Positions 1 through 64,000 of a DNA stretch of 64,000 bases are shown here, piece by piece. How positions within the stretch are numbered: position 1 is the stretch's first letter; every line of letters begins with the position of its first letter. Source of the stretch: Allacma fusca (taxonomy: Eukaryota; Arthropoda; Collembola; Symphypleona; Sminthuridae). The position numbers were made by a program, and so were the translations under genes. Below the pieces are notes generated by a model. That model searched no databases. It saw only the letters and a list, made by a program, of their open reading frames with translations, and was not told the DNA's origin. The stretch covers positions 70,853,067-70,917,066 of the forward strand of contig OX359245.1 in assembly GCA_947179485.1 (NCBI GenBank), read 5' to 3'.

Positions 1-493
1 TGACGCCAAACGCTGACCAAACATAATTATAAGAAAAGGAAAGGAAATGAGTCAGATTATTTAATAAACAATAAGAATAGGAATAAGATTTGGATTAAGA
101 CACGTAGATTTAGTACAAGTTCTAATCTCGACTTCAAGCAAGCAACATCAAGAGGAGCCGCACCTAGAGTCCATTCCCTCCGGGATGGATCTCAAAAGGT
201 AGCAAGCGGGGCAACATGAAATTCGGAGAATTTCAGGAAGAAGAGATTCAGAATTCAAATTCTATTTTGTGTTAAATGTTAATTGTTCAGTGTAAATTGT
301 ATCAGTTATAGAAACAATAATCGGCCAAATAAATCAGACAGCTTTAGACCTACACAACAGAATCAATAGTTCCATTTATTCATGTGTTTCACCAACATCG
401 AAAACCATAATTCAGGGGAATGGAACGCCCGAACCTAGGCTACATTGTCTATTACCCACACAACATCAATACCCGGGTGATAGCAACGTAACA
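1..493 (+). repeat. 5' LTR (incomplete at window edge)
   Basis: This copy matches the 3' LTR from its 84th base, so about 83 bases lie before the window if the 3' LTR really starts at 28110. Identity is perfect over 1-483. The next ten bases end in CGTAACA (487-493), the exact inverse of the TGTTACG that opens the 3' LTR, which makes 493 the likely LTR end. Two AATAAA signals are at 63-68 and 328-333. Confidence 0.9.
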
Positions 494-1173
494 TGATGTT
501 TCTGCCAGGCCTTCGGGTTTTTTTGGTAAGGACCCGGAGGATCCGTAGGTCGGGGACCTGCGGATGACCCTGAAACATAGACCAAACTTTGTAGCAAGTA
601 AGGTCGCAGTTTTTCAAAATTCATAGGATGGAAGTATGGGGTCCGACGAGGAGGAAATATTCTCATTTCTCTCCAGGGCCACCCTAAACTTCTCGTGAAA
701 GGCAGTTATAACATGCAACAATGTTACCTCAAGAAAGAAAATTTGGCCATTATCATCACGCGCGGATTCAAATAACAGTTCAGAAATCCTAGTGCGGCAC
801 TATAAAAAGAACTATTTTTACGGCCGGAAATATTATTTTAAGTGACCAGTGAAATTGGGACTCTTCCCAACCGGAAAATTAGGGGAAGAGGACGTCCAAT
901 AAGGTAATACAAATTTTTCTTTAAGGTTCATGAATTTCATGTTTAGGAGCTCATTATTTTTGTAACGTAGTTACGAGGCGCACTTTAATCTCAGGAGTAA
1001 TTAACCAGAATTTAGGTGCAAATCATAGATTCAAATTAGAAAATTGCTCATATATGTATATGTATTTTGAGGGCTTTTCAGAGTACATAGTAGGTGTTTG
1101 TGCATAAAAATTTTCACCAAAATTAGCTTCTTCCCGTAAAAATAAGTCTTTCTTCTGTTTTTTTAGACGCCTA

Positions 1174-2197
1174 AAGTGCCGGGCTTGAGCGTAGGCATAA
1201 ACAGTGTTCGTATTGTAAAGAGAACTATTCCGGCTGAAGGGCCGACGTTAATTTGAGCGCAGTATAATAGTAATCTTTCTCTTCGTAAGTTTAAGTTCCT
1301 AATTTCAAAAGGGCCGTTTTTGAGCGTTGAAATTCTTTTAACTCTTCAAATTACTTTTCAAAGTTTTGGGAAACCCAGGCTAGGGGATAGGATCCCAAAA
1401 CGCAATTAAAATCTTTCAATTAATTGGGACATTTTTTATTAATACAAGACTCTCAAAATTCACTTTCCAAGCTTAGTTTAAAGCAAAAATATGATCTATC
1501 TTTCAGTAAATAACTCAAAAATAATTTTCACTCTCTTCTTTCTCTACATCTTTTCTCCTTCTAGTATAAGCACATTTGAAAGGCCGACAGTCATTGAGCG
1601 CAAATGTCTTTAAAATTCTTTAACCTCCAAATTACGTAATTAAGAGCCCCTTGGCTAGGTGGCAAAACCCAATTAAAACTCTTTCGCTGAAAATTACTTT
1701 CTTTACCTGATGTGTAGGGTTACACGGGTAACAATAGGATCTATCATAAACTTTTCACAAACTTCTTTTCTTCTTCCATCTTTCCAAATTCTACCAGAAG
1801 TGCCGGTTTGAGCGCTGGGTAATTAGGACATAATTTGTCATGGTTTTTGGCAAATATTAGGACTTTAAAGTTAATCCGGAAGGCCGAATGTGAGCACGGA
1901 GCATATCAGATTTCAGTTAGTCATTTTGCAAATCAAAACCTACATAGCTCAGTTAGAGAGCATAGGTAGATCAGACCATCTAAAGATTATAGTATGTAAG
2001 GTGAACAAAATTTTCTCGGAAGGGCCAAAGATGAGCACCGAGGTGATTAGGACAGTTTAATTAAGGTTAGAACAAAATTTAGTCCAAAGGGCCGAGGTAC
2101 ATTGAGCGTGGACACATTGGCATAGTACATAAGCATACATATAAGAAAATTCTCATCTACGTAGTTTTAGGGATTCAAGGGCCGAAATGTGAGCGGA
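1174..2197 (+). repeat. Spaced GGCCGA...GAGCG motif, nine copies
   Basis: Copies begin near 1174, 1236, 1307, 1579, 1797, 1879, 2019, 2086 and 2177. Each has (A)AGGGCCGA or AGTGCCGG, then 4-10 variable bases, then TGAGCG or TGAGCAC. The intervals vary from about 60 to 270 bases. The core is kept while the DNA between is not, so the motif itself may be selected. Confidence 0.7.
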
Positions 2198-2992
2198 ATC
2201 ATTGTTGTATATAAGTTTTAGTACACGTAGAATCCGAGAGGCTAGGAAGATTAGGAGGGACCTTATGGTTTAGTAGGGTTCGAGTCATTCCAAGCACGGA
2301 GGTGATCTGATGGAGTGCCGACAAAAGTACCGATAAGCCTGTGACCTACTAGAGGTAATCGGAGAGGCTATGATTGACGCACCGATATAGGTATATGTTT
2401 GTAATGTGCCCGAGCTAACGGATAGGTAACATCAATGACTATTACTAGTAAGGAGGTCCATGGTTTAGTGGATAGGATAACAGGGGACATTCTAAAGCAC
2501 GGATGTTCACTTTAAAATCTATGTATGCGGTTTCCAGCTATGGCCATACATAGGGACTTTCATATTTATTACTTCTTCCATAGATGACTCATGGTTTTGA
2601 GTGCATCATAAGTTTAGCCATTCTCGAAGGATTTTGCTAGAGTAGAGAGAATTGGCATAAGAAACCACAGGCTCATGGCTTTTGAGAGTTGGTTATAGGG
2701 ATAGGAATTCAGTAAATTCTGGTGCTTTCAGTTCTTGCTGTCTAACAACAGATACAAGCCTTGCTGATGGTAGGATCGGTTCAAGGAAGTTCTTAGGTAC
2801 GAATTAGGACGCGAAACATATCCTTTGGGGCAGAAGGGTAGTTAGTAGCGAGGAATACAGTCCTTATTAATTCTGGGAATCATTACAGGAGTATTTAGGG
2901 AAATTTAGGCAACACCGGCCCGAATGCGAGGCGTGTTGAAGGACAATAAGACTGATAATTTAAGGAGTTAGACGCAACAAGCCATTGCAAAT

Positions 2993-3270
2993 AAGTAAGT
3001 TTAAGAGGGTTAAGTTTTAAGGTGAATAAGTTTAAGAGCAGTAAGTTGAAGGAGGATAGGATTAAGGAGACTAAGTTTAGAGAAGGATTAAGTTTTACAA
3101 GGACACTAAGTTTTAAGGGGAATAGGTTTTAAGGAGTTTAAGTTAAAGAAAGTAAGTTTATGACAGTCTAGGTTTTAAGGGAATTAAGTTTAAAAACAGT
3201 TAGGTTTTAAGAAGGAAATAAGTTTTAAAGGAAATTAAGATTAGAAAAGATTAGGTTTTAAGGAAATTCA
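2993..3270 (+). repeat. C-depleted TAAGTTTTAAGG array
   Basis: About fifteen degenerate copies of TAAGTTTTAAGG with a period near 18-20 bases fill this stretch. Only about nine C residues occur in some 280 bases of the plus strand. Several units include GTAAGT, which resembles a 5' splice site. Confidence 0.7.
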
Positions 3271-3645
3271 GGTGGTAACACCAGGAGGTACTCATTGGAA
3301 ACTTTAGGATTAAAACAATTAAGCTTAAGACAGGTCACAGTTAAAGTTAGGGACGTTCAGGGATTGAACACTTAGGTTATAAGCACAGAAAAATTACTTT
3401 TCCAAGTTTTCATAACCGATTGGCAAATTAAGCTTAACAACTACGATTACATAAGCATAAGCATACAAGGCAAAATTTTAGGAAACGGTTTAAGTTGAAA
3501 TTTGGCATAAGTTTTAAGAAGGTTTTCAGGATTGAAATTGACAAAAGAACTCTCACAACCGTCAAAACAAATTCATAAAACCAAACTCTACGAAACGCCT
3601 TAGCATTTTTCAGCCCATCAAGAAAAAGTTAGGACGTTTACAGGT

Positions 3646-6600
3646 ATGGAACCCGAAAAGAACCAACATCCATCAAGAAGGGAACCACCACCTGCACCTT
3701 CAATACCATCTCGAAGGACTACGCGATCTGCAGGACCAGTACCACAGAATGAAACAGGCTTGGAGGAGATCCTCGCCCGTAGGAAAGAGGAGAGGAAAGC
3801 AGCAAAACCCAAAGCTAATACAGCAACGGCAGGTGTAGACCTCTCTTCAACGTCTTCAGCTTCGACATCTACAGTCATGGAAGAATCCGGCAGTACAACC
3901 CTGGCATTATCTGCACAAAGTCCATCGGGCTTGCAGGCCATGGGGCACGGAGATAATCCTGACAATAATGATGAAAGTATGGATGTGTTCTTGGACACGG
4001 TGTCAACACCTGTAACAGGTACGACAACCAGTCCCAGACGAACACCAACAGTATCGACAGCGCAAACACCAAAGTCTTCAAAAACAAAGGTGGCGCAAGG
4101 ACAAAATCTCCACAGACTAGCTATGCAACGAGAATTACGCGACCTCGAGGTAACCAACCTGGAGGGCCAACAGGTCCAACAAGACCAGGAGGTTGAGGAC
4201 ACAGGCGAATTCATGCTAAATGCTAGAGGAGACATGGTTTTTGTCAGTCACGATGCTGACCCAACGATCAAGGAAATCCTGTCGCAATTCAATCAACCTG
4301 AGGAAAGACCAACTAGTAGCGCTGCCATGTCATCATTTGAAATACTCACGGATCCTGGAAGCAATCATGCAAGCGTAGAGGAGGTCGAGCAAGGATTTGC
4401 AACTCCAGAAAGCGAGATGGAAGACGTGACCAATGAATCACCCAACAATGTGGTTGTCAGCAACTCGACAAACCCAGTTGGCAACGGAGACATTCCTCAA
4501 GACACGAGCGTACAATCCCAACAGGATGTACAAAGTCAAGGAATGTGCAGCAAAGCTACTGGACAAACAGAACAACAGGTTAATCAGCAAAGCTCAACGG
4601 AATTGGATGACTTGGAGGATTCCAATAGACCAATTGCCATAGCAACAAGTACACCAGAGATTATCCAGCAAGGGAATCTCAGTACACACTCATCATTTAG
4701 GGACAATTTAGCAATAACACAATCGGACGAGTCAACCGAACAGAGCGAACAAGGTGACTCATCAACAGGAGTGCCACGCACTAATAACAGTATAGGGAGT
4801 GATCGCGACCAGGTCACTACTCAATTAAATCAGCAGTTATCAAATTTAAGTATCAGTGACCACCGTAAAGCTTCACAGTCGAATACGGCAGTTTCTCAAC
4901 AACTAGATATACAACAACTTGTGCGAGATAGGTTTCTATCAAGACCACCTCCAGGATTTGCCAATAGAGGAGACGTAGGCTTTCAAAGGACACTCAGCCG
5001 GGTGTCTGAGTCTACAGAACAGGAAGGCCCAGTCGAAGATCAGTTACCACTGATCAGAGAAGGGCAAGATAACATCCAAAGAGTGGAAGAAAATTTCGTA
5101 CAATTAGTGACAGGTACAGGAGTGATAGTACCAGCGGGTTCGTTTCAACAATTAGTGACCACCGCAGGCTTCCAACGGAACTCAGTGGAAAATTTTCTGG
5201 TAGTTCGAGGATTGGAAGGACAACTGATAGAGGTGTATCACAGGTTAGCTAAAAATCTTTATACAGGTACAGTCCAGTGGACACATTTTTTCCTTAGATT
5301 AGCTGAAGTCACCCACAGATGGGACAATAACAGAGATCCAAATAGGGAAGAAAGGGAAGTGTTACGTACACGTGCCTTTGAGTACGGTCGGAACGTCAGG
5401 GACAACATTTTCATCCCCACCGACGTCATCCGAAACCTTCTAGAGCACCGGGTATTGTCGTTGAGAAGTCACCAGGCACACCAGGATAGCCAGATTTTTT
5501 TCAACGATACACCTAGGTACACAACCGTGATACAATCCGGAAGACTTAGTGAAAATCTAGAATTTGGTCAACAACGACAAGAAAGACGAGTCAGCAGCGA
5601 GAGTAGGCCAGGTCCAGAACAAGATCCAAACAACAACGGGACCACCCAGCAAAGTGTAATTGACTCCAGCGCTGACGACATCATTAGCAGGTACCTTAGG
5701 TACGATCAAAGAAACCCACCAGTAACACGGAATCCGGTTACGGGTTCGTTAGAACCAGCATCTAGAGCTACGCTAAGGACCATCTCAGGCGAGTCAACAA
5801 TACAACCCGTTACGTCACGAAGAATTTCACCGGAAAGCTTGAATACCAGCTCAAGCTCAATCAACAAGGCTATAGCACAAGCAATAGCCTCAGCAACACG
5901 TCAAGCAGGTTTAAAAACTCCTCGAAATCGGAAGTTAAGCAACTCCGATCGCGACCATCTCAGACCAGGTAACCAGGTGACGGACAGTAACCAGGTAGAT
6001 TACTCATCACCCAGGTCACAACTTTTCCAGAAATCGGTGAGAAGACATTACAGGGTAAATAGTGCTGAGGAACACAGCAACTTAAATCCCAGGACCAGTC
6101 CACAGGGAATTTCGACACGCGAGAGACCGAGCAACAGCCGTTGCGAGACAGCCATTCAGAAGGGTAGCCCAAGAGCAACCACTACATCACCTACAGTCCA
6201 GACAGGTAATCAGACACCAGCAGGGAGCTCTACGGCACAACCGAGAGTGACCCCGAGGTCCAGTAATTCCTGTCGCTCCACACCTACAACAGGTGAAAGA
6301 GGGCAGTCAAGCCCACACAGCAACTCTCACGAGATAACACAGCAAATTAACCCAGTACACATCTCACCAACCAGTCAGAATAGACAGGTTTCAACGGAAA
6401 ATACGCCAAGGAACCGACCAACTCAACCTAATCTGCAATTTAGACCACAACCCACCCAAGACGAGTTGGAGACACCAACCGAGGAGGTCGAGACCACCCA
6501 AATTGGTAGTACATCACAGGCTAACGTTAAGAGGGATTTAACAACAACAAAGTTGTACGTCAACACAGATTCCACCCAGGCAAACAATAACGAGCAACTG

Positions 6601-6993
6601 GTACACCGAGTTTACCAGTCACCAGGAGGTCGAATCTACGTACACCCACCCGTACATGCTCTGCGAGCACCGCCACTTGACGTTAGTGAGACAGCTTTAA
6701 GAACATTGGTGCAAGTAGGGAGACTACTAAGAGAACAGAATCCGTCATTAACTATTGCAAATACCATCAGAAATTCTGACACAGGTACTTACTATCAGGC
6801 ATTTAGACCCCAAGACAGATTTACCGTCTATCAATCACCTAGGGGCTCGTTATATAACAGCCTACCGATAGGACGCACAGGTATACACCGCCACAATTTA
6901 CGAGGTCGAGACATCCTGCAACGAGCAACCAACAACGACAGGACCATCATAGAATGTGGAGAGCTTGTAACAGCACCACAACCACCACCTTAA
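3646..6993 (+). CDS. ORF1 of the giant retrotransposon, upstream of gag
   Basis: ATG-initiated, 1115 residues, no family recognised. Most of it is disordered and rich in S, T, Q, N and P. Two parts look folded: about residues 480-620, with hydrophobic helices around FLRLAEVTHRW, and the C-terminal 130 residues. The latter has two copies of a YQSPxGxxY motif, and a related GPSGRVY motif lies after the stop codon, in Gag. The frame ends at a lone TAA (6991-6993) and stays open in the same frame for another 3.2 kb. An ORF before gag is unusual in animal gypsy elements; plant Ogre elements have one, but no homology is claimed. It could be an N-terminal domain of a very large Gag polyprotein. Confidence 0.75.
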   Translation: MEPEKNQHPSRREPPPAPSIPSRRTTRSAGPVPQNETGLEEILARRKEERKAAKPKANTATAGVDLSSTSSASTSTVMEESGSTTLALSAQSPSGLQAMGHGDNPDNNDESMDVFLDTVSTPVTGTTTSPRRTPTVSTAQTPKSSKTKVAQGQNLHRLAMQRELRDLEVTNLEGQQVQQDQEVEDTGEFMLNARGDMVFVSHDADPTIKEILSQFNQPEERPTSSAAMSSFEILTDPGSNHASVEEVEQGFATPESEMEDVTNESPNNVVVSNSTNPVGNGDIPQDTSVQSQQDVQSQGMCSKATGQTEQQVNQQSSTELDDLEDSNRPIAIATSTPEIIQQGNLSTHSSFRDNLAITQSDESTEQSEQGDSSTGVPRTNNSIGSDRDQVTTQLNQQLSNLSISDHRKASQSNTAVSQQLDIQQLVRDRFLSRPPPGFANRGDVGFQRTLSRVSESTEQEGPVEDQLPLIREGQDNIQRVEENFVQLVTGTGVIVPAGSFQQLVTTAGFQRNSVENFLVVRGLEGQLIEVYHRLAKNLYTGTVQWTHFFLRLAEVTHRWDNNRDPNREEREVLRTRAFEYGRNVRDNIFIPTDVIRNLLEHRVLSLRSHQAHQDSQIFFNDTPRYTTVIQSGRLSENLEFGQQRQERRVSSESRPGPEQDPNNNGTTQQSVIDSSADDIISRYLRYDQRNPPVTRNPVTGSLEPASRATLRTISGESTIQPVTSRRISPESLNTSSSSINKAIAQAIASATRQAGLKTPRNRKLSNSDRDHLRPGNQVTDSNQVDYSSPRSQLFQKSVRRHYRVNSAEEHSNLNPRTSPQGISTRERPSNSRCETAIQKGSPRATTTSPTVQTGNQTPAGSSTAQPRVTPRSSNSCRSTPTTGERGQSSPHSNSHEITQQINPVHISPTSQNRQVSTENTPRNRPTQPNLQFRPQPTQDELETPTEEVETTQIGSTSQANVKRDLTTTKLYVNTDSTQANNNEQLVHRVYQSPGGRIYVHPPVHALRAPPLDVSETALRTLVQVGRLLREQNPSLTIANTIRNSDTGTYYQAFRPQDRFTVYQSPRGSLYNSLPIGRTGIHRHNLRGRDILQRATNNDRTIIECGELVTAPQPPP
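6991..6993 (+). other. Lone in-frame TAA between ORF1 and gag
   Basis: The codons around it are CCT TAA CAA CAA. Upstream the frame is open from 3646 and downstream to 10212. The first ATG after the stop is at 8614, just before the capsid-like region. Readthrough would give a product of about 2188 codons. The context is not the classic stop-CAR-YYA signal, so a mutation or an alternative start cannot be excluded. Confidence 0.6.
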
Positions 6994-9900
6994 CAACAAA
7001 CATCGAGAAGCAACGAGTCATACGTCCAGGGTGACACCCTAAGGTCACGGACAGCAACACCCGCATCAACAACACGTGCAGCAACGACGTTTGCAGTACC
7101 AGCCAGACCAACTGGAAGGTTTATAACTAGGTCAGCAAACCGACTAACGACACCGACAGCTCCGACTGTCCCCGTCAGACCGAATTCAGCAGTAGCAGGA
7201 CCATCTCGAGTAACAACAACTCCAACTACAAGTCAAGGTAAAGTCAGTTGGCTTGACGACTTACAATACGGAGTTAACATTTGGACAGGACCAAGTGGCA
7301 GAGTATACACCAGCGAGGACGAAGCAACCGAGGACGAATTAGTGCCAAGCAGAATAACAGTGAGACAATACTCTAAGATCGCCCGAAAACAAGACAGATT
7401 CAGAAACCAGGGGGTAGAAAACGAGTCGACTTGGACAGGTCAAGTGAGACGCCTGATCTATTATAACAGAAGGGACGGTATTATACAACGAAGGTTCAGA
7501 CCAACTAGGGATTCAAATTTCGAAGCATTTGCAGCTACAAGAGCTGAACACGAAGAAATTGTTCTGAGTGAACACCCGATATTTACCTTCTGGAATATAA
7601 TCACCCGAAGATCTTTAGATCCAGGGCAGATCTCCAGCTACATCGCACCCAATTTCAGACTTTACCATCGACACATCAGTCTACCAAACGGCGTTCGCAG
7701 ACAAAGGGTACCAACAGGCTTCTTGGAAAACATCGAGAACGAACACGACCACCAAGAGGCACTGAATAGATTAATTCACGATCCTAACGTGGAAATCTTG
7801 AGTGACACGTCCAGCGAGGAAAAAGAAGAGCAGGTAGTACAGAGGGACACTCCAAGACGTGAGAGTGGTCAACATAGCAGTGCACAGTCGAGCGCAGAGA
7901 CAGAGCACATCTTTATTGGAGTTGACGAAGAGGACTTCATTGTTCCAGAAGTACCAGGTCAATTCACGATAAGAATCTCTATAGACGACGCCTACGACGC
8001 AGCGTTCAGAGCAATCGAAAGGGACGAAGAAATACAAGAGGAGGTCCGATTTGTGGATAATACCGGAGAAACTCACTTCTTCCCAAGAATCCGACCTCGA
8101 GACCTGAGTCCGGAAACTCAAGTTGCACTCACTCAAGTCAGAAAGAGACGTAAACCCTTACGAGCACGCCGTCAAATTGGAAATAACCAACCCAGACCAC
8201 CAGGCCCAGGACCAAGTGGATCAGGGAGAGGAAATCATTCACGAGGAGCTAACAACAACAACTCCCACAACCAGCGACCATCTCAACAAAGGTCAAACCC
8301 AGGTCGAGGAGGCTCGAGGGGAGGCAGACACATCGGAGGCAGACGGAGAGCAAGGAGTGACCCCGGGAGTTCCGGAGGAAGTAGTTCATCATCCAGCTCC
8401 AGTAGTAGCAACCCAAGTAACCCTCACGACTTCGAAGCCTTCGACAACTGGAGGGATAGACAGATTGTAAATAGAAATAACATCTTCAACCAGGTCAACG
8501 TTAACTTCATTAACCCATACGTACCAATCAATCCAAATCAGGGAATACGTATCGAAGACGTTGCAGACGAAGAGCAGGTACGAATAATTCCAAGGAGACA
8601 TCTGGACGACGACATGACCGCCCTCATGTTTCCCAAAGTAGAATTCAAACCGGGTGTAGATGACCCAGAGACAGCCTTCGCAACAGCCGAACTCCAGACC
8701 AACAGGTTCGGAGGAGACACCATCATAACCAGGATGCAATATGTACAGATCATCTTTGACCCACCCGTCAGGGACTGGATCAGAAACTGGATAGCAGAAC
8801 GAAGATTACATGAGGAACAACCATACGACACCATTGACTGGGACGAATTCAGAGAGGAATTCCTAATAAGGTATAGTATTACCGACCAAATGATACGTAC
8901 GCTGATGGAAAAGCGAAAGATGCACACAGATGAAGATCCATGTGCATACATAGATGCGAAACTAGCACTAATCAATAGAGTCGACAGATTTATGCCCGAA
9001 CTAGAGAAAATCAGACTCTTACGCGCAGGTTTAACATCCGAATACATAGTTTTCTGCCGAGGATGGACGGCAGGAACGGTAGCAGACTTCATAGAGGGAA
9101 TAAAACAGTATGACGAAGACCGAAAGACGGACGGCGCGGAATCTATTGAGACAAGATTTGCCAAGGTCCAAGAAATGCTAGAGAGATTGACATCAGGAAT
9201 GAAACAAGTTCCAGCGGAAACAACTGTAGTGAAAATAGCTGCAGTGAGAGAACAACAGGACTATCGGAGACCTGAAAATAGACCCAATGACCAACGAGGA
9301 CGAAGTCCAGGTCAGGGAAACTTCAATAACTCACGGAATTCCAGTCCAGGTTACAGCAACAATAACAATTACCCGGACAGGGGACGTAACAATCAAGGTT
9401 ACGATGACCGAAGGAATTATGGGAACCGAGGTAGATCTCCAACACCTGAGAGATTCTACAATAATCAAGACAGGAGTAGGCCTCAGTACAGAAATGATGG
9501 CAACAACTCCAACAATCAAGGTTACCCTCAGAGGAACCAAAATTTCGGATCCAGACAAAGTCCGAATCGACAATACTATAACAACAACCCTAACAACCAG
9601 GGAAATCGTCAATGGAATGACCAACAGATGAACCAAGGATACAACCAATCTTACAACGGCCATAACAGCCAAGGATTTAATCAACCTCAAGGCTTCATGC
9701 CACCTCAGGGGTTTAATCCGAATCAAGGATACCCACCACAACAGGGTTATGCACCGTTTCAAGGTTATGCACCTACCCAAAGTTATGGACCATCTCAAGG
9801 ATACGTACCGCAACAAGGATACGGTCCAGGACAAAATGCAGGGTACGCCAACCCTGGCATGCAACAAATCCAGGCCAACCCACAAGGTTATCAGAACCAG

Positions 9901-10212
9901 GGTTACCAGCCAAACAATAGCCAAGGAGGTCAACGACCCCAACAGTACAACAACAATAACAACAGGAGTAGAACTAACTCCAGGGACCGGAACAGCCAAA
10001 CTAATGACAGAAACAACTCCTGGAGAAATCAATCGGACCGCCAGGAGCAGTCACAACCGATACCAGGACAATTGGCGCTAGAATCCACCCAAACCGACAT
10101 AAAATGTTTCGGATGTGGAGAGATGGGCCACTTGAGAAGAAACTGCCCACATAAAAGACAGTCTAGCCCATATCCGTCGGGAAACTCACAGAGGGGGACG
10201 CACCCCCAGTAA
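6994..10212 (+). CDS. gag: Gag polyprotein with CCHC zinc knuckle
   Basis: The frame is open from the codon after the ORF1 stop. A GTG occurs at 7342, but no ATG before 8614. From about 8600 to 9130 lies a helical capsid-like region (MFPKVEF to GIKQYDED), of the type found in retrotransposon Gag. Before it are an RGG-rich stretch and a run of ten serines. After it come about 300 residues rich in N, Q, G and Y with QGY repeats. The end carries a perfect knuckle, C-x2-C-x4-H-x4-C, from 10105, which binds RNA in other Gags. It forms the particle and packages the RNA. Lack of a normal start suggests fusion to ORF1. It ends 20 bases before the pol ATG, and pol is open in the -1 frame from 10167, so a -1 shift is possible. 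Confidence 0.85.
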   Translation, partial: QQTSRSNESYVQGDTLRSRTATPASTTRAATTFAVPARPTGRFITRSANRLTTPTAPTVPVRPNSAVAGPSRVTTTPTTSQGKVSWLDDLQYGVNIWTGPSGRVYTSEDEATEDELVPSRITVRQYSKIARKQDRFRNQGVENESTWTGQVRRLIYYNRRDGIIQRRFRPTRDSNFEAFAATRAEHEEIVLSEHPIFTFWNIITRRSLDPGQISSYIAPNFRLYHRHISLPNGVRRQRVPTGFLENIENEHDHQEALNRLIHDPNVEILSDTSSEEKEEQVVQRDTPRRESGQHSSAQSSAETEHIFIGVDEEDFIVPEVPGQFTIRISIDDAYDAAFRAIERDEEIQEEVRFVDNTGETHFFPRIRPRDLSPETQVALTQVRKRRKPLRARRQIGNNQPRPPGPGPSGSGRGNHSRGANNNNSHNQRPSQQRSNPGRGGSRGGRHIGGRRRARSDPGSSGGSSSSSSSSSSNPSNPHDFEAFDNWRDRQIVNRNNIFNQVNVNFINPYVPINPNQGIRIEDVADEEQVRIIPRRHLDDDMTALMFPKVEFKPGVDDPETAFATAELQTNRFGGDTIITRMQYVQIIFDPPVRDWIRNWIAERRLHEEQPYDTIDWDEFREEFLIRYSITDQMIRTLMEKRKMHTDEDPCAYIDAKLALINRVDRFMPELEKIRLLRAGLTSEYIVFCRGWTAGTVADFIEGIKQYDEDRKTDGAESIETRFAKVQEMLERLTSGMKQVPAETTVVKIAAVREQQDYRRPENRPNDQRGRSPGQGNFNNSRNSSPGYSNNNNYPDRGRNNQGYDDRRNYGNRGRSPTPERFYNNQDRSRPQYRNDGNNSNNQGYPQRNQNFGSRQSPNRQYYNNNPNNQGNRQWNDQQMNQGYNQSYNGHNSQGFNQPQGFMPPQGFNPNQGYPPQQGYAPFQGYAPTQSYGPSQGYVPQQGYGPGQNAGYANPGMQQIQANPQGYQNQGYQPNNSQGGQRPQQYNNNNNRSRTNSRDRNSQTNDRNNSWRNQSDRQEQSQPIPGQLALESTQTDIKCFGCGEMGHLRRNCPHKRQSSPYPSGNSQRGTHPQ

Positions 10213-10232
10213 TTGAAAATATCCAAGAAAGA

Positions 10233-13200
10233 ATGAATGCAATTTTAGCAACTAGAGTAGAAAGTCAGTCAATAGACGACGAAGAATTAGAAATTATTGA
10301 TCTCAACCCATGTCGTTTATCAAACGGCAACAAGTCAACTTTACAAGTGCAAATATGCAGTATGATGATACCAGTTTTACTAGATTCAGGAGCAACAAGA
10401 TCCTGTATCCAAAGAAACTTAGTACCAAGATGTGCGGAAATAAAAGAAGTTCCAAGCGCTCTGCGAGTAGCAGTAGCAAATGCAGAATTGGTAAAACCAA
10501 TTTGTCTCACCAAATTCACAATGATGATTGAAGGTGAAAAACTTCTATTCAAAGGTCTAGTGATGGAAACGCTAGAGCCACGAATGATTATAGGTGAAGA
10601 TCTTTTATCACGTTACGGAATAACGTTGGATTACAAGAATAATGAAATACGGAGCGACCGATTTCAAACAGTTCCAATGACTAGAGATACTCATCTCTAT
10701 ATCGGAGAGAAAAAGGCCGACATAGAATTTGTCAGGTCAATCTTTTCATTTCATGAAGTTAAAGGACCAAAGAACATGATGTGCAGGACTCGAAAAGCAG
10801 TCACAATACCAGCCTATGGACACATGAAAGTGCCCATACAAATTCCAAAACGCGTCAAAAAGGATTTTTATTTACAACCATCAGAAAAGCTTTATACCAG
10901 CAAGCGACTTTTAGTAGCCGCAGGTGTAGTACCAAATGAAGAACCTTTCGCATATGTATTTAATCCAGCTCCATGCCCACAGACCATGTATGGACGTACA
11001 GCTATAGGTCATGCTGAGGAAAATTTTGATCTCATCAAAATCAAGCGCAATCAATTACGTGATGCTCATAAAAGGCTCACAAAAGAACAGCTCGACTGTT
11101 TCGACGTCAATGAAGAGCTCGATGAAGAAGGAAGAGCTAAATACCGAGCATTGTTGACAAGATATCCAGAATGTTTCGCATTTAACAAGGGAGATTTGAA
11201 AGAACCAGCGTGGATTGATCCCATTCGGATCCATACGGGAAATAATCCACCCGTTCAGGCAAAACCTTTCCCTTGCTCACCTATGGAGCGACAAAAGGTA
11301 CGAGAGGAAGTACAAAAGATGTTAGATGCAGACATCATTAAGGAAGTGAACGGACCTTACAGCAGTCCACTATTTCTCATCAAAAAGAAAGACGGAACAT
11401 TTAGATCAGTTGTGGATTATCGAGCATTAAACAAGACCATCACAGATCAAGTTTACCCTTTAGCAAGAATAGATGACATACTTATGCAATTTGGAAAATC
11501 TGCAATTTTCGACACTCTTGACATGGAGTCAGGTTTCTTTCAATTATTAATACATGAGGATGACCAAGTCATAACCTCTTTCATCACACAGGATGGATTA
11601 TATGCATTCAAACGACTACCTATGGGAGTCAAGATTGCACCGTCAGCTTTTCAGCGAGCAGCAGATCAAATGCTGGGCTCACTCAAATTCAGAGGAGCCA
11701 TGGTATATTTAGATGATGTAATTTCTTATGGAATTCATCTTTTGGACAAATTAGCATCACTCGAAGAATTGATGTTAAGAGCCAGCAACAAAAACTTTAA
11801 GTTCAAGCCAAAGAAATGCAAATTCGGATATTTTGAAGTAATTGTTTTAGGATTTAAAGTATCCAGGGAAGGCACCAGTCCAGATCCTGCAAAGGTGGAT
11901 GCTATTAGACATGTGCCAGTACCAAAATCTGAAACAGAAGCAAGAAGATTTTTCGGAATATGCAGTTTCTACAGAAAATACATTAAGGACTTCGCAAAAA
12001 TTGCTAGTCCCATCTCACAATCATGGATTGGAAGTAAAGGGAAATCTGAAGGACAAAAACGCATAAGATGCTTCCAATGGTGTGCAGATGCAACAATTGC
12101 CTTCAACATCCTCAAAACTAAGTTAATGACACAGCCAGTCCTAGCTCATTTCAACCCAGAGTTGGATTGCATACTGCATACAGATGCATCAATTTCAGGA
12201 CTAGGATGCTGTGTACTACAAGATGATGGAGGAGAACATCCAATAGCTTATGCTTCAAGGACACTAATTCAGTCAGAAAAGAATTACTCAGTCACAGAAT
12301 TAGAACTAGCAGCAGTCGTATATGCAGTTCGCAAATTCAGACAATATCTTTATTTGAGAAAATTTTTAATCAGATCAGATCATTTACCATTGTGCTATTT
12401 ACGATTACAAAAGGATCCAAACCACCGAATAAGTAAGTTTGTAAATAAACTACAAGAATTTGACTTTCAAGTCACATACAAGAAAGGAGCATTACACTTG
12501 GATGCAGACTTTCTATCCAGAGCTCCATTACCCTATACAAAGGAAGATTTGGAAAATACAGAGGACCGAGTGATTGAATTTGAACCAGACCCGGTCAAAG
12601 AACACAAAATTGCTTTGGAAGAGCAAAAACAAATCCCCCAGGGGAATATAATAATGCCACCACCAGCGTGTGCAGCCAGCCTTACGACCAGGGAAAGCTA
12701 TAAGGGAAAATATTGGACGGATGACGAAAGTCAATCCTCAGATGAAGAGGAACCCATAATCCAGCAGCGACAAAATCCATGGTCAGGGAGATTGAAAGGT
12801 CAACCCAGACGTAAAGTCAAATCACAAGTGGAAATTTTAGTACCTCAACCAAATTTGGAGGAAACGGATTGGGAGAACCATACAATGAGCGTAAAGAGCC
12901 GTGTTAATGAAGTTACACACAGCTACTCAGCGCTCAAAGAATGGAAATTATCCGTAGATGACATCGTTACAATCCACAAATTTCGGGAGGATGACTCACA
13001 AGAGGATGAAAATACCTGGAAATATACCAATGAGTATATCTACGAGAAAAATCTCAAACTAATACAGGAAATAGAGCTTCACAATGCTACAATAAATGAA
13101 CTAGATATGAAGGAATTTTTATCGCCAAAGAAGGCTCAAGTTCAAGATGAAGATTTTGACAGAAATACTATCACTGACATCGGAATGGGGACTGATTGGT

Positions 13201-16004
13201 CTCCTACTCCAAAGTCAACGACAGCAACAACGTCACAAAGTCCAGCCAATGGGAAGGTTGACATTGATTCACCAAAATCCCTAAGGCAGATGACACGGAG
13301 TACAATGGAATTCACAACAATGGATGGGGCAGGTGAGGCTGAAACAAAAGCTGTACATCTACCACCAGCCATAATTGTAGACTCCGATACGGAAGTCCAT
13401 GATCAAACTTTGAAGAATCAGGAGACAGCGGATCTGGTGAGCCAGGCAGCTGAGACTACAAAAAAGAAGTCCTCAACTTTCCCGCCCACCCATCCCGCCA
13501 GTCCTAAAGAGGCCAAGAAATTGGTACTCACGGATGCGGATAGGAACGTCCAAAAGGAATGCGACCGACCGACACTGAAACAGGAAAATTTCAGTGTGGA
13601 AAATCACATTCCATCCGGACACGATCCCACAGATGAGGAGAAAAGATTTGCATTTGAAGAAACTTGGAGAAATCCAACGTCAGCAAAAGGAGATGAATGG
13701 AAGCTCAAACAGGAAGTTATTTCGCAATTGAAGACATACACTGCACAATCTGCCAGGAAGATTTATCAAGTTCCTGATGCAGAAAGTCCAGGATATGCTA
13801 ACAATCCGGATCTTGATACCCCACAGCGGATCAAGGCGATGAAGATTTCCAGAGACGTGGATAAATGGATGAAAAATATCCAACGAAGATCTGCAGCATG
13901 CGAGTCGGAGGAAAACAAAAACCCTCCGCCGTCGCATACGTACATATCCACAGAGAATCCAGATAAGGAAAATAATTACTCTCTACTGGCGACCACAGTA
14001 GAAGAGCTGAGGAAAAATATCCGGGAAGGTGAAATCAAATTCACCGATGGAAGATCATGGAAGATTCAACCTCTGAAAGGACAGGGTGTTGTGACAAGTA
14101 AAAAGACGTCACATTCACTATGTCTTTCACAGTATGAAGGCCAAAGGAATAAAGACGCTCAGAAAACTGAGGACATGTCATTAAATAGAGCAATAAAATT
14201 TGTTCCAGGAGCTCACGCACTACAGGGGTGCGAAGGGAGCAAAGATACTTTTTCCACACACAAGCCTGTGTGTAGGATACTTGAAGATGAAGAGCAAGTT
14301 ACTATGTTGGAGGAACATAACATGCAGGAGATGCAAAGGGACGATCCAGATTGCTTATTTATCATGGACAAAATAAAGATGCGGCATACGTTAAATTGGA
14401 AGGACAAAGAGAAGTATAGCCGATATGAAATTGATGAAGAAGGGATTCTTACTATAGTACATAAAGATGGACGTAAGTTATACGTACCCCGAGTACTTAG
14501 AAATTTCCTACTATCTAAAGCTCATGATGGGATCCTATGCGGAGGACATTTAGGATTCCAGAAAACTCTTCATAGACTCAACAAAAATTATTTTTGGAGA
14601 AAAATGAACGTCTCAGTAGCGAAATATGTCATGTCATGTGAAAGTTGCCAAGCAGCTAAATCCATGAGAATGAAACCAGCAGGACTACTTCATCCAATCA
14701 GGATAGAAAATGTAGGAGATGCATTATGTATTGATCTCATTGGACCCATGCAAATTAGCATAAAAGGGAATAAGTACATCATAATCGCACAAGATTATGT
14801 TTCAAAGTTCGTGATCGCAGAAGCAATTCCAGATAAAACTGCTGACAGGATAGCAGAATTTTTGCTTCACAAAGTAGTTTTAAAATACGGACTGTTTAAA
14901 AACTTGCTGAGTGACGGAGGATCCGAATTCAGAGCGGAAATCACTCAAGCATTACTTCGCAGATTAGGCATGAACCATTCTACATCTACAGCATTAAGAC
15001 ATAATAGTGTTGGACAAATAGAAAGAATGGTCCAGACTATAAGCACTATGCTGAGTCATTATACTCAAACAGAGCAAGCACTATGGTGCAGTTGTTTACC
15101 GTTTCTAATAAATGCTTACAATTGCAGTCACCATGACGTGACCAAAGAAACTCCTTATTTTATGATGTTTAGGCGACAACCCATATATGATTTTAACTTA
15201 CAACTGTGCATAAGCAGCGTCGACACAAATTTTATAAGTGCTGAGGAAGCCACTACTAGAATAGAAAAAGCTATTGCTAGGATAAGGGAACGTCAGGACT
15301 ACAGTAAGGATTGGTATGATAGAAAAAGAAGGTTCGTTAAATTCAACATCGGAGACACAGTGCGAGTCTTTACACCGACCAGGATAGTTGGAAAGAGCGA
15401 ACACTTTCTTCACCCTTACAAAGGACCCTTTGTAGTCATAGAAGTTTTAGCCAAAGACAATTATATCATACAAGACCTTAGGAATTCTAAAAAGAGACAG
15501 AAAGTCCATGTGGAGAGGCTTAAGAAGTGCCTTCAGCGAGAACACATTGAGGACGAGTATAGTTATGATTTAGATTCCGATATAGTGGAATTGGTGACAA
15601 AACGAAATTGGAACAAGTGTGGAAACGTTACAGTGAGTCAGCCACGGTCAATTCTCAAGAATTCGACCAGTTCAGATAACAGTTCAACTACGAGCAAGAA
15701 GGTGACTTTTAAAGTTCAACCTGCTCAAACCGAAGGAATAACTAGAGAATTTTCATCCGAAAGTTACTCAGACAGTTCAAGTGACCAAACTCAGCCAGAA
15801 CGACAGAGAGGAGAATTTTGTGATAAAAATTACTCACACTCTCAAATCACCCCAAGAGAAGCAGGGAAATCAAACCAGGAACCATATCAACACAAAGATA
15901 ACACTCAAAGAGGAAAAGGTACTACTAAGCAGTCAAGTACACAAGTAAGAAAATTTTCGTCAGAAAATTATTCAAATAATTGGGAATTTTTAGATAAAAA
16001 TTAA
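10233..16004 (+). CDS. pol: Pol polyprotein: protease, RT, RNase H, integrase
   Basis: 1923 residues from ATG 10233. The aspartic protease has LLDSGATRS (49-57). The RT fingers contain SVVDYRALNK and the catalytic box YLDD is at 492-495. RNase H begins at ILHTDAS, with its Asp at 651, and includes ELELAAVVYAV. The integrase has an HHCC zinc part (CESCQAA) and a core with Asp1501, Asp1561 and Glu1597, spacing DD35E, then a C-terminal barrel containing YKGPFVV. All catalytic residues seen are intact. Between RNase H and integrase lie about 640 acidic, low-complexity residues (about 770-1410), far beyond a usual linker. The tail is S/E/N-rich with repeated FSSExYS motifs. The frame continues open after the TAA. 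Confidence 0.95.
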   Translation: MNAILATRVESQSIDDEELEIIDLNPCRLSNGNKSTLQVQICSMMIPVLLDSGATRSCIQRNLVPRCAEIKEVPSALRVAVANAELVKPICLTKFTMMIEGEKLLFKGLVMETLEPRMIIGEDLLSRYGITLDYKNNEIRSDRFQTVPMTRDTHLYIGEKKADIEFVRSIFSFHEVKGPKNMMCRTRKAVTIPAYGHMKVPIQIPKRVKKDFYLQPSEKLYTSKRLLVAAGVVPNEEPFAYVFNPAPCPQTMYGRTAIGHAEENFDLIKIKRNQLRDAHKRLTKEQLDCFDVNEELDEEGRAKYRALLTRYPECFAFNKGDLKEPAWIDPIRIHTGNNPPVQAKPFPCSPMERQKVREEVQKMLDADIIKEVNGPYSSPLFLIKKKDGTFRSVVDYRALNKTITDQVYPLARIDDILMQFGKSAIFDTLDMESGFFQLLIHEDDQVITSFITQDGLYAFKRLPMGVKIAPSAFQRAADQMLGSLKFRGAMVYLDDVISYGIHLLDKLASLEELMLRASNKNFKFKPKKCKFGYFEVIVLGFKVSREGTSPDPAKVDAIRHVPVPKSETEARRFFGICSFYRKYIKDFAKIASPISQSWIGSKGKSEGQKRIRCFQWCADATIAFNILKTKLMTQPVLAHFNPELDCILHTDASISGLGCCVLQDDGGEHPIAYASRTLIQSEKNYSVTELELAAVVYAVRKFRQYLYLRKFLIRSDHLPLCYLRLQKDPNHRISKFVNKLQEFDFQVTYKKGALHLDADFLSRAPLPYTKEDLENTEDRVIEFEPDPVKEHKIALEEQKQIPQGNIIMPPPACAASLTTRESYKGKYWTDDESQSSDEEEPIIQQRQNPWSGRLKGQPRRKVKSQVEILVPQPNLEETDWENHTMSVKSRVNEVTHSYSALKEWKLSVDDIVTIHKFREDDSQEDENTWKYTNEYIYEKNLKLIQEIELHNATINELDMKEFLSPKKAQVQDEDFDRNTITDIGMGTDWSPTPKSTTATTSQSPANGKVDIDSPKSLRQMTRSTMEFTTMDGAGEAETKAVHLPPAIIVDSDTEVHDQTLKNQETADLVSQAAETTKKKSSTFPPTHPASPKEAKKLVLTDADRNVQKECDRPTLKQENFSVENHIPSGHDPTDEEKRFAFEETWRNPTSAKGDEWKLKQEVISQLKTYTAQSARKIYQVPDAESPGYANNPDLDTPQRIKAMKISRDVDKWMKNIQRRSAACESEENKNPPPSHTYISTENPDKENNYSLLATTVEELRKNIREGEIKFTDGRSWKIQPLKGQGVVTSKKTSHSLCLSQYEGQRNKDAQKTEDMSLNRAIKFVPGAHALQGCEGSKDTFSTHKPVCRILEDEEQVTMLEEHNMQEMQRDDPDCLFIMDKIKMRHTLNWKDKEKYSRYEIDEEGILTIVHKDGRKLYVPRVLRNFLLSKAHDGILCGGHLGFQKTLHRLNKNYFWRKMNVSVAKYVMSCESCQAAKSMRMKPAGLLHPIRIENVGDALCIDLIGPMQISIKGNKYIIIAQDYVSKFVIAEAIPDKTADRIAEFLLHKVVLKYGLFKNLLSDGGSEFRAEITQALLRRLGMNHSTSTALRHNSVGQIERMVQTISTMLSHYTQTEQALWCSCLPFLINAYNCSHHDVTKETPYFMMFRRQPIYDFNLQLCISSVDTNFISAEEATTRIEKAIARIRERQDYSKDWYDRKRRFVKFNIGDTVRVFTPTRIVGKSEHFLHPYKGPFVVIEVLAKDNYIIQDLRNSKKRQKVHVERLKKCLQREHIEDEYSYDLDSDIVELVTKRNWNKCGNVTVSQPRSILKNSTSSDNSSTTSKKVTFKVQPAQTEGITREFSSESYSDSSSDQTQPERQRGEFCDKNYSHSQITPREAGKSNQEPYQHKDNTQRGKGTTKQSSTQVRKFSSENYSNNWEFLDKN

Positions 16005-17423
16005 ACATATTTCACTCGCTCAAGAGTAAATGAACACCCTAGAGGAAATCAGGGACGAGATAAGGGGATTGAAACAACAGAGGAATTTAGTCCAAATAAA
16101 AATTTGGAAGTTTGCAGCTCAGGAAGAGTACATCAAACAGAGAATCGCAGCTTTAGAACTACTTATTCAGGAAACAAAACCTCAAACGTCAAGTTTCTGC
16201 CCACAAGTGGAGAAATCACAAGACGAGGTTCAACCAGAGTAACTGATGACACAGACGAAGAGAGAATTAATCCTAATCATCAAGGGATTACAAGCCCAAT
16301 TAATCAAGGCAAAGAAGAACGAAATTCGTCTCCAACAAAGAATTTTACATCAGATTTCAGAACAAGAGGAAGTACTAAGCAAACTGAAACAACTCGAGGG
16401 AGATCACAAAGCAACCCTCCAAGAGACTCAGAAGGCCAAAGAAGATATTTCGGATTTAATAAACCAGCTGAAAACGGCTCAGGTGTAACATCCGAAGGTG
16501 AGGAAGAAACTCAACCACTTATTGACGAAGGTGACTTTAAAACACTTAAGAAATTAAGTAGTTCAGGGATAAGTCCAACAGAACTTGATGTGGACGACAG
16601 CAGTGAGTATAGAGAGACAAATTCTTACAATTCGGGATCAGAACCGAGAACTAATCAACCGCCTACGACAGAGAGAGGGAGACCTGGACAAATTGAAACA
16701 GGAAATCAAGGACCTTCAGAAGAGACTCCACGAGTTGAGGTGCCTTGGCCCTCAGTAGAGGCGGATATTTCGACACAATTGCTTCACTCAGATGAGCAAA
16801 AGGCCTTGGAAGAGCCCCCCTTTGTGGAACTCAACACCAAGCCCACCCAGTGAAGCTCAGAGACAAACACTGCAAAGCCTACAAGCGCAAGGCAGTCGGA
16901 TCAGAGAGGCAATAGCACGAGTGGAGAGAGAGATAGAACAAACCGAGAGAGTCAAGAATACTCTGAAAAATCAGATTCGAGCAGCCAACAGTCTAGCCAA
17001 CAATTCAAACAACCCTTGGAACGAAAAGTCCTTGTAGAAAATTCTACAGAAGAGGACGAAGAGTTCCAGGAAGTTCCAGAGGAAGAAATCGGACAAGACT
17101 CTGTAGATACGCATACAGAAGTCATTAATACACCTGTAGAATTTTCTACAGAAGACGACAGGTCATTGGATGTCATCACGAAAGACAGTCCCAGAAGGCC
17201 TGAGAGAATTAGAACAAATCCGCCAGATCACCGAGAAACATTCAGCGACCCTCAGAACCCGAAGAACACAAATCCAACAGGAACTTCAACAAGTTCAGGA
17301 GGAAATTCGGGAGTTAAAGAAGCAGGCGAAGCACCTCAAGGAGGAAGCGCTGAAGAAACCGGAGAAAGTAGACGATACCCAACTCGTACCCGAAAGAGGA
17401 CGAGAAGATTTGGATCAGTCTGA
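16005..17423 (+). CDS. Pol-frame extension, acidic S/T/E-rich, one internal TGA
   Basis: After the pol TAA (16002-16004) the same frame is open to a TGA at 16851-16853, and then to another at 17421-17423. There is no ATG in the first part. The product would be disordered, acidic and rich in S, T, E, P and G. It stays open where the coiled-coil frame is closed (16489-16572), which speaks against a simple shadow. Two related segments, VENSTEEDEE and VEFSTEDDR, come from near-palindromic GTAGAAAATTCTAC and GTAGAATTTTCTAC (17034-17047 and 17136-17149). Expression would need readthrough or splicing. It may still be a by-product of codon bias in the other frame. Confidence 0.35.
16030..16242 (+). 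CDS. Small coiled-coil protein A
   Basis: 70 residues from ATG 16030, 25 bases after the pol stop and in the +1 frame relative to pol. Heptad-like spacing of I, L and V between charged residues (IRDEIRGLKQQRNL) suggests a coiled coil of about 50 residues. Its TAA is followed three bases later by the ATG of the next coiled-coil frame, so coupled translation or readthrough is possible. No family recognised. Confidence 0.5.
   Translation: MNTLEEIRDEIRGLKQQRNLVQIKIWKFAAQEEYIKQRIAALELLIQETKPQTSSFCPQVEKSQDEVQPE
16246..16488 (+). CDS. Small coiled-coil protein B
   Basis: 80 residues from ATG 16246, same frame as protein A and separated from it by one stop and one CTG codon. Nearly the whole length is predicted by eye as coiled coil: leucines and isoleucines recur every three or four residues (LSKLKQLEGDHKATLQET). 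No membrane segment or enzyme motif is visible. It could form an oligomer with the similar neighbours. Confidence 0.55.
   Translation: MTQTKRELILIIKGLQAQLIKAKKNEIRLQQRILHQISEQEEVLSKLKQLEGDHKATLQETQKAKEDISDLINQLKTAQV
16588..16758 (+). CDS. Small coiled-coil protein C
   Basis: 56 residues from ATG 16588, ending at TAG 16756. It is in the same frame as A and B. The central part (RELINRLRQREGDLDKL) has clear heptads of L and I with E, K, Q and R between. Its short length makes it uncertain alone; the run of five similar frames is what supports it. Confidence 0.4.
   Translation: MWTTAVSIERQILTIRDQNRELINRLRQREGDLDKLKQEIKDLQKRLHELRCLGPQ
16792..17037 (+). CDS. Small coiled-coil protein D
   Basis: 81 residues from ATG 16792, 33 bases after C and in the same frame. 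A proline-rich start (about 20 residues) is followed by a coiled-coil-like segment (IREAIARVEREIEQTERV). Ends at TAG 17035. Overlaps the acidic pol-frame extension. Confidence 0.4.
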   Translation: MSKRPWKSPPLWNSTPSPPSEAQRQTLQSLQAQGSRIREAIARVEREIEQTERVKNTLKNQIRAANSLANNSNNPWNEKSL

Positions 17424-17433
17424 AAGCGAATGA
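17170..17433 (+). CDS. Small coiled-coil protein E
   Basis: 87 residues from ATG 17170. Residues about 10-65 form a strong coiled coil (QQELQQVQEEIRELKKQ) and the end is acidic. Its TGA overlaps the next ATG as ATGA (17430-17433), a layout used for termination-reinitiation in many compact genomes. It is the best of the five small frames together with B. Confidence 0.55.
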   Translation: MSSRKTVPEGLRELEQIRQITEKHSATLRTRRTQIQQELQQVQEEIRELKKQAKHLKEEALKKPEKVDDTQLVPERGREDLDQSESE

Positions 17434-17756
17434 GCACCACCAGATACCTAACAACAATACCAAACTGCGTCAGTTTTGGTCAAAGCGAGATTGATCTCAA
17501 AATCGGAGATCGCATAAATCTCATTAGTTACCTACAACGACAAGGTCGAAGGAGAATCCGGTACGTAGGTACGTACACAATTATTAAAACAGATTACTGT
17601 AAAGTATTTTATCTTCAACCAGATGTCAGAGAACAGAGGGTCACGTGCATCCGGGTCTCGAACCAGCGAGACTCCACGCCAAGACGCCCTACCCGCCGTC
17701 GACAGGGACGACGACGATCGACCACGTTATTGGACCCAATACGTGAGTCAAACTGA
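17430..17756 (+). CDS. Small basic protein, 108 residues
   Basis: Starts at the ATG that overlaps the stop of coiled-coil protein E. The first 75 residues alternate hydrophobic and polar positions with K, R and Y (GDRINLISYL, YVGTYTIIK), which looks like a small beta-rich fold. The last 30 residues are strongly basic with repeated RRR and may bind nucleic acid or target the nucleus. No family recognised. It lies in the pol frame, after the extension. The next protein starts 134 bases before its end, in another frame. Confidence 0.5.
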   Translation: MSTTRYLTTIPNCVSFGQSEIDLKIGDRINLISYLQRQGRRRIRYVGTYTIIKTDYCKVFYLQPDVREQRVTCIRVSNQRDSTPRRPTRRRQGRRRSTTLLDPIRESN

Positions 17757-17949
17757 AGTGGAAACACCACAAGCAAAAATTTTACCAAACTCAGATACGG
17801 GACGACTTGAAGTTGTTCTCAGAGTAGACGGGAAGTTACCCTATAGGATTATCGTCCAAGGACGAGATGGACGAGAAATCGTAACTCATTCAGTACATAT
17901 CGGAGCTCTCAGAAAACCTAGAGAGTTAACAATAGATTATCGCATATAA
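17623..17949 (+). CDS. Small protein, 108 residues, before an open in-frame extension
   Basis: ATG 17623, overlapping the previous gene by 134 bases in a different frame. A hydrophilic start rich in S, R and D is followed by a beta-like part (RLEVVLRVDGKLPYRIIVQG). The TAA at 17947-17949 is again a lone stop: the same frame runs open from 17950 to 20466. So it may be the N-terminal part of the next, larger protein. Confidence 0.45.
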   Translation: MSENRGSRASGSRTSETPRQDALPAVDRDDDDRPRYWTQYVSQTEVETPQAKILPNSDTGRLEVVLRVDGKLPYRIIVQGRDGREIVTHSVHIGALRKPRELTIDYRI

Positions 17950-20466
17950 CGACGAGAACCGCACTTTTGTGGGTCGATAAATTTTCCGGAGCAACAACTG
18001 GAAGTAGACAGAGGCGAGCGAGCGCCAGATGATCTTGTTTACCTTTTCAAAGCACAAGAATTTAATCCCACTCCCATACGACGACAGATCCCTATCTGTA
18101 GAACACGTAATAGACAGCCAGATGATCCATGGCTAGTCCAAAATTACAGACAAGAAAAGGATGTGCCCGGACAAAAGAATCCAAGGGGAGATTATGACCA
18201 TGATCCATGGGCATTTACTCCAGGGCTTCAATATGAACGAGGCAAGACAAGTCGAAGCTCATCTCGGAAAGTGATGGGAGCCGACCCTATTTGTGGAGTA
18301 ACCCGAGTCAATATCCCCGAAATTAGTGAATGGTTACCGCAACAAGAAGAACAGGTCGAGGATGTAGTCCATAGAATCAGTAGACGTACTGATGATAACT
18401 ATGGACCCGATCTGAGACGAGGAAACTTGGAGGACCGACGAAGGGAACCTCCGAGATTCGCAGCCTACTCGGCGCACATGGTACCAGCCGGGAGAGGCCG
18501 CGGGCGGGCCATCACCAATGGAGAAAGTTCGAGCAGGCAACACAGAAGCTCAGGAGAAAGTTCAAGGGAAAGACACAGCTCTAAGGACAGCAGGACCAGG
18601 AAGCGGGAGACAGAGTCGTCATCGGAGAGAAAGAAGCGACGGGAAGACGACAGGTCAAGGAGCCGCTATGACAGTCCAGCGCGGTCGAGGAGCAGGAGAG
18701 AGTCAACCCCACCACCTTCGCCATTTCTATCGCCAGCGGCAAGAGATTACAAGGACCGAATGGAAAGGGAGTCAATACTGACAGCACCCATAGCAGCTAC
18801 AGCTCTAAGCTACACCGCGGTCACAAAGATGTCACCGCCAACAATACCGGTCAATAGTGAACCACCTAAACCACAGCGTGCAGTTTGCATCGCTCAAAGA
18901 GAAAGATCAATGGAAGTACCTAAAGTGACTCCACCATCAGTAGCAGTGCCACCATGGAGCGAAGAAACAGCCACGGACACAGCTACAACAGCGGACAAGG
19001 ACACCGCCAATGAATCTTCTTCAGATTCAGAAGAGGAAGAGACAGTACCCATCCAAACCTGTAGTAGGAAAGGATGTAAAAGGGTACGACAAGTAATTGC
19101 AACCGACAATGGACCAGTTGTACAACAGGAATGTGAACATCATGCAAAGAAACGTGCTAAGAAGGAAAAGAAGGTCAAGAAGGAGGCTCAGATGACCATC
19201 TTAGAGCTATTTGGACAGAGCACAGTACCAACTCAACCACCGGCGAAATGGCAGTCGAACATCATAAAAATCGGAGAGGATTCCAGGAAAGCAGGGAAGC
19301 ACGAGGAGATGGTGAACCGAATAAAAGATCTCGGGGAAATCATCCGCAACCTTGCCAGACAAAATGTCAACGCAGACAGTGCGAAAAAGCAAAAAGAAGG
19401 ATTAATGAAAGAATTAGCACGCCACCGCCAGGAATGGATAAAATGGAGAAGTGATAACGACTTTCACTTGGTATGTGCCGAGTCAAAGATAGACCTTCAA
19501 ACCAGAGAATTACCTCCAGCACACTTTGGACCAACGAACATTCCGACGTCAACAGCAACATCCGGAGAGCTAGAGCGTTTGCTCGCTCAGGAAAAACGAA
19601 ATGGTCCAGAAACTGCAAGCCCAACAGGAATGGCACCGGAAATGCCACCCTCACCAGGACAAAACGTCGAAGTTGCAACAACTGAGCTATCTATAGCCGA
19701 GCAACACAACGACCGGAGCAGTAGCTCAGAGGATTTTGAGGTGATCAGATCAAAGAGAAGACCCAAAGATCGAGAATCATCAATAACTTCGGGAACAACG
19801 GAAATTGTTAGTCACCACCAGCTTTCATTGGCTGATTTTGCCAACTCACCCCAGGACGGAACCGTCATCCTCAGTGAGGACGAGGAACCAGGACAGCCAA
19901 CCTCATCAATTCAAACGCCACCTCACACACCGGAAATGGGACGTGGAGGAGGAGGACGACGAGGAGGACCTATACCTTACCTCGGTAACAGTTGGTTATC
20001 ATTTTTATTAATGTTCGGTTTAATTACATCTGCTGTAGGACAATCCAATATGAGAAAGGAATTGACGGGACACTACGGAACATATCCAACAACAAGGGCA
20101 TCACATTACCAGTGGTGGACCCGATTGGAAACTGAGAATCCAACCAGTCCAAGAGGCTTTGACCATGTCAGCCTAGACTTTGAAAATAAGGAAGACTCGG
20201 AGGAAATCGGACACTATGACCCTTACGACCAACGGGAATGCCCACCGGTCGGAAATTCAGCCGTACGATACCAAGGTTTCGCCTCAGCCACAGCGCACCG
20301 ACTCTGGCAAAATGGAGTGGTACGAGGAGTAGCAGGAGCCGTAGGTATGTGTACCACGGGAATGGTCATAGTAGGGGTCTATACCAGCTCAATCCTAGAC
20401 ACAGTCAGGAGATGGAATAGACCACTGAAAACAGTGGTCTATTCATTGAGTCTCTCTACTCATTGA
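17950..20466 (+). CDS. SR-rich protein with hydrophobic C-terminal part
   Basis: The frame is open from 17950; the first ATG is at 18274, giving about 730 residues. The N-terminal third is very rich in R and S with SR and RS dipeptides and an SP-rich segment, like RNA-binding or nuclear proteins. A C/H cluster (CSRKGCKR ... CEHH) at about 19062-19143 may bind zinc. Near 19978-20046 is a hydrophobic segment, SWLSFLLMFGLITSAVG, then a tryptophan-rich part, then a second hydrophobic segment at about 20314-20394 (GAVGMCTTGMVIVGVY). The C-terminal 160 residues thus look like a membrane protein placed after a charged domain. No known family. It could be an envelope leader or an internal membrane protein. 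Confidence 0.65.
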   Translation, partial: RREPHFCGSINFPEQQLEVDRGERAPDDLVYLFKAQEFNPTPIRRQIPICRTRNRQPDDPWLVQNYRQEKDVPGQKNPRGDYDHDPWAFTPGLQYERGKTSRSSSRKVMGADPICGVTRVNIPEISEWLPQQEEQVEDVVHRISRRTDDNYGPDLRRGNLEDRRREPPRFAAYSAHMVPAGRGRGRAITNGESSSRQHRSSGESSRERHSSKDSRTRKRETESSSERKKRREDDRSRSRYDSPARSRSRRESTPPPSPFLSPAARDYKDRMERESILTAPIAATALSYTAVTKMSPPTIPVNSEPPKPQRAVCIAQRERSMEVPKVTPPSVAVPPWSEETATDTATTADKDTANESSSDSEEEETVPIQTCSRKGCKRVRQVIATDNGPVVQQECEHHAKKRAKKEKKVKKEAQMTILELFGQSTVPTQPPAKWQSNIIKIGEDSRKAGKHEEMVNRIKDLGEIIRNLARQNVNADSAKKQKEGLMKELARHRQEWIKWRSDNDFHLVCAESKIDLQTRELPPAHFGPTNIPTSTATSGELERLLAQEKRNGPETASPTGMAPEMPPSPGQNVEVATTELSIAEQHNDRSSSSEDFEVIRSKRRPKDRESSITSGTTEIVSHHQLSLADFANSPQDGTVILSEDEEPGQPTSSIQTPPHTPEMGRGGGGRRGGPIPYLGNSWLSFLLMFGLITSAVGQSNMRKELTGHYGTYPTTRASHYQWWTRLETENPTSPRGFDHVSLDFENKEDSEEIGHYDPYDQRECPPVGNSAVRYQGFASATAHRLWQNGVVRGVAGAVGMCTTGMVIVGVYTSSILDTVRRWNRPLKTVVYSLSLSTH

Positions 20467-20497
20467 GTCCCAACTACCGCACCAACGACCCATCTGG

Positions 20498-23400
20498 ATG
20501 ATAATGCCCGTCAACGCCAGTGAGGAAAAAGAGTTAGAAGATTTTCTTAAGGAAAATCCAACAGCAACGGAAATATCGCCGAGCTTAATAGCCTTACCAG
20601 GTGATATCCAAAGGAAGGCTCATTACCTAAACGAAACTTCTGTAGCCAAAGTATGGAACCAAGCTTTAGGCAAAGAAGTGGACGCGGAAGAATCCGAAAA
20701 CGGGAGAGAGCGACGACATGCTCCTGAACCCACCTCAAAGGAAGAGGAACGACGACAAAAGATTCGAGACCAACGGAAATTACCGCAAGCTATTTGGCTA
20801 ATGTCACAAGCAATACGTGACGGTTACCATCTAACAACTAAAACTTTACAATCAGTCGCAATGGACTTAATAACAAAACCAATCCAGTTACCACTGCAGA
20901 CCAAATACGAAATTTGGAAGGAGTACGAGATACAGTACGGGAAATTCATCAACAAAGTCATCCAAATTTTGGGACTTAAAAACACACATACACGTACCAG
21001 GCGAAGTATCTTGGCAAAAGACCAGATAAATAACCTACAACGCCAGATGCAGAACAACCCTCACAGTATTACCAAAGGGGAAGACTTTGTTCACCCCACC
21101 GAGGAAATTGCAATAGGTGAAGTCGTACACTTCGCACTAGCAACAACAATCACAGAAGCAAACTGGACGATAGTTTTGCTCACACCACACATATACAACG
21201 GAGTTGACCATCTCGAAGAAGAAGAACTCAAGGGATGGGAGACAAAGGCACACGCCAACGTCTCACAAACCCACCCACTCTTCCAGCGAACGTCGGAACG
21301 AGCAGCCAGAGAACGGCAGAGGAGAGATGCATTCGTAGGACCGACCAACGCATGGTCACCCGTCAGCTATAGCAAACAATTCTTAAAACAACAGCTACAG
21401 CTTATGCTTGCACGGATTGAGGAAGAGGAGGCTCACTCATCGTCAGGAAGACCTACAGGGATTATTCAACAGCTTGTACGATGTACCCTCAGAATGGTAA
21501 TCTATATTGGCACGTCCGTTGGAATGGACTTCGGAGGGAACCAGGACCCTATACGAAAAGGTGACCCCGGAAGAAGCCACCCACGAAGGACAGAGGGAGC
21601 AGAAGGACCGGTTTTGACCTCAGAAGAGGAACCGGCTGTGCCAACGGAACAAGCGGTGGAGGCTCAAGAAGAAGGAGCCGGATCATCAACAAAAGTAATC
21701 AAGGAAGATGTCTTAGACGACGAAAAAAAGCCACCAGCAGAACATCAGGTAGATAGTTCATCGGACAACGAGACAGACAGCAGGTGGGTGAAGACCAGAT
21801 GTGAATATTGCCCACTCAAACACGGCCATAAGCCACACGTAAGACCAAAGACCAAGTTAGCGGCACACGAAGCTTGGCAAAGACAAAAGGATATACCTGT
21901 ACAATATATCCGAAGAAGCAGACCAGAGTTGGACAGGTTGTACGGAAGAGACAATGCTCCAAACTGTACATTCCAGTATAGAGGACGACAACGAGGTCCA
22001 GAGCCAGAAATTGAACGACCCAGGGTTAGAGTTTACTCACCCATTAGGACTGTAATATTCAACGAAACTAGAGACAGACGAGGATTCAGGTCACCATCAC
22101 CAGTACCATCCGCGATAGCAGGACAACCCATACCACCCGTTGAAGACAACCTGAAGTCCAGACGAGCTAGACAACGTCAACGAAAAGTGGAGTTCAAGGA
22201 AGAACGCCAGGAGAATCCAGAAGCTCCAGCACCAGAAGATCCACTGGCACAACCCGACTCACCTGATGTAAGATTCGTTGATTTAGCTCACGTATCATTT
22301 TACATAGGAGTCCGTGGATGGATGGTAGCACCAAGTTGGGAAGACGAGGATGCGGAAATAGTCATCTTTACCAACCCGAATGAGACACAGTTATACAGCC
22401 AACTGGATCCGGTACGACTTCAAGTGAGAAAAATGGTGGAAAGGGCCAATGACCCATTGGACCACTCACCGCCAAGATTTCCGGATCAAGTATTGGAAGA
22501 CATATCTGGAGACGAACGTCATAGCCGGATAGAAGCACAGTACTCCAGGAGAACCAACTACTTCAGCAGCAACATGGACACCAGGGAGAGATCCACCATG
22601 TGTCCTCATTGTTACCAGAAATCTACCATCGACCCAGAGAGATTTCCAACATACAATGTCTCACATCGTTCAATCAACAGTCCAGAACAAAATCTAGTAA
22701 GATGGCTTAACAGAATGTACAGGGAGACATTCATCGAGAGACTCAACATCCACCAACAACCTACTCAACCACCTCAACTACGACTCGAGCAGTTACAAAG
22801 GGCGCTTAGCACCTTAAGCGAACCCAGAACAGATGCTCATGAATCCAATATAGAATACGCCGAACATCAGGCAGGAATAGACTACAACAATCACGGAGAA
22901 TTAATCCGGGAAAGAAGGGCATTGCTGTATGATGCAATGGACCATCCCACAGACTATCGCAGACTAGACCCAAGGGAGCGAGACCTGCTCATCCTATACA
23001 GGCAAAGTCGAAGAAACGTACCCATGGAAAATACCCGTCTGGAGACAATGGCAGGAGACATGAACATCTCACCAGGGGAAATGATACCGAGACTTTGGAC
23101 AACACTGTTCAATGGTCAGAGAGGTATTGATATTTACCAAGTACCAACACATCTAACATGTCGAGAACATCAGGGAGTAATGCAAGGGCTCACGGGAACC
23201 GAGCTACGCAGATTGATTACTCAGATGTGGTTTGACATAGGAACTCAGCCAACCTGGCGAGAGCAAGAAATATGGATAAATAGTTTCCTACTGAGAGGAG
23301 ACGCCATCACCGGACGCGGAGAGAAAGCTTTACAACAACTAGCGAGTATACCAATACACATGCTAAGTTTTCAAGAATTTGCGAGTATGACCGAAAGAAT

Positions 23401-24103
23401 CATAACTCTTTATCATCAGGACGCGGCAATTCAGGAGTGGCGACAATTGGGAGCAGTAAACCAGAGCAGCGGAAGTCAACCCAATCCAATCGACGACATA
23501 GAAGAAGAACTAGGACAATGGGAAGACTGGATATTCGCAATGAAACTAGCAGGGGAAGGCCAAAAGCCAACTACCCTATACGCCAGAAGATTAAAAGGAG
23601 GAGTAGCCACTCTAAGACAACCCCGGAAAACAGGTTCTTTCAGAGATCTAAACGAACTTGTCACGCTACGAATCTGGCAAAGAGAACACTTTCACAGGAT
23701 TCGGGAGCAAATCAGCAACCGTGGAGACGGACCAAGTTACAAACCATATCAATTATCTCCAAGAAATGAGAGACGACCAGGAATAACACCAATACATATG
23801 ATACCAAGCGCGATAGACCGATTCCAAACACCCCAATGGCGATCAGTTGTCATTGATGGAAGACCAGACGAACCCGATCTAATAAATCTTATCAGAACAC
23901 TCAGAGGTCGAACAGGAACTGAAATAGTTTTCCGAGACCTTGGACATGATTTTATACAGGAAGAACTCAGGAGACCCAGTGACACAACAAAGAACCAGCT
24001 ATCTGTCCATAACAAACCCTGTAGAGCACAGAAGGCTAATGGATCAGTTATGGGAAAGGTCATCACGTGCAAGATGGGACCCGGAGATCGTATCCGAGAA
24101 TAG
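20498..24103 (+). CDS. Large unknown retrotransposon protein, 1201 residues
   Basis: Starts at ATG 20498, 31 bases after the previous stop. I do not recognise the family. The first 170 residues are helical and end in a dibasic RTRRS stretch. A mildly hydrophobic segment (RCTLRMVIYIGTSVGM) is near residue 330. A possible zinc site, CEYCPLKHGHKPH, is near residue 440 and another Cys pair, CPHCYQ, near 708. The last 450 residues look folded, with many W, L, I and R and paired helices, and end close to a shift in composition. There is no signal peptide, polymerase or protease motif. The long intact frame next to 100 % identical LTRs suggests it is functional. Confidence 0.75.
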   Translation: MIMPVNASEEKELEDFLKENPTATEISPSLIALPGDIQRKAHYLNETSVAKVWNQALGKEVDAEESENGRERRHAPEPTSKEEERRQKIRDQRKLPQAIWLMSQAIRDGYHLTTKTLQSVAMDLITKPIQLPLQTKYEIWKEYEIQYGKFINKVIQILGLKNTHTRTRRSILAKDQINNLQRQMQNNPHSITKGEDFVHPTEEIAIGEVVHFALATTITEANWTIVLLTPHIYNGVDHLEEEELKGWETKAHANVSQTHPLFQRTSERAARERQRRDAFVGPTNAWSPVSYSKQFLKQQLQLMLARIEEEEAHSSSGRPTGIIQQLVRCTLRMVIYIGTSVGMDFGGNQDPIRKGDPGRSHPRRTEGAEGPVLTSEEEPAVPTEQAVEAQEEGAGSSTKVIKEDVLDDEKKPPAEHQVDSSSDNETDSRWVKTRCEYCPLKHGHKPHVRPKTKLAAHEAWQRQKDIPVQYIRRSRPELDRLYGRDNAPNCTFQYRGRQRGPEPEIERPRVRVYSPIRTVIFNETRDRRGFRSPSPVPSAIAGQPIPPVEDNLKSRRARQRQRKVEFKEERQENPEAPAPEDPLAQPDSPDVRFVDLAHVSFYIGVRGWMVAPSWEDEDAEIVIFTNPNETQLYSQLDPVRLQVRKMVERANDPLDHSPPRFPDQVLEDISGDERHSRIEAQYSRRTNYFSSNMDTRERSTMCPHCYQKSTIDPERFPTYNVSHRSINSPEQNLVRWLNRMYRETFIERLNIHQQPTQPPQLRLEQLQRALSTLSEPRTDAHESNIEYAEHQAGIDYNNHGELIRERRALLYDAMDHPTDYRRLDPRERDLLILYRQSRRNVPMENTRLETMAGDMNISPGEMIPRLWTTLFNGQRGIDIYQVPTHLTCREHQGVMQGLTGTELRRLITQMWFDIGTQPTWREQEIWINSFLLRGDAITGRGEKALQQLASIPIHMLSFQEFASMTERIITLYHQDAAIQEWRQLGAVNQSSGSQPNPIDDIEEELGQWEDWIFAMKLAGEGQKPTTLYARRLKGGVATLRQPRKTGSFRDLNELVTLRIWQREHFHRIREQISNRGDGPSYKPYQLSPRNERRPGITPIHMIPSAIDRFQTPQWRSVVIDGRPDEPDLINLIRTLRGRTGTEIVFRDLGHDFIQEELRRPSDTTKNQLSVHNKPCRAQKANGSVMGKVITCKMGPGDRIRE

Positions 24104-24188
24104 ATTTGCAGTCATATCATTCCGAGCACTAGCGGAAGGAGAGGAGGAGACAAGCACCCTCAGAGGGCCGTCCGAGGAAGACGATTAA

Positions 24189-24758
24189 AAACGTCACAAA
24201 GGATAATAACCTGACCATTCCATCCAGGTCATGGTATAATACGAAGGAGAACTAGCGGGGAAAAGCAGAAGCCAAATTACCTGATGACGAAAGAAATTCC
24301 CGAAGGGAATGTAAAGTGTAGATTATTTCGCAAGAGAGGATCTACGATAAAACATTTTTAAGATCTTATGTAGCATCAACCATCGGGATTACGGCGGATG
24401 TTACATAATGATCACCATAACAGAATAGTTAGAAAAGAAAAACAAATAAAAATAATTACAAAATAGAAAACAAAACAAAAATATTTCACTTACTAACACA
24501 TTTTATAGAGTTCATAGGATAGAAATACTAACAAAAGATTATGTCACCGGAAGTGGGACATACGGATTACAACATCGGAATTAGGAAAAGAATTCTCTTT
24601 CGCAATCGGAAGATGAAAACACAAATAATTAACTGATATAAATACGAGACTCTTAAAACCAGAGTACTCATTATAACTTCAACACCCACTGAGAGCTTAA
24701 ATACTTGAGACTACTCAGGGATAAGGAACCAAAAGGAAATACAAAATTTTTCACAAGG
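24189..24758 (+). other. Spacer between two retrotransposon genes
   Basis: AT-rich, with no frame worth calling. It could hold a splice acceptor or an initiation signal for the last gene. Nothing specific is recognised. Confidence 0.4.
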
Positions 24759-25490
24759 ATGGAATACAAGTGGTATATTCTTTTGAGCCTTGCAATAACT
24801 CTAATTGCAATGGACGTTTCCGAAACCAGACCGATAGCGCAACCAAGTCCAGAACCATGGGGAGGACCACTGATGGCAGCTTTGGGAACATCAGCCGGAA
24901 AATGGTTCGCAAATTACATGGTACCAGCCTTAACCGTCGGAAGCGGAGCTATTACAGCATCAGTGTTGTCACAAAAGGACCCAGTAGTACATATACTACA
25001 TCATAAAGATGACGGGAGACTAGCCATAGTGCAGTATGACCCGAACGACCCAAACGTAGAAGCCCAAAGAATAATGGAGAGGAACCAACAAATGGCTTTA
25101 CTACAACCCCAACAACAAATTATACAAAACCAACAGCCCACCATGCAGAAGGATAGCAGACCACCTTGGATGGAGCAATTCAACGAAATTGATTGGAAAT
25201 CCAATGAGGTTCCAACATCAGACACGGATTACACCGTAGTCATTATCAGTTCATTCGGTTGTATTACCACAGTAGTGATATTTATATTCACAGTGATACT
25301 ATACCGAATTCGAATGCAGAAAAAGAAATCAAATCAACAAACAGCGAACGAGAGAGAATTAGACAATGTTGCAGACACAGCGGCATTAGTCCAAAATTCT
25401 GTAGAGCAGTTAGTCGGATGCAGAATAGTGAGGCCCAACATACAACCACAGGCCAGCCGACACACAACCAGAGCAACTGTACAACTGTAA
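24759..25490 (+). CDS. Small membrane protein, env-like layout
   Basis: The ATG at 24759 opens a 243-residue protein with a signal-peptide-like start (KWYILLSLAITLIA). A segment rich in G, A and small residues follows (AALGTSAGKWFANYM, then LTVGSGAITASVLS), then a Q-rich part. A single long hydrophobic segment at about residues 159-183 (IFIFTVILY) is followed by basic RIRMQKKK and a tail of about 60 residues. This is the layout of a type I membrane protein. It stands in the env position, last before the 3' LTR. No N-x-S/T site or furin site is seen in the outer part, and it is short for a full envelope, so it may work with one of the upstream proteins. Confidence 0.65.
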   Translation: MEYKWYILLSLAITLIAMDVSETRPIAQPSPEPWGGPLMAALGTSAGKWFANYMVPALTVGSGAITASVLSQKDPVVHILHHKDDGRLAIVQYDPNDPNVEAQRIMERNQQMALLQPQQQIIQNQQPTMQKDSRPPWMEQFNEIDWKSNEVPTSDTDYTVVIISSFGCITTVVIFIFTVILYRIRMQKKKSNQQTANERELDNVADTAALVQNSVEQLVGCRIVRPNIQPQASRHTTRATVQL

Positions 25491-28099
25491 ACACCAACCC
25501 AACCGGGAAGGACCAACGCAAGAAAGAAAACAATGAAGAAAAATATGCAAAACCATAAAAATTGTATGGATAAATATTTAAAAATATTTATTAGTTATAA
25601 GATAGTATTAGAAAAACATTAGAATAAGTAGTTATAAGTAGAATAAGGTTAGGAAAAGAAAATATAGAAAACCAAGATTCATATACAACAAAACTATAAA
25701 AATGCAATGAAAATAACAAAGTTCAAATAACGAACGAAAAGTTCAAGTTAGTTAAAGAGGCAGATTACCAATACGAGTAAAGTGAGAATAGTCTAAAGAT
25801 TATGTGATTCAAATCAATATATCTTTCGTGTCTCGATGGATTCATTATCCATTTTCTTTCCAATTTTCTATCCACCTCATTGATTCCAGTGATTAGATTT
25901 TTATTGGTTATCAACACTATCACATCGGGCTATGTTTTAAAAACAACAGTTTATTTTGTTAACGAGATGAAACTGTTTCAAGATAAGGTTCAGTTCTAAC
26001 CAAAATATTTGGCCAATTATAATTCCTAGAGGCTTGTTCACTCGACGACCAATAAGTGAGCATTGTAATGCCCTGCAGTTTTTATTAGGTTATTCAGCTC
26101 CATATGAGAAGGATAAATTTATATTTCTAACCTACTCATCGCTTGGGATGAGCGGGATAACAAATTTCCAGCAAAAATCAGAACCCTACATAAGCAAGTT
26201 CTCTACGATCAGGATCAGTTTGCCTTTTAGCTTCAGTTTAACAAAATTACCTAGCTAGATGTGCTAATAACAATACTTTAGGTACCTAGAAAGATAGTTT
26301 AAGTAAAACAGAAGTCCAAAAGATAGATTCTTCCAAAAGAATTTCTGTAGTGTACAAATTATTTACTTGCAAAATGTATCGCATTTCAAATGAAAGTTGA
26401 CATGAATGTGCCCAGATCAGAAGGATCCTATGAGCACTAGATCTCCTATGAGACAAGGCAAGAAAAACACAAAATTACATACCACGAATAGGTAGGAGGA
26501 ACTTTAAATAAAAATATAAAAAGTAAGAAAATTACAGTAATGGAAATATTTGATAGAGGTATTAAAGGCAACAAGAATTACATTGCACACAGTGTTGATA
26601 TCTTTTTACAATTATCATTACATATCAAATAACACCAGAAAAGATTTACGGAATCATTAAATTCACTTCGTTTATATACAATGATTAAATTCAACAATCA
26701 GTGGAAAGGATCAAAAATTTAAATCTTAAAAGATCAAACGTCTTATTAGCTTCGATAAATTCCATAGTTTCCCAAGACGAATTGTATTAAGAAAACACAA
26801 TTCTGAAAGAAATTTTAAACAGAAAATTTAGCTTACAAATTCGACACATTCCATCAAATAGGATTTTTTACAGATCAAGGTATATATATATATATTTATG
26901 ATTATCACCAAAATACATTCCAATCCCAGTTGAGGAAATAGTTCACGGTACAATATGATTTTATGTCTTATGGAGTAGTAAGAACTACTCACAGAATTTT
27001 ATGGAGCACGATGCCTTCACATTTGTTGAAATTGCCAACAGTTGTGCATGAGAAGGACATAATTCCTAATCTAGCCACCAAAGAACAATTCTAAATTGTC
27101 TTGGCATTCGTTTAAATTGATATTGCCCTTCTCGTGTTATCAGAGGTGACACACACATTGTGTTTCCACAAAATATTTTCGTATTAGGGAGCGACACTTC
27201 TGCGCTCAGGCTGTCACTTCAAATCCTTAATAGCGGTATTGGGGAATCACACATTTTCCTGACAAAATTTTCCCACAACGATTTGTCTGTGACATGTTAA
27301 ATTGTTTTACAAGGAAACTCACGGGATTTTATAAGCTATAAGTTCAATAACCCTTAAGCGACATTTAGATACTACCCTAGTAGCAGCAGTAACTGACAGT
27401 AGTCACAATGTTGCAACAACTAGTATTCGGTATCAGAAAATTAGAAATCAAACGAAAATAGTACCAAAGGGACATATTTCATGTCTGCCTTCAAGTAATC
27501 TTGACAGTTTTTTATAAACAAATTCTTTTCAAAACATGTGTACAAAAATTTCAATTCTGCTACGATGTTTCGAATCTCACATATTTTAGATATGACACAT
27601 AACATTAAAAATCAAGTTAAATCGTGAGACGACTTTTTAAAGTTTACATATTGTCAAATGACTAGAAAAATATTGTATGTGTAATTGTTATTATTTTACA
27701 AAATGCTAAATAACGTGTACGGAATATTGATTATATATCTTGTTGTGCAGCAATGTTAAGATATTTAAGCCATTCTATCAAAAACTATCGTGTAGAAGGT
27801 TCTATTATGTCATTTTCTAGCATCTGTTTCACTTCATCGTTTACAATAACACCATCAAATATTGTACAGCATTACAAAAGTATATACACATATGATGATG
27901 AACATGTATGATAATTGTATGAAATGCCTTAACAATAACAATACCCATGATAACCATTACGACCATGCTACAAAGATAAGCCAACATCTTACGACCATGA
28001 TTAGCTACAAAGTTCGGTAACAAAAATAAAAATAGTATAGTTACAAATGATATAATCTTGAACTTCGACAGAGGACATTGTCGAGGACGACAATTACCC
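25491..28099 (+). other. Non-coding 3' region of the retrotransposon
   Basis: 2.6 kb between the last gene and the polypurine tract. It is AT-rich, with a short TA run at about 26881-26897. I find no coding frame of note and no repeat of the leader motifs. Long non-coding 3' parts are common in large LTR elements. Confidence 0.6.
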
Positions 28100-28109
28100 A
28101 GAAGAGGAA
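28100..28109 (+). promoter_or_regulatory. Polypurine tract for plus-strand priming
   Basis: The ten-base purine run AGAAGAGGAA touches the TG of the LTR. This is where reverse transcription of LTR elements primes the plus strand. Its position is the main reason for placing the LTR start at 28110 and not at 28193. Confidence 0.75.
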
Positions 28110-28685
28110 TGTTACGGATATATTATAAATAGAGTAGAATAAGCATAATCTAAGTCAGCAAATAGTTTGGAAGGTCGTAAGCAAAGGCTACGTGACGCCA
28201 AACGCTGACCAAACATAATTATAAGAAAAGGAAAGGAAATGAGTCAGATTATTTAATAAACAATAAGAATAGGAATAAGATTTGGATTAAGACACGTAGA
28301 TTTAGTACAAGTTCTAATCTCGACTTCAAGCAAGCAACATCAAGAGGAGCCGCACCTAGAGTCCATTCCCTCCGGGATGGATCTCAAAAGGTAGCAAGCG
28401 GGGCAACATGAAATTCGGAGAATTTCAGGAAGAAGAGATTCAGAATTCAAATTCTATTTTGTGTTAAATGTTAATTGTTCAGTGTAAATTGTATCAGTTA
28501 TAGAAACAATAATCGGCCAAATAAATCAGACAGCTTTAGACCTACACAACAGAATCAATAGTTCCATTTATTCATGTGTTTCACCAACATCGAAAACCAT
28601 AATTCAGGGGAATGGAACGCCCGAACCTAGGCTACATTGTCTATTACCCACACAACATCAATACCCGGGTGATAGAACTGTAATA
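28110..28685 (+). repeat. 3' LTR
   Basis: It starts TGTTACG directly after the purine run AGAAGAGGAA. A TATA-like TATTATAAATA is at 28121-28131. From 28193 to 28675 it is identical to the 5' copy. The last ten bases (28676-28685) differ from the 5' copy at several positions, so either the LTR ends at 28675 or this outer edge is altered. An AATAAA signal is at 28255-28260, with a second at 28520-28525. Confidence 0.9.
28121..28131 (+). promoter_or_regulatory. TATA-like box of the LTR promoter
   Basis: TATTATAAATA lies 11 bases inside the LTR. A start site about 25-30 bases downstream would place the U3/R border near 28155. This part of the 5' LTR is outside the window, so only the 3' copy can be seen. 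Confidence 0.45.
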
Positions 28686-29909
28686 ATATTTGGTAATCCT
28701 TTAAATTAGTACAATGGAAAATACCCGGGTAGGTTCAGGTACTTTTAAAATATACCCGGGTACAGGTACTTTTTTGGGTACTTTTTGGGTACAGGTACTT
28801 TTCAGGTACAGGTACTCCTGATTTAGTTTGAGTACAGGTTCCGGAATATTGAACCCAGGTATTCAGATACAGGTACGGGTTTAGGTTCAAAAAGTCCATG
28901 TACCCATGATTCAGGTACAGGTTCAGGTCCAGGTACAACATTTTTGTACCCCTGCGGGGCACTAGTACAGGGTTTAAATGATCTAAAATCATTTTCGGGT
29001 AATTACTCCAATCCCGGAGTTTCAATTGAAAAAATAGAATAATAAAACAACCGTTCCAACTTTACTATTTCCATTGAAATTAGGGTTTTTCAATTGGACA
29101 AACATCTCCAGTCACCAGTGGTTGCTTTCAAAGGGGCTTGACCATGACTTTCAAAATTAATATAATCTAATGAATCGTTAAACATTAAATCAGGATGGAT
29201 TACGAGATGCTGGAGGTGTCTGAAATATGATTCTCATCTTCACTCCGGACCTATACAGGGGTAACTACAATATGGAATGACTATCTCCTGCAGAGTATCT
29301 TTAACTGCAGCTACCAGCCTTGCCAAGGAATAAAAATGGTCTGGTCTGGACCATTATAAATGGTCCGTTATTGGTCTGGTTCAAGATTTTAATGGTCTGA
29401 TTGAAGTGTTGGATCAGACCAGATACAATTGATCCGGTATCAGGACCACACCAGACCACGTGACCATGGTCCTTAAAGTAAACACAATACAAATGTATAA
29501 TATTACAAACTTACGTGAAACGAATCAAAAATGTCATTGGTGGTGGTAAACCAAGAATTTCATCTATCCTTTTTATTAACGAGCACTTTCTGTCCGTTTA
29601 TTTAAAGTACCGCGCGTTCATAGTTCAATGGCTTTCACACAACGCCACAAGGTGGCATCGTTATTCTTAACGAGCACTTCTTGTCCGTTTATTTATGTAT
29701 TTACTTACACAAGTCTCTACGACAGGGCTTGATTCAAAAGCCGTTTAGATTCTGGTTTCTAAATTCACACTACCCCCTCCAAATACCTATCCCTTTGAAC
29801 GGCTTGCACAGGCCTTTTACTAATTTGTATATAATATGCAATTATTTAATTTTCCTCAATGGTTTTCTGGATCATGGTTTTTGATGTGATTCAAACAAAT
29901 GACTGGCAA
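28676..29909. other. Host DNA beside the retrotransposon, with GGTAC-rich stretch
   Basis: From about 28715 to 28980 the DNA is full of GGTACAGGT, GGGTAC and ACCCGGGT units, the type that forms the ends of hAT-like elements further on. It ends in TTTTTGTACCCCTGCGG, close to the end of the 35401-36490 element. It is probably part of such an element cut by the LTR insertion. At about 29326-29475 lies a cluster of TGGTCTGG and CCAGACCA in both directions, perhaps a small MITE. A 32-35 bp direct repeat (TTAACGAGCACTT core) is at 29573-29604 and 29661-29695. Confidence 0.5.
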
Positions 29910-30833
29910 CAGTGCTCGGAATAGGTACCGGTAATACTCAGGTGAGTGCAAGGTAATGGAACTTGATAAGTACCCAATAGACAAGGATATTATAATTATA
30001 CTGGGTATACCCGTGTATATACAGTTCCCAAGTATTTTTAGGTACTTCAATGTAGGGGTCGGATTTTTGTAAATCTCCTTGGAAGATTATTTCTGAATCA
30101 CCCTGCTGAATCAAATGTCCCTGCATGGAGGTCCTCAACGATTTCAAAAATCCCTGTTGGAAAACATAACTTCCCTGCAAGTCGTCAAATCCCTGTCAAA
30201 TAAGATCAACTAATCTAAAAAACCCTGTTTGCAAAACAAATTTACCTGAAACACGTCAGCAAACTTGAAAAATTCCCTGCCAAAAAAAAAGATTTTAAAA
30301 TCCTTGTTCGCAAAATACAATCCCTTCCCCTTGAGATTTTCTCTACGGGAATATTTTTCCCTGCCAGAAATATTTTTTCCATGGGAAGAATCTTCCCGTC
30401 TTCCCACAAAAATCCGACCCTTGCTTCAAGGATTCGGACCGGTATGGAATACTATTTGGGGCAACTATACATTGTTTGAATTTTCAATAGTGGGCAAAAA
30501 TTGGACGAATTATGCTTTTTGGCATTTTCAGTACATTTTTCACTTGGAATGCAAATATAGAAGATCATGTTTAACCTGAAGCACCCAAGTAATAGCCGGG
30601 CACAAACAATATATATACTCGGATAGGCTAAAGGGATTTGTGGACATTACAGGTACCGGTAAACTCTGGTTATAAGTACGACATTTATTTTCAAATGAAA
30701 GCTGAATACTGGTAGCGGATACAGGAATCAATTGATCAAGTACTCCGGTACGGGTACTGGTACAGCACATCATTCGTCGTACCCATTTTGTACGGGTATG
30801 GGTACGCGGATTCTGAACTCAGTTCGAGCACCG
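29910..30833. mobile_element. Non-autonomous hAT-like element (degenerate)
   Basis: The ends are inverse: CAGTGCTCGGA at the left and, read in reverse, CGGTGCTCGAA at the right. The flanks ACTGGCAA and ATTGTCAA match at six of eight positions and may be an eroded 8-bp duplication. The inner part holds GGTACCGG and GGTACGGGTAC units near the ends and, at 30060-30330, many spaced ATCCCTG or TTCCCTG repeats. No transposase frame. Confidence 0.45.
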
Positions 30834-30869
30834 ATTGTCAACCTTACTTTCAAGGTTGTTCCTGGCTCC

Positions 30870-31620
30870 TGAAGCGCACAAACACGGTGAGGCTTTAGGA
30901 AGATTCGTTTGCGTTGCGTAAATTACATGAAATATCAAACCATTAAAACATGAGTCAAACTACGTTGCCTTTGCTCGTACACGGATATCGTATCGCAGCA
31001 CTTTTGCCTGTGAAATAAATTGAGTAGATTCAATTCATGTAAATTAGTTCTGGGCTTAAAATATTTTTAACCGTCATGATATACAGGCGCGGAAATACTT
31101 ACGTACAAGATATATTCGGATTTCTGAGAAAGAGGTTTTAATTTTTCGTGCAACCTTTACACAAACTTCCCTCATATTTTCTATTTCATTTTTTCCGCTG
31201 AACATTCATTTTTGAAAATAGCAAAACCCGTGCACCACGGTGTGGATTTGGTGTGAAGCATATTTTGTAAAGAAAATTCCAAGAATTTACTTTAAATTAA
31301 AGCAACTTTACAAAAAACATTCACTAGGTCGCGGATTTATACTGATTAGAACTCACCTGTTGAAAGATTTCGCCATTCTTTCATCAAACACTCAGATCGT
31401 GCTGACGACATTCCCTCCAACTGATCCCTTTGAAACTCAGTTAAATTCTTCAAAGCCTCCATGAACCCCCAGGGATAATCGGATTCCCGGGAAAAGAATT
31501 TCCAGGAAGGAAGGACTGTACCTTGAGCTCTTACTCCACTAAAGGTAATCGTGAAAGGAAATATCATTTAATATAAAATCAATTCATGAGAATTATTACA
31601 GTTTGCTGTTTAAATTCAAA
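30870..31620 (-). repeat. Inverted segmental duplication, arm 1
   Basis: The reverse complement of this stretch aligns by eye with 58340-59090. Shared blocks include an exon-like part of equal length, the intron after it, and GATACGATATCC followed by ACGAGCAA further on. Identity is perhaps 70-75 %. The copies are in opposite orientation and about 27 kb apart, measured across the Polinton. Confidence 0.65.
31357..31538 (-). CDS. Exon-like segment, copy 1
   Basis: On the minus strand it follows TTTAG and ends in ACAG before GTGAGT, so both splice sites look good. It is 182 nt and open in one frame, with the ending CLMKEWRNLSTG and a centre SRESDYPWGFM. The copy at 58424-58605 has the same length, splice sites and many of the same residues. 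I do not recognise the protein. It is either an exon of a duplicated host gene or part of an unknown repeat. Confidence 0.5.
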
Positions 31621-32362
31621 ATAATTGTATATATGAAAAGAGCCGGTAATCATATTTTCAACCCATTGCATTAATACATATAAGATTTGCATGTCAGGTA
31701 GATTTATAACATACTAGAATACACAGACTCTGTTATACTTCTCTTCATAATCAGAGGGAAAAATTTAGCTGTAAATTAGGCATGTGTAGTCCGACTATAC
31801 TTTGAATACATTATTTACGCCAAATTGACTACTTGATGGATTCAGGACGGATGTGAATACATGAAAATGCGTGTCTTTCATTTAGTTCTCAAAATCAGAA
31901 ATTTGGTACTCTGTATACAAATTATAGGTCAATCATAAAACTTTTTTCCCTCAAAAGTCAACAAAAATATTATCCTGCCAACCTTTTCTTTCACTGACGG
32001 GTATGCTAGGCTTGAGTGTAAGCAGGTTAAAATTACTGCAATCAACTAAATCAACCTTTCAATTGAAAATCAAATTGATGATCACAGGTTGTCCATTAAT
32101 CTGTGAAGTTCTGTGAAGGTTGTTATGTCCCTTCGATATAATTCAACTGCCTGAAGCAAACTATATTCTCGTGAATTCAATTGAATTTGAATTTGATTTT
32201 GTCGAAGTTGTCTAAATAAATCCACAGACCTTAAATCCTTGTGGAAAACAGCATGCTTGGCTATAATGGTCAAAGGAAGCGTGCAAGTAATTGAGTACAA
32301 GTTCTAACAAACGAATTTAATCAATAGAATATCCATGAATTTAGTTGACATGTCAAGAAGAC

Positions 32363-33305
32363 CAGAGCTATGCAAAATACTTGGTCTAAGATTACAAAAT
32401 ACAAAATAAAATACCTGAAGTAAAATATAGAAAATACAAAATACAATGTAAAATACCTCAGGGTACATTACTAAAATACAAATAAAAATACAATACATGG
32501 TCGGTAATTTAAAATACTCAAATACAAAATACTGTATTTTAAATACAATACTTTTCTTAAAATACCCAAACAATGCTCACTATTCTCAGTTTATGGGACT
32601 CAAACAGCTTTAAAAATCAATATTTTAAAAATTAATTAGATAACTAATCACTTCAGGGACAGTATATAAGACTGGTGTAGTAACAACTGATTCAACTTTT
32701 GTTGAATTTGTCAGTCCATTAATTATAATTACATTGACTAACGATAATCAGTTATTTTGATTGTTTATCAAGTACAGTAGATTATTATGATATTTTTTGA
32801 GTTAGTATCTGAAAATTAAATTGAGTGCCTTCGACGGAGCTTAAATATTGTTGTTAAAGAGGCAAAGTGGGCTAAGTGATGTACAAAAGCACAAAAGAGC
32901 ATAGTATACTATTTTGCCCTTTCAGTGGCGGTATGTAATACTGGATATGGAGAACCTCAACAAGTTTGATGTATCCAGTAAAAAGGATTCAATCCGTCGT
33001 ATGCTATTGCATTGCTAAAATGGAATTCTCACAGATATTGAACATCATGCAAACTACAAACAATGTCAAAGTTGTAATCATGCTGGTGAAAAGTATTTTG
33101 AGCTAAATACTTTATTTGAAATACATTTTCCAGGCCCTTGAAAGTAAGCAAATACAAAATACTTTTGTACTTACAGGCCCTTAAAATACAAAGTACAAAA
33201 TACTTACCCACTGATTGCTAACTTTAAAATACAAAATACAAAATACTTTGTGGTCTGAAAATACGTATTTTAAAATACTGTATTTGAAAATACTGCATAG
33301 CTCTG
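32363..33305. mobile_element. Non-autonomous hAT element with AAATAC subterminal repeats
   Basis: Perfect 8-bp target duplication AAGAAGAC at 32355-32362 and 33306-33313. The ends begin CAGAGCTATGCA in both directions, a hAT-type terminus. Both sides carry many AAAATAC and ACAAAATAC units, likely transposase-binding sites. 943 bp; no coding frame. Same family as 56687-57969. Confidence 0.85.
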
Positions 33306-33313
33306 AAGAAGAC

Positions 33314-34158
33314 TCAATCAATAATTACGTCGTTTTAATTTTCAAGAAATCTTCTCCAAATCTGAACTTGAATACGTTCACGTGCATTTGTGTAAATTTT
33401 TTCGTTCATATATAAATAATGTATACATATGAATAATATAAATATGTACATAATTATTATACATATTTTAAGCATTCCTTTTTTTATAAGTAAGTCTCAT
33501 ACAAAAAAGTTATATTTTTGTGGGTGCATTAAGTGATATAAGCAATAGGATGTGAGATTTTTAACATATAATAAAATTTTGGGAGAAGTGACTGAAGAAA
33601 TTCTACAGAATTGTTATTTTTATATTTTTAGATCTTGTACGTAAATACTATCTAAAAAATAAAATTGTAATAACAAACCTGATAAATTTAACTGAAATTA
33701 AAGCTACACTGCTTCTACCTTCAATCTTTAATTATTAAAACTGTGCAGAAATATAATTAATATTACATGATTAGAATTGCATGATAAAAACAATGAACTA
33801 CATTACACTACGACGAATTAACAAAACCTTGAATATTAAAAACTACTTACGGCTCAATTTGACTTCAATCATGGGATTTAGGAAAAATCCTTAATCAGAA
33901 AAGGTAAAAGGAGTTCCACAGGTACTTTGCTATAAGTGTTCACCCTACAAAGTACGAACTGGGTCTGTCGGTACGAATGAAAAATATCTGCTATTTGAGT
34001 CTCATGGTCCTGCACAAGAGCATTGAGGATAATTCTTTCTCCAGTTTGGAAGCGAGTTTTGGGCACCCGCATGTAAGATCTCATAACTCTAGGCTTATTG
34101 GGGAAACTTTTCAGTTGATATCAAATAAAAATTAAAACACTCATAACTTTATTAGCTT
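33314..34158. other. AT-rich spacer without genes
   Basis: AT-rich DNA with short low-complexity runs. I see no gene, and no repeat with clear ends before 34159. Confidence 0.5.
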
Positions 34159-34974
34159 TAGTTGTTCCAATCTTTCAATTCAATTCAAGTTATGAATTGA
34201 TTGAAATAAAATGATTCGATTCATTGTATTTCCATTTCATCCACGACTCACAGGATTCAATTTGATTCATTTCTGCGTGCTGAATTGAATCGAATGATGA
34301 TTCAAATCATTCAGACAGTAAAAGGTGGTAACATAAACATTTTATTTAAGGATTGTATAATTACTACATAAAACAGCGGAAGAATATAAGTAAAAAAAAT
34401 CCACTACCACTAAAATTGTCAATACAGTGTGCTCTCGCTATAAGGGATACTTTTATAAGGGATTATTTGATATAAGGAATCGGGGTTTACAGTCCCGATT
34501 CCCGTTTACACAAAGTATAACACTATGGTCAGAAGGGACGATTATACAGCGAGAGTTGACTGTAACATCAGCAAATTCGAGTTGCATATTCTGCTAATTA
34601 ATTGTCACATTATGACATCAATTGGACTGTTAGGAAATGTTGGGATAATAATTTATAACGATTGATGTATTTGTTGTTTAAACATTTTTATTTACAAAAT
34701 AATGAATAAGTCGGTTTCCCAACAAAATCGAAAATGTTTCTGAGACATATTTTTAATGTGATGCGTTGCTAGTTGCATTTTTAGCGGGATATGCAAGCAA
34801 ATTCGTTGCACGTAAATCATTTGAATTGCGATTCATGGCTTTCGCGTGATTTCGTTCATGAAGTGAATTAAATGAAATGATTCAATTCACACTTTGAAAT
34901 GAATCGAAAAATGATGAATCACAATTAAATTGAATCGAGTTTTTTGATTCAGAATTGAAAGATCGGGACCTCTA
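34159..34974. mobile_element. Non-autonomous hAT-like element with GATTCAATT repeats
   Basis: Left end TAGTTGTTCCAATCTTTC and the reverse of the right end TAGAGGTCCCGATCTTTC are clearly related. Flanks ATTAGCTT and ATTTGCTC match at six of eight positions. Both inner ends are crowded with TGATTCAATT and GAATTGAATC units. The element is itself invaded by a small MITE (34425-34562). 816 bp with that insert. Confidence 0.6.
34425..34562. mobile_element. Small pogo/Tc1-like MITE inside a hAT element
   Basis: 138 bp flanked by TA on both sides (34423-34424, 34563-34564). The ends are inverse: CAGTGTGCTCTCGCTATAA at the left and, reversed, CAGTCAACTCTCGCTGTATA at the right. TA duplication and CAGT ends fit the pogo/Tigger branch of Tc1-mariner. 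Confidence 0.7.
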
Positions 34975-35400
34975 ATTTGCTCACACAAGCATCATGGATA
35001 CGTATTTTTCAGATATAGGCTTTTATTAAGAGAATGGTATCTAATAAGCAACCCTTCTAACAGAGAGCAAGTTGTTTAAGAGAAAACTCTCTCACAAGAA
35101 AAAATTTCCCGTTCTTCGAGTTTCCTTTGTACATTGAATTCAAAGCATTCTTTAATTCAGACCGACAATGTCAAAGCGTCTTTTTTGTATACGACAAATG
35201 TATGTACTCAAGATCCTATTAATTCCAGCCCCATTATATAATTTTGTCTAATCAACAGTGTCTTTGACAGATCACCTTATAGGCTTGAAATTTATAAGGG
35301 CGTGTTTTGATGAGTAGGATTTAGCCTGTGAGCAAGCACTCATGTGCTAATTTCAATGTCTCTGTAGCTAGAAGCTTCAATCGCAGAGCGACCCAGGCAG

Positions 35401-36490
35401 TAGGGAAGCTCATGGGAACAGGACCAACCCGGGTATTTGGGTACAGGAACAGGAACAGGTCCAAAATGGGTACAGTTCAAAACAGGAACAATACAGGTAC
35501 TTTTATTTTACCCAGAAACCCGTGACCACAGTCACAAACAGGTACAGGAACGAAAGTCGTTCCTGTTTGTGTGTTCCCAATAGGTCCACACTGTTGAATG
35601 ACCCATATTTAAACGTGTGGACCCAGGTACTTTGAGGTTTTTGAACTTCAATAATTTCCAAAGCACCAATGAACGCTCGAAATGAATTTTGAGCATGGCC
35701 TGATTACAAGAATGCGAATATTGTACATGAATGGCTATGAATATCATTTGCCATGCTCGTTAGTTGCTTTAAAACTAATTACCTCATTGGACTTATTTTG
35801 CGTTAAAGTAATTATTTCAGTTTAAACATGGATTAAGCAAACAATCCCATTGAAATAAATCTTGATAGTGACCACAGTAGTGATACAGAAGAAAATGTGA
35901 ACTCAAAACAAAGGTCGGACGTATACAGTCATTATAAATATGACAAGAAAAATCTAAAATTCCAGTGCGATTACTGCAGGTAGGATTTATTGTAATATAA
36001 AAGTAGTAATAAAAATTAATTATTTATTTCCACTGGAAACATTCGGAAGCATTTACGAAAATAAAATTAGCAGCAAAAAAGCTTAAAAGTAAAGTTGCTT
36101 TTCCGACCTTAAAAGTAATAAACAAGTTACGGTACAATAATTATTTTATAGTACAAAAATATGCAGGAACAATGAAATTTATGAGAAAAAGCAAAAAAAA
36201 AATAGTAAAAAACGTTTAGCTTAAATTCATAGGTTTAAACTAAAGTACCCGCGGACGCACCCGGGTACTTGCATAACTTTTGGGAATGGGTACACGTTTT
36301 GGGTACTTTTCAGGGACGGGAACAATTTCAGGAACAGGTACAAGATTTTGGATGTGTGAACAGGTACAGGAACGGAATATTTGTACCTGAAAATTTTTAG
36401 CATAGGTACAGGAACATAAATTTTGTACCTGTATTTATGAGTTCGTGTTCAGGAACCGGAACCAAGTTTTTGTACCTTTGCGCTTCCCTA
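35401..36490. mobile_element. hAT deletion derivative with GGTACAGGAAC ends
   Basis: Perfect 8-bp duplication CCAGGCAG at 35393-35400 and 36491-36498. Ends start TAGGGAAGC in both directions. Subterminal GGTACAGG and GGAACAGG units fill about 130 bp at the left and 250 bp at the right. The centre keeps an exon fossil with a BED zinc finger (35866-35980), so it derives from a full hAT transposon. 1090 bp. Confidence 0.85.
35828..35980 (+). pseudogene. BED zinc-finger remnant of a hAT transposase
   Basis: An ATG at 35828 is followed two codons later by a stop. From about 35840 the frame is open: an acidic stretch, then RSDVYSHYKYD and CDYC, the Trp/Tyr-His spacing and first Cys pair of a BED finger. 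The frame stops right after CDYC, where GCAGGTAGG gives a possible splice donor. BED fingers are the DNA-binding N-terminus of many hAT transposases. The rest of the enzyme is missing. Confidence 0.6.
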
Positions 36491-36498
36491 CCAGGCAG

Positions 36499-39118
36499 TA
36501 CCGATTATTGCGGGAGGACGACTCTTTTACGATAGGAAGCATTTATAAACTGGTTAAAACACAAACTACTAACACAACTAACTGGTTTTAAAACTGTTAA
36601 ACGTTTTAAACTTGTGAAAATTTGAATAAAATTTAATTTGATTTAAATTAAACCAAGGGGAACTTCTATTTGGAAACCCAAATGTGTATATGTAAAGGTG
36701 AGTAGGTACGTTTATTTTATTGCAGTTTTACTCCTAAAACTCCGAGCTAATTTTTCGTGGAAGGTTTCTGTACATATTCGAAAATACTTGTTTGTTAATG
36801 TTTTAAACATTTTTATTTTGTTTTCATATTGGGCCATTCACCTTTCAACTTGTTACCGTCAGCAAAATTTGATTAGTTAATATTTCAACATGTTTAAATA
36901 ATTATTTAATTTGTTCTTCCAGTCGTTCACATGATTACTTTCCTTCCGCACGTTAACATTGGTACAGGTTCGCACAATTGAGATATAAAAAAGGTGTTCC
37001 ACATTTCCTCATGGAGTTCTTGCTTTATCGGTATTATTTTGTTTGATGTTGGTTGAACTCGTCTTCATTTGTCCTTGCCAAGTATAGAGTGGCAATCAAT
37101 ATCAATATTTATAATTTGAGGAAATTGGGGCATGAACCCACTATTTGAAATATTGTACGTACATAGCAGAGATTCCCTCAATTTCATTCACACATTTTTT
37201 GGGTTAGATTCTACTCGAATATCATTTTACCGGAAATTTAATTTTGCCCAATCAGCGTCAAACATTTTTCAACTTTCTTAACAAAATCCAAAGCTGTAAC
37301 ATAGTATGTGATACAAATATAGACAAAATATATGATATATACATGTATACCTCTGTGCCTTTAAATATCAAAACCGCGGTTAGTTGCAATGTGAATACCA
37401 GTGTCAAGCATGAAGAAATGAAAGTTATAATATTGCGAGAATTTTATTTAAAAATTTATTTCAGATTAGAAGGTAACAGTTTAGACTGAAATTTAAACTG
37501 ACTTAATCAATCAAGAAGCTCCAAACTTATATGTATGACTAAGGAATTTGAATAATTTACAAAACGTTTCATACGTCTTTTGTTGGATACATTCCACATC
37601 TTAATTACACTTTAATTATATTTACATAAAGTGAAATTAAATTCGTTAATTTATTCAACTGCATATTATTCCACTTTCCAAATATTTTGAAATTCCGATT
37701 AATTAAATTACATAATTGCGTTACAATTACAACAACTCGATTTGCATGCTGTAAACCATTAGATCATTATCATGAATGATTCAAATATAAACACAAAAAA
37801 GCAGATAATCGCACTCCATAAAAATCCTTGTAATTCAAGGGCAATTGAGTTTTTAACCGTCAGCGGTCGCCGCATATTTTGTTTCATGGAATCTACCCCG
37901 GTGGATTTTACCATCTCTTTCCGAAGAATCGGCAGGTAATTCAATAGTACTTCTTTACCTCCCACCATCCCTATCCAGCATACGAGATTAACTCACAAAA
38001 CTTTTACATACAGTGATCCGTTGTACAAAGAGAAATTCCCTTCGCACGTGTTGTTATAATTTTAAAGGAGCAATGTCTGACTCCAGTGCTCGGGTGGGGG
38101 TATTGCAATATCTGGTATCTATAGAGTCTGTACCCATACCCATACCCGAAATGTGGAAATATAATAAAAATGGTATGTGCAAATGTGGAAATCAAGCATT
38201 TTCTAAATTTAAAGTTTTTGCGTTATTTCTTTAGCCACTGTATGGTTTTGAGCTACAAATATGGAACTTATTTTAAAAAATCTGGAAGACACTACTAAAA
38301 AGTTGGGAAGTAAAATGTTTCCCACATTGATTGTTTAATGGCTGATGTGCGAAGTTTTTTCTGGCACCCGGCTCATATGTGTATGATTTTTTCCATATAG
38401 AGATAACTAACATGCAGTTTTGGCTTGGAACTTGAATAGATTTTTCATTTGATTTATTAGGCCTTTTCCACTAATCTCAGTAGCTCTGTCTATATATATA
38501 TAATTCATTAATATCTTGTACCAAATACCCGCCTTCTCCTTATCAACTACCAATAATACAAAATAAAGGACATAGTTAGCTAAATTCTAAAAAGTACCAT
38601 TTTTAATGGAGATCCCATTTAAAAAGCACGTGTTACGAAATGAAAATGGTACCTTTTAAAATTTAACCGACGATATTAACAAAAAGCTCTATGTATCTTG
38701 GAAACACTGAAAATACCGACTAAAATGTTGTATCTTTTACTCCGGTGATGCACCAAATCGGTTTTAAGATTATGTCAAATAATAGAAACGGTCCCAATAT
38801 ATATAATAATAATTATTGCACTTTAATACAAATTATCATTCAATCATTTTGAAGACTCGCAATTATGATGTTATCGATATCTGTCTCATGATAGACTCCT
38901 TTTCATGCACATTTATTTGGATAAGCTATTATGCCCAAAACATTTTATAGGCATTCTACACAAGTTATCCCCCTATCTCGTAATTCCTACAATTAACATG
39001 GGAATTTTTTTGCAGCCTATATTTTGCCTACTTGTAGGCCTTACATGTAGGGGAGGCGCCCACCTTTGCTAAGCCGGCTTTAGTGTAGATCTGATTTCTA
39101 ATAAACCTTCAACCAATC
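36499..39118. other. AT-rich spacer with scattered repeat pieces
   Basis: No coding frame is convincing. At 38085-38150 a piece starts CAGTGCTCGG and contains GTACCCATACCC units, resembling one end of the 29910-30833 element; its partner end was not found. The last 40 bases (branch-like CTAAT, then CAACCAATCTTGCAG) look like the end of an intron. Confidence 0.4.
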
Positions 39119-39934
39119 TTGCAGGCTCGAGCTACTTGTGGGAACGAAAAGTTTGATCCCATTCCCGAACCCGATCCCGAAAATCGGGTCATCAAGATTT
39201 TCGGACTCACACCCGAACCCGTTCCCGAAATACTGGGATTGGGTGCTCAAAAACGCAGATATTAAATATGCTTGAATCGTTGATCTCAAACCCGATCCCG
39301 AACCCGAAATCAGATACAATTTGCTCCCAATCGCGATCCCGAATCCCTTGAACACGGACTCGTTTCCGGGACCAGTGCCGTTAGTGTAAATCAATTTTGA
39401 TTTAGCAATACCTGTGCATGCATACCATGCAACAATAGATTTAGGTATTATTAAAAATGACCAAACTAAACGTCTTGCCGAAAATCCTGCAGGAAGACTG
39501 CTTAAGCGATTTTCACTATGAGTTTTGCAATGACTTTCATCTTGCAAATTAGAGCAGGCGGAAATCACGACTATGCGATCCCAACTGACATTGTGCGAAA
39601 CCGCTCAAGTTGCTTATGTAAAATTATCTTCTCAACACTTTAACGAGGGAAGCCTTGCATGGTTTGTATTTTTTCTCCGCTAGATGGATGCGTTGTTCCC
39701 GGGAACGTGAAGCGTGTAACGCGTGTGGAAACGAAGATGTTCCCGGTTCTCGACGGGAACACAAATACCTTCATCAAGCTTGAACCCGTTCCCGATCCCG
39801 AAATCCCGGGTCTGCTGAACATGTTCCTGAACCTGGTCCCAAAGTATTTGGGAACATTAATTAGACACCCAAACTCAAACCCGTTCCCGATCCCGAACCC
39901 AATTCTCGGGTGCATCCCGATCCCAAAAGTAGCT

Positions 39935-40125
39935 AGTAGGCGATATAGTATGGGTGGACCCATTGTGAAATGTCCACTGGACATTTCCCTATGTATAAGG
40001 CATAGGGACGACCTTCACTTTTCCCCAGTGGACATTTCCCTATGTATAAGGCATAGGGAAGCCCTTCACTTTTTCCCAGTGGACATTTCCCCCATGCGTA
40101 AGGCATAGGGACACCCTTCACTTTT
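39935..40125 (+). repeat. Polinton left TIR with 61-bp tandem units
   Basis: After a unique 35-base tip come three tandem units, each with CAGTGGACATTTCC, GGCATAGGGA and CCTTCACTTTT. The right TIR (55855-56033) is the inverse with the same unit order. Units within one TIR differ by a few bases. Confidence 0.85.
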
Positions 40126-40533
40126 ATCCTGTGTACATTTACATATGTCAGTACATATGGACATTTAGAGTTAAACAATGTACACACTGATAATACAATT
40201 ATGGCGAGTGCATATGTAGAGGATAAAGCATGCATCAAGCAATGCCACACCCAGTGGCAGAGTAGTTAGAGCTTCAAAAAATTATAAACGGCGAGGAGTT
40301 CAATCCAGGTCACACCCATCAATAATATATGCATGTATGATTTGTTTACAGGTAATGGTCACCCCATCCAGTAAGGTAAGAATAAAAAATCAAAAATAGT
40401 TTGTTTCCCCCTATATATGGGGTTTGTTTTGGTACTGTAGACTATCATTCCTTCCATATTCAGTCCTAGGAGTGCAGGTCAAAGAAATTATCCAATTTCA
40501 TTTCAATTTTTTTTGAAAATATTTTTCAAAAAA

Positions 40534-41319
40534 ATGGACCCCGTTTTAAGTGTAACTCAAAATTTTGATTTTCTCAAAATTTCCGAAGCGAGAAATGAAA
40601 TCATTGCGGAAAAATCCGAAGCATTCTGGAGATTTAAAGCATGGCTGTACTTCTTCACAATAAAAGTAGCCAAAATTATGGTGAATCACAGCTGTGGGAC
40701 TAGTTCACACCCGGACAAAAATTCAATGGGCATCCTTTGCAACTGCCCGGAACTTCAATACCTTAGAAGTGAATGGGAGAAGATTTGCACTGAATTGGAA
40801 GAAGCGATGTCAGATAAACAACCGGAAACCAGATTTAAAGAATACTCGGTCATACCAAAAATACACCCCGACATTGATGAGGGTGTCGGAACAAAAATGA
40901 CTATCAAACACCCCGAATTTCTGGATTTTGTGAAACGTTTCAACACCTTTGGATCACATAAATTTCTACGCGCCACACCTGAGTTATTGGCAGAACGGTA
41001 TTACTTCATGCAACCGAACAGCGTGGTGAGATGTGTCTACTGTGATGCGGAGATAAGAGTAGACTCATTCCATGAATTTAAATATAGACCCGGATGCAAA
41101 AGAGAATGCGCGCTCTATGCGTTGCATTGGGAGGGTCATATAGATAGTAATAACTATCGAGGGTGGTCTGGAGAATGTCGACCGAAATTGAAACGAAGGA
41201 GTGCAAAATCAATCCTTAATGAACAATCTGATCTTAGCAAACGGTCCGATTTAGAAGAGGAGGAGAAATTTCGTTTAGAGTACTTGAATAAAATTATCAA
41301 AAAGAGACGTATTTGTTAA
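40534..41319 (+). CDS. BIR-like zinc-domain protein of the Polinton
   Basis: 261 residues from ATG 40534. At about residues 125-215 is a region like the baculovirus IAP repeat: RFNTFGSHKF, then ATPELLAERYYF, then VVRCVYCDAEI, followed by His and Cys residues (GCKREC, LHW). The order, an Arg-x-x-Thr-Phe start, a Tyr-Tyr helix and a C-x2-C knuckle, matches BIR domains, though the second half is divergent. No RING finger follows. BIR proteins block caspases or act in cell division; in a virus-like element a role against cell death is plausible but is inference. It is the first gene inside the left TIR. Upstream, 40138-40533 has no gene. Confidence 0.6.
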   Translation: MDPVLSVTQNFDFLKISEARNEIIAEKSEAFWRFKAWLYFFTIKVAKIMVNHSCGTSSHPDKNSMGILCNCPELQYLRSEWEKICTELEEAMSDKQPETRFKEYSVIPKIHPDIDEGVGTKMTIKHPEFLDFVKRFNTFGSHKFLRATPELLAERYYFMQPNSVVRCVYCDAEIRVDSFHEFKYRPGCKRECALYALHWEGHIDSNNYRGWSGECRPKLKRRSAKSILNEQSDLSKRSDLEEEEKFRLEYLNKIIKKRRIC

Positions 41320-41436
41320 ATATGTTGTAAATATGTTTTTAAATACTTTGTTATGACAAAATAAATGAGCCCTGTTTATCTACATAAAATTGAGCATGTA
41401 GTATTACATTTACTCATTCATATTTTGGAATTCATC

Positions 41437-42657
41437 ATGGCAGGTTTCACTGTTACTCTTCCCAGTGATGCATCTTATAATTTTTATCCCGAAAACACAA
41501 TAACTAATTTTAGAAATAAGTTAGCAACTCGTATTGACTTGGATACACGGGACTTTGAAGTCGCTCTGACTACATGCACATACACATCAACGAATGTTTT
41601 CGTTTGTGAGGGCGAGGAAATTGGAATAGCGAGTATTTCATCAAAATCGGTCGAGTTCTTGTCTGTTAATTTACTAATTCTTAGTAATGACCGTTGGATT
41701 GAAGGCAATTCTTTAAAATGCAAGATGTTCGCACCACACAATTTTTCTGATGAAATAGATTTTTGTCAATACATTTCAAAAGTTACAAGGGATGTTTATG
41801 AAATCAACCAGAGGTCATATGTAGAGATTACAAAAGAAGCTGGCAATACAAAACTCACATATTCATTTGAATTGTCAGAGCGACTCAAGAAAGTATTTAG
41901 AATACATGAAGGCTTTGCGGAAACACAGAAGGTGCAAAAATTAGTATTATCAAATACAAGAGCAGAGGCTTTAGTAGGTTTTGATACTATTAACACAACC
42001 TATGGGCATATTTGGGAAGAAAACGTCGAGGGAAATAATGGAGATTGTTCACCAAAAAAGGCAACTACAAAAATAATCATGAGTGATACAAAGATGCACT
42101 TAAAGAATTACTTTGATAAGGGTGAAATAATTGCAACATCACAAGATAATCCAAATATTTTCATATCCGCCGAGAAAGACATCACATCATTTGAAGATTT
42201 CATGGAAATTCTCAGTTTCGAAATGGATATTGAGTGGTTTGTCGTGAAAGGAAAAATGTATGTTATTTCTCATGAAAATTCAAAGTTTAATGATTTTGAT
42301 CTCTCACGATCTGCGAGGCATTATTTGGGATTTTTGACAGCGCAAGCCCCAGCACCATCTACAATCGTCTTCGAGAAACAACGAGCTCGTCACAAGCTGT
42401 ATAAGGGATTTGGGAATGATCTTTTATTCGTGTACTGTGACATTGTCGAAAATCAATTCGTAGGTGACTCGTATGCACCTTTGATGCGATGTATGCCTCA
42501 AACTTATAATAATGGTAAAGCCTATGAACATGAATTTTACAATCCAACATATCTACCTTTGAAATCCAACTCATTTGACAGTGTTCACGTGTATATAATG
42601 AATGAATCTGGGAAACCACCACCATTCGAATTTGGGGACTTCACTACACTTCCGTGA
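41437..42657 (+). CDS. Polinton penton-like (minor capsid) protein
   Basis: The frame opens at ATG 41365, but conservation suggests ATG 41437, just before MAGFTVTLPSDAS. The start, a TLPSDAS segment, then FYPENTITNF and a DFEVALTTCTY segment, is the typical opening of the Polinton minor capsid protein, which has a single jelly-roll. About 406 residues. It is intact, unlike the major capsid gene. It lies between the BIR-like gene and the basic virion protein, all on the same strand and nearly touching. Confidence 0.65.
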   Translation: MAGFTVTLPSDASYNFYPENTITNFRNKLATRIDLDTRDFEVALTTCTYTSTNVFVCEGEEIGIASISSKSVEFLSVNLLILSNDRWIEGNSLKCKMFAPHNFSDEIDFCQYISKVTRDVYEINQRSYVEITKEAGNTKLTYSFELSERLKKVFRIHEGFAETQKVQKLVLSNTRAEALVGFDTINTTYGHIWEENVEGNNGDCSPKKATTKIIMSDTKMHLKNYFDKGEIIATSQDNPNIFISAEKDITSFEDFMEILSFEMDIEWFVVKGKMYVISHENSKFNDFDLSRSARHYLGFLTAQAPAPSTIVFEKQRARHKLYKGFGNDLLFVYCDIVENQFVGDSYAPLMRCMPQTYNNGKAYEHEFYNPTYLPLKSNSFDSVHVYIMNESGKPPPFEFGDFTTLP

Positions 42658-42692
42658 GCGGAGATATTAAAAAAACAACATACACTATTAGA

Positions 42693-43250
42693 ATGACTAA
42701 AACGTTTCAGTGTTCCGATATGGAGAGCAAGTTTTACAGAATTCATTATCCTCAATATGGACAGGGTATTCAATATGGTGGTGGAGGACTTTTATTTTAT
42801 AGGGGGTCTCAAGTTCGTCAAAAAGGTGCTGGATTAGGCTCCTTCTTTGGATCAATAGCTCGAAGGCTTATACCCTTCGCTTCTAAATACCTTCTCCCCC
42901 ATGCTAAATCAGCCTTAAAAAATGTTGCACTTGATGTATTGGAGGGTAATCGCCCCCTTACTGAGTCCCTTAAGGATCGTGGTCTTGATGCTCTTAAAGC
43001 AGTTGGTCAGGATGTAATGTCTCAGTCTGGTTCTGGATTTGGAAGAAAACGTAAGGCGGAAGATCAAGGTAACCTTTACCCATATAAGAAAATCAAACGT
43101 GCACCTAAAATTGGACGAGGGAAAAAAAAGGCTACTAAGAAACGAGGAAAGAAAAACGGTCGTGGAATACTGAAGCTGAATATTTCCAAGAAGGCTAAGA
43201 GGAGTGCTCCAAAACGAAAAAAGGGAAATTCTAGAAATATTTTTTCATAA
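42693..43250 (+). CDS. Basic virion protein of the Polinton
   Basis: ATG at 42693 or 42720. The first half has glycine-rich parts and an amphipathic, hydrophobic stretch (GLGSFFGSIARRLIPFASKY). The second half is very rich in K and R (KKKATKKRGKKNGRG) and probably binds DNA or targets the nucleus. Polintons have such a gene beside the capsid genes, compared with adenovirus core or pVI-like proteins; the exact match is not certain. Its TAA shares a base with the next ATG (TAATG at 43248). Confidence 0.55.
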   Translation: MTKTFQCSDMESKFYRIHYPQYGQGIQYGGGGLLFYRGSQVRQKGAGLGSFFGSIARRLIPFASKYLLPHAKSALKNVALDVLEGNRPLTESLKDRGLDALKAVGQDVMSQSGSGFGRKRKAEDQGNLYPYKKIKRAPKIGRGKKKATKKRGKKNGRGILKLNISKKAKRSAPKRKKGNSRNIFS

Positions 43251-44570
43251 TGGCCGGGCATCATTTTTTGAGGAGTGAACTCGATATTTTTAAACGTGAA
43301 GGCTATGCTATGTCAATTCAAACAACTCAAACTTGTGATGTATTCCCAAATTGTCCCTTATCTGAGACTGCTGTACCATTAAAATTCAATGTTAATAGTA
43401 CAGAGGCCCATTATATTGACCCAAGCAAGACTCGTCTGTATTTACGCATGAGAATTTTAGATTCTGATGGTAATGACAATGCTGATAATATAGTTGTTGC
43501 TCCAGTCAACAATATTTTACACTCTGTATTTTCTCAATGTTCAGTGTATTTAAATGAAACATTGATATCCCCAACAAATACTTATTATCCATATCGATCA
43601 ATAATTGAGCGCATGTTACTCTTTTCAAAGGAGTACAATGAGACTCAATCACAGTGTGCGGGTTATTTCAAAGATAATAACCCTCCAAACGTTGATGCTA
43701 ATGTGACATCATCCTATTATCAACGATGGACATTGAGTCGAGGTAGTAAAGTTTTTGAGGTAATAGGAAGATCCCATGCAGACATTTTCTGCCAGCCGGA
43801 CTTCCTACCACCGGGAGTAGACCTTAAAGTAGTATTTCATCGTTCAACTGAAGACTTTGCTGTTCATACTGATTTGGCACTTGTTAACCAACCGCATTAT
43901 AGGTTTGCAAATAGTGGAGGCTAAGCTACAAATTCTCAGGCATAAAGTCATCCCAGCTGCTGCTCTGGATCATATTCGATTATGGGAGTCTGGAGATGTG
44001 GCAAATCTATATTTAAACAAGGTTGATATCAAGAGCTTTTCATTGCCGATTGGGACATTGACACGGATAGAGGAGGGTGTATTCAAAGGCGGGCAACTTT
44101 CTGATCGATTGGTACTTGCAATTGTACCGAGTACTAACTTAAATGGAACTTGTACAAGTAATCCTTTTGTATTTAGCGACTTTGGACTTACCCACATTAA
44201 TGTTTCTGTTAATGGAGACACTTGCGAGTCTTATCCGCTAGATGTCGACTTTCAAGAAAACAGTCTACGTGTACAAGAAGCCCTAAGTAATGTCTATAGA
44301 GCTATTGGGATTGACAATAAGGACGCCAGCATCGACTACAGTCTTTCTGACTTTTTGAATAACAAGACTCTCTTTGCCTATGAAATCTCACCAATTGTTG
44401 ATGCCAGATCCGTACCTCGTTTTGGAAATTTGAAAATCGAACTTCGTTTTCGAGGTGCAACTGCCATACCATTGACTGTACTCTGTTACACAGAATCCCA
44501 AGCTATCTTGAACATTGACAAGAATAAATCTGTATTTTACACTGATTACACTCAGCAGAATCAGAAATGA
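43250..44570 (+). pseudogene. Polinton major capsid protein, frameshifted
   Basis: Two frames follow each other: 43250-43924, starting with the family's SELDIFKREG segment and continuing with TRLYLRMRILD, and a second frame whose conserved part begins at about 43920 (AKLQILRHKV) and ends at 44570. Together they cover about 440 codons of the double jelly-roll major capsid protein, known in databases as F54H12.2-like. The break is one base gained or lost near 43913-43922. Both halves read well, so the damage is recent, or it is a sequencing error. The stop overlaps the protease start as ATGA at 44567. Confidence 0.8.
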
Positions 44571-45087
44571 ATACAACTCAAGTTTATAATTATTTACATG
44601 TTACAAGCCTAGAAGGGCAATGTTTGATGTAGTGTCATGTGATGAATTGAAATATGTAAAATTGAATAAGTTTCCATTATGCCTTGTTGTAAATTCAGAT
44701 CCCAGCACAAAGCCCGGGGATCATTGGGTTGCTATTTATATAGATAATAAGTCTAGTTTCTTAGAATTTTATGATTCGTATGGTTTTGGTATAGATTACT
44801 ATTCTGATGACTTCAATGTGTTTGCAAAGAGATGTAAACTTAGAATAAGAGAGAATACAAAGCAGTTGCAAAATTGGGGTTCAACGGTTTGTGGAAACTA
44901 TGCATTATATTTTTTGTATAAAAGACTCAGACGTTGCTCTCCCATCAACTTGTACTGCTCATTTTCAAATGACTTAGTTCGTAATGACAAATATGTTTCA
45001 ATGTTTATTAATTCCAAAAAATATTTATTAAAATCGAATTGTTGTAATAAGAATGTTCATCAATCGGTTACAGAGTTTGCAAAATAA
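44567..45087 (+). pseudogene. Polinton adenain-like cysteine protease, frameshifted
   Basis: The start overlaps the MCP stop (ATGA, 44567). The first 17-18 codons are in one frame and the rest, from about 44620, in another, so a one-base indel lies near 44610-44622. The catalytic parts are visible: PGDHWVAIYID with the His, EFYDSYG with the acidic residue, and QNWGSTVCGNYAL with Gln and Cys. This is the Ulp1/adenovirus protease fold that matures virions in this family. Only the very start is affected; a protein beginning at ATG 44620 would keep the catalytic residues. Confidence 0.8.
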
Positions 45088-45097
45088 ATAAATAAAC

Positions 45098-46216
45098 TTA
45101 ATACTTATTCCATCGTATAACAATTTTCTTTTTACATCCACTTCCATGTTGTCCATTTTTCCCACCACACCCAATGCATAATGTCTTAGAAATCTTTTTA
45201 CGTTTTGATTTCGGTCTTACTGAATCATTTTTTTCATCATCACCATAGCAGGTTTTACGCTTGGATGGATTCATTATTTTTTCAGTTTTAATCTTCTTTT
45301 CAGTAAGTATATACCGTTTTAATTTGGTTGGCTTGGTTGGTTTAACAGGCGGGAGTAATGCCCCTGGATCCTCATCGACATCGTTATTAATATTTTGAGT
45401 AACCGGTAATGGGTCTGCAAACTTTGTAAATAATCGCCTCTTGGGTAAAGTTGATGCGTCAAAAGTATAATCTTCATAAAATTTTCGTTTAGTCGCAGGA
45501 ATTCTTCTTGTATCGATATTGTTTTGAATGAATGGAGCCGGTTCTGAATACTTTGAAAATAATCGTCTCTTGGGTATAGGTGATTCATCGAAAGTGTAAT
45601 CTTCATAAAATTTCCGCTTACTCGGTGGAATTCTGGTTGTATCGATATTGTTTCGAATCAATGATGGTGGATCCGAAAATTTTGTAAATAATCGCCTTTT
45701 GGGGATAGATGATTCATCAAAAGTATAATCTTCATAAAATTTCCTTTTGGTGGGAGGATTTAATTTATTTGAAATATTTATGCTGTCTGGCCAATGATCT
45801 GCAACCTTTGGAACTATTTGTCGATTGGGTATTTCTTCAAAATCATAATCACAATCATCTTCATGATCATCAAAATCGTAATCATCGTAAATTTTTCGTT
45901 TGAGAGGTCTTCTAGTTGCATGGGTGTGAATGATTGGTTGCCGGGCAGTTCGATTATTTTCTTTTTTTGAACTATACTGCTGGGAATTTTGAGGTTTGGA
46001 CTTGTCATGAATCATTTTTACGAGAAGTGGTTTGTTATCTTCATACTGTTTCTTTTGTCTCAGGGATCTGGCATGTTCACCATATAAAACTTGTTTCACG
46101 TCATCAGGTAATTTTGTAGAGTCCAATATATTTGAAGAAGATATTCCATGAGAATTAACCTCATACATCATTAGATTATAATGTGCCTCTGGTACTAATT
46201 TCATGCGTCGCGCCAT
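45098..46216 (-). CDS. Polinton protein with 43-residue tandem repeats
   Basis: 372 residues on the minus strand. The start (ARRMKLVPEAHYNLMMYEV) resembles a conserved Polinton protein of unknown role. The middle has three 43-residue repeats, 129 bp apart, each with KRKFYEDYTFD, PKRRLF and NNIDT parts, and a weaker fourth nearer the N-terminus (KRKIYDDYDFD). Pairs of basic and acidic blocks could be nuclear signals or linear binding motifs. The C-terminus is K-rich with a Cys cluster (CIGCGGKNGQHGSGC). The frame is intact. The gene ends 11 bases from the protease end (convergent). Confidence 0.65.
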   Translation of the reverse strand: MARRMKLVPEAHYNLMMYEVNSHGISSSNILDSTKLPDDVKQVLYGEHARSLRQKKQYEDNKPLLVKMIHDKSKPQNSQQYSSKKENNRTARQPIIHTHATRRPLKRKIYDDYDFDDHEDDCDYDFEEIPNRQIVPKVADHWPDSINISNKLNPPTKRKFYEDYTFDESSIPKRRLFTKFSDPPSLIRNNIDTTRIPPSKRKFYEDYTFDESPIPKRRLFSKYSEPAPFIQNNIDTRRIPATKRKFYEDYTFDASTLPKRRLFTKFADPLPVTQNINNDVDEDPGALLPPVKPTKPTKLKRYILTEKKIKTEKIMNPSKRKTCYGDDEKNDSVRPKSKRKKISKTLCIGCGGKNGQHGSGCKKKIVIRWNKY

Positions 46217-46217
46217 C

Positions 46218-46577
46218 TTACGGAAGGAACTGGGAGATTAAAGATGATGCCAATGTTGCAAGGATCGGGATAAAGAACCCACCGCCTTTTTGTAAAACTT
46301 TACGTTTATTTTTAAAGGACGACGATTTTAATGAGAGCGTGTGAAGATGCTTTTTGTAGGGACGCAGCTTTTCAACTGTGCAACGTGAGACTGGAACATT
46401 ACCTAAAAGGAAATTCTTGGTGCATTCTGACAAAGCTTTTAGTTCTTCGTTGGTGGCCTTATTGAGGACACGTTTTACACATTTCCTGGATTTGCATTTA
46501 TGAAAAAAGACTTTATTATCAATTAATCTCTTCATTTTGAAAAGTAGATGTTGGACACATGAATGCAACTTTGTCAA
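46218..46577 (-). CDS. Small Polinton protein with hydrophobic tail
   Basis: 119 residues. A helical basic middle (LRPYKKHLHTLSLKSS, KRKVLQKGG) leads to a hydrophobic end (FFIPILATLASSLISQFLP). Polintons commonly have such a short protein ending in KGG and a hydrophobic helix, perhaps membrane-active in entry or assembly. The role is inferred. It lies just upstream of the repeat protein, on the same strand. Confidence 0.6.
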   Translation of the reverse strand: MTKLHSCVQHLLFKMKRLIDNKVFFHKCKSRKCVKRVLNKATNEELKALSECTKNFLLGNVPVSRCTVEKLRPYKKHLHTLSLKSSSFKNKRKVLQKGGGFFIPILATLASSLISQFLP

Positions 46578-46624
46578 TGATGAATATAAGTTAGTGCATT
46601 CGCATTTATTATTTATTTGATTTC

Positions 46625-47569
46625 TTGCTCACTGTCATGGCTGAGGCTAAAATTAAACGTCTGTATTTGAATCCCAAATTTAGAGGGAGTTTTTCAGGAC
46701 TTAATACTTTCATGAAACACTATAAGGGTGGAGAATGTAGATCCACAATTGAAAAAGTTCTTCAGTCTATTCCTACATATGCTGAAAATAAACCCGCTAT
46801 ACAGAGGTTTAAGAGACGGAGCGTGTATGTACATGGTATGGATGAGCAGTGGGTAATAGACTTGATTGAAATCTCCCGATATGCAAAACACAACAATAAC
46901 TACAGATATATGCTTAGTATTATTGATGTTCTGAGTAAATTTGCATTTGTAAAGCATTTAAAGTCAAAAAAAAGTGCAGATGTACTGAAGGTATTTCAAA
47001 ACGTTTTAAGGTCCTCTGGTAGGATTCCTCAACGAATTCAATGCGATAAAGGAACCGAATTTAAAAAGGAATTCAAAGAGTTTTGTGTGGAGAAAGGAAT
47101 TGGAATTTTCCATGTTCAATCAGAGCTTAAGGCATGTATCGTCGAACGATTTAATAGAACTATTATGGAAAAAATAAGTAGATATGTCCAACATAAGGGC
47201 AGTTACAAGTTTATACATGTTTTACCTAATTTGGTTCAAAATTAAAATAATACAATACATTCAAGTACTAAGTTTGCCCCGAGCTCGGTAAATTCCAAGA
47301 ATGAGATGGAAGTATGGTATAATTTATATGGAGAACGGAAACTTCATGTGTATAATAATCCCAAATTTAACATTGGAGACCGAGTATTAATTTCTATTGA
47401 TAAAAATACTTTTGAGAAAGGCTATGCCAAACGTTATCACCCTGAAGTATATACTATCAATAGAATCGGTAATTCTAACCCCAGAATGTTTTATTTAAGT
47501 GACCCAGAGGATAATGAACCCATGGATGGTGGTTTTTATGCACAGGAACTTTATAAAGTAAATTATTGA
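46625..47569 (+). pseudogene. Polinton retroviral-type integrase with premature stop
   Basis: About 315 codons. It begins with the family start (LYLNPKFRGSFSGL), has an RNase H-fold core with WVIDLIEI, QCDKGTEF and ACIVERFNRT holding the D, D and E residues, and ends in a small barrel (IGDRVLISIDKNTFEKGY). A TAA at 47243-47245 interrupts the frame right after the core. The same frame goes on without shift to 47569, so a single codon change made the stop. The core before it is complete, but the C-terminal DNA-binding part would be lost. Confidence 0.9.
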
Positions 47570-47691
47570 CCAGGACCACTGGTCTACTATATAAGGTGAG
47601 AACATTTCTAAAAAATTTACATTCTTCCTCAACAGCTTGTCCTGCACTCTAAACTCTTGGATAAATTTTGGTAAGTTTAATTTTGATTATC

Positions 47692-48258
47692 ATGGCTGGT
47701 CCCGCTTGTGTTTTGAAAACTTTCCAATTTTTATTTTCAATGTTAAAATTTTTCAGAAAATTCAACAAGACCATGGACACTGAAATCAAACAATGCATTA
47801 ATACTGTGGAAGGTAATTCGACCGCTGAAACTACATCTATTGGAGGATCTGATAGTGGGGTATCTTTGGATAACATGGATGTCGATTCTGGAGATGTCGC
47901 TGGTGGCATCGTTAAGCTAAAAGGACCCAAAAAACCAACATTTCGCATTCATGGAAATCCAATGGACCCGCACCGCCCAAAGGTTTGGTTCTCAAAGGCT
48001 GGAGAAGGAACAAAGCGTGTATTCATGAATATTTCAAGACTCTGCCTGAATGGAAACAAGACGCGGATGAACTTCAAAGTAAACCAAACCGCTGAAGTTA
48101 TTAGTAACCTTGTATATTACTACAATGTCGTACATGCCGATGTTGATGAACTTTATGAAACGTTATCCAGCTGTATGGCACAGACTGAAGAACGTATTGC
48201 TAAAAGAGACGGTAAAATTTTAGAAAGTGATGACACTCCAGATGGTCTATGTAAATAG
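47692..48258 (+). CDS. Unknown Polinton protein, 188 residues
   Basis: ATG 47692. After a hydrophobic start (LKTFQFLFSMLKFFRKF) comes an acidic S/G/D-rich stretch and then a folded-looking half (KVWFSKAGEGTKRVFMNI, EVISNLVYYYN). I do not recognise it. It lies between integrase and the spliced gene, all rightward. The frame is intact. Confidence 0.5.
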   Translation: MAGPACVLKTFQFLFSMLKFFRKFNKTMDTEIKQCINTVEGNSTAETTSIGGSDSGVSLDNMDVDSGDVAGGIVKLKGPKKPTFRIHGNPMDPHRPKVWFSKAGEGTKRVFMNISRLCLNGNKTRMNFKVNQTAEVISNLVYYYNVVHADVDELYETLSSCMAQTEERIAKRDGKILESDDTPDGLCK

Positions 48259-48340
48259 ATTTAAAAACGTTTGTGTAAAAAGTATAAATAAATGTTACAT
48301 TCACTTTTACAAGTATAAATGCTGCTCCTCTCTATTCATC

Positions 48341-48532
48341 ATGAACCATTCTTCGATATTCTCTCATCAACTTGTTTTCATAAATACATTTATGGACATT
48401 CGAATTGTACTCCCAATTTTCCTCTTCTTTCTGACTATTTCAATTAATACACTGCTATCTTTATTCCTTCATAAACACTGTGCATTCATAACCCAAGACG
48501 TTGGAAATCATGGCTCAGGCTTCACTGGATAA
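48341..48532 (+). CDS. Possible small membrane protein
   Basis: 63 residues from ATG 48341 with one long hydrophobic stretch (IVLPIFLFFLTISINTLL). It overlaps the first exon of the next gene by 23 bases in another frame. Weakly supported. Confidence 0.3.
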   Translation: MNHSSIFSHQLVFINTFMDIRIVLPIFLFFLTISINTLLSLFLHKHCAFITQDVGNHGSGFTG

Positions 48533-48564
48533 ACAGTCTATGGAAATGGATTCAACTATTAGTG

Positions 48565-48754
48565 GTAAGAATAAGTTATTGCTTCCCGGCAGGCGATTAC
48601 CGCGGCGCGCGCGCACGTAGCTGTAACGGTTTGGCCGCAAAAAGGGAGGGGACGCAGGAAGTCCCAAACCTTACCCCATATCTGCCCCTTCCTTCGCCCC
48701 TGCGTACAAACATAATATGATTGAGAAGAAAATTATCTACTTTTTTTTCAACAG
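48565..48754 (+). other. 190-bp intron with GC-rich core
   Basis: GT-AG borders with good donor (GTAAGA) and acceptor (pyrimidine run, CAG). The core 48580-48710 is far richer in G and C than the Polinton, with a GCGCGCGC run and a hairpin-like pair ACGCAGG and CCTGCGT (48652-48658, 48699-48705). Confidence 0.6.
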
Positions 48755-49104
48755 AAGTTGTAGCTAATGTGATTCATGAGGAAACTGGCATTGATGTGTG
48801 TGGTACTTGGGATTGGCTTAAAGTTACACCAATGAACATTAAGCCATCATATTCCCCATCATCCTCGTCTACAGGATCAACACCTGAAATATCCACTGAT
48901 GATTCAACCAAGCCTATGATTGATCCAAGAGTGAATAAACGAAAGGCGACTACACCTCTCAAAGATGCGGGTATGCTAAAATCAGCAAAGGGTCGTGCAA
49001 AGTTGGAAAAACTTGCTGTCAAACAGAAGAAGAAGGATCAACATGGAGGTGGTGTGACAAAAGACTCTACCCAGTCTTTATCGACCCTGTTGACTCTTAT
49101 TGTA

Positions 49105-49231
49105 CATTATGCAAAGACACTTTGGATGCAGAACAGATGGTGCGGAATAGGACCGCATACCCGATCAATGGAGACAAATACAGTCCTATTCCGCACCATC
49201 TGTTCTGCATCCAAAGTGTCTTTGCATAATG
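49105..49231. repeat. 49-bp perfect inverted repeat
   Basis: Arms 49105-49153 and 49183-49231 are perfect reverse complements, with a 29-base loop. The arms share no similarity to the TIRs. Perfect match in an element with other mutations suggests a very recent origin. Confidence 0.9.
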
Positions 49232-49358
49232 AAAGCGGTGAATGCGATGAACGACAGTTCACACTCATTCAGGATGGGAATAAGATTTGTATGCGATTTA
49301 TTGACTTTGAATTTATCAGTCGGTATTACAAGAATTATTTTAATATGAATATTTAATT

Positions 49359-50012
49359 TTATTTATTTGGATTAATAAAAATATCACAATCATTATCCGG
49401 GAATACATTATTTCTGAGTCTATATTTATCATCCTGGGTCTGGCTGCAATCAATCATAAGGTATCCATGTGGTATGGATATACACTGTTTATATGCCTCC
49501 TCTATGAGTGGGTACTTCTTACCACAGTTCATCTGGCATCCAATCCGGTTAACTACTTGGGTCTCCCTTGGGTTTTTAAACAGACAAATGTACTTGGCAT
49601 TAGTAGTTAGTGGACGCAGCCCATCATGGAAAAAGTTTTAAGTTATGAATATGATGGAGCAATTTCTATGGTGACTCCCTCTAACAAATGCCTGCAGAAC
49701 TTCTTTAGACTTTGAAGCCTCCTCCATCAAATCGTCTAAAATGTACAAGTATGGATTAAGCAGATCGTCTCCATACTCTGTGGGGAGTCCTTCATGGAAT
49801 TGTATTTCAGGGAATTCTTTTTTCATGGATGCAAATACATGGGGTTGATTTATCCCATAGCAATATACCACATACTTTACATTGGGAAATATGATTTCGT
49901 TTCTGCGGGCTATTATGCTCTTAGTAAGGACTGATTTCCCTGACATTGTGGGTCCAGAAATAATAAAATTAAAAGGTGCATGAAGAGAGTAGTCAAATAC
50001 AGGTGCATCCAT
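49359..50012 (-). pseudogene. Polinton packaging ATPase with premature stop
   Basis: On the minus strand a frame of about 217 codons from 50012 to 49359. Walker A is GPTMSGKS and Walker B is LYILDDLMEE. The first 124 codons end in a TAA at 49638-49640, in the position of a Gln codon in relatives. The frame then continues with FFHDGLRPL, FKNPRE and a normal end. This A32/FtsK-HerA-type ATPase packs DNA into the capsid. The nucleotide-binding half is intact; the second half is cut off. Confidence 0.85.
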
Positions 50013-50194
50013 GATGAAGTATGAATTCAGAATAATATGAGAAATGAAGTAAGGTTGCTTATTTGTTTGGAAGTATTTTTTGAATTTTTTCTAGGAATTA
50101 TTATTATTATTATTTTTTAACATAAATAACCAATTACATACATGTTTAATTTATACAATGACACACACAATTTATACATACAGATATACATATA

Positions 50195-53100
50195 TTACAC
50201 CGGTCTTTGCATGTCATCATCAACAATTCTTAAAAATTCATCTAAATTATTAACATCCGGAATTTTCTTATGCCCATAGGCTAAACTAGAGTTATAATCT
50301 ATATGAAATCTTTTATTATCAAAAGCTGTCAACCCTCTCTTTGTTTCTTCTGTGTTATAAATTCTATGTCCTACAGCGGCTATTTTTCTAAAATTAACCA
50401 CAGTACTTGAACCTAGTGTTTTGAGAATTCTATCATAATCTTCAAATTTCTGATGTCTTTTTACAAAGGAATTTGGAATACCCTTAGCTTTTTTGTCAAC
50501 TATTCCATCCTGAGATATGTATGTATACATTTTAGCTTTTAAAAATCTCATGGACTTTATGGGATGACCTGCAGATACATCTTTCATTACCCCTCTCACT
50601 TTTTTATTTTCGTCTTTAAAATATGGTGCCCATTCGGGGTCTACTCGAGGTACTACATTAGAGGGTTTAAAATTAGAAAGGTCAAATAACTCATGATTTT
50701 CAAGCATATCCCTGTATACATCTAGGTTATGATTGTCACTCTCAATGTGTACCATAAGACTATCAGTGTCAGTGCCTATTAGTTTGAGCTCACAGCCAGT
50801 ATTACTATTATACAAGGTTTTAAGATACCCATAGTAAAAATCATACATTTTTACTAATATCAAGACATGATATTCCTGTATATATGGGCTTATTCAAGTA
50901 TGCATTAGTTTTCCTCATAATGAACAAAGCTACATCTCGGTTTACCAGTACAATATCCTTCAAAGTTGCCTTTTTGGCAAAATTAATTGCACGATCAGAA
51001 AATATGCAATTGCTAATAAGTTTTTGTATTAACAAATGAATTCGAGATCTATCTCTAACCTGCTCTAAGCTCTTGCCAAATACGGCATTTATTAATAGCT
51101 TCCAGAATCCCTTCTCAAATTCTGTAGTAGCTAATCTTCTCTGATCTGTGCACAAGTCTATATACCCTTTAAGCCAAGCCGATTGTTTAAATTTTAAAAT
51201 TCTATGGACCTTGTCTAACTTCATTCCTAGACGCAAATATGTTTTTAGAGTAGTATAGTGCACGACGTATTTTATTTTCTTATTTAGATCTGTGACTAGC
51301 TTACTATTTTTAAGAGCTCCTTCCGAAACTTTCAATTTTTCCTTCATCTCCCATTGGTATGATGACATTTCATCAACATTAACAGCTCGTTTTTCAGGTG
51401 CCAAAGGGTAATCATTAAAATAGTCATGCAAGCTCTCATCTACACTAAGATCAACCTCAAAAAATACCCTTCTACACCATCATAAGGCAAATTCTTAATA
51501 TTTGTTTCATGAGAGAGATACACAACTTCTCCATCTGACAACCATTTAAAACCACCTGTAGGGAGATGAGAGTCCATTGCCTTTGCGTATAATGCATTTG
51601 CATCCCAGTACATTATGTATGAACATTTTTGGGATTGGTCATAGCTATCCTTCATATATTTATTGTTAGCATCTGCGCACCGTATGGACCCCGTACCTGC
51701 ATAGCCTCCTCGAATTCCGGCTTCTAAAAATGTATGGGTGTCATTATCCCTAATGTATTCTAAGTTAACCTTACTAAATTTTAAAGCAGCCTGCCATGTT
51801 ATCATAGGTAAACTCAAAAATCTTGCAGGATCCAGTTGGAATTTTTTTAAAAAGATATCGCGGAAATTTTGAAACACGTCGGCAAGTAAAGAAACATCTA
51901 ACTGACAATAAAAATTGCAATATTCTCCCATTGTCTGAATGCCAAATTTTTCCCAAACAACTTTTGCATGCTCATAGTCTCCTGGAGTAATATGCTCATC
52001 TTTTAATTTGGAATAGAATGCATCAATAGCTGGTAGTTCCTGTTTCTCTAAATCACTATATGACTTGATAGCTTCATCAGGGAAAACTCCTTTCCTAAAT
52101 AAAAGACCCTGTTGCTCAACTGCCTCAGGAAAATCTGCTGTAAATACCTCTTTAGTTACCCTGAATTTGTCTTCTCCTTCAACCCCTAACATTTCTGTAA
52201 GTTTATCCAGAGAGGAATTTAAAAATCGTAGACTGTCAATGAATATCAATGTATTATTAATCTCAACAGACATAAACTTTTCAGTGCTCAGAGGAACTAC
52301 AGAGACATCCTCAATTAATTCATGGTTTAAATTATAGACTCTAGGATGGCTGTCATATCCGCTAAAATTATGTACTACGACTGGTATTTTGGAACACCAG
52401 CCAGCCCTAATGTTACAGGAGTTATGTGCATGCCCTATGTACATATATGTATAATGATCATGATGCTCTACAGGCGCCCAACCATCTTTCCCCTGGGGAT
52501 CAATGTCCTCATTACAGAAAAAACAAATCGATTGATTTATTTCAGCCATTTTCTCAGCACTTGGATATATGCGATTCCGTTTAGCCTGCTCTTGCCTATC
52601 CTTTATCTTTTGACTAAGTGCTTGGGAAAAGGGAATTATATCTCTGAAGAAAGTATCCATGAGATTTTCACCATCTGATTGAATATGATGAGTACTCTTA
52701 TGTTGTACTTTGCCATATGGATCTATACAAATGTATGAATAACTACAGGGAATGTGCTCATGTGTGTACTGCTTACTCCCACCTGACTTTGAAAGTCTAA
52801 ATTGGAATTCATGAAGATCATGCACCTTTGAAAATCTGTCAATTGGGAGCTGCCCATCAACCTGTACTTTAGGAACTAATTTGGACTCGAAATCTAAATA
52901 AATTATGAAAGGAGCTGGAACCATAAAACTATAAGAATTAAATTTAATCGAAGCTTCAGGACTCTCTACAAAACTTGCTTTCTGTGCACCTATTTCGACA
53001 CATCTTTCTAAATGTCTCTGTAAAGTTTCTTTTGAAACACACATATGCAAGCAATATCTACATAAATACTGCCTGTTTTGACTAGCGGGATTATTAAATA

Positions 53101-55455
53101 ATTGTTGAATATCGGTGCAAAGGACAAAGTGCTCAGTGGAAGGATCGTCGACTCTAGGCAATATACGCTCATTAGTATCAACAATGTTTTCTACCTGCTT
53201 CTGCTGAATTATAAGAATTAAGTCTAGTTCATACTGTACATCTTTTTTTACACGTGGTCTGCTAGTCTTCCTAGTGTCATTAGTTTCAGTTGGTGCTTTA
53301 CCCTGTGGCCTGCGTTTGCTAATGTACAACGGAAAACTATGTTTTTGTAATAATTTTCTCCGTTTCTGTACTAACTGTTTTCCTTTTAATTTCTCTAATA
53401 ATGGATGACTACTGGTAATCCCTGTATCATGAAACCCAAATACATTTACTGAAATATTGGGGTTAAGCTTTTCGAACAATGGAAGTTGTTCAACTGTCAT
53501 AGGCATGTGGATGCCATCTAGCTTAAACTGTTGAATTACTTCTCTATATGTTTTCATGTCTTCTAACTTATATTTGGAAGACTTAATACCTGCAGCTACG
53601 GCAAATAAAAAGCATGCATTTAAATTACTATCATTTTTAAACAATGCCTGTCTTTCAGTAAGCACCTCGGAATTATATGCTTCCTGACTATTATCAGCAT
53701 TTATGAATAGACACTTTTCTCGACAAGCAAGCAAGTACGGTAATGGTAAATAGGAACCCCCACGAAGTGGTTGGTATTTCATTATTATCATATCTAAAAT
53801 AGGAATGTCACACAATGCAAGCCCCGACCCATTTTGACAGTACTCGTCAATCATGTTAACTAATTTTTCTACTATGATATTAAGAGTAAATACTATCGAC
53901 TCTCTATTTATAATAGTATGCGCAAATGAAGACATCCACTTGTTAAAACGTGACATACACTCGGGTTCTAATCTTTCAAATATGCAGTGTAAATGAATAA
54001 TTATTTTTATATTTCTAAAATCATCCATGTCGGAATTGATTTGCTGCATAAGTTGTGACTTTATGCATTCAAAAAAACCTCTTAGGTCGCCAGCCTGTGC
54101 AATGTTATCTATGCCTATTCGATATGACCTTAATGCATCAGTGAATGCAGCATGTTTGGGGTACAGGGTAAATGTATTATTTATTGGTGCCTCAGCACCA
54201 TCACCAATTTGAACATTATGAACAAGTGCATTATGAGTGTTAAAATCTAACTGCCTTCTAAATCTCATATTACATAACGTACAAAATAAACTATCTTTAT
54301 CAATTAGTTCTCTATGACATTGAGCTATATGTACATCAATTTCTTCCCTATTAACAAATTCTAAGTTACATAAACTACACCTATTGTGTCTGTAACAATC
54401 ATTAATGAAATTATACGTACCTCTATTATGATCCATTTGATGACTTGGACCAGCAATTTCATTATCACTATTAACATTATTGTCAATTATTTCAGCTTCT
54501 TGAAGTTGATCATGATTTTCGTCGTTGTCATCGATGTCTTGAGTATCGCGGTCTTCAATAGGTACATTGCCATCCACAACTGCTTCCGGTGTGATCAAGT
54601 TGAAGTCCAAATCTAATTGAAATTCCTCTCCAGGTTGCAAGTTGTGAATCCACCGTTGAGCACCAGTGTTTTCAGGTTGAGCATGCACATCACTATTTCT
54701 CCTCGTAGCCAGGCGCTCAGCAACTTCCCTGGACATACACTGGTCACATGGTGCAAACCAAGTACATACAGACCCACTATCACAGTCTGGACGAAACCGT
54801 GCAATTTGATGTTCAATGGGTTCACCCTGAGAGTTAACAATGGGGAATCGGTCTCTACCAGTCACATAGTCATGCATTGGGGAAGGCACTGCACAATTAG
54901 CACATAAGTTTCTGGTAAAACATTCCGGGTTATCACAATTGGGTACAATAGGCTCCATGATCACTGGTTCCAAAATATTAGGGTCAGCAAAGACAGGCTC
55001 CGGGATGATTGGCTCCACAGGAACAGGCTCCAAGATGATTGGCTCCTCAGTAACAGGCTCCAAGATGATTGGCTCCTCAGTAACAGGCTCTGGGATGATT
55101 GGCTCCTCAGTAACAGGCTCTGGGATGATTGGCTCCTCAGTAACAGGCTCTGGGATGATTGGAATCTCAGGCACAGCCTCCGGGATGATTGGCATCTCAG
55201 GAACGTTCTCATCGGATGTGGTGATGTTAGAGGCAAGGTTGTCCATATCCACAGCAGCAAACATCTCGTCGTCATTGTCATCCATCTCCAAGACGTCTTC
55301 TTGGATGTTGGCAAATATTTCATCATCGGAGTCATCAGTAATATCGATTGTTGGGATAGAGGGGGCAGGAACATCCAAAGGAATGATTGCAAAAATGTCG
55401 TCATCAGAGTCATCAGCAATGTCGAATGTTGGGATAGATGTGGCTGGTTGAGAAA
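50195..55455 (-). pseudogene. Polinton protein-primed DNA polymerase B, two frameshifts
   Basis: Three pieces on the minus strand: 55455-51440, 51431-50841 and 50863-50195. The first has an acidic start, tandem PVTEEPIIPE repeats (about 55030-55180), two C2H2-like fingers (CSLCNLEF and CTLCNMRF), then the exonuclease motifs IIYLDFES, VVHNFSGYDS and YCQLDVSLLAD and polymerase motif YWDANALYAKAM. The second holds the middle of the palm (EFEKGFWKLLINAVFGKS). The third holds the catalytic GTDTDSLMV. Frames change near 51435 and near 50850, so two indels split the gene. It replicates the element in intact relatives. Confidence 0.92.
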
Positions 55456-55537
55456 CTGAATTAAAAAAACAATACATGTATCAAAATTAAAATAAAAATA
55501 AAACACTGTGAAGACAGAATGAATTTCTAACTCTTAC

Positions 55538-55721
55538 CCCTCAACTTCTTAGTTGCTGACCCAGCTGATGATTTGGACCTTTTGTGCCCTCTGGATGTTG
55601 ATGGCAGGTCAGGGTTCAGAAGACACTCTGTCTCATCATGGGAACTAAGTTCCGGGATGGAAGAAAAAGGTTTCCCGCATTTACAGCGATACTGGGATGC
55701 TCCGCGGCTGGTCGCTATCAC
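55538..55721 (-). CDS. Upstream exon of Polinton PolB with a zinc finger
   Basis: On the minus strand this exon codes for a finger (YRCKCGKPFSSIPELSSHDE) and a basic SKSSAGSATKK part, ending G before GTAAGAG. The intron (55456-55537, 82 bp) ends TTTTTTTAATTCAG and the phase (one plus two bases) joins the PolB frame exactly. The frame is open upstream to about 55812 without ATG, so the start codon is either further upstream in another exon or lost. Confidence 0.55.
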
Positions 55722-55854
55722 CAGGCATATTGCATATTTTCGGAATCGCCTTGACCTGGGGAATCCGAATCTGCATTCGGATTTGAGGAATTCCCCCCAG
55801 GTCGGGACTTATATTCAGTTTTTCCCAAAAAAATGCAATTAAAAAAAATAGTGA

Positions 55855-56033
55855 GAGGCCCTATGCTTTATGCATGTGGAAATGTCCACTGATTAAAAGT
55901 GAAGGGCTTCCCTATGCTTTGTGCATGTGGAAATGTCCACTGAATAAAAGTGAAGGGCTTCCCTATGCCTTACGCATGGGGAAATGTCCAGTGGACATTT
56001 CACAATGGGTCCACCCATACTATATCGCCTACT
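55855..56033 (-). repeat. Polinton right TIR with tandem units
   Basis: Inverse of the left TIR. The outer 55 bases are essentially identical to the left. Inner units have drifted (GCATGTGGAAATGTCCACTG), so homogenisation is strongest at the tip. Confidence 0.85.
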
Positions 56034-56048
56034 GTAGCTCTATTTCAG

Positions 56049-56098
56049 GCACGTGTGAATTTGTGTTGTCACAGCAAGCATTGTCAATCTCATTGAGG
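56049..56098 (+). other. Exon-like stretch beside the hAT/Polinton insertion
   Basis: About 50 bases lie between a CAG acceptor-like site (TATTTCAG) and a strong donor-like GAG followed by GTAAGT. One frame is open. Too short to assign. The acceptor lies inside the hAT target duplication. Confidence 0.3.
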
Positions 56099-56678
56099 TA
56101 AGTAAATCAGTCCCTGCGGAGATTAAGCTTTCGACCCGAACTCCCGTTGTAGAAACCCCCTAAAATTCCTTCGTCATTTTTGAAAGATCCGGACAAATAA
56201 TAAACCGTTAATTAGAACTTAATCAGTTACTAAAAACATTGCATTAACACACAAAATAAGTAGTAGCAACTAAGTAAAACAAACCTAACACTCTTAAGAA
56301 CCATTTCTCGTTTTTGAATCCCCTATTTCATGAAGCATGCTTTCGTGCTCATAGTGATGCAATTTCTGCCATGTTATTTATATAACATGTTTGTTTATAT
56401 TACTGTCAATTTATTTATGTTCGGTAATTGTATATGATTCGAATTCGATTCGAAAATTTGAATAATATTCGTATTCCAAACCATGTCTTCTTTCAAAAAA
56501 ATTTCTTCCTTGCATTGAATGTTAATGTGTTTAGAATTCACGTCTCTGTGATGCTAATAATTTAATTATCTTTTCCAGTAAAGTCATTACTTTGTCATTA
56601 GGCCGGATCATATACCATATATGTATTGTATATAATTACTGCAGTGCAACTGTACTGGAATCTTATAGTTTCTTGGCT
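56099..56678. other. AT-rich spacer without genes
   Basis: Intron-like DNA after the GTAAGT donor. Nothing recognised. Confidence 0.4.
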
Positions 56679-56686
56679 GTAATACT

Positions 56687-57969
56687 CAGAGCATTGGAAA
56701 ATACTTATTTTTTTTCTGAAAATACAAAATAAAATACATTTAAAATAAAAGCCAAAATACAAAATACAAAATAAAAATACCTCCGTTAATTTTATGAAAA
56801 TACAAAGTAAAAATACATTATATTGTGGGTTATTCAAAATACCAAATACAAAATACTGTATTTCAAATACTTTTCTCAAGGTACAATGCTTTCATTGAAC
56901 TCGATTTCTGGAGCACAGTTTTAGAAAAACAAGCATTTTAAAAACACCATCAGAAAGCGGAGCAATTCTGGGACTAAATACAAGACCTGCATAACTAAAT
57001 AACCGCTTTACAGGGGCTGACGAGGCCACGGGAGTATTAAAATAAAAAACATTTATTTGACGTTTGGGTTTGGAGACTTGTCCAAAATAGTCAAGCTGTC
57101 ATAAGTATCCAGCAAATAGTTTAAGCACTCCCATTCAACGATTTCTTCGGTAATTGATGATGAGGGAATTAACTTCATGCGAGCCTTTGCTAAACCGAAC
57201 AATTTTAAGGCGTCGCCAGCCCCCTTATAAAATAGTGTTGTCCGTGGGTCCGTTTATCCCGCGGGTTTCCTCCGAACCTACCCGACTAATTTCGTGCATA
57301 ATTTTTGTGAACATTTGTTAGGCTACTTCCTCGAATGAAATCGTTATTGGTTGAAATCGGTCCACGTATTCGTACGTAAAAAATAAAAACAAACAAAATC
57401 TTTGTTTTCTCACGAACTGTTGCATCGATTTCAATTAAATGTTTTTATACGCACAATTCAGTACTACTAACACTGTTTTTAAAAAAATATTTCGGAATTT
57501 AATTTTCGCTTTTTCAAAATTTAATTTTTGATGTTTCAAAAATTTGTAGAGGTAATTTTGTAAAGGAGCTCAACAATTTACACTAATTAAGTAAGGAGAG
57601 ACGGCCGTAGCTTGCGCCGCCCTTCTCGTCAGCCTTAAATTATCGCGGAGCGATGATTTTTATTGTAAAGTGCGCTCACTCATACCATCTCATACGAGTG
57701 TTGTTACATGATGGTGACTACAGATGGCATGTACATTGGAAGTTATCATATGAAAAGTATTTTGAGCAAAATACTTTATTTGAAATACATTTGGTATGGC
57801 ACTGTTAGCAAGAAAATACAAAATACTATCTTATTCAAAAACATGTAAAATATAAAGTATAAAATACTTATTCAATGCATTAGGGCTACAAAATACTAAA
57901 TACAAAATACTCGAAGGTCTCAAAATACGTATTTTAAAATACTGTATTCCCAAATACTCCAATGCTCTG
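56687..57969. mobile_element. Second hAT element with AAATAC subterminal repeats
   Basis: Perfect 8-bp duplication GTAATACT at 56679-56686 and 57970-57977. Ends start CAGAGCATTGGA in both directions. AAATAC units crowd both sides as in 32363-33305. The centre (about 57013-57630) is more GC-rich and may be a nested insert with its own GGCTGACGAG ends. 1283 bp. Confidence 0.85.
57013..57630. mobile_element. Possible nested insert in the hAT element
   Basis: GGCTGACGAGG near 57014 and CTCGTCAGCC near 57628 are inverse. The content, with CCGCGGGTTTCC and GGAGAGACGGCCGTAG, differs from the AT-rich host element. No target duplication was found. Confidence 0.3.
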
Positions 57970-58339
57970 GTAATACTGGGGGCTGTCAAGAGTCAACTGA
58001 CAGTTGATATAATTTATTTACGTAAGTTTTCCTAGGGATAATCTCAAGCTTTCGTTAATAATAAAAGGGAAGACACACATTTTCCTGTATTTTCATCCAC
58101 CCTGAATTGCTCGCGAAGGCTGCCCGGATAAAATAATGTGTTCGAGGGATGCAATATACAGTCCTCAAATTACAGCTATATTTTTTTCTCCGCTTTTAAG
58201 TGAGTCTGTTATAATAGGCAAAGACTCGAGCACTTGCATTCTAGTACATTGTAAAACTACGTTGCATGCAAAACATGTATACGTAGATATATGTATTAAT
58301 GTTACGTGCTGAACACGTCGCTGCTGGTTCTGTTCATAA

Positions 58340-59090
58340 ATTTTGAGGGTACATAATGAGCTGTAATAATTCGCATTCACTGATTTAATATCAAATAATA
58401 TTTCCTTTCACGCTTAATTTTAGTAGAGCAGCAGCTCGAGAAGCCTTAGTTGTTTCCTGGAAATTGTTTTAACGAGAATCGGATTATCACAGGTGGTTCA
58501 TGGAGATTTTGAGGAATTTACCCGAGTTGCAAAGATATCAATTGGAGGGATTGCCGTCACCTGGAGCGGCGTGCTTGATGAAAGAATGGAGAAATCTTTC
58601 AACAGGTGAGTACTAATCAGAATAAATCCAAGACCTATTGCATGTATTTTGTATAAGATGCTTTAATTAAAATTAAATTCTTCGAATTATCTTTACAAAT
58701 TAAGCTTCGTACCAAACCCACGCCGTGCTTCACGGGCTTTGCTATTTCCAAAGATTCAATGAAAAATTAATGGTACAATATGTGATAAGTTTGGGGAAAA
58801 GAACCACTAAAAAATAATGCACATTCCCAGAAATAAAAATTATTTTTGTTTGTAAGTATTTCTATGCTTTTGCCATGACAGAGAAAAAATTGTACAAGCC
58901 CCGAACTCATCTAGTATATAGATCAACTCAATTTCCTTGAAGGGCAAAAACCATGTGATACGATATCCCTCTACGAGCAATGGCAATAGATTTAATCATG
59001 TTCTAAAGGTTTGATATTTCAAGTAATTTACGCTCCGGCATACTACTCTTCCTATAGGGTAGCTTTAAGACGACATCGAGGTATATGTAC
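58340..59090 (+). repeat. Inverted segmental duplication, arm 2
   Basis: Aligns with the reverse complement of 30870-31620. Includes the exon-like part, the following intron with AAGCTTCGTACCAAACCCAC-like DNA, and GATACGATATCC with TACGAGCAA. Small indels separate the copies. Confidence 0.65.
58424..58605 (+). pseudogene. Exon-like segment, copy 2, with a stop
   Basis: 182 nt between TTTTAG and ACAG before GTGAGT, the same length and borders as copy 1 (31357-31538). The equivalent frame ends CLMKEWRNLSTG and has RESDYHRWFMEILRNLPE in the middle, but carries a TAA after SWKLF. So this copy is either dead or read differently. Protein unknown. Confidence 0.5.
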
Positions 59091-60746
59091 ATTTATTGGG
59101 GTTTATACTCCGATTTTTTACCCTTAAGGCCTTACAGAGTTTTTCATTACCTACTTTATTCTCTTTAATTTATTTACAAATTGGAGCCATTCTGGCCCAT
59201 TAGCTGCGTACTGTGGAGTGGGGCGGCCACCCATTCCACACTTTACTCAACCACAGGCCTGCATGTAAACTCGTCATCATATGACTAATAACCGAAGGTA
59301 GAGGTATAGGCCCCCGCTACGTGTGCAGTCCGCTATACATTAGCACATACAGTTTCAAAGCACATACCCGGTGTCACACACAGCATCCCCGCAATCTCGC
59401 AAGCAAGTATATCACCACACACATACGCAGACTTAGCTATGGAGAGAGAGAGTGAAATGTGAAGCTACAGATAGAGACAGAGGATATGCAGACAAGGGAG
59501 GAGACACGGGACATGCCACGGACACAATCTTATCCGAGATATCAGCAGTCGCAGTATATGCAAATACACTGATTCATCTTACGAATCATTATCAGTGTAC
59601 GGCACACACTACTCCTGCTGATATTCTTCCAAGAATGCGCAACAAGCCTCCAGACCTTATTTGCATATCGATAGTGTATAGGGAAAGATAGAAAGCCTGA
59701 AATTATTTTGGGGTGAGCTAGAGTCGAAAGCCGACTCTTCTGCAACCTTACAGATTCACTAAACCACCAGACCGCAGGCTCGGTCGAGGTATATGTACAT
59801 ACAAAGAACTTGAACACGTCTGTGCTCGGGATCTTGGAAGCAGTGTTGCCAAAGAGTCTGAGTAATTAGTTTTGTTCTTAGAAGTTTAGCTTTAGGTTTT
59901 ACAGTAGGTCACAAATATTTAGATTGCTAAGACTACAACCAGTACAATAGGGATAGTAAGACACATTGAAACAAAGTATCAGTGTTTTATTAAAAAACTC
60001 ACGGAAAATAGTTGTTCAAATTATGTTAAACTCCCACAAATTCAAAATCTATACATTCTTTTAATTCTACTGCTTGTAAAAATAAATATCCAGCTTACAA
60101 ACATTTATATAGGGAGAAATTTTAATTTTCAACAGATCTTTCTCATATATTTTTCCGGATAGAATTCTAGTAAAATAATACAATAGGCAAATGCGAGTTT
60201 GGACATTTTATTTAAATCTCACAAGAGTTTTAAAGATTTAGTCTTTTTCTCCAATCATTGTCCCATCTATTTCCTGTGGACTTTAGGACGAGGTGTGTGA
60301 AACAGTAATCCTGTCCGGAGAGATGCAGTTGAAATAGCATTATTTCATTCAAGCCATCTACAGTAAAAATAGTATAAAAAATTTCATTCTTCAACATATC
60401 TTTAAATGGTGCCCTCATAGTGTGCAGCTAATCCCGAGGGTACATACTGAATGGTTGAGTTAATAATATAATCTCTTTGCATTAATCATTATTGGATGTA
60501 TGCATGTGAAAGGTCTTTGTATGATCAGTGCGCCGTATTTTAAGTTTTGAGATTGCCAATTAGAACTACTTACAGTTTTCAAAACTTTCAATTAAGGGTG
60601 TTGGAATGCAAAGTTTTAGGTATACTTCCTTCACGGATTTTCGTTGAAAATAATGAAGGATTCCCTCATCGACTGTATTTGAATCTTGGAAAGAAAATGT
60701 TTTGGTTCTGTAAATGCTGTTGGCATATGTTGTTATATTGTGTCAG
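58606..60746. other. Intron-like DNA between exons
   Basis: Homology to arm 1 covers the first 480 bases. The remainder, including a purine-rich GAGAGAGAGAG run near 59441, shows no gene or repeat with clear borders. Confidence 0.4.
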
Positions 60747-60881
60747 ATTTGCATGGTTGGGCATTGTGGGATGGACATCTTTGCTGGCCAGTAGCTGCTT
60801 TTGGAGAAACTGTAACGAAGCCTTGTTCGGAGTATCTGAGTAGTAATACAATGGGGAGTATTTTGATAATTAACAGTTCAG
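60747..60881 (+). CDS. Class B GPCR exon: hormone-receptor domain, part 1
   Basis: Between acceptor TATATTGTGTCAG and donor AG-GTAATT. One frame reads LHGWALWDGHLCWPV, then FGETVTKPCSEYL. The W-D-G-x-L-C-W-P signature followed by G, V and P-C is that of the extracellular hormone-receptor domain of secretin-family GPCRs, which binds peptide hormones. Ends in phase 1, which fits the next exon exactly. Insect relatives include CRF/DH44, DH31 and PDF receptors; which one this is cannot be told. Earlier and later exons are not visible. Confidence 0.75.
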
Positions 60882-60954
60882 GTAATTTTCAGTAACAAGT
60901 GTCAACGTGTAGTCTGTATTTGATCATGTACATGTGCAAATTTACTCAAAATAG

Positions 60955-61052
60955 GGCACGTCTCCAGAACGTGTGAGGAGAACGGAGTATGGAATTTGCA
61001 TAACCTAACTAGAATTTCAGAACGCCTAGGATCCGAGGATTTTACACAGCAG
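60955..61052 (+). CDS. Class B GPCR exon: hormone-receptor domain, part 2
   Basis: Between CAAAATAG and GTAAAT. In the phase set by the previous exon it reads HVSRTCEENGVWNLHN, the S-R-x-C-x-x-x-G-x-W end of the same domain, and then a spacer before the membrane part. The intron between is 73 bp. The seven-helix part is not in the window; a LINE lies 0.4 kb downstream. Confidence 0.75.
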
Positions 61053-61425
61053 GTAAATCTTCTTTTTTAGATGTTGAATGTGTGGATTCTAAATTGCTTT
61101 ATAATCAATCTTATTTTTTTAATTTAATAATTGATTTTGGAATATATTTTTCTCCTACCCTTATACATGAATGACCGAACTATATAAACTAACATGTACT
61201 CATATTCTTTTTCTTCCCCCTTTCCTACATTATGAAGTATAAAATACTTGATTCCCTCAGTTTGTTTCAAATTGTTTCCCAGATGTACTAATTTTTTTTA
61301 TCGATTTCTCCCAATTTGTGCTGTCAACAGGGGTTACGGACCTGAACCTAAGTCGAAATTCTTAAAGCGTTTGAAATCAATGGTTTATTGTAGCATACAA
61401 ATTTATACAGATAGATGCTAAATTG
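61053..61425. other. Intron-like DNA after the GPCR exon
   Basis: AT-rich with pyrimidine runs. No further exon recognised. Confidence 0.4.
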
Positions 61426-61460
61426 TAATGTAATGTAATGTAATGTAATGTAATGTAATG
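61426..61460. repeat. (TAATG)7 tail of the LINE
   Basis: Seven perfect copies. On the minus strand it is (CATTA)n just after the LINE, as a simple-repeat 3' tail. Confidence 0.85.
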
Positions 61461-63109
61461 GCTTTATTGTCATATTAACACAGTGCAAGCACTGATTTCC
61501 AGTAATAGACAGTTTAAAATACTTAATTTAGGATAGGAATTTGGATTAAAATTATTCTAACAATTTTTACTTAATGCTTCTTAATTAATTAAATATAATG
61601 TATTCATAGATATTGCTACATCGTCGTTTTACAATCCATTTGCTTAATTCATATTGGAAGTCTTTAATATTTATTTGAGAGTGTACATTTCTGGGTATTT
61701 TATTCCACATAATCGCAGTTCTGTATTGAAAAGATCTGTGGTAAAAAGAAGATTTAATAGGAATGTTGAGGAAATGTGAGTTTCTCGTGGTTCTGGTTGT
61801 AGTTGGTTTTATAATTTCAGTTAAACATTGCAGTTTTTCTGGTTGCGATAGTAGTAATTTTGTGAATGATGCAGTTACGTATATGTATTTTTCAATGACT
61901 GTTAAGATACCAAATGTTTCATAAAGATTATTTAAGTCAATTGACTGTTTTTTCCGTTTAACCTTTGAGTTACGACTAGTTAAAGTATGTTTTGGTTTTA
62001 AGAAATTAAAGCTGTACCCTTTTATGGAGATACATTTTAAAAAATGGTCGATAGTTTTTTGACATTTGTTAAGGTATATGTCTGATACAGCACCCCAAAC
62101 AGGTAATGCATATTCTATGTGCGAAAAACATAAGGACTTGAACACTATGTACATAAGTTTTTGAGCAATGTATCGTTTGTGTTTTATTAAAAGAGCACAT
62201 TTTAGAGAGACCATTTTGTTAACGTGCGTGCAGTGCTTATTAAAGTTTAGCGTAGAGTCAAAGTAAACACCTAGGTACTTAAAATTATTTACCCTTTCAA
62301 TTTTATTACCGTTACATAAAATAAAGGGAATGTTGGCTCTATGTCTTGTTCTTGGTTTATGAAATTCCATAAAATAAGTTTTGAGGAAATTAACACTCAT
62401 ATCATTGCTTTCACACCAGTCATGAATTTGCTTCATAACTAGTTCTAAATTAGCTTTGAGTTCGTCAGAGGTTTTTGCTGTGCAAAGTGACGCAATGTCA
62501 TCGGCATTTCAATTAGTGCATGGAAAGTTGATTTTTTCTTTCTGAATCCGAACTGGTTTTATGAGAGTAAATTATTAGTTTCCATAAAATGTATCAATCG
62601 GTTGGCTATCAAAGATTCAAAAAGTTTTGATAAGAATGGAAGTATAGATATAGGTCGATAAGATTGAGGTAGGAATTTGTTGTTGCGTGGTTTGAGTATA
62701 GAAGTAACAGTAGCTATTTTCCAGTCGCGTGGGAATTTACCTTCATATAGGGCATGATTGAAGATTTTACAGAGTAGGGGGGCAAATATTTCAGGATATC
62801 GTTTTATAATCTTGGGTGGAATACCACTTAGCCCCGCTGCTGAACTACCTTTGGTACTTTTAATTATTGCAGTTACTTCATGTGTAGTAATCTCATTGAA
62901 GTTTCTATTACTATAGCAGTTCTGTGATAGGTGTGCTACAAACTTGGTTATGTCTGAGTCTTCATTGTTGTGGTTCAGGACGAAGGCATTTGCAAGCTCG
63001 TCACATATAGCTTCTTTATCCGTTATAGTTACATTGTTAGTTTTCAGTTCTGAAATGCTCGTACTCTGTATGTTTTCCCCAAGTTTTAAATCCTTAATAA
63101 TCAAAATTC
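61461..63109 (-). mobile_element. Truncated LINE (non-LTR retrotransposon)
   Basis: Minus-strand element with the RT and the region after it. The 5' part, including any endonuclease, is missing. The 3' end is marked by the TAATG repeat. Sequence style (YRPISILPFLSK, FKYLGVYFD) fits the Jockey-like group, but the clade is not certain. Confidence 0.8.
61585..63104 (-). pseudogene. LINE reverse transcriptase, broken
   Basis: The upstream piece (63104-62559) has SSAAGLSGIPPKIIKRYPEI, FPRDWKIATVTSILKP and YRPISILPFLSKLFES, the fingers of the RT. A stop follows NNLLS, then QFGFRKKKSTFHALIE is still readable. The next codons jump to NADDIASLCTAKT, the catalytic box, so roughly 90-100 codons of the palm core are deleted at about 62509. 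The remainder (62436-61585) has YLGVYFDSTLNF, CFSHIEYALPVWG and a normal C-terminus. Confidence 0.8.
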
Positions 63110-64000
63110 CAAATTTGTTTCAAGTCCCTGATACTTTTAACCCTGTGACCGAAAAAATCGAGCTTGTTCAATGACACATATTTTAGAAAATCCGGAAAAT
63201 AAATTTCCACAAATTAGGGAAATGAAATATTGTATGGGGAGCTCCCTATTTTTGACTAATACAGTGAATTATCCGTGGTGGTTTCGTCTTAGCTGGCATT
63301 CCCTCTTTAATGGCATCAAAAAACCCTTCAAAAAGTCATTGTCTAAAAACATTAATAGTATATAGTTAACCATTAGTAAAATACAGTGGCATCCCTATAT
63401 AGTGGCAGGAATTTGTTACTCCCTTGGAAACCACTATATATAAAATTCACTGTAGAGGGAGAAAGATTTTTAACATGGGAAATACAGTAGAGAAGCTGTA
63501 ATTATGACACATTTGCATGGTTTTTCAAGAGCCCAGTGGGAGATCAGGGAAATTGTTAGATACGTGCTTTTTGTTGGGTCCATTCTGTCACCTCTCGTCT
63601 TAGGTTTTGCTCTTCACATCTTCTGCTATTTCAAGTAAGATCTCGGATTACTGTTTACAATGAAAATTATTCTGGAAACATAAACGCGTTCATTTGACCA
63701 TTTAATATGAAAGCTCTTCAAATTTAAATTTAAATTCATTAAAAAGAACATTATTTGTAGTTTCTCCTAGAGATGCTAATCTTGAAATTCCAATTAAAAT
63801 CAAAATGAAAATATAACCATAAGCTCTCCGAAGATGGCAGAGATGTTTAAAACCATGACATTTTGATGTGGTTGATTTCCCCGTTAACTGACATGAGTCT
63901 TTTTGGATATTGATTGCGCTCCTATCAGCCCTAAATGCATTGTGGTGTCACCTTGGAATTCTTGAGATTTGTCATGAATAGGTCTGTCCGTTGCGATCGA
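63110..64000. other. Spacer with a very small MITE
   Basis: No gene seen. At 63384-63452 is a 69-bp piece flanked by TA, with ends CAGTGGCATCCCTATATAG and, reversed, CAGTGAATTTTATATATAG, like a tiny Tc1/pogo MITE. Confidence 0.45.

What the first reader, a model, noticed from the sequence alone, without database searches (positions are those of the whole stretch)
1..28685. A 28.8 kb animal gypsy element with about 13 kb of extra coding DNA
Intact Pol, identical LTRs and long intact extra frames argue for a young and perhaps active element. ORF1 before gag, plus at least four large or medium genes after pol, is far from the normal gag-pol-env plan. I recognise none of the extra proteins. Giant gypsy elements are known (plant Ogre; planarian Burro), but this gene content does not match what I know of them.
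Basis: partly seen in the sequence, partly recalled or inferred. Interest (0 to 1): 0.9.

Follow-up and report, generated by a model that had tools for sequence, protein, structure and literature searches.

The report
Giant springtail retrotransposon with extra genes
A 28.8 kb retrovirus-like jumping element in a springtail carries about nine extra genes of unknown origin that natural selection keeps working, and it appears to have cleared start codons from long stretches of its message so that ribosomes can scan on to later genes.

Summary
The element is a Ty3/gypsy-type LTR element of about 28,768 bp (576-nt LTRs, ATAT target duplication, PR-RT-RH-IN domains in order); its 5' end lies 83 nt left of the window. 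The host is the springtail Allacma fusca. One 1.9 kb segment has at least 39 other copies; pieces of 5 to 14 of them were compared. Every extra frame is under purifying selection (dN/dS 0.08-0.40). 'ORF1' is not a separate gene: in 13 of 13 other usable copies it is one frame with gag (2188 codons). This copy is defective: four in-frame stops are seen in no other copy examined. After pol lie six small conserved genes (A-F; A-E overlap the pol extension), then ORF4, ORF5, ORF6. New: two stretches (4.0 and 2.5 kb) nearly lack AUG in all frames; in the second, seven of the eight shared AUGs are gene starts, all in weak context. AUG-creating variants there run at 0.35 of expectation against 0.78-1.46 elsewhere. 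Best reading: a complex-retrovirus-like element using -1 frameshifting and long-range or leaky scanning, as in rice tungro bacilliform virus but longer and in an animal. Selection is shown; scanning is inferred (no RNA or ribosome data). What the extra proteins do is unknown.

The parts
1..493 (+). 5' LTR, right-hand 493 of 576 nt; its first 83 nt lie left of the window
494..3645 (+). Leader of about 3.2 kb with no coding signal; 34 AUGs in 501-3500; primer-binding site not identified
3646..10212 (+). Long gag frame; in this copy interrupted by an in-frame stop at 6991-6993 that 13 of 13 other usable copies lack; CCHC knuckle at about 10099-10152
   Evidence: start 14 of 14 rows, end stop 14 of 14; dN/dS 0.15, 0.12, 0.06 for its three parts; Pfam zinc knuckle above cut-off, Retrotrans_gag 14.7 bits against cut-off 24.1
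4608..8613 (+). AUG-poor stretch 1 (all frames), inside gag coding sequence
   Evidence: 0-3 AUGs in each of 14 rows; out-of-frame ATG 3 against 16.6 +/- 2.8 with protein fixed, the most depleted triplet; AUG-creating variants 15 against 41.2 expected
8614..10212 (+). Internal gag AUG (14 of 14 rows) and CA-NC part, candidate second gag start
10179..10185 (+). GGGAAAC slippery heptamer in gag phase, for -1 frameshifting into pol
   Evidence: 15 of 15 rows
10193..10207 (+). Hairpin of five G-C pairs, 7 nt after the heptamer
   Evidence: fold z -2.47; stem kept in 14 of 15 rows
10167..16004 (+). pol frame (PR, RT, RNase H, about 600-residue spacer, IN); in 14 of 14 other copies the stop here is absent
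16005..17423 (+). pol C-terminal extension, open in 13 of 14 other copies (one has its own private stop); a stop at 16851 is private to this copy; end stop 15 of 15
   Evidence: dN/dS 1.13 but stops avoided, 2 of 130 against 9.2% expected
15566..18028 (+). AUG-poor stretch 2: eight AUGs shared by 15 of 15 rows, seven being the starts of A-F and ORF4, one a 5-codon uORF (17867)
   Evidence: AUG-creating variants 7 against 19.8 expected
16030..16242 (+). gene A, 70 aa, coiled-coil-like
   Evidence: start and stop 15/15; dN/dS 0.10; heptad test P 0.001
16246..16488 (+). gene B, 80 aa, coiled-coil-like
   Evidence: 15/15; dN/dS 0.21; P 0.001
16588..16758 (+). gene C, 56 aa, coiled-coil-like
   Evidence: 15/15; dN/dS 0.08; P < 0.001
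16792..17037 (+). gene D, 81 aa; heptad test not significant
   Evidence: 15/15; dN/dS 0.11; P 0.116
17170..17433 (+). gene E, 87 aa, coiled-coil-like
   Evidence: 15/15; dN/dS 0.40; P < 0.001
17430..17756 (+). gene F, 108 aa
   Evidence: 15/15; dN/dS 0.10 outside its overlap with ORF4
17623..20466 (+). ORF4 (947 codons in the family): RS-rich stretch by eye, two hydrophobic segments near its end; in this copy broken by a stop at 17947-17949
   Evidence: start 15/15, this stop absent in 14 of 14 others, end stop 5 of 6 rows; dN/dS 0.14
20498..24103 (+). ORF5, 1201 aa, no relative found
   Evidence: start 6 of 6 rows; dN/dS 0.11 to position 24000
24759..25490 (+). ORF6, 243 aa, signal-peptide-like start and one transmembrane segment
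   Evidence: stop 9 of 9 rows; dN/dS 0.21; TM; in-frame AUG at or two codons after 24759 in the 6 sequences printed of 8 rows
28100..28109 (+). Polypurine tract
   Evidence: sequence
28110..28685 (+). 3' LTR
28686..28689 (.). ATAT, right half of the target duplication (left half is outside the window)

Best explanation
This is a recently inserted but defective copy of a giant Ty3/gypsy-type element family of the springtail Allacma fusca. Shown: in the family there is one long gag frame, a pol frame in the -1 phase, six small genes A-F and three larger genes ORF4-6, all under purifying selection; A-E overlap the pol extension in another frame; AUG codons are selected against, in every frame, across 4608-8613 and 15566-18028. 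Inferred: Gag-Pol is made by -1 frameshifting at GGGAAAC. Shorter (spliced) RNAs that enter the AUG-poor stretches let ribosomes scan to the internal gag AUG at 8614 and, from the second stretch, through seven weak-context AUGs, so that A-F and ORF4 are made by leaky scanning or reinitiation. ORF5 and ORF6 probably come from further spliced RNAs. ORF6 is probably a membrane protein; the coiled-coil genes and the RS-rich ORF4 are probably assembly or RNA-regulatory accessories, as in complex retroviruses; that last step is a guess.
For: Structure. Selection on every frame. Small-gene starts and stops 15/15. Third-position excess in the A-E frame, 120 of 238 variants, P 4e-8. Pol-frame stops avoided over A-E. 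AUG depletion with protein fixed. AUG-creating variants 0.36 and 0.35 of expectation against 0.78, 0.85, 0.89, 1.46, 0.78 in five controls: (P 2.5e-6 and 9e-4). Pyrimidine at -3 of all seven starts, G at both gag AUGs. Slippery heptamer and hairpin. Precedent, RTBV scanning 900 nt through ORFs free of internal AUGs: PMC5902531 passages.
Against: No RNA, ribosome or protein data. Scanning over 4 kb has no precedent that I know of. AUGs abound just before stretch 1 (20 between 3646 and 4607), so it needs an RNA that skips them, and no splice site could be pinned: 2 of 11 starts have a top-100 acceptor within 20 nt, P 0.27. The synonymous-shuffle test alone is not significant for the three parts of stretch 2 tested. 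With the pol-frame protein fixed, stops in the A-E frame are not fewer than expected, 9 against 9.8, and codon usage favours the pol frame there. The conserved uORF at 17867 has a strong context.
Confidence: 0.62

Rival explanations
1. The genes are real and selected, but each is expressed from its own spliced RNA, and the AUG-poor stretches serve something else, such as preventing truncated Gag products from internal initiation on the full-length RNA.
For: A strong acceptor-like site lies directly before the ORF4 AUG (rank 15 of 2322) and another 18 nt before E (rank 30).
Against: Over all 11 starts acceptor-like sites are not enriched (P 0.27). AUG is avoided in all three frames, which fits scanning better than avoidance of truncated Gag alone.
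Confidence: 0.25
2. The extra frames after pol hold an unrecognised envelope gene (ORF4 end, ORF5 and/or ORF6), so the element is a gag-pol-env retrovirus-like element with accessory genes.
For: Hydrophobic signal-like and membrane segments at the end of ORF4 and in ORF6; ATAT target duplication, which I recall from some insect errantiviruses; recent insertion of diverged selected lineages.
Against: No match of ORF4, ORF5 or ORF6 to a Pfam family above cut-off or to a solved structure with E below 0.05; structure prediction of part of ORF5 failed.
Confidence: 0.3
3. An ordinary gypsy element that carries non-functional insertions or chance open frames.
For: No recognised domain in any extra frame.
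Against: dN/dS 0.08-0.40 in A-F and ORF4-6, conserved starts and stops, third-position excess.
Confidence: 0.01
4. The AUG scarcity is a by-product of base or amino-acid composition.
For: Both stretches are poor in T, and ATG is rarer there already by dinucleotide content; the shuffle test is not significant for the tested parts of stretch 2.
Against: Depletion remains with protein and codon content fixed in stretch 1, and new AUG-creating variants are depleted in both stretches but not in five controls.
Confidence: 0.08

Closest known systems
Burro giant gypsy elements of planarians (PMC6431247, passages)
   Same: Gypsy-type pol; total length around 30 kb (Burro exceeds 30 kb with LTRs); much extra coding sequence.
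   Different: Burro has a 4,873-residue ORF1 polyprotein with env-like sequence between gag and PR and domains such as BIR and BCL2-like; none of these was found here, and here the extra genes are separate frames after pol plus a long gag.
Ogre elements of plants (PMC6431247, passages)
   Same: Very long gypsy-type elements with extra sequence of unknown function.
   Different: Ogre length is largely long LTRs (1.9-6.5 kb) with 1-2 extra ORFs; here LTRs are 576 nt, and the frame before gag is part of gag in 13 of 13 other usable copies.
Rice tungro bacilliform virus and badnaviruses, leaky scanning (PMC5902531, passages)
   Same: Coding stretches cleared of internal AUGs ahead of later start codons; weak starts; a reverse-transcribing element.
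   Different: RTBV scans about 900 nt in a plant; here stretches of 4.0 and 2.5 kb in an animal LTR element with seven starts. Translation itself is not shown here.
Insect errantiviruses (recalled; only a search listing seen)
   Same: gag, pol, then a gene for a membrane protein; ATAT-type target site (recalled for some).
   Different: More than twice their usual length (recalled); no env homology found; accessory genes overlapping a pol extension.

Membership tests
Ty3/gypsy (Metaviridae) | LTRs flanking one insertion, with polypurine tract and short target duplication | tested here: met
   576-nt LTRs, PPT, ATAT duplication in the window copy and in one other copy
Ty3/gypsy (Metaviridae) | pol domain order PR-RT-RH-IN | tested here: met
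   nearest solved relative Ty3
Ty3/gypsy (Metaviridae) | gag with capsid and zinc knuckle | tested here: met
   zf-CCHC above cut-off; Retrotrans_gag match below its cut-off
Ty3/gypsy (Metaviridae) | tRNA primer-binding site after the 5' LTR | tested here: inconclusive
   no TGG-led site directly after the LTR; judged by eye only
Burro | giant ORF1 polyprotein with env between gag and PR, and BIR/BCL2/MATH-like domains | tested here: not met
   no such Pfam match in any frame scanned; sequence profiles only
Ogre | long LTRs and a separate ORF before gag | tested here: not met
   LTR 576 nt; gag frame continuous in 13 of 13 other usable copies
Errantivirus | env gene (F-protein type, recalled) after pol | tested here: inconclusive
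   ORF6 has signal-like start and TM but no family or structure match
RTBV-type leaky scanning (mechanism) | ORFs devoid of internal AUGs upstream of later starts | tested here: met
RTBV-type leaky scanning (mechanism) | weak context of the bypassed AUGs | tested here: met
   pyrimidine at -3 for all seven starts in the window and in the contexts printed for the other copies
RTBV-type leaky scanning (mechanism) | several ORFs translated from one RNA | not testable with these tools
   no RNA or ribosome data at hand

The most novel reading that the evidence does not exclude
An animal LTR retroelement has evolved a polycistronic translation system: selection has removed start codons, in every frame, from kilobases of functional coding sequence, so that ribosomes scan up to 4 kb to a second Gag start and, on another RNA, through seven weak starts, expressing six new small genes (five overprinted on a pol extension) and one large one.
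Probability: 0.4. Interest if true: 0.85.

Novelty: new variant of a known kind. Interest (0 to 1): 0.72.

Why it matters
It shows an animal gypsy element that keeps about nine extra genes of no recognised family under selection, five of them overlapping a pol extension. The AUG-poor stretches make long-range scanning in an animal retroelement directly testable; the precedent read here is a 0.9 kb case in a plant pararetrovirus. Recent insertions from long-separated, selected lineages also make Allacma fusca a system to ask how so large a reverse-transcribed genome is packaged, copied and passed on.

Tried and rejected
Neutral or chance frames: rejected by dN/dS and by conserved starts and stops. 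Stop-codon read-through at the ORF1/gag junction and beyond pol, suggested by same-frame open stretches without Met: rejected, because those stops are private to this copy. Codon-usage scoring favoured the pol frame over most of A-E; substitution pattern and conserved starts point to A-E, though stops in the A-E frame are not fewer than a shuffle gives (9 against 9.8). Gene F as a copy of the integrase C-terminal domain: E 0.037, not convincing. Structure prediction from single sequences failed for F and for the last 509 residues of ORF5 (mean pLDDT 43.1 and 35.1), so no fold search was run. Viral contigs: no pattern match for ORF5, none confirmed of 11 for part of pol. BLASTP of the element's proteins against the 120 listed pol relatives: only PR-RT-RH and two zinc-knuckle matches; two rows of that call (polmid, polIN) were cut out of frame by me and say nothing. 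The script stopped after four regions; one search ran the rest. Acceptor enrichment at starts: not significant. Genome searches for ORF5 relatives, for LTRs and for a spliced-leader family did not complete.
Full report
What is there. The window begins 83 nt inside the 5' LTR of an LTR element that ends at 28685, about 28,768 bp in all. The LTRs are 576 nt and differ at 4 sites, all in the last 10 nt. A polypurine tract precedes the 3' LTR; the target duplication is ATAT. A second copy also has ATAT, and its LTRs differ at 3 of 580 sites. Pfam finds protease, RT, RNase H and integrase in order (rve 32.5 bits, cut-off 32.6), a zinc knuckle above and Retrotrans_gag below cut-off; the other frames scanned match nothing above cut-off. 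The best solved relative of pol is Ty3. Of 506 protein hits to pol (120 listed), the first seven are from the pseudoscorpion Cordylochernes scorpioides, 35-44% identical over 21-33% of the query stretch.

Host. COX1 of the same assembly is 93% identical to a Sminthuridae entry, the best of the 7,999 candidates scored. The six large contigs agree to within 0.01 Mb with the chromosomes printed for Allacma fusca, and the 14.94 kb mitochondrion agrees too (PMC10427803: abstract, passages); totals differ slightly (392.74 against 392.79 Mb).

Other copies. A 1.9 kb segment (16005-17900) gave 152 first-look candidates; 40 were scored: the window itself and 39 others at 95-96% identity. Pieces were then compared, each set including the window copy: 3450-10240 with 14 fetched copies (L040, whose match begins at 4505, was dropped from then on but still inflates the counts); 10101-18090 with 14; 17950-24000 with 5; ORF6 with 8 (L048, which covers only its right part, was dropped from dN/dS). 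Insertions relative to the window were dropped in these alignments.

Selection. Pooled Nei-Gojobori dN/dS: gag 5' part 0.15, middle 0.12, CA-NC 0.06; PR-RT-RH 0.03, spacer 0.25, IN 0.07, pol tail 0.43; A 0.10, B 0.21, C 0.08, D 0.11, E 0.40, F 0.10 outside its overlap with ORF4 (0.39-0.42 within it); ORF4 0.14, ORF5 0.11, ORF6 0.21. The pol frame over A-E gives 1.13, so its residues are hardly constrained there, yet it is kept open: of 130 variants silent in A-E, 2 create a pol-frame stop where 9.2% are expected (P 5e-4), and with the A-E proteins fixed the window has 2 pol-frame stops against 15.6 expected in sum. Of 238 variants in 16005-17420, 120 are at third positions of the A-E frame. 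Against this, with the pol-frame protein fixed the A-E frame has 9 stops against 9.8 expected. All seven small starts and six small-gene stops are conserved in 15 of 15 rows. The extra frames are therefore genes.

The stop between 'ORF1' and gag is absent from 13 of 13 other usable copies; two stops in the pol extension and one in the ORF4 frame are absent from 14 of 14. The family therefore has one long gag frame. This copy is defective. Its private changes have the lowest third-position share in gag (0.44, 14 rows) and the second lowest in pol (0.45, 15 rows), as if it had been copied by others for a while; this is a weak hint. Other copies also have scattered private stops or gaps.

Age. 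In the two copies checked the LTR pairs differ at 3-4 sites in about 580, while LTRs of the two copies differ at 29-32 sites plus 14 gap columns; dS between copies is 0.06-0.26 outside the overlaps. These two are recent insertions of lineages that stayed under selection while separate; other copies were not dated.

The AUG-poor stretches. Between 4608 and 8613, 14 rows have 0-3 AUGs each in any frame, all within coding sequence. With the window's protein fixed, out-of-frame ATG is the most depleted of all triplets (3 against 16.6 +/- 2.8); 6994-8613 has 0 against 6.8 while 8614-10209 has 22 against 11.5. Between 15566 and 18028 eight AUGs are shared by 15 of 15 rows: the starts of A-F and ORF4 and a 5-codon uORF; five rows have one to three more. 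Variants that would create an AUG are at 0.36 (15 against 41.2) and 0.35 (7 against 19.8) of expectation; five control stretches give 0.78, 0.85, 0.89, 1.46 and 0.78 (P 2.5e-6 and 9e-4). The shuffle test alone is not significant for the three parts of stretch 2 tested. All seven starts have a pyrimidine at -3, both gag AUGs a G.

How it probably works. Gag-Pol by -1 frameshifting: GGGAAAC in gag phase, 15 of 15 rows, followed after 7 nt by a hairpin of five G-C pairs kept in 14 of 15; the same heptamer is used by the gypsy-derived gene PEG10 (recalled). The leader of about 3.2 kb holds 34 AUGs in 501-3500, so splicing or bypass is likely before gag can be translated. RNAs entering the AUG-poor stretches would let ribosomes reach 8614 and, on another RNA, A to ORF4 in turn. 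The model is RTBV, where ORFs without internal AUGs allow scanning over 900 nt (PMC5902531, passages). Splice sites could not be pinned: an acceptor-like site sits right before ORF4 and one near E, but starts in general show no enrichment.

What is not known. ORF5 found no relative among the 7,986 candidates scored from a database of 5.8 billion proteins; the other extra proteins were not searched there. Heptad repeats are supported in A, B, C and E, not in D. ORF6 has a signal-like start and a TM segment but no convincing family or structure match.

Literature. The listings of searches showed no description of this element, of a giant LTR element in springtails, or of AUG-cleared animal LTR elements in the held library; Repbase, preprints and most subscription papers are not in it.

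Noticed in passing
window 39935-56033: A Maverick/Polinton-like DNA transposon of about 16 kb next to the element: terminal inverted repeats (156 nt, 90% complementary) with 51-bp tandem units, and genes matching DNA_pol_B_2, rve integrase and Peptidase_C5; some frames look interrupted.
   Followed up: partly
window 61585-63104, minus strand: Two frames that by eye resemble a non-LTR reverse transcriptase remnant; Pfam gave no match.
   Followed up: no
G000 C5, C8, C12 (COX1 matches): Four near full-length nuclear copies of mitochondrial COX1 whose only in-frame stops are TGA, as in the mitochondrial code, so recent nuclear insertions.
   Followed up: no
window 484-493 against 28676-28685: The only LTR differences in this copy, 4 of 10 sites, sit at the very end of the LTR, while the preceding 566 nt are identical; unexplained.
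   Followed up: no
window 12600-14400: About 600 residues of unknown but selected sequence (dN/dS 0.25) between RNase H and integrase.
   Followed up: no
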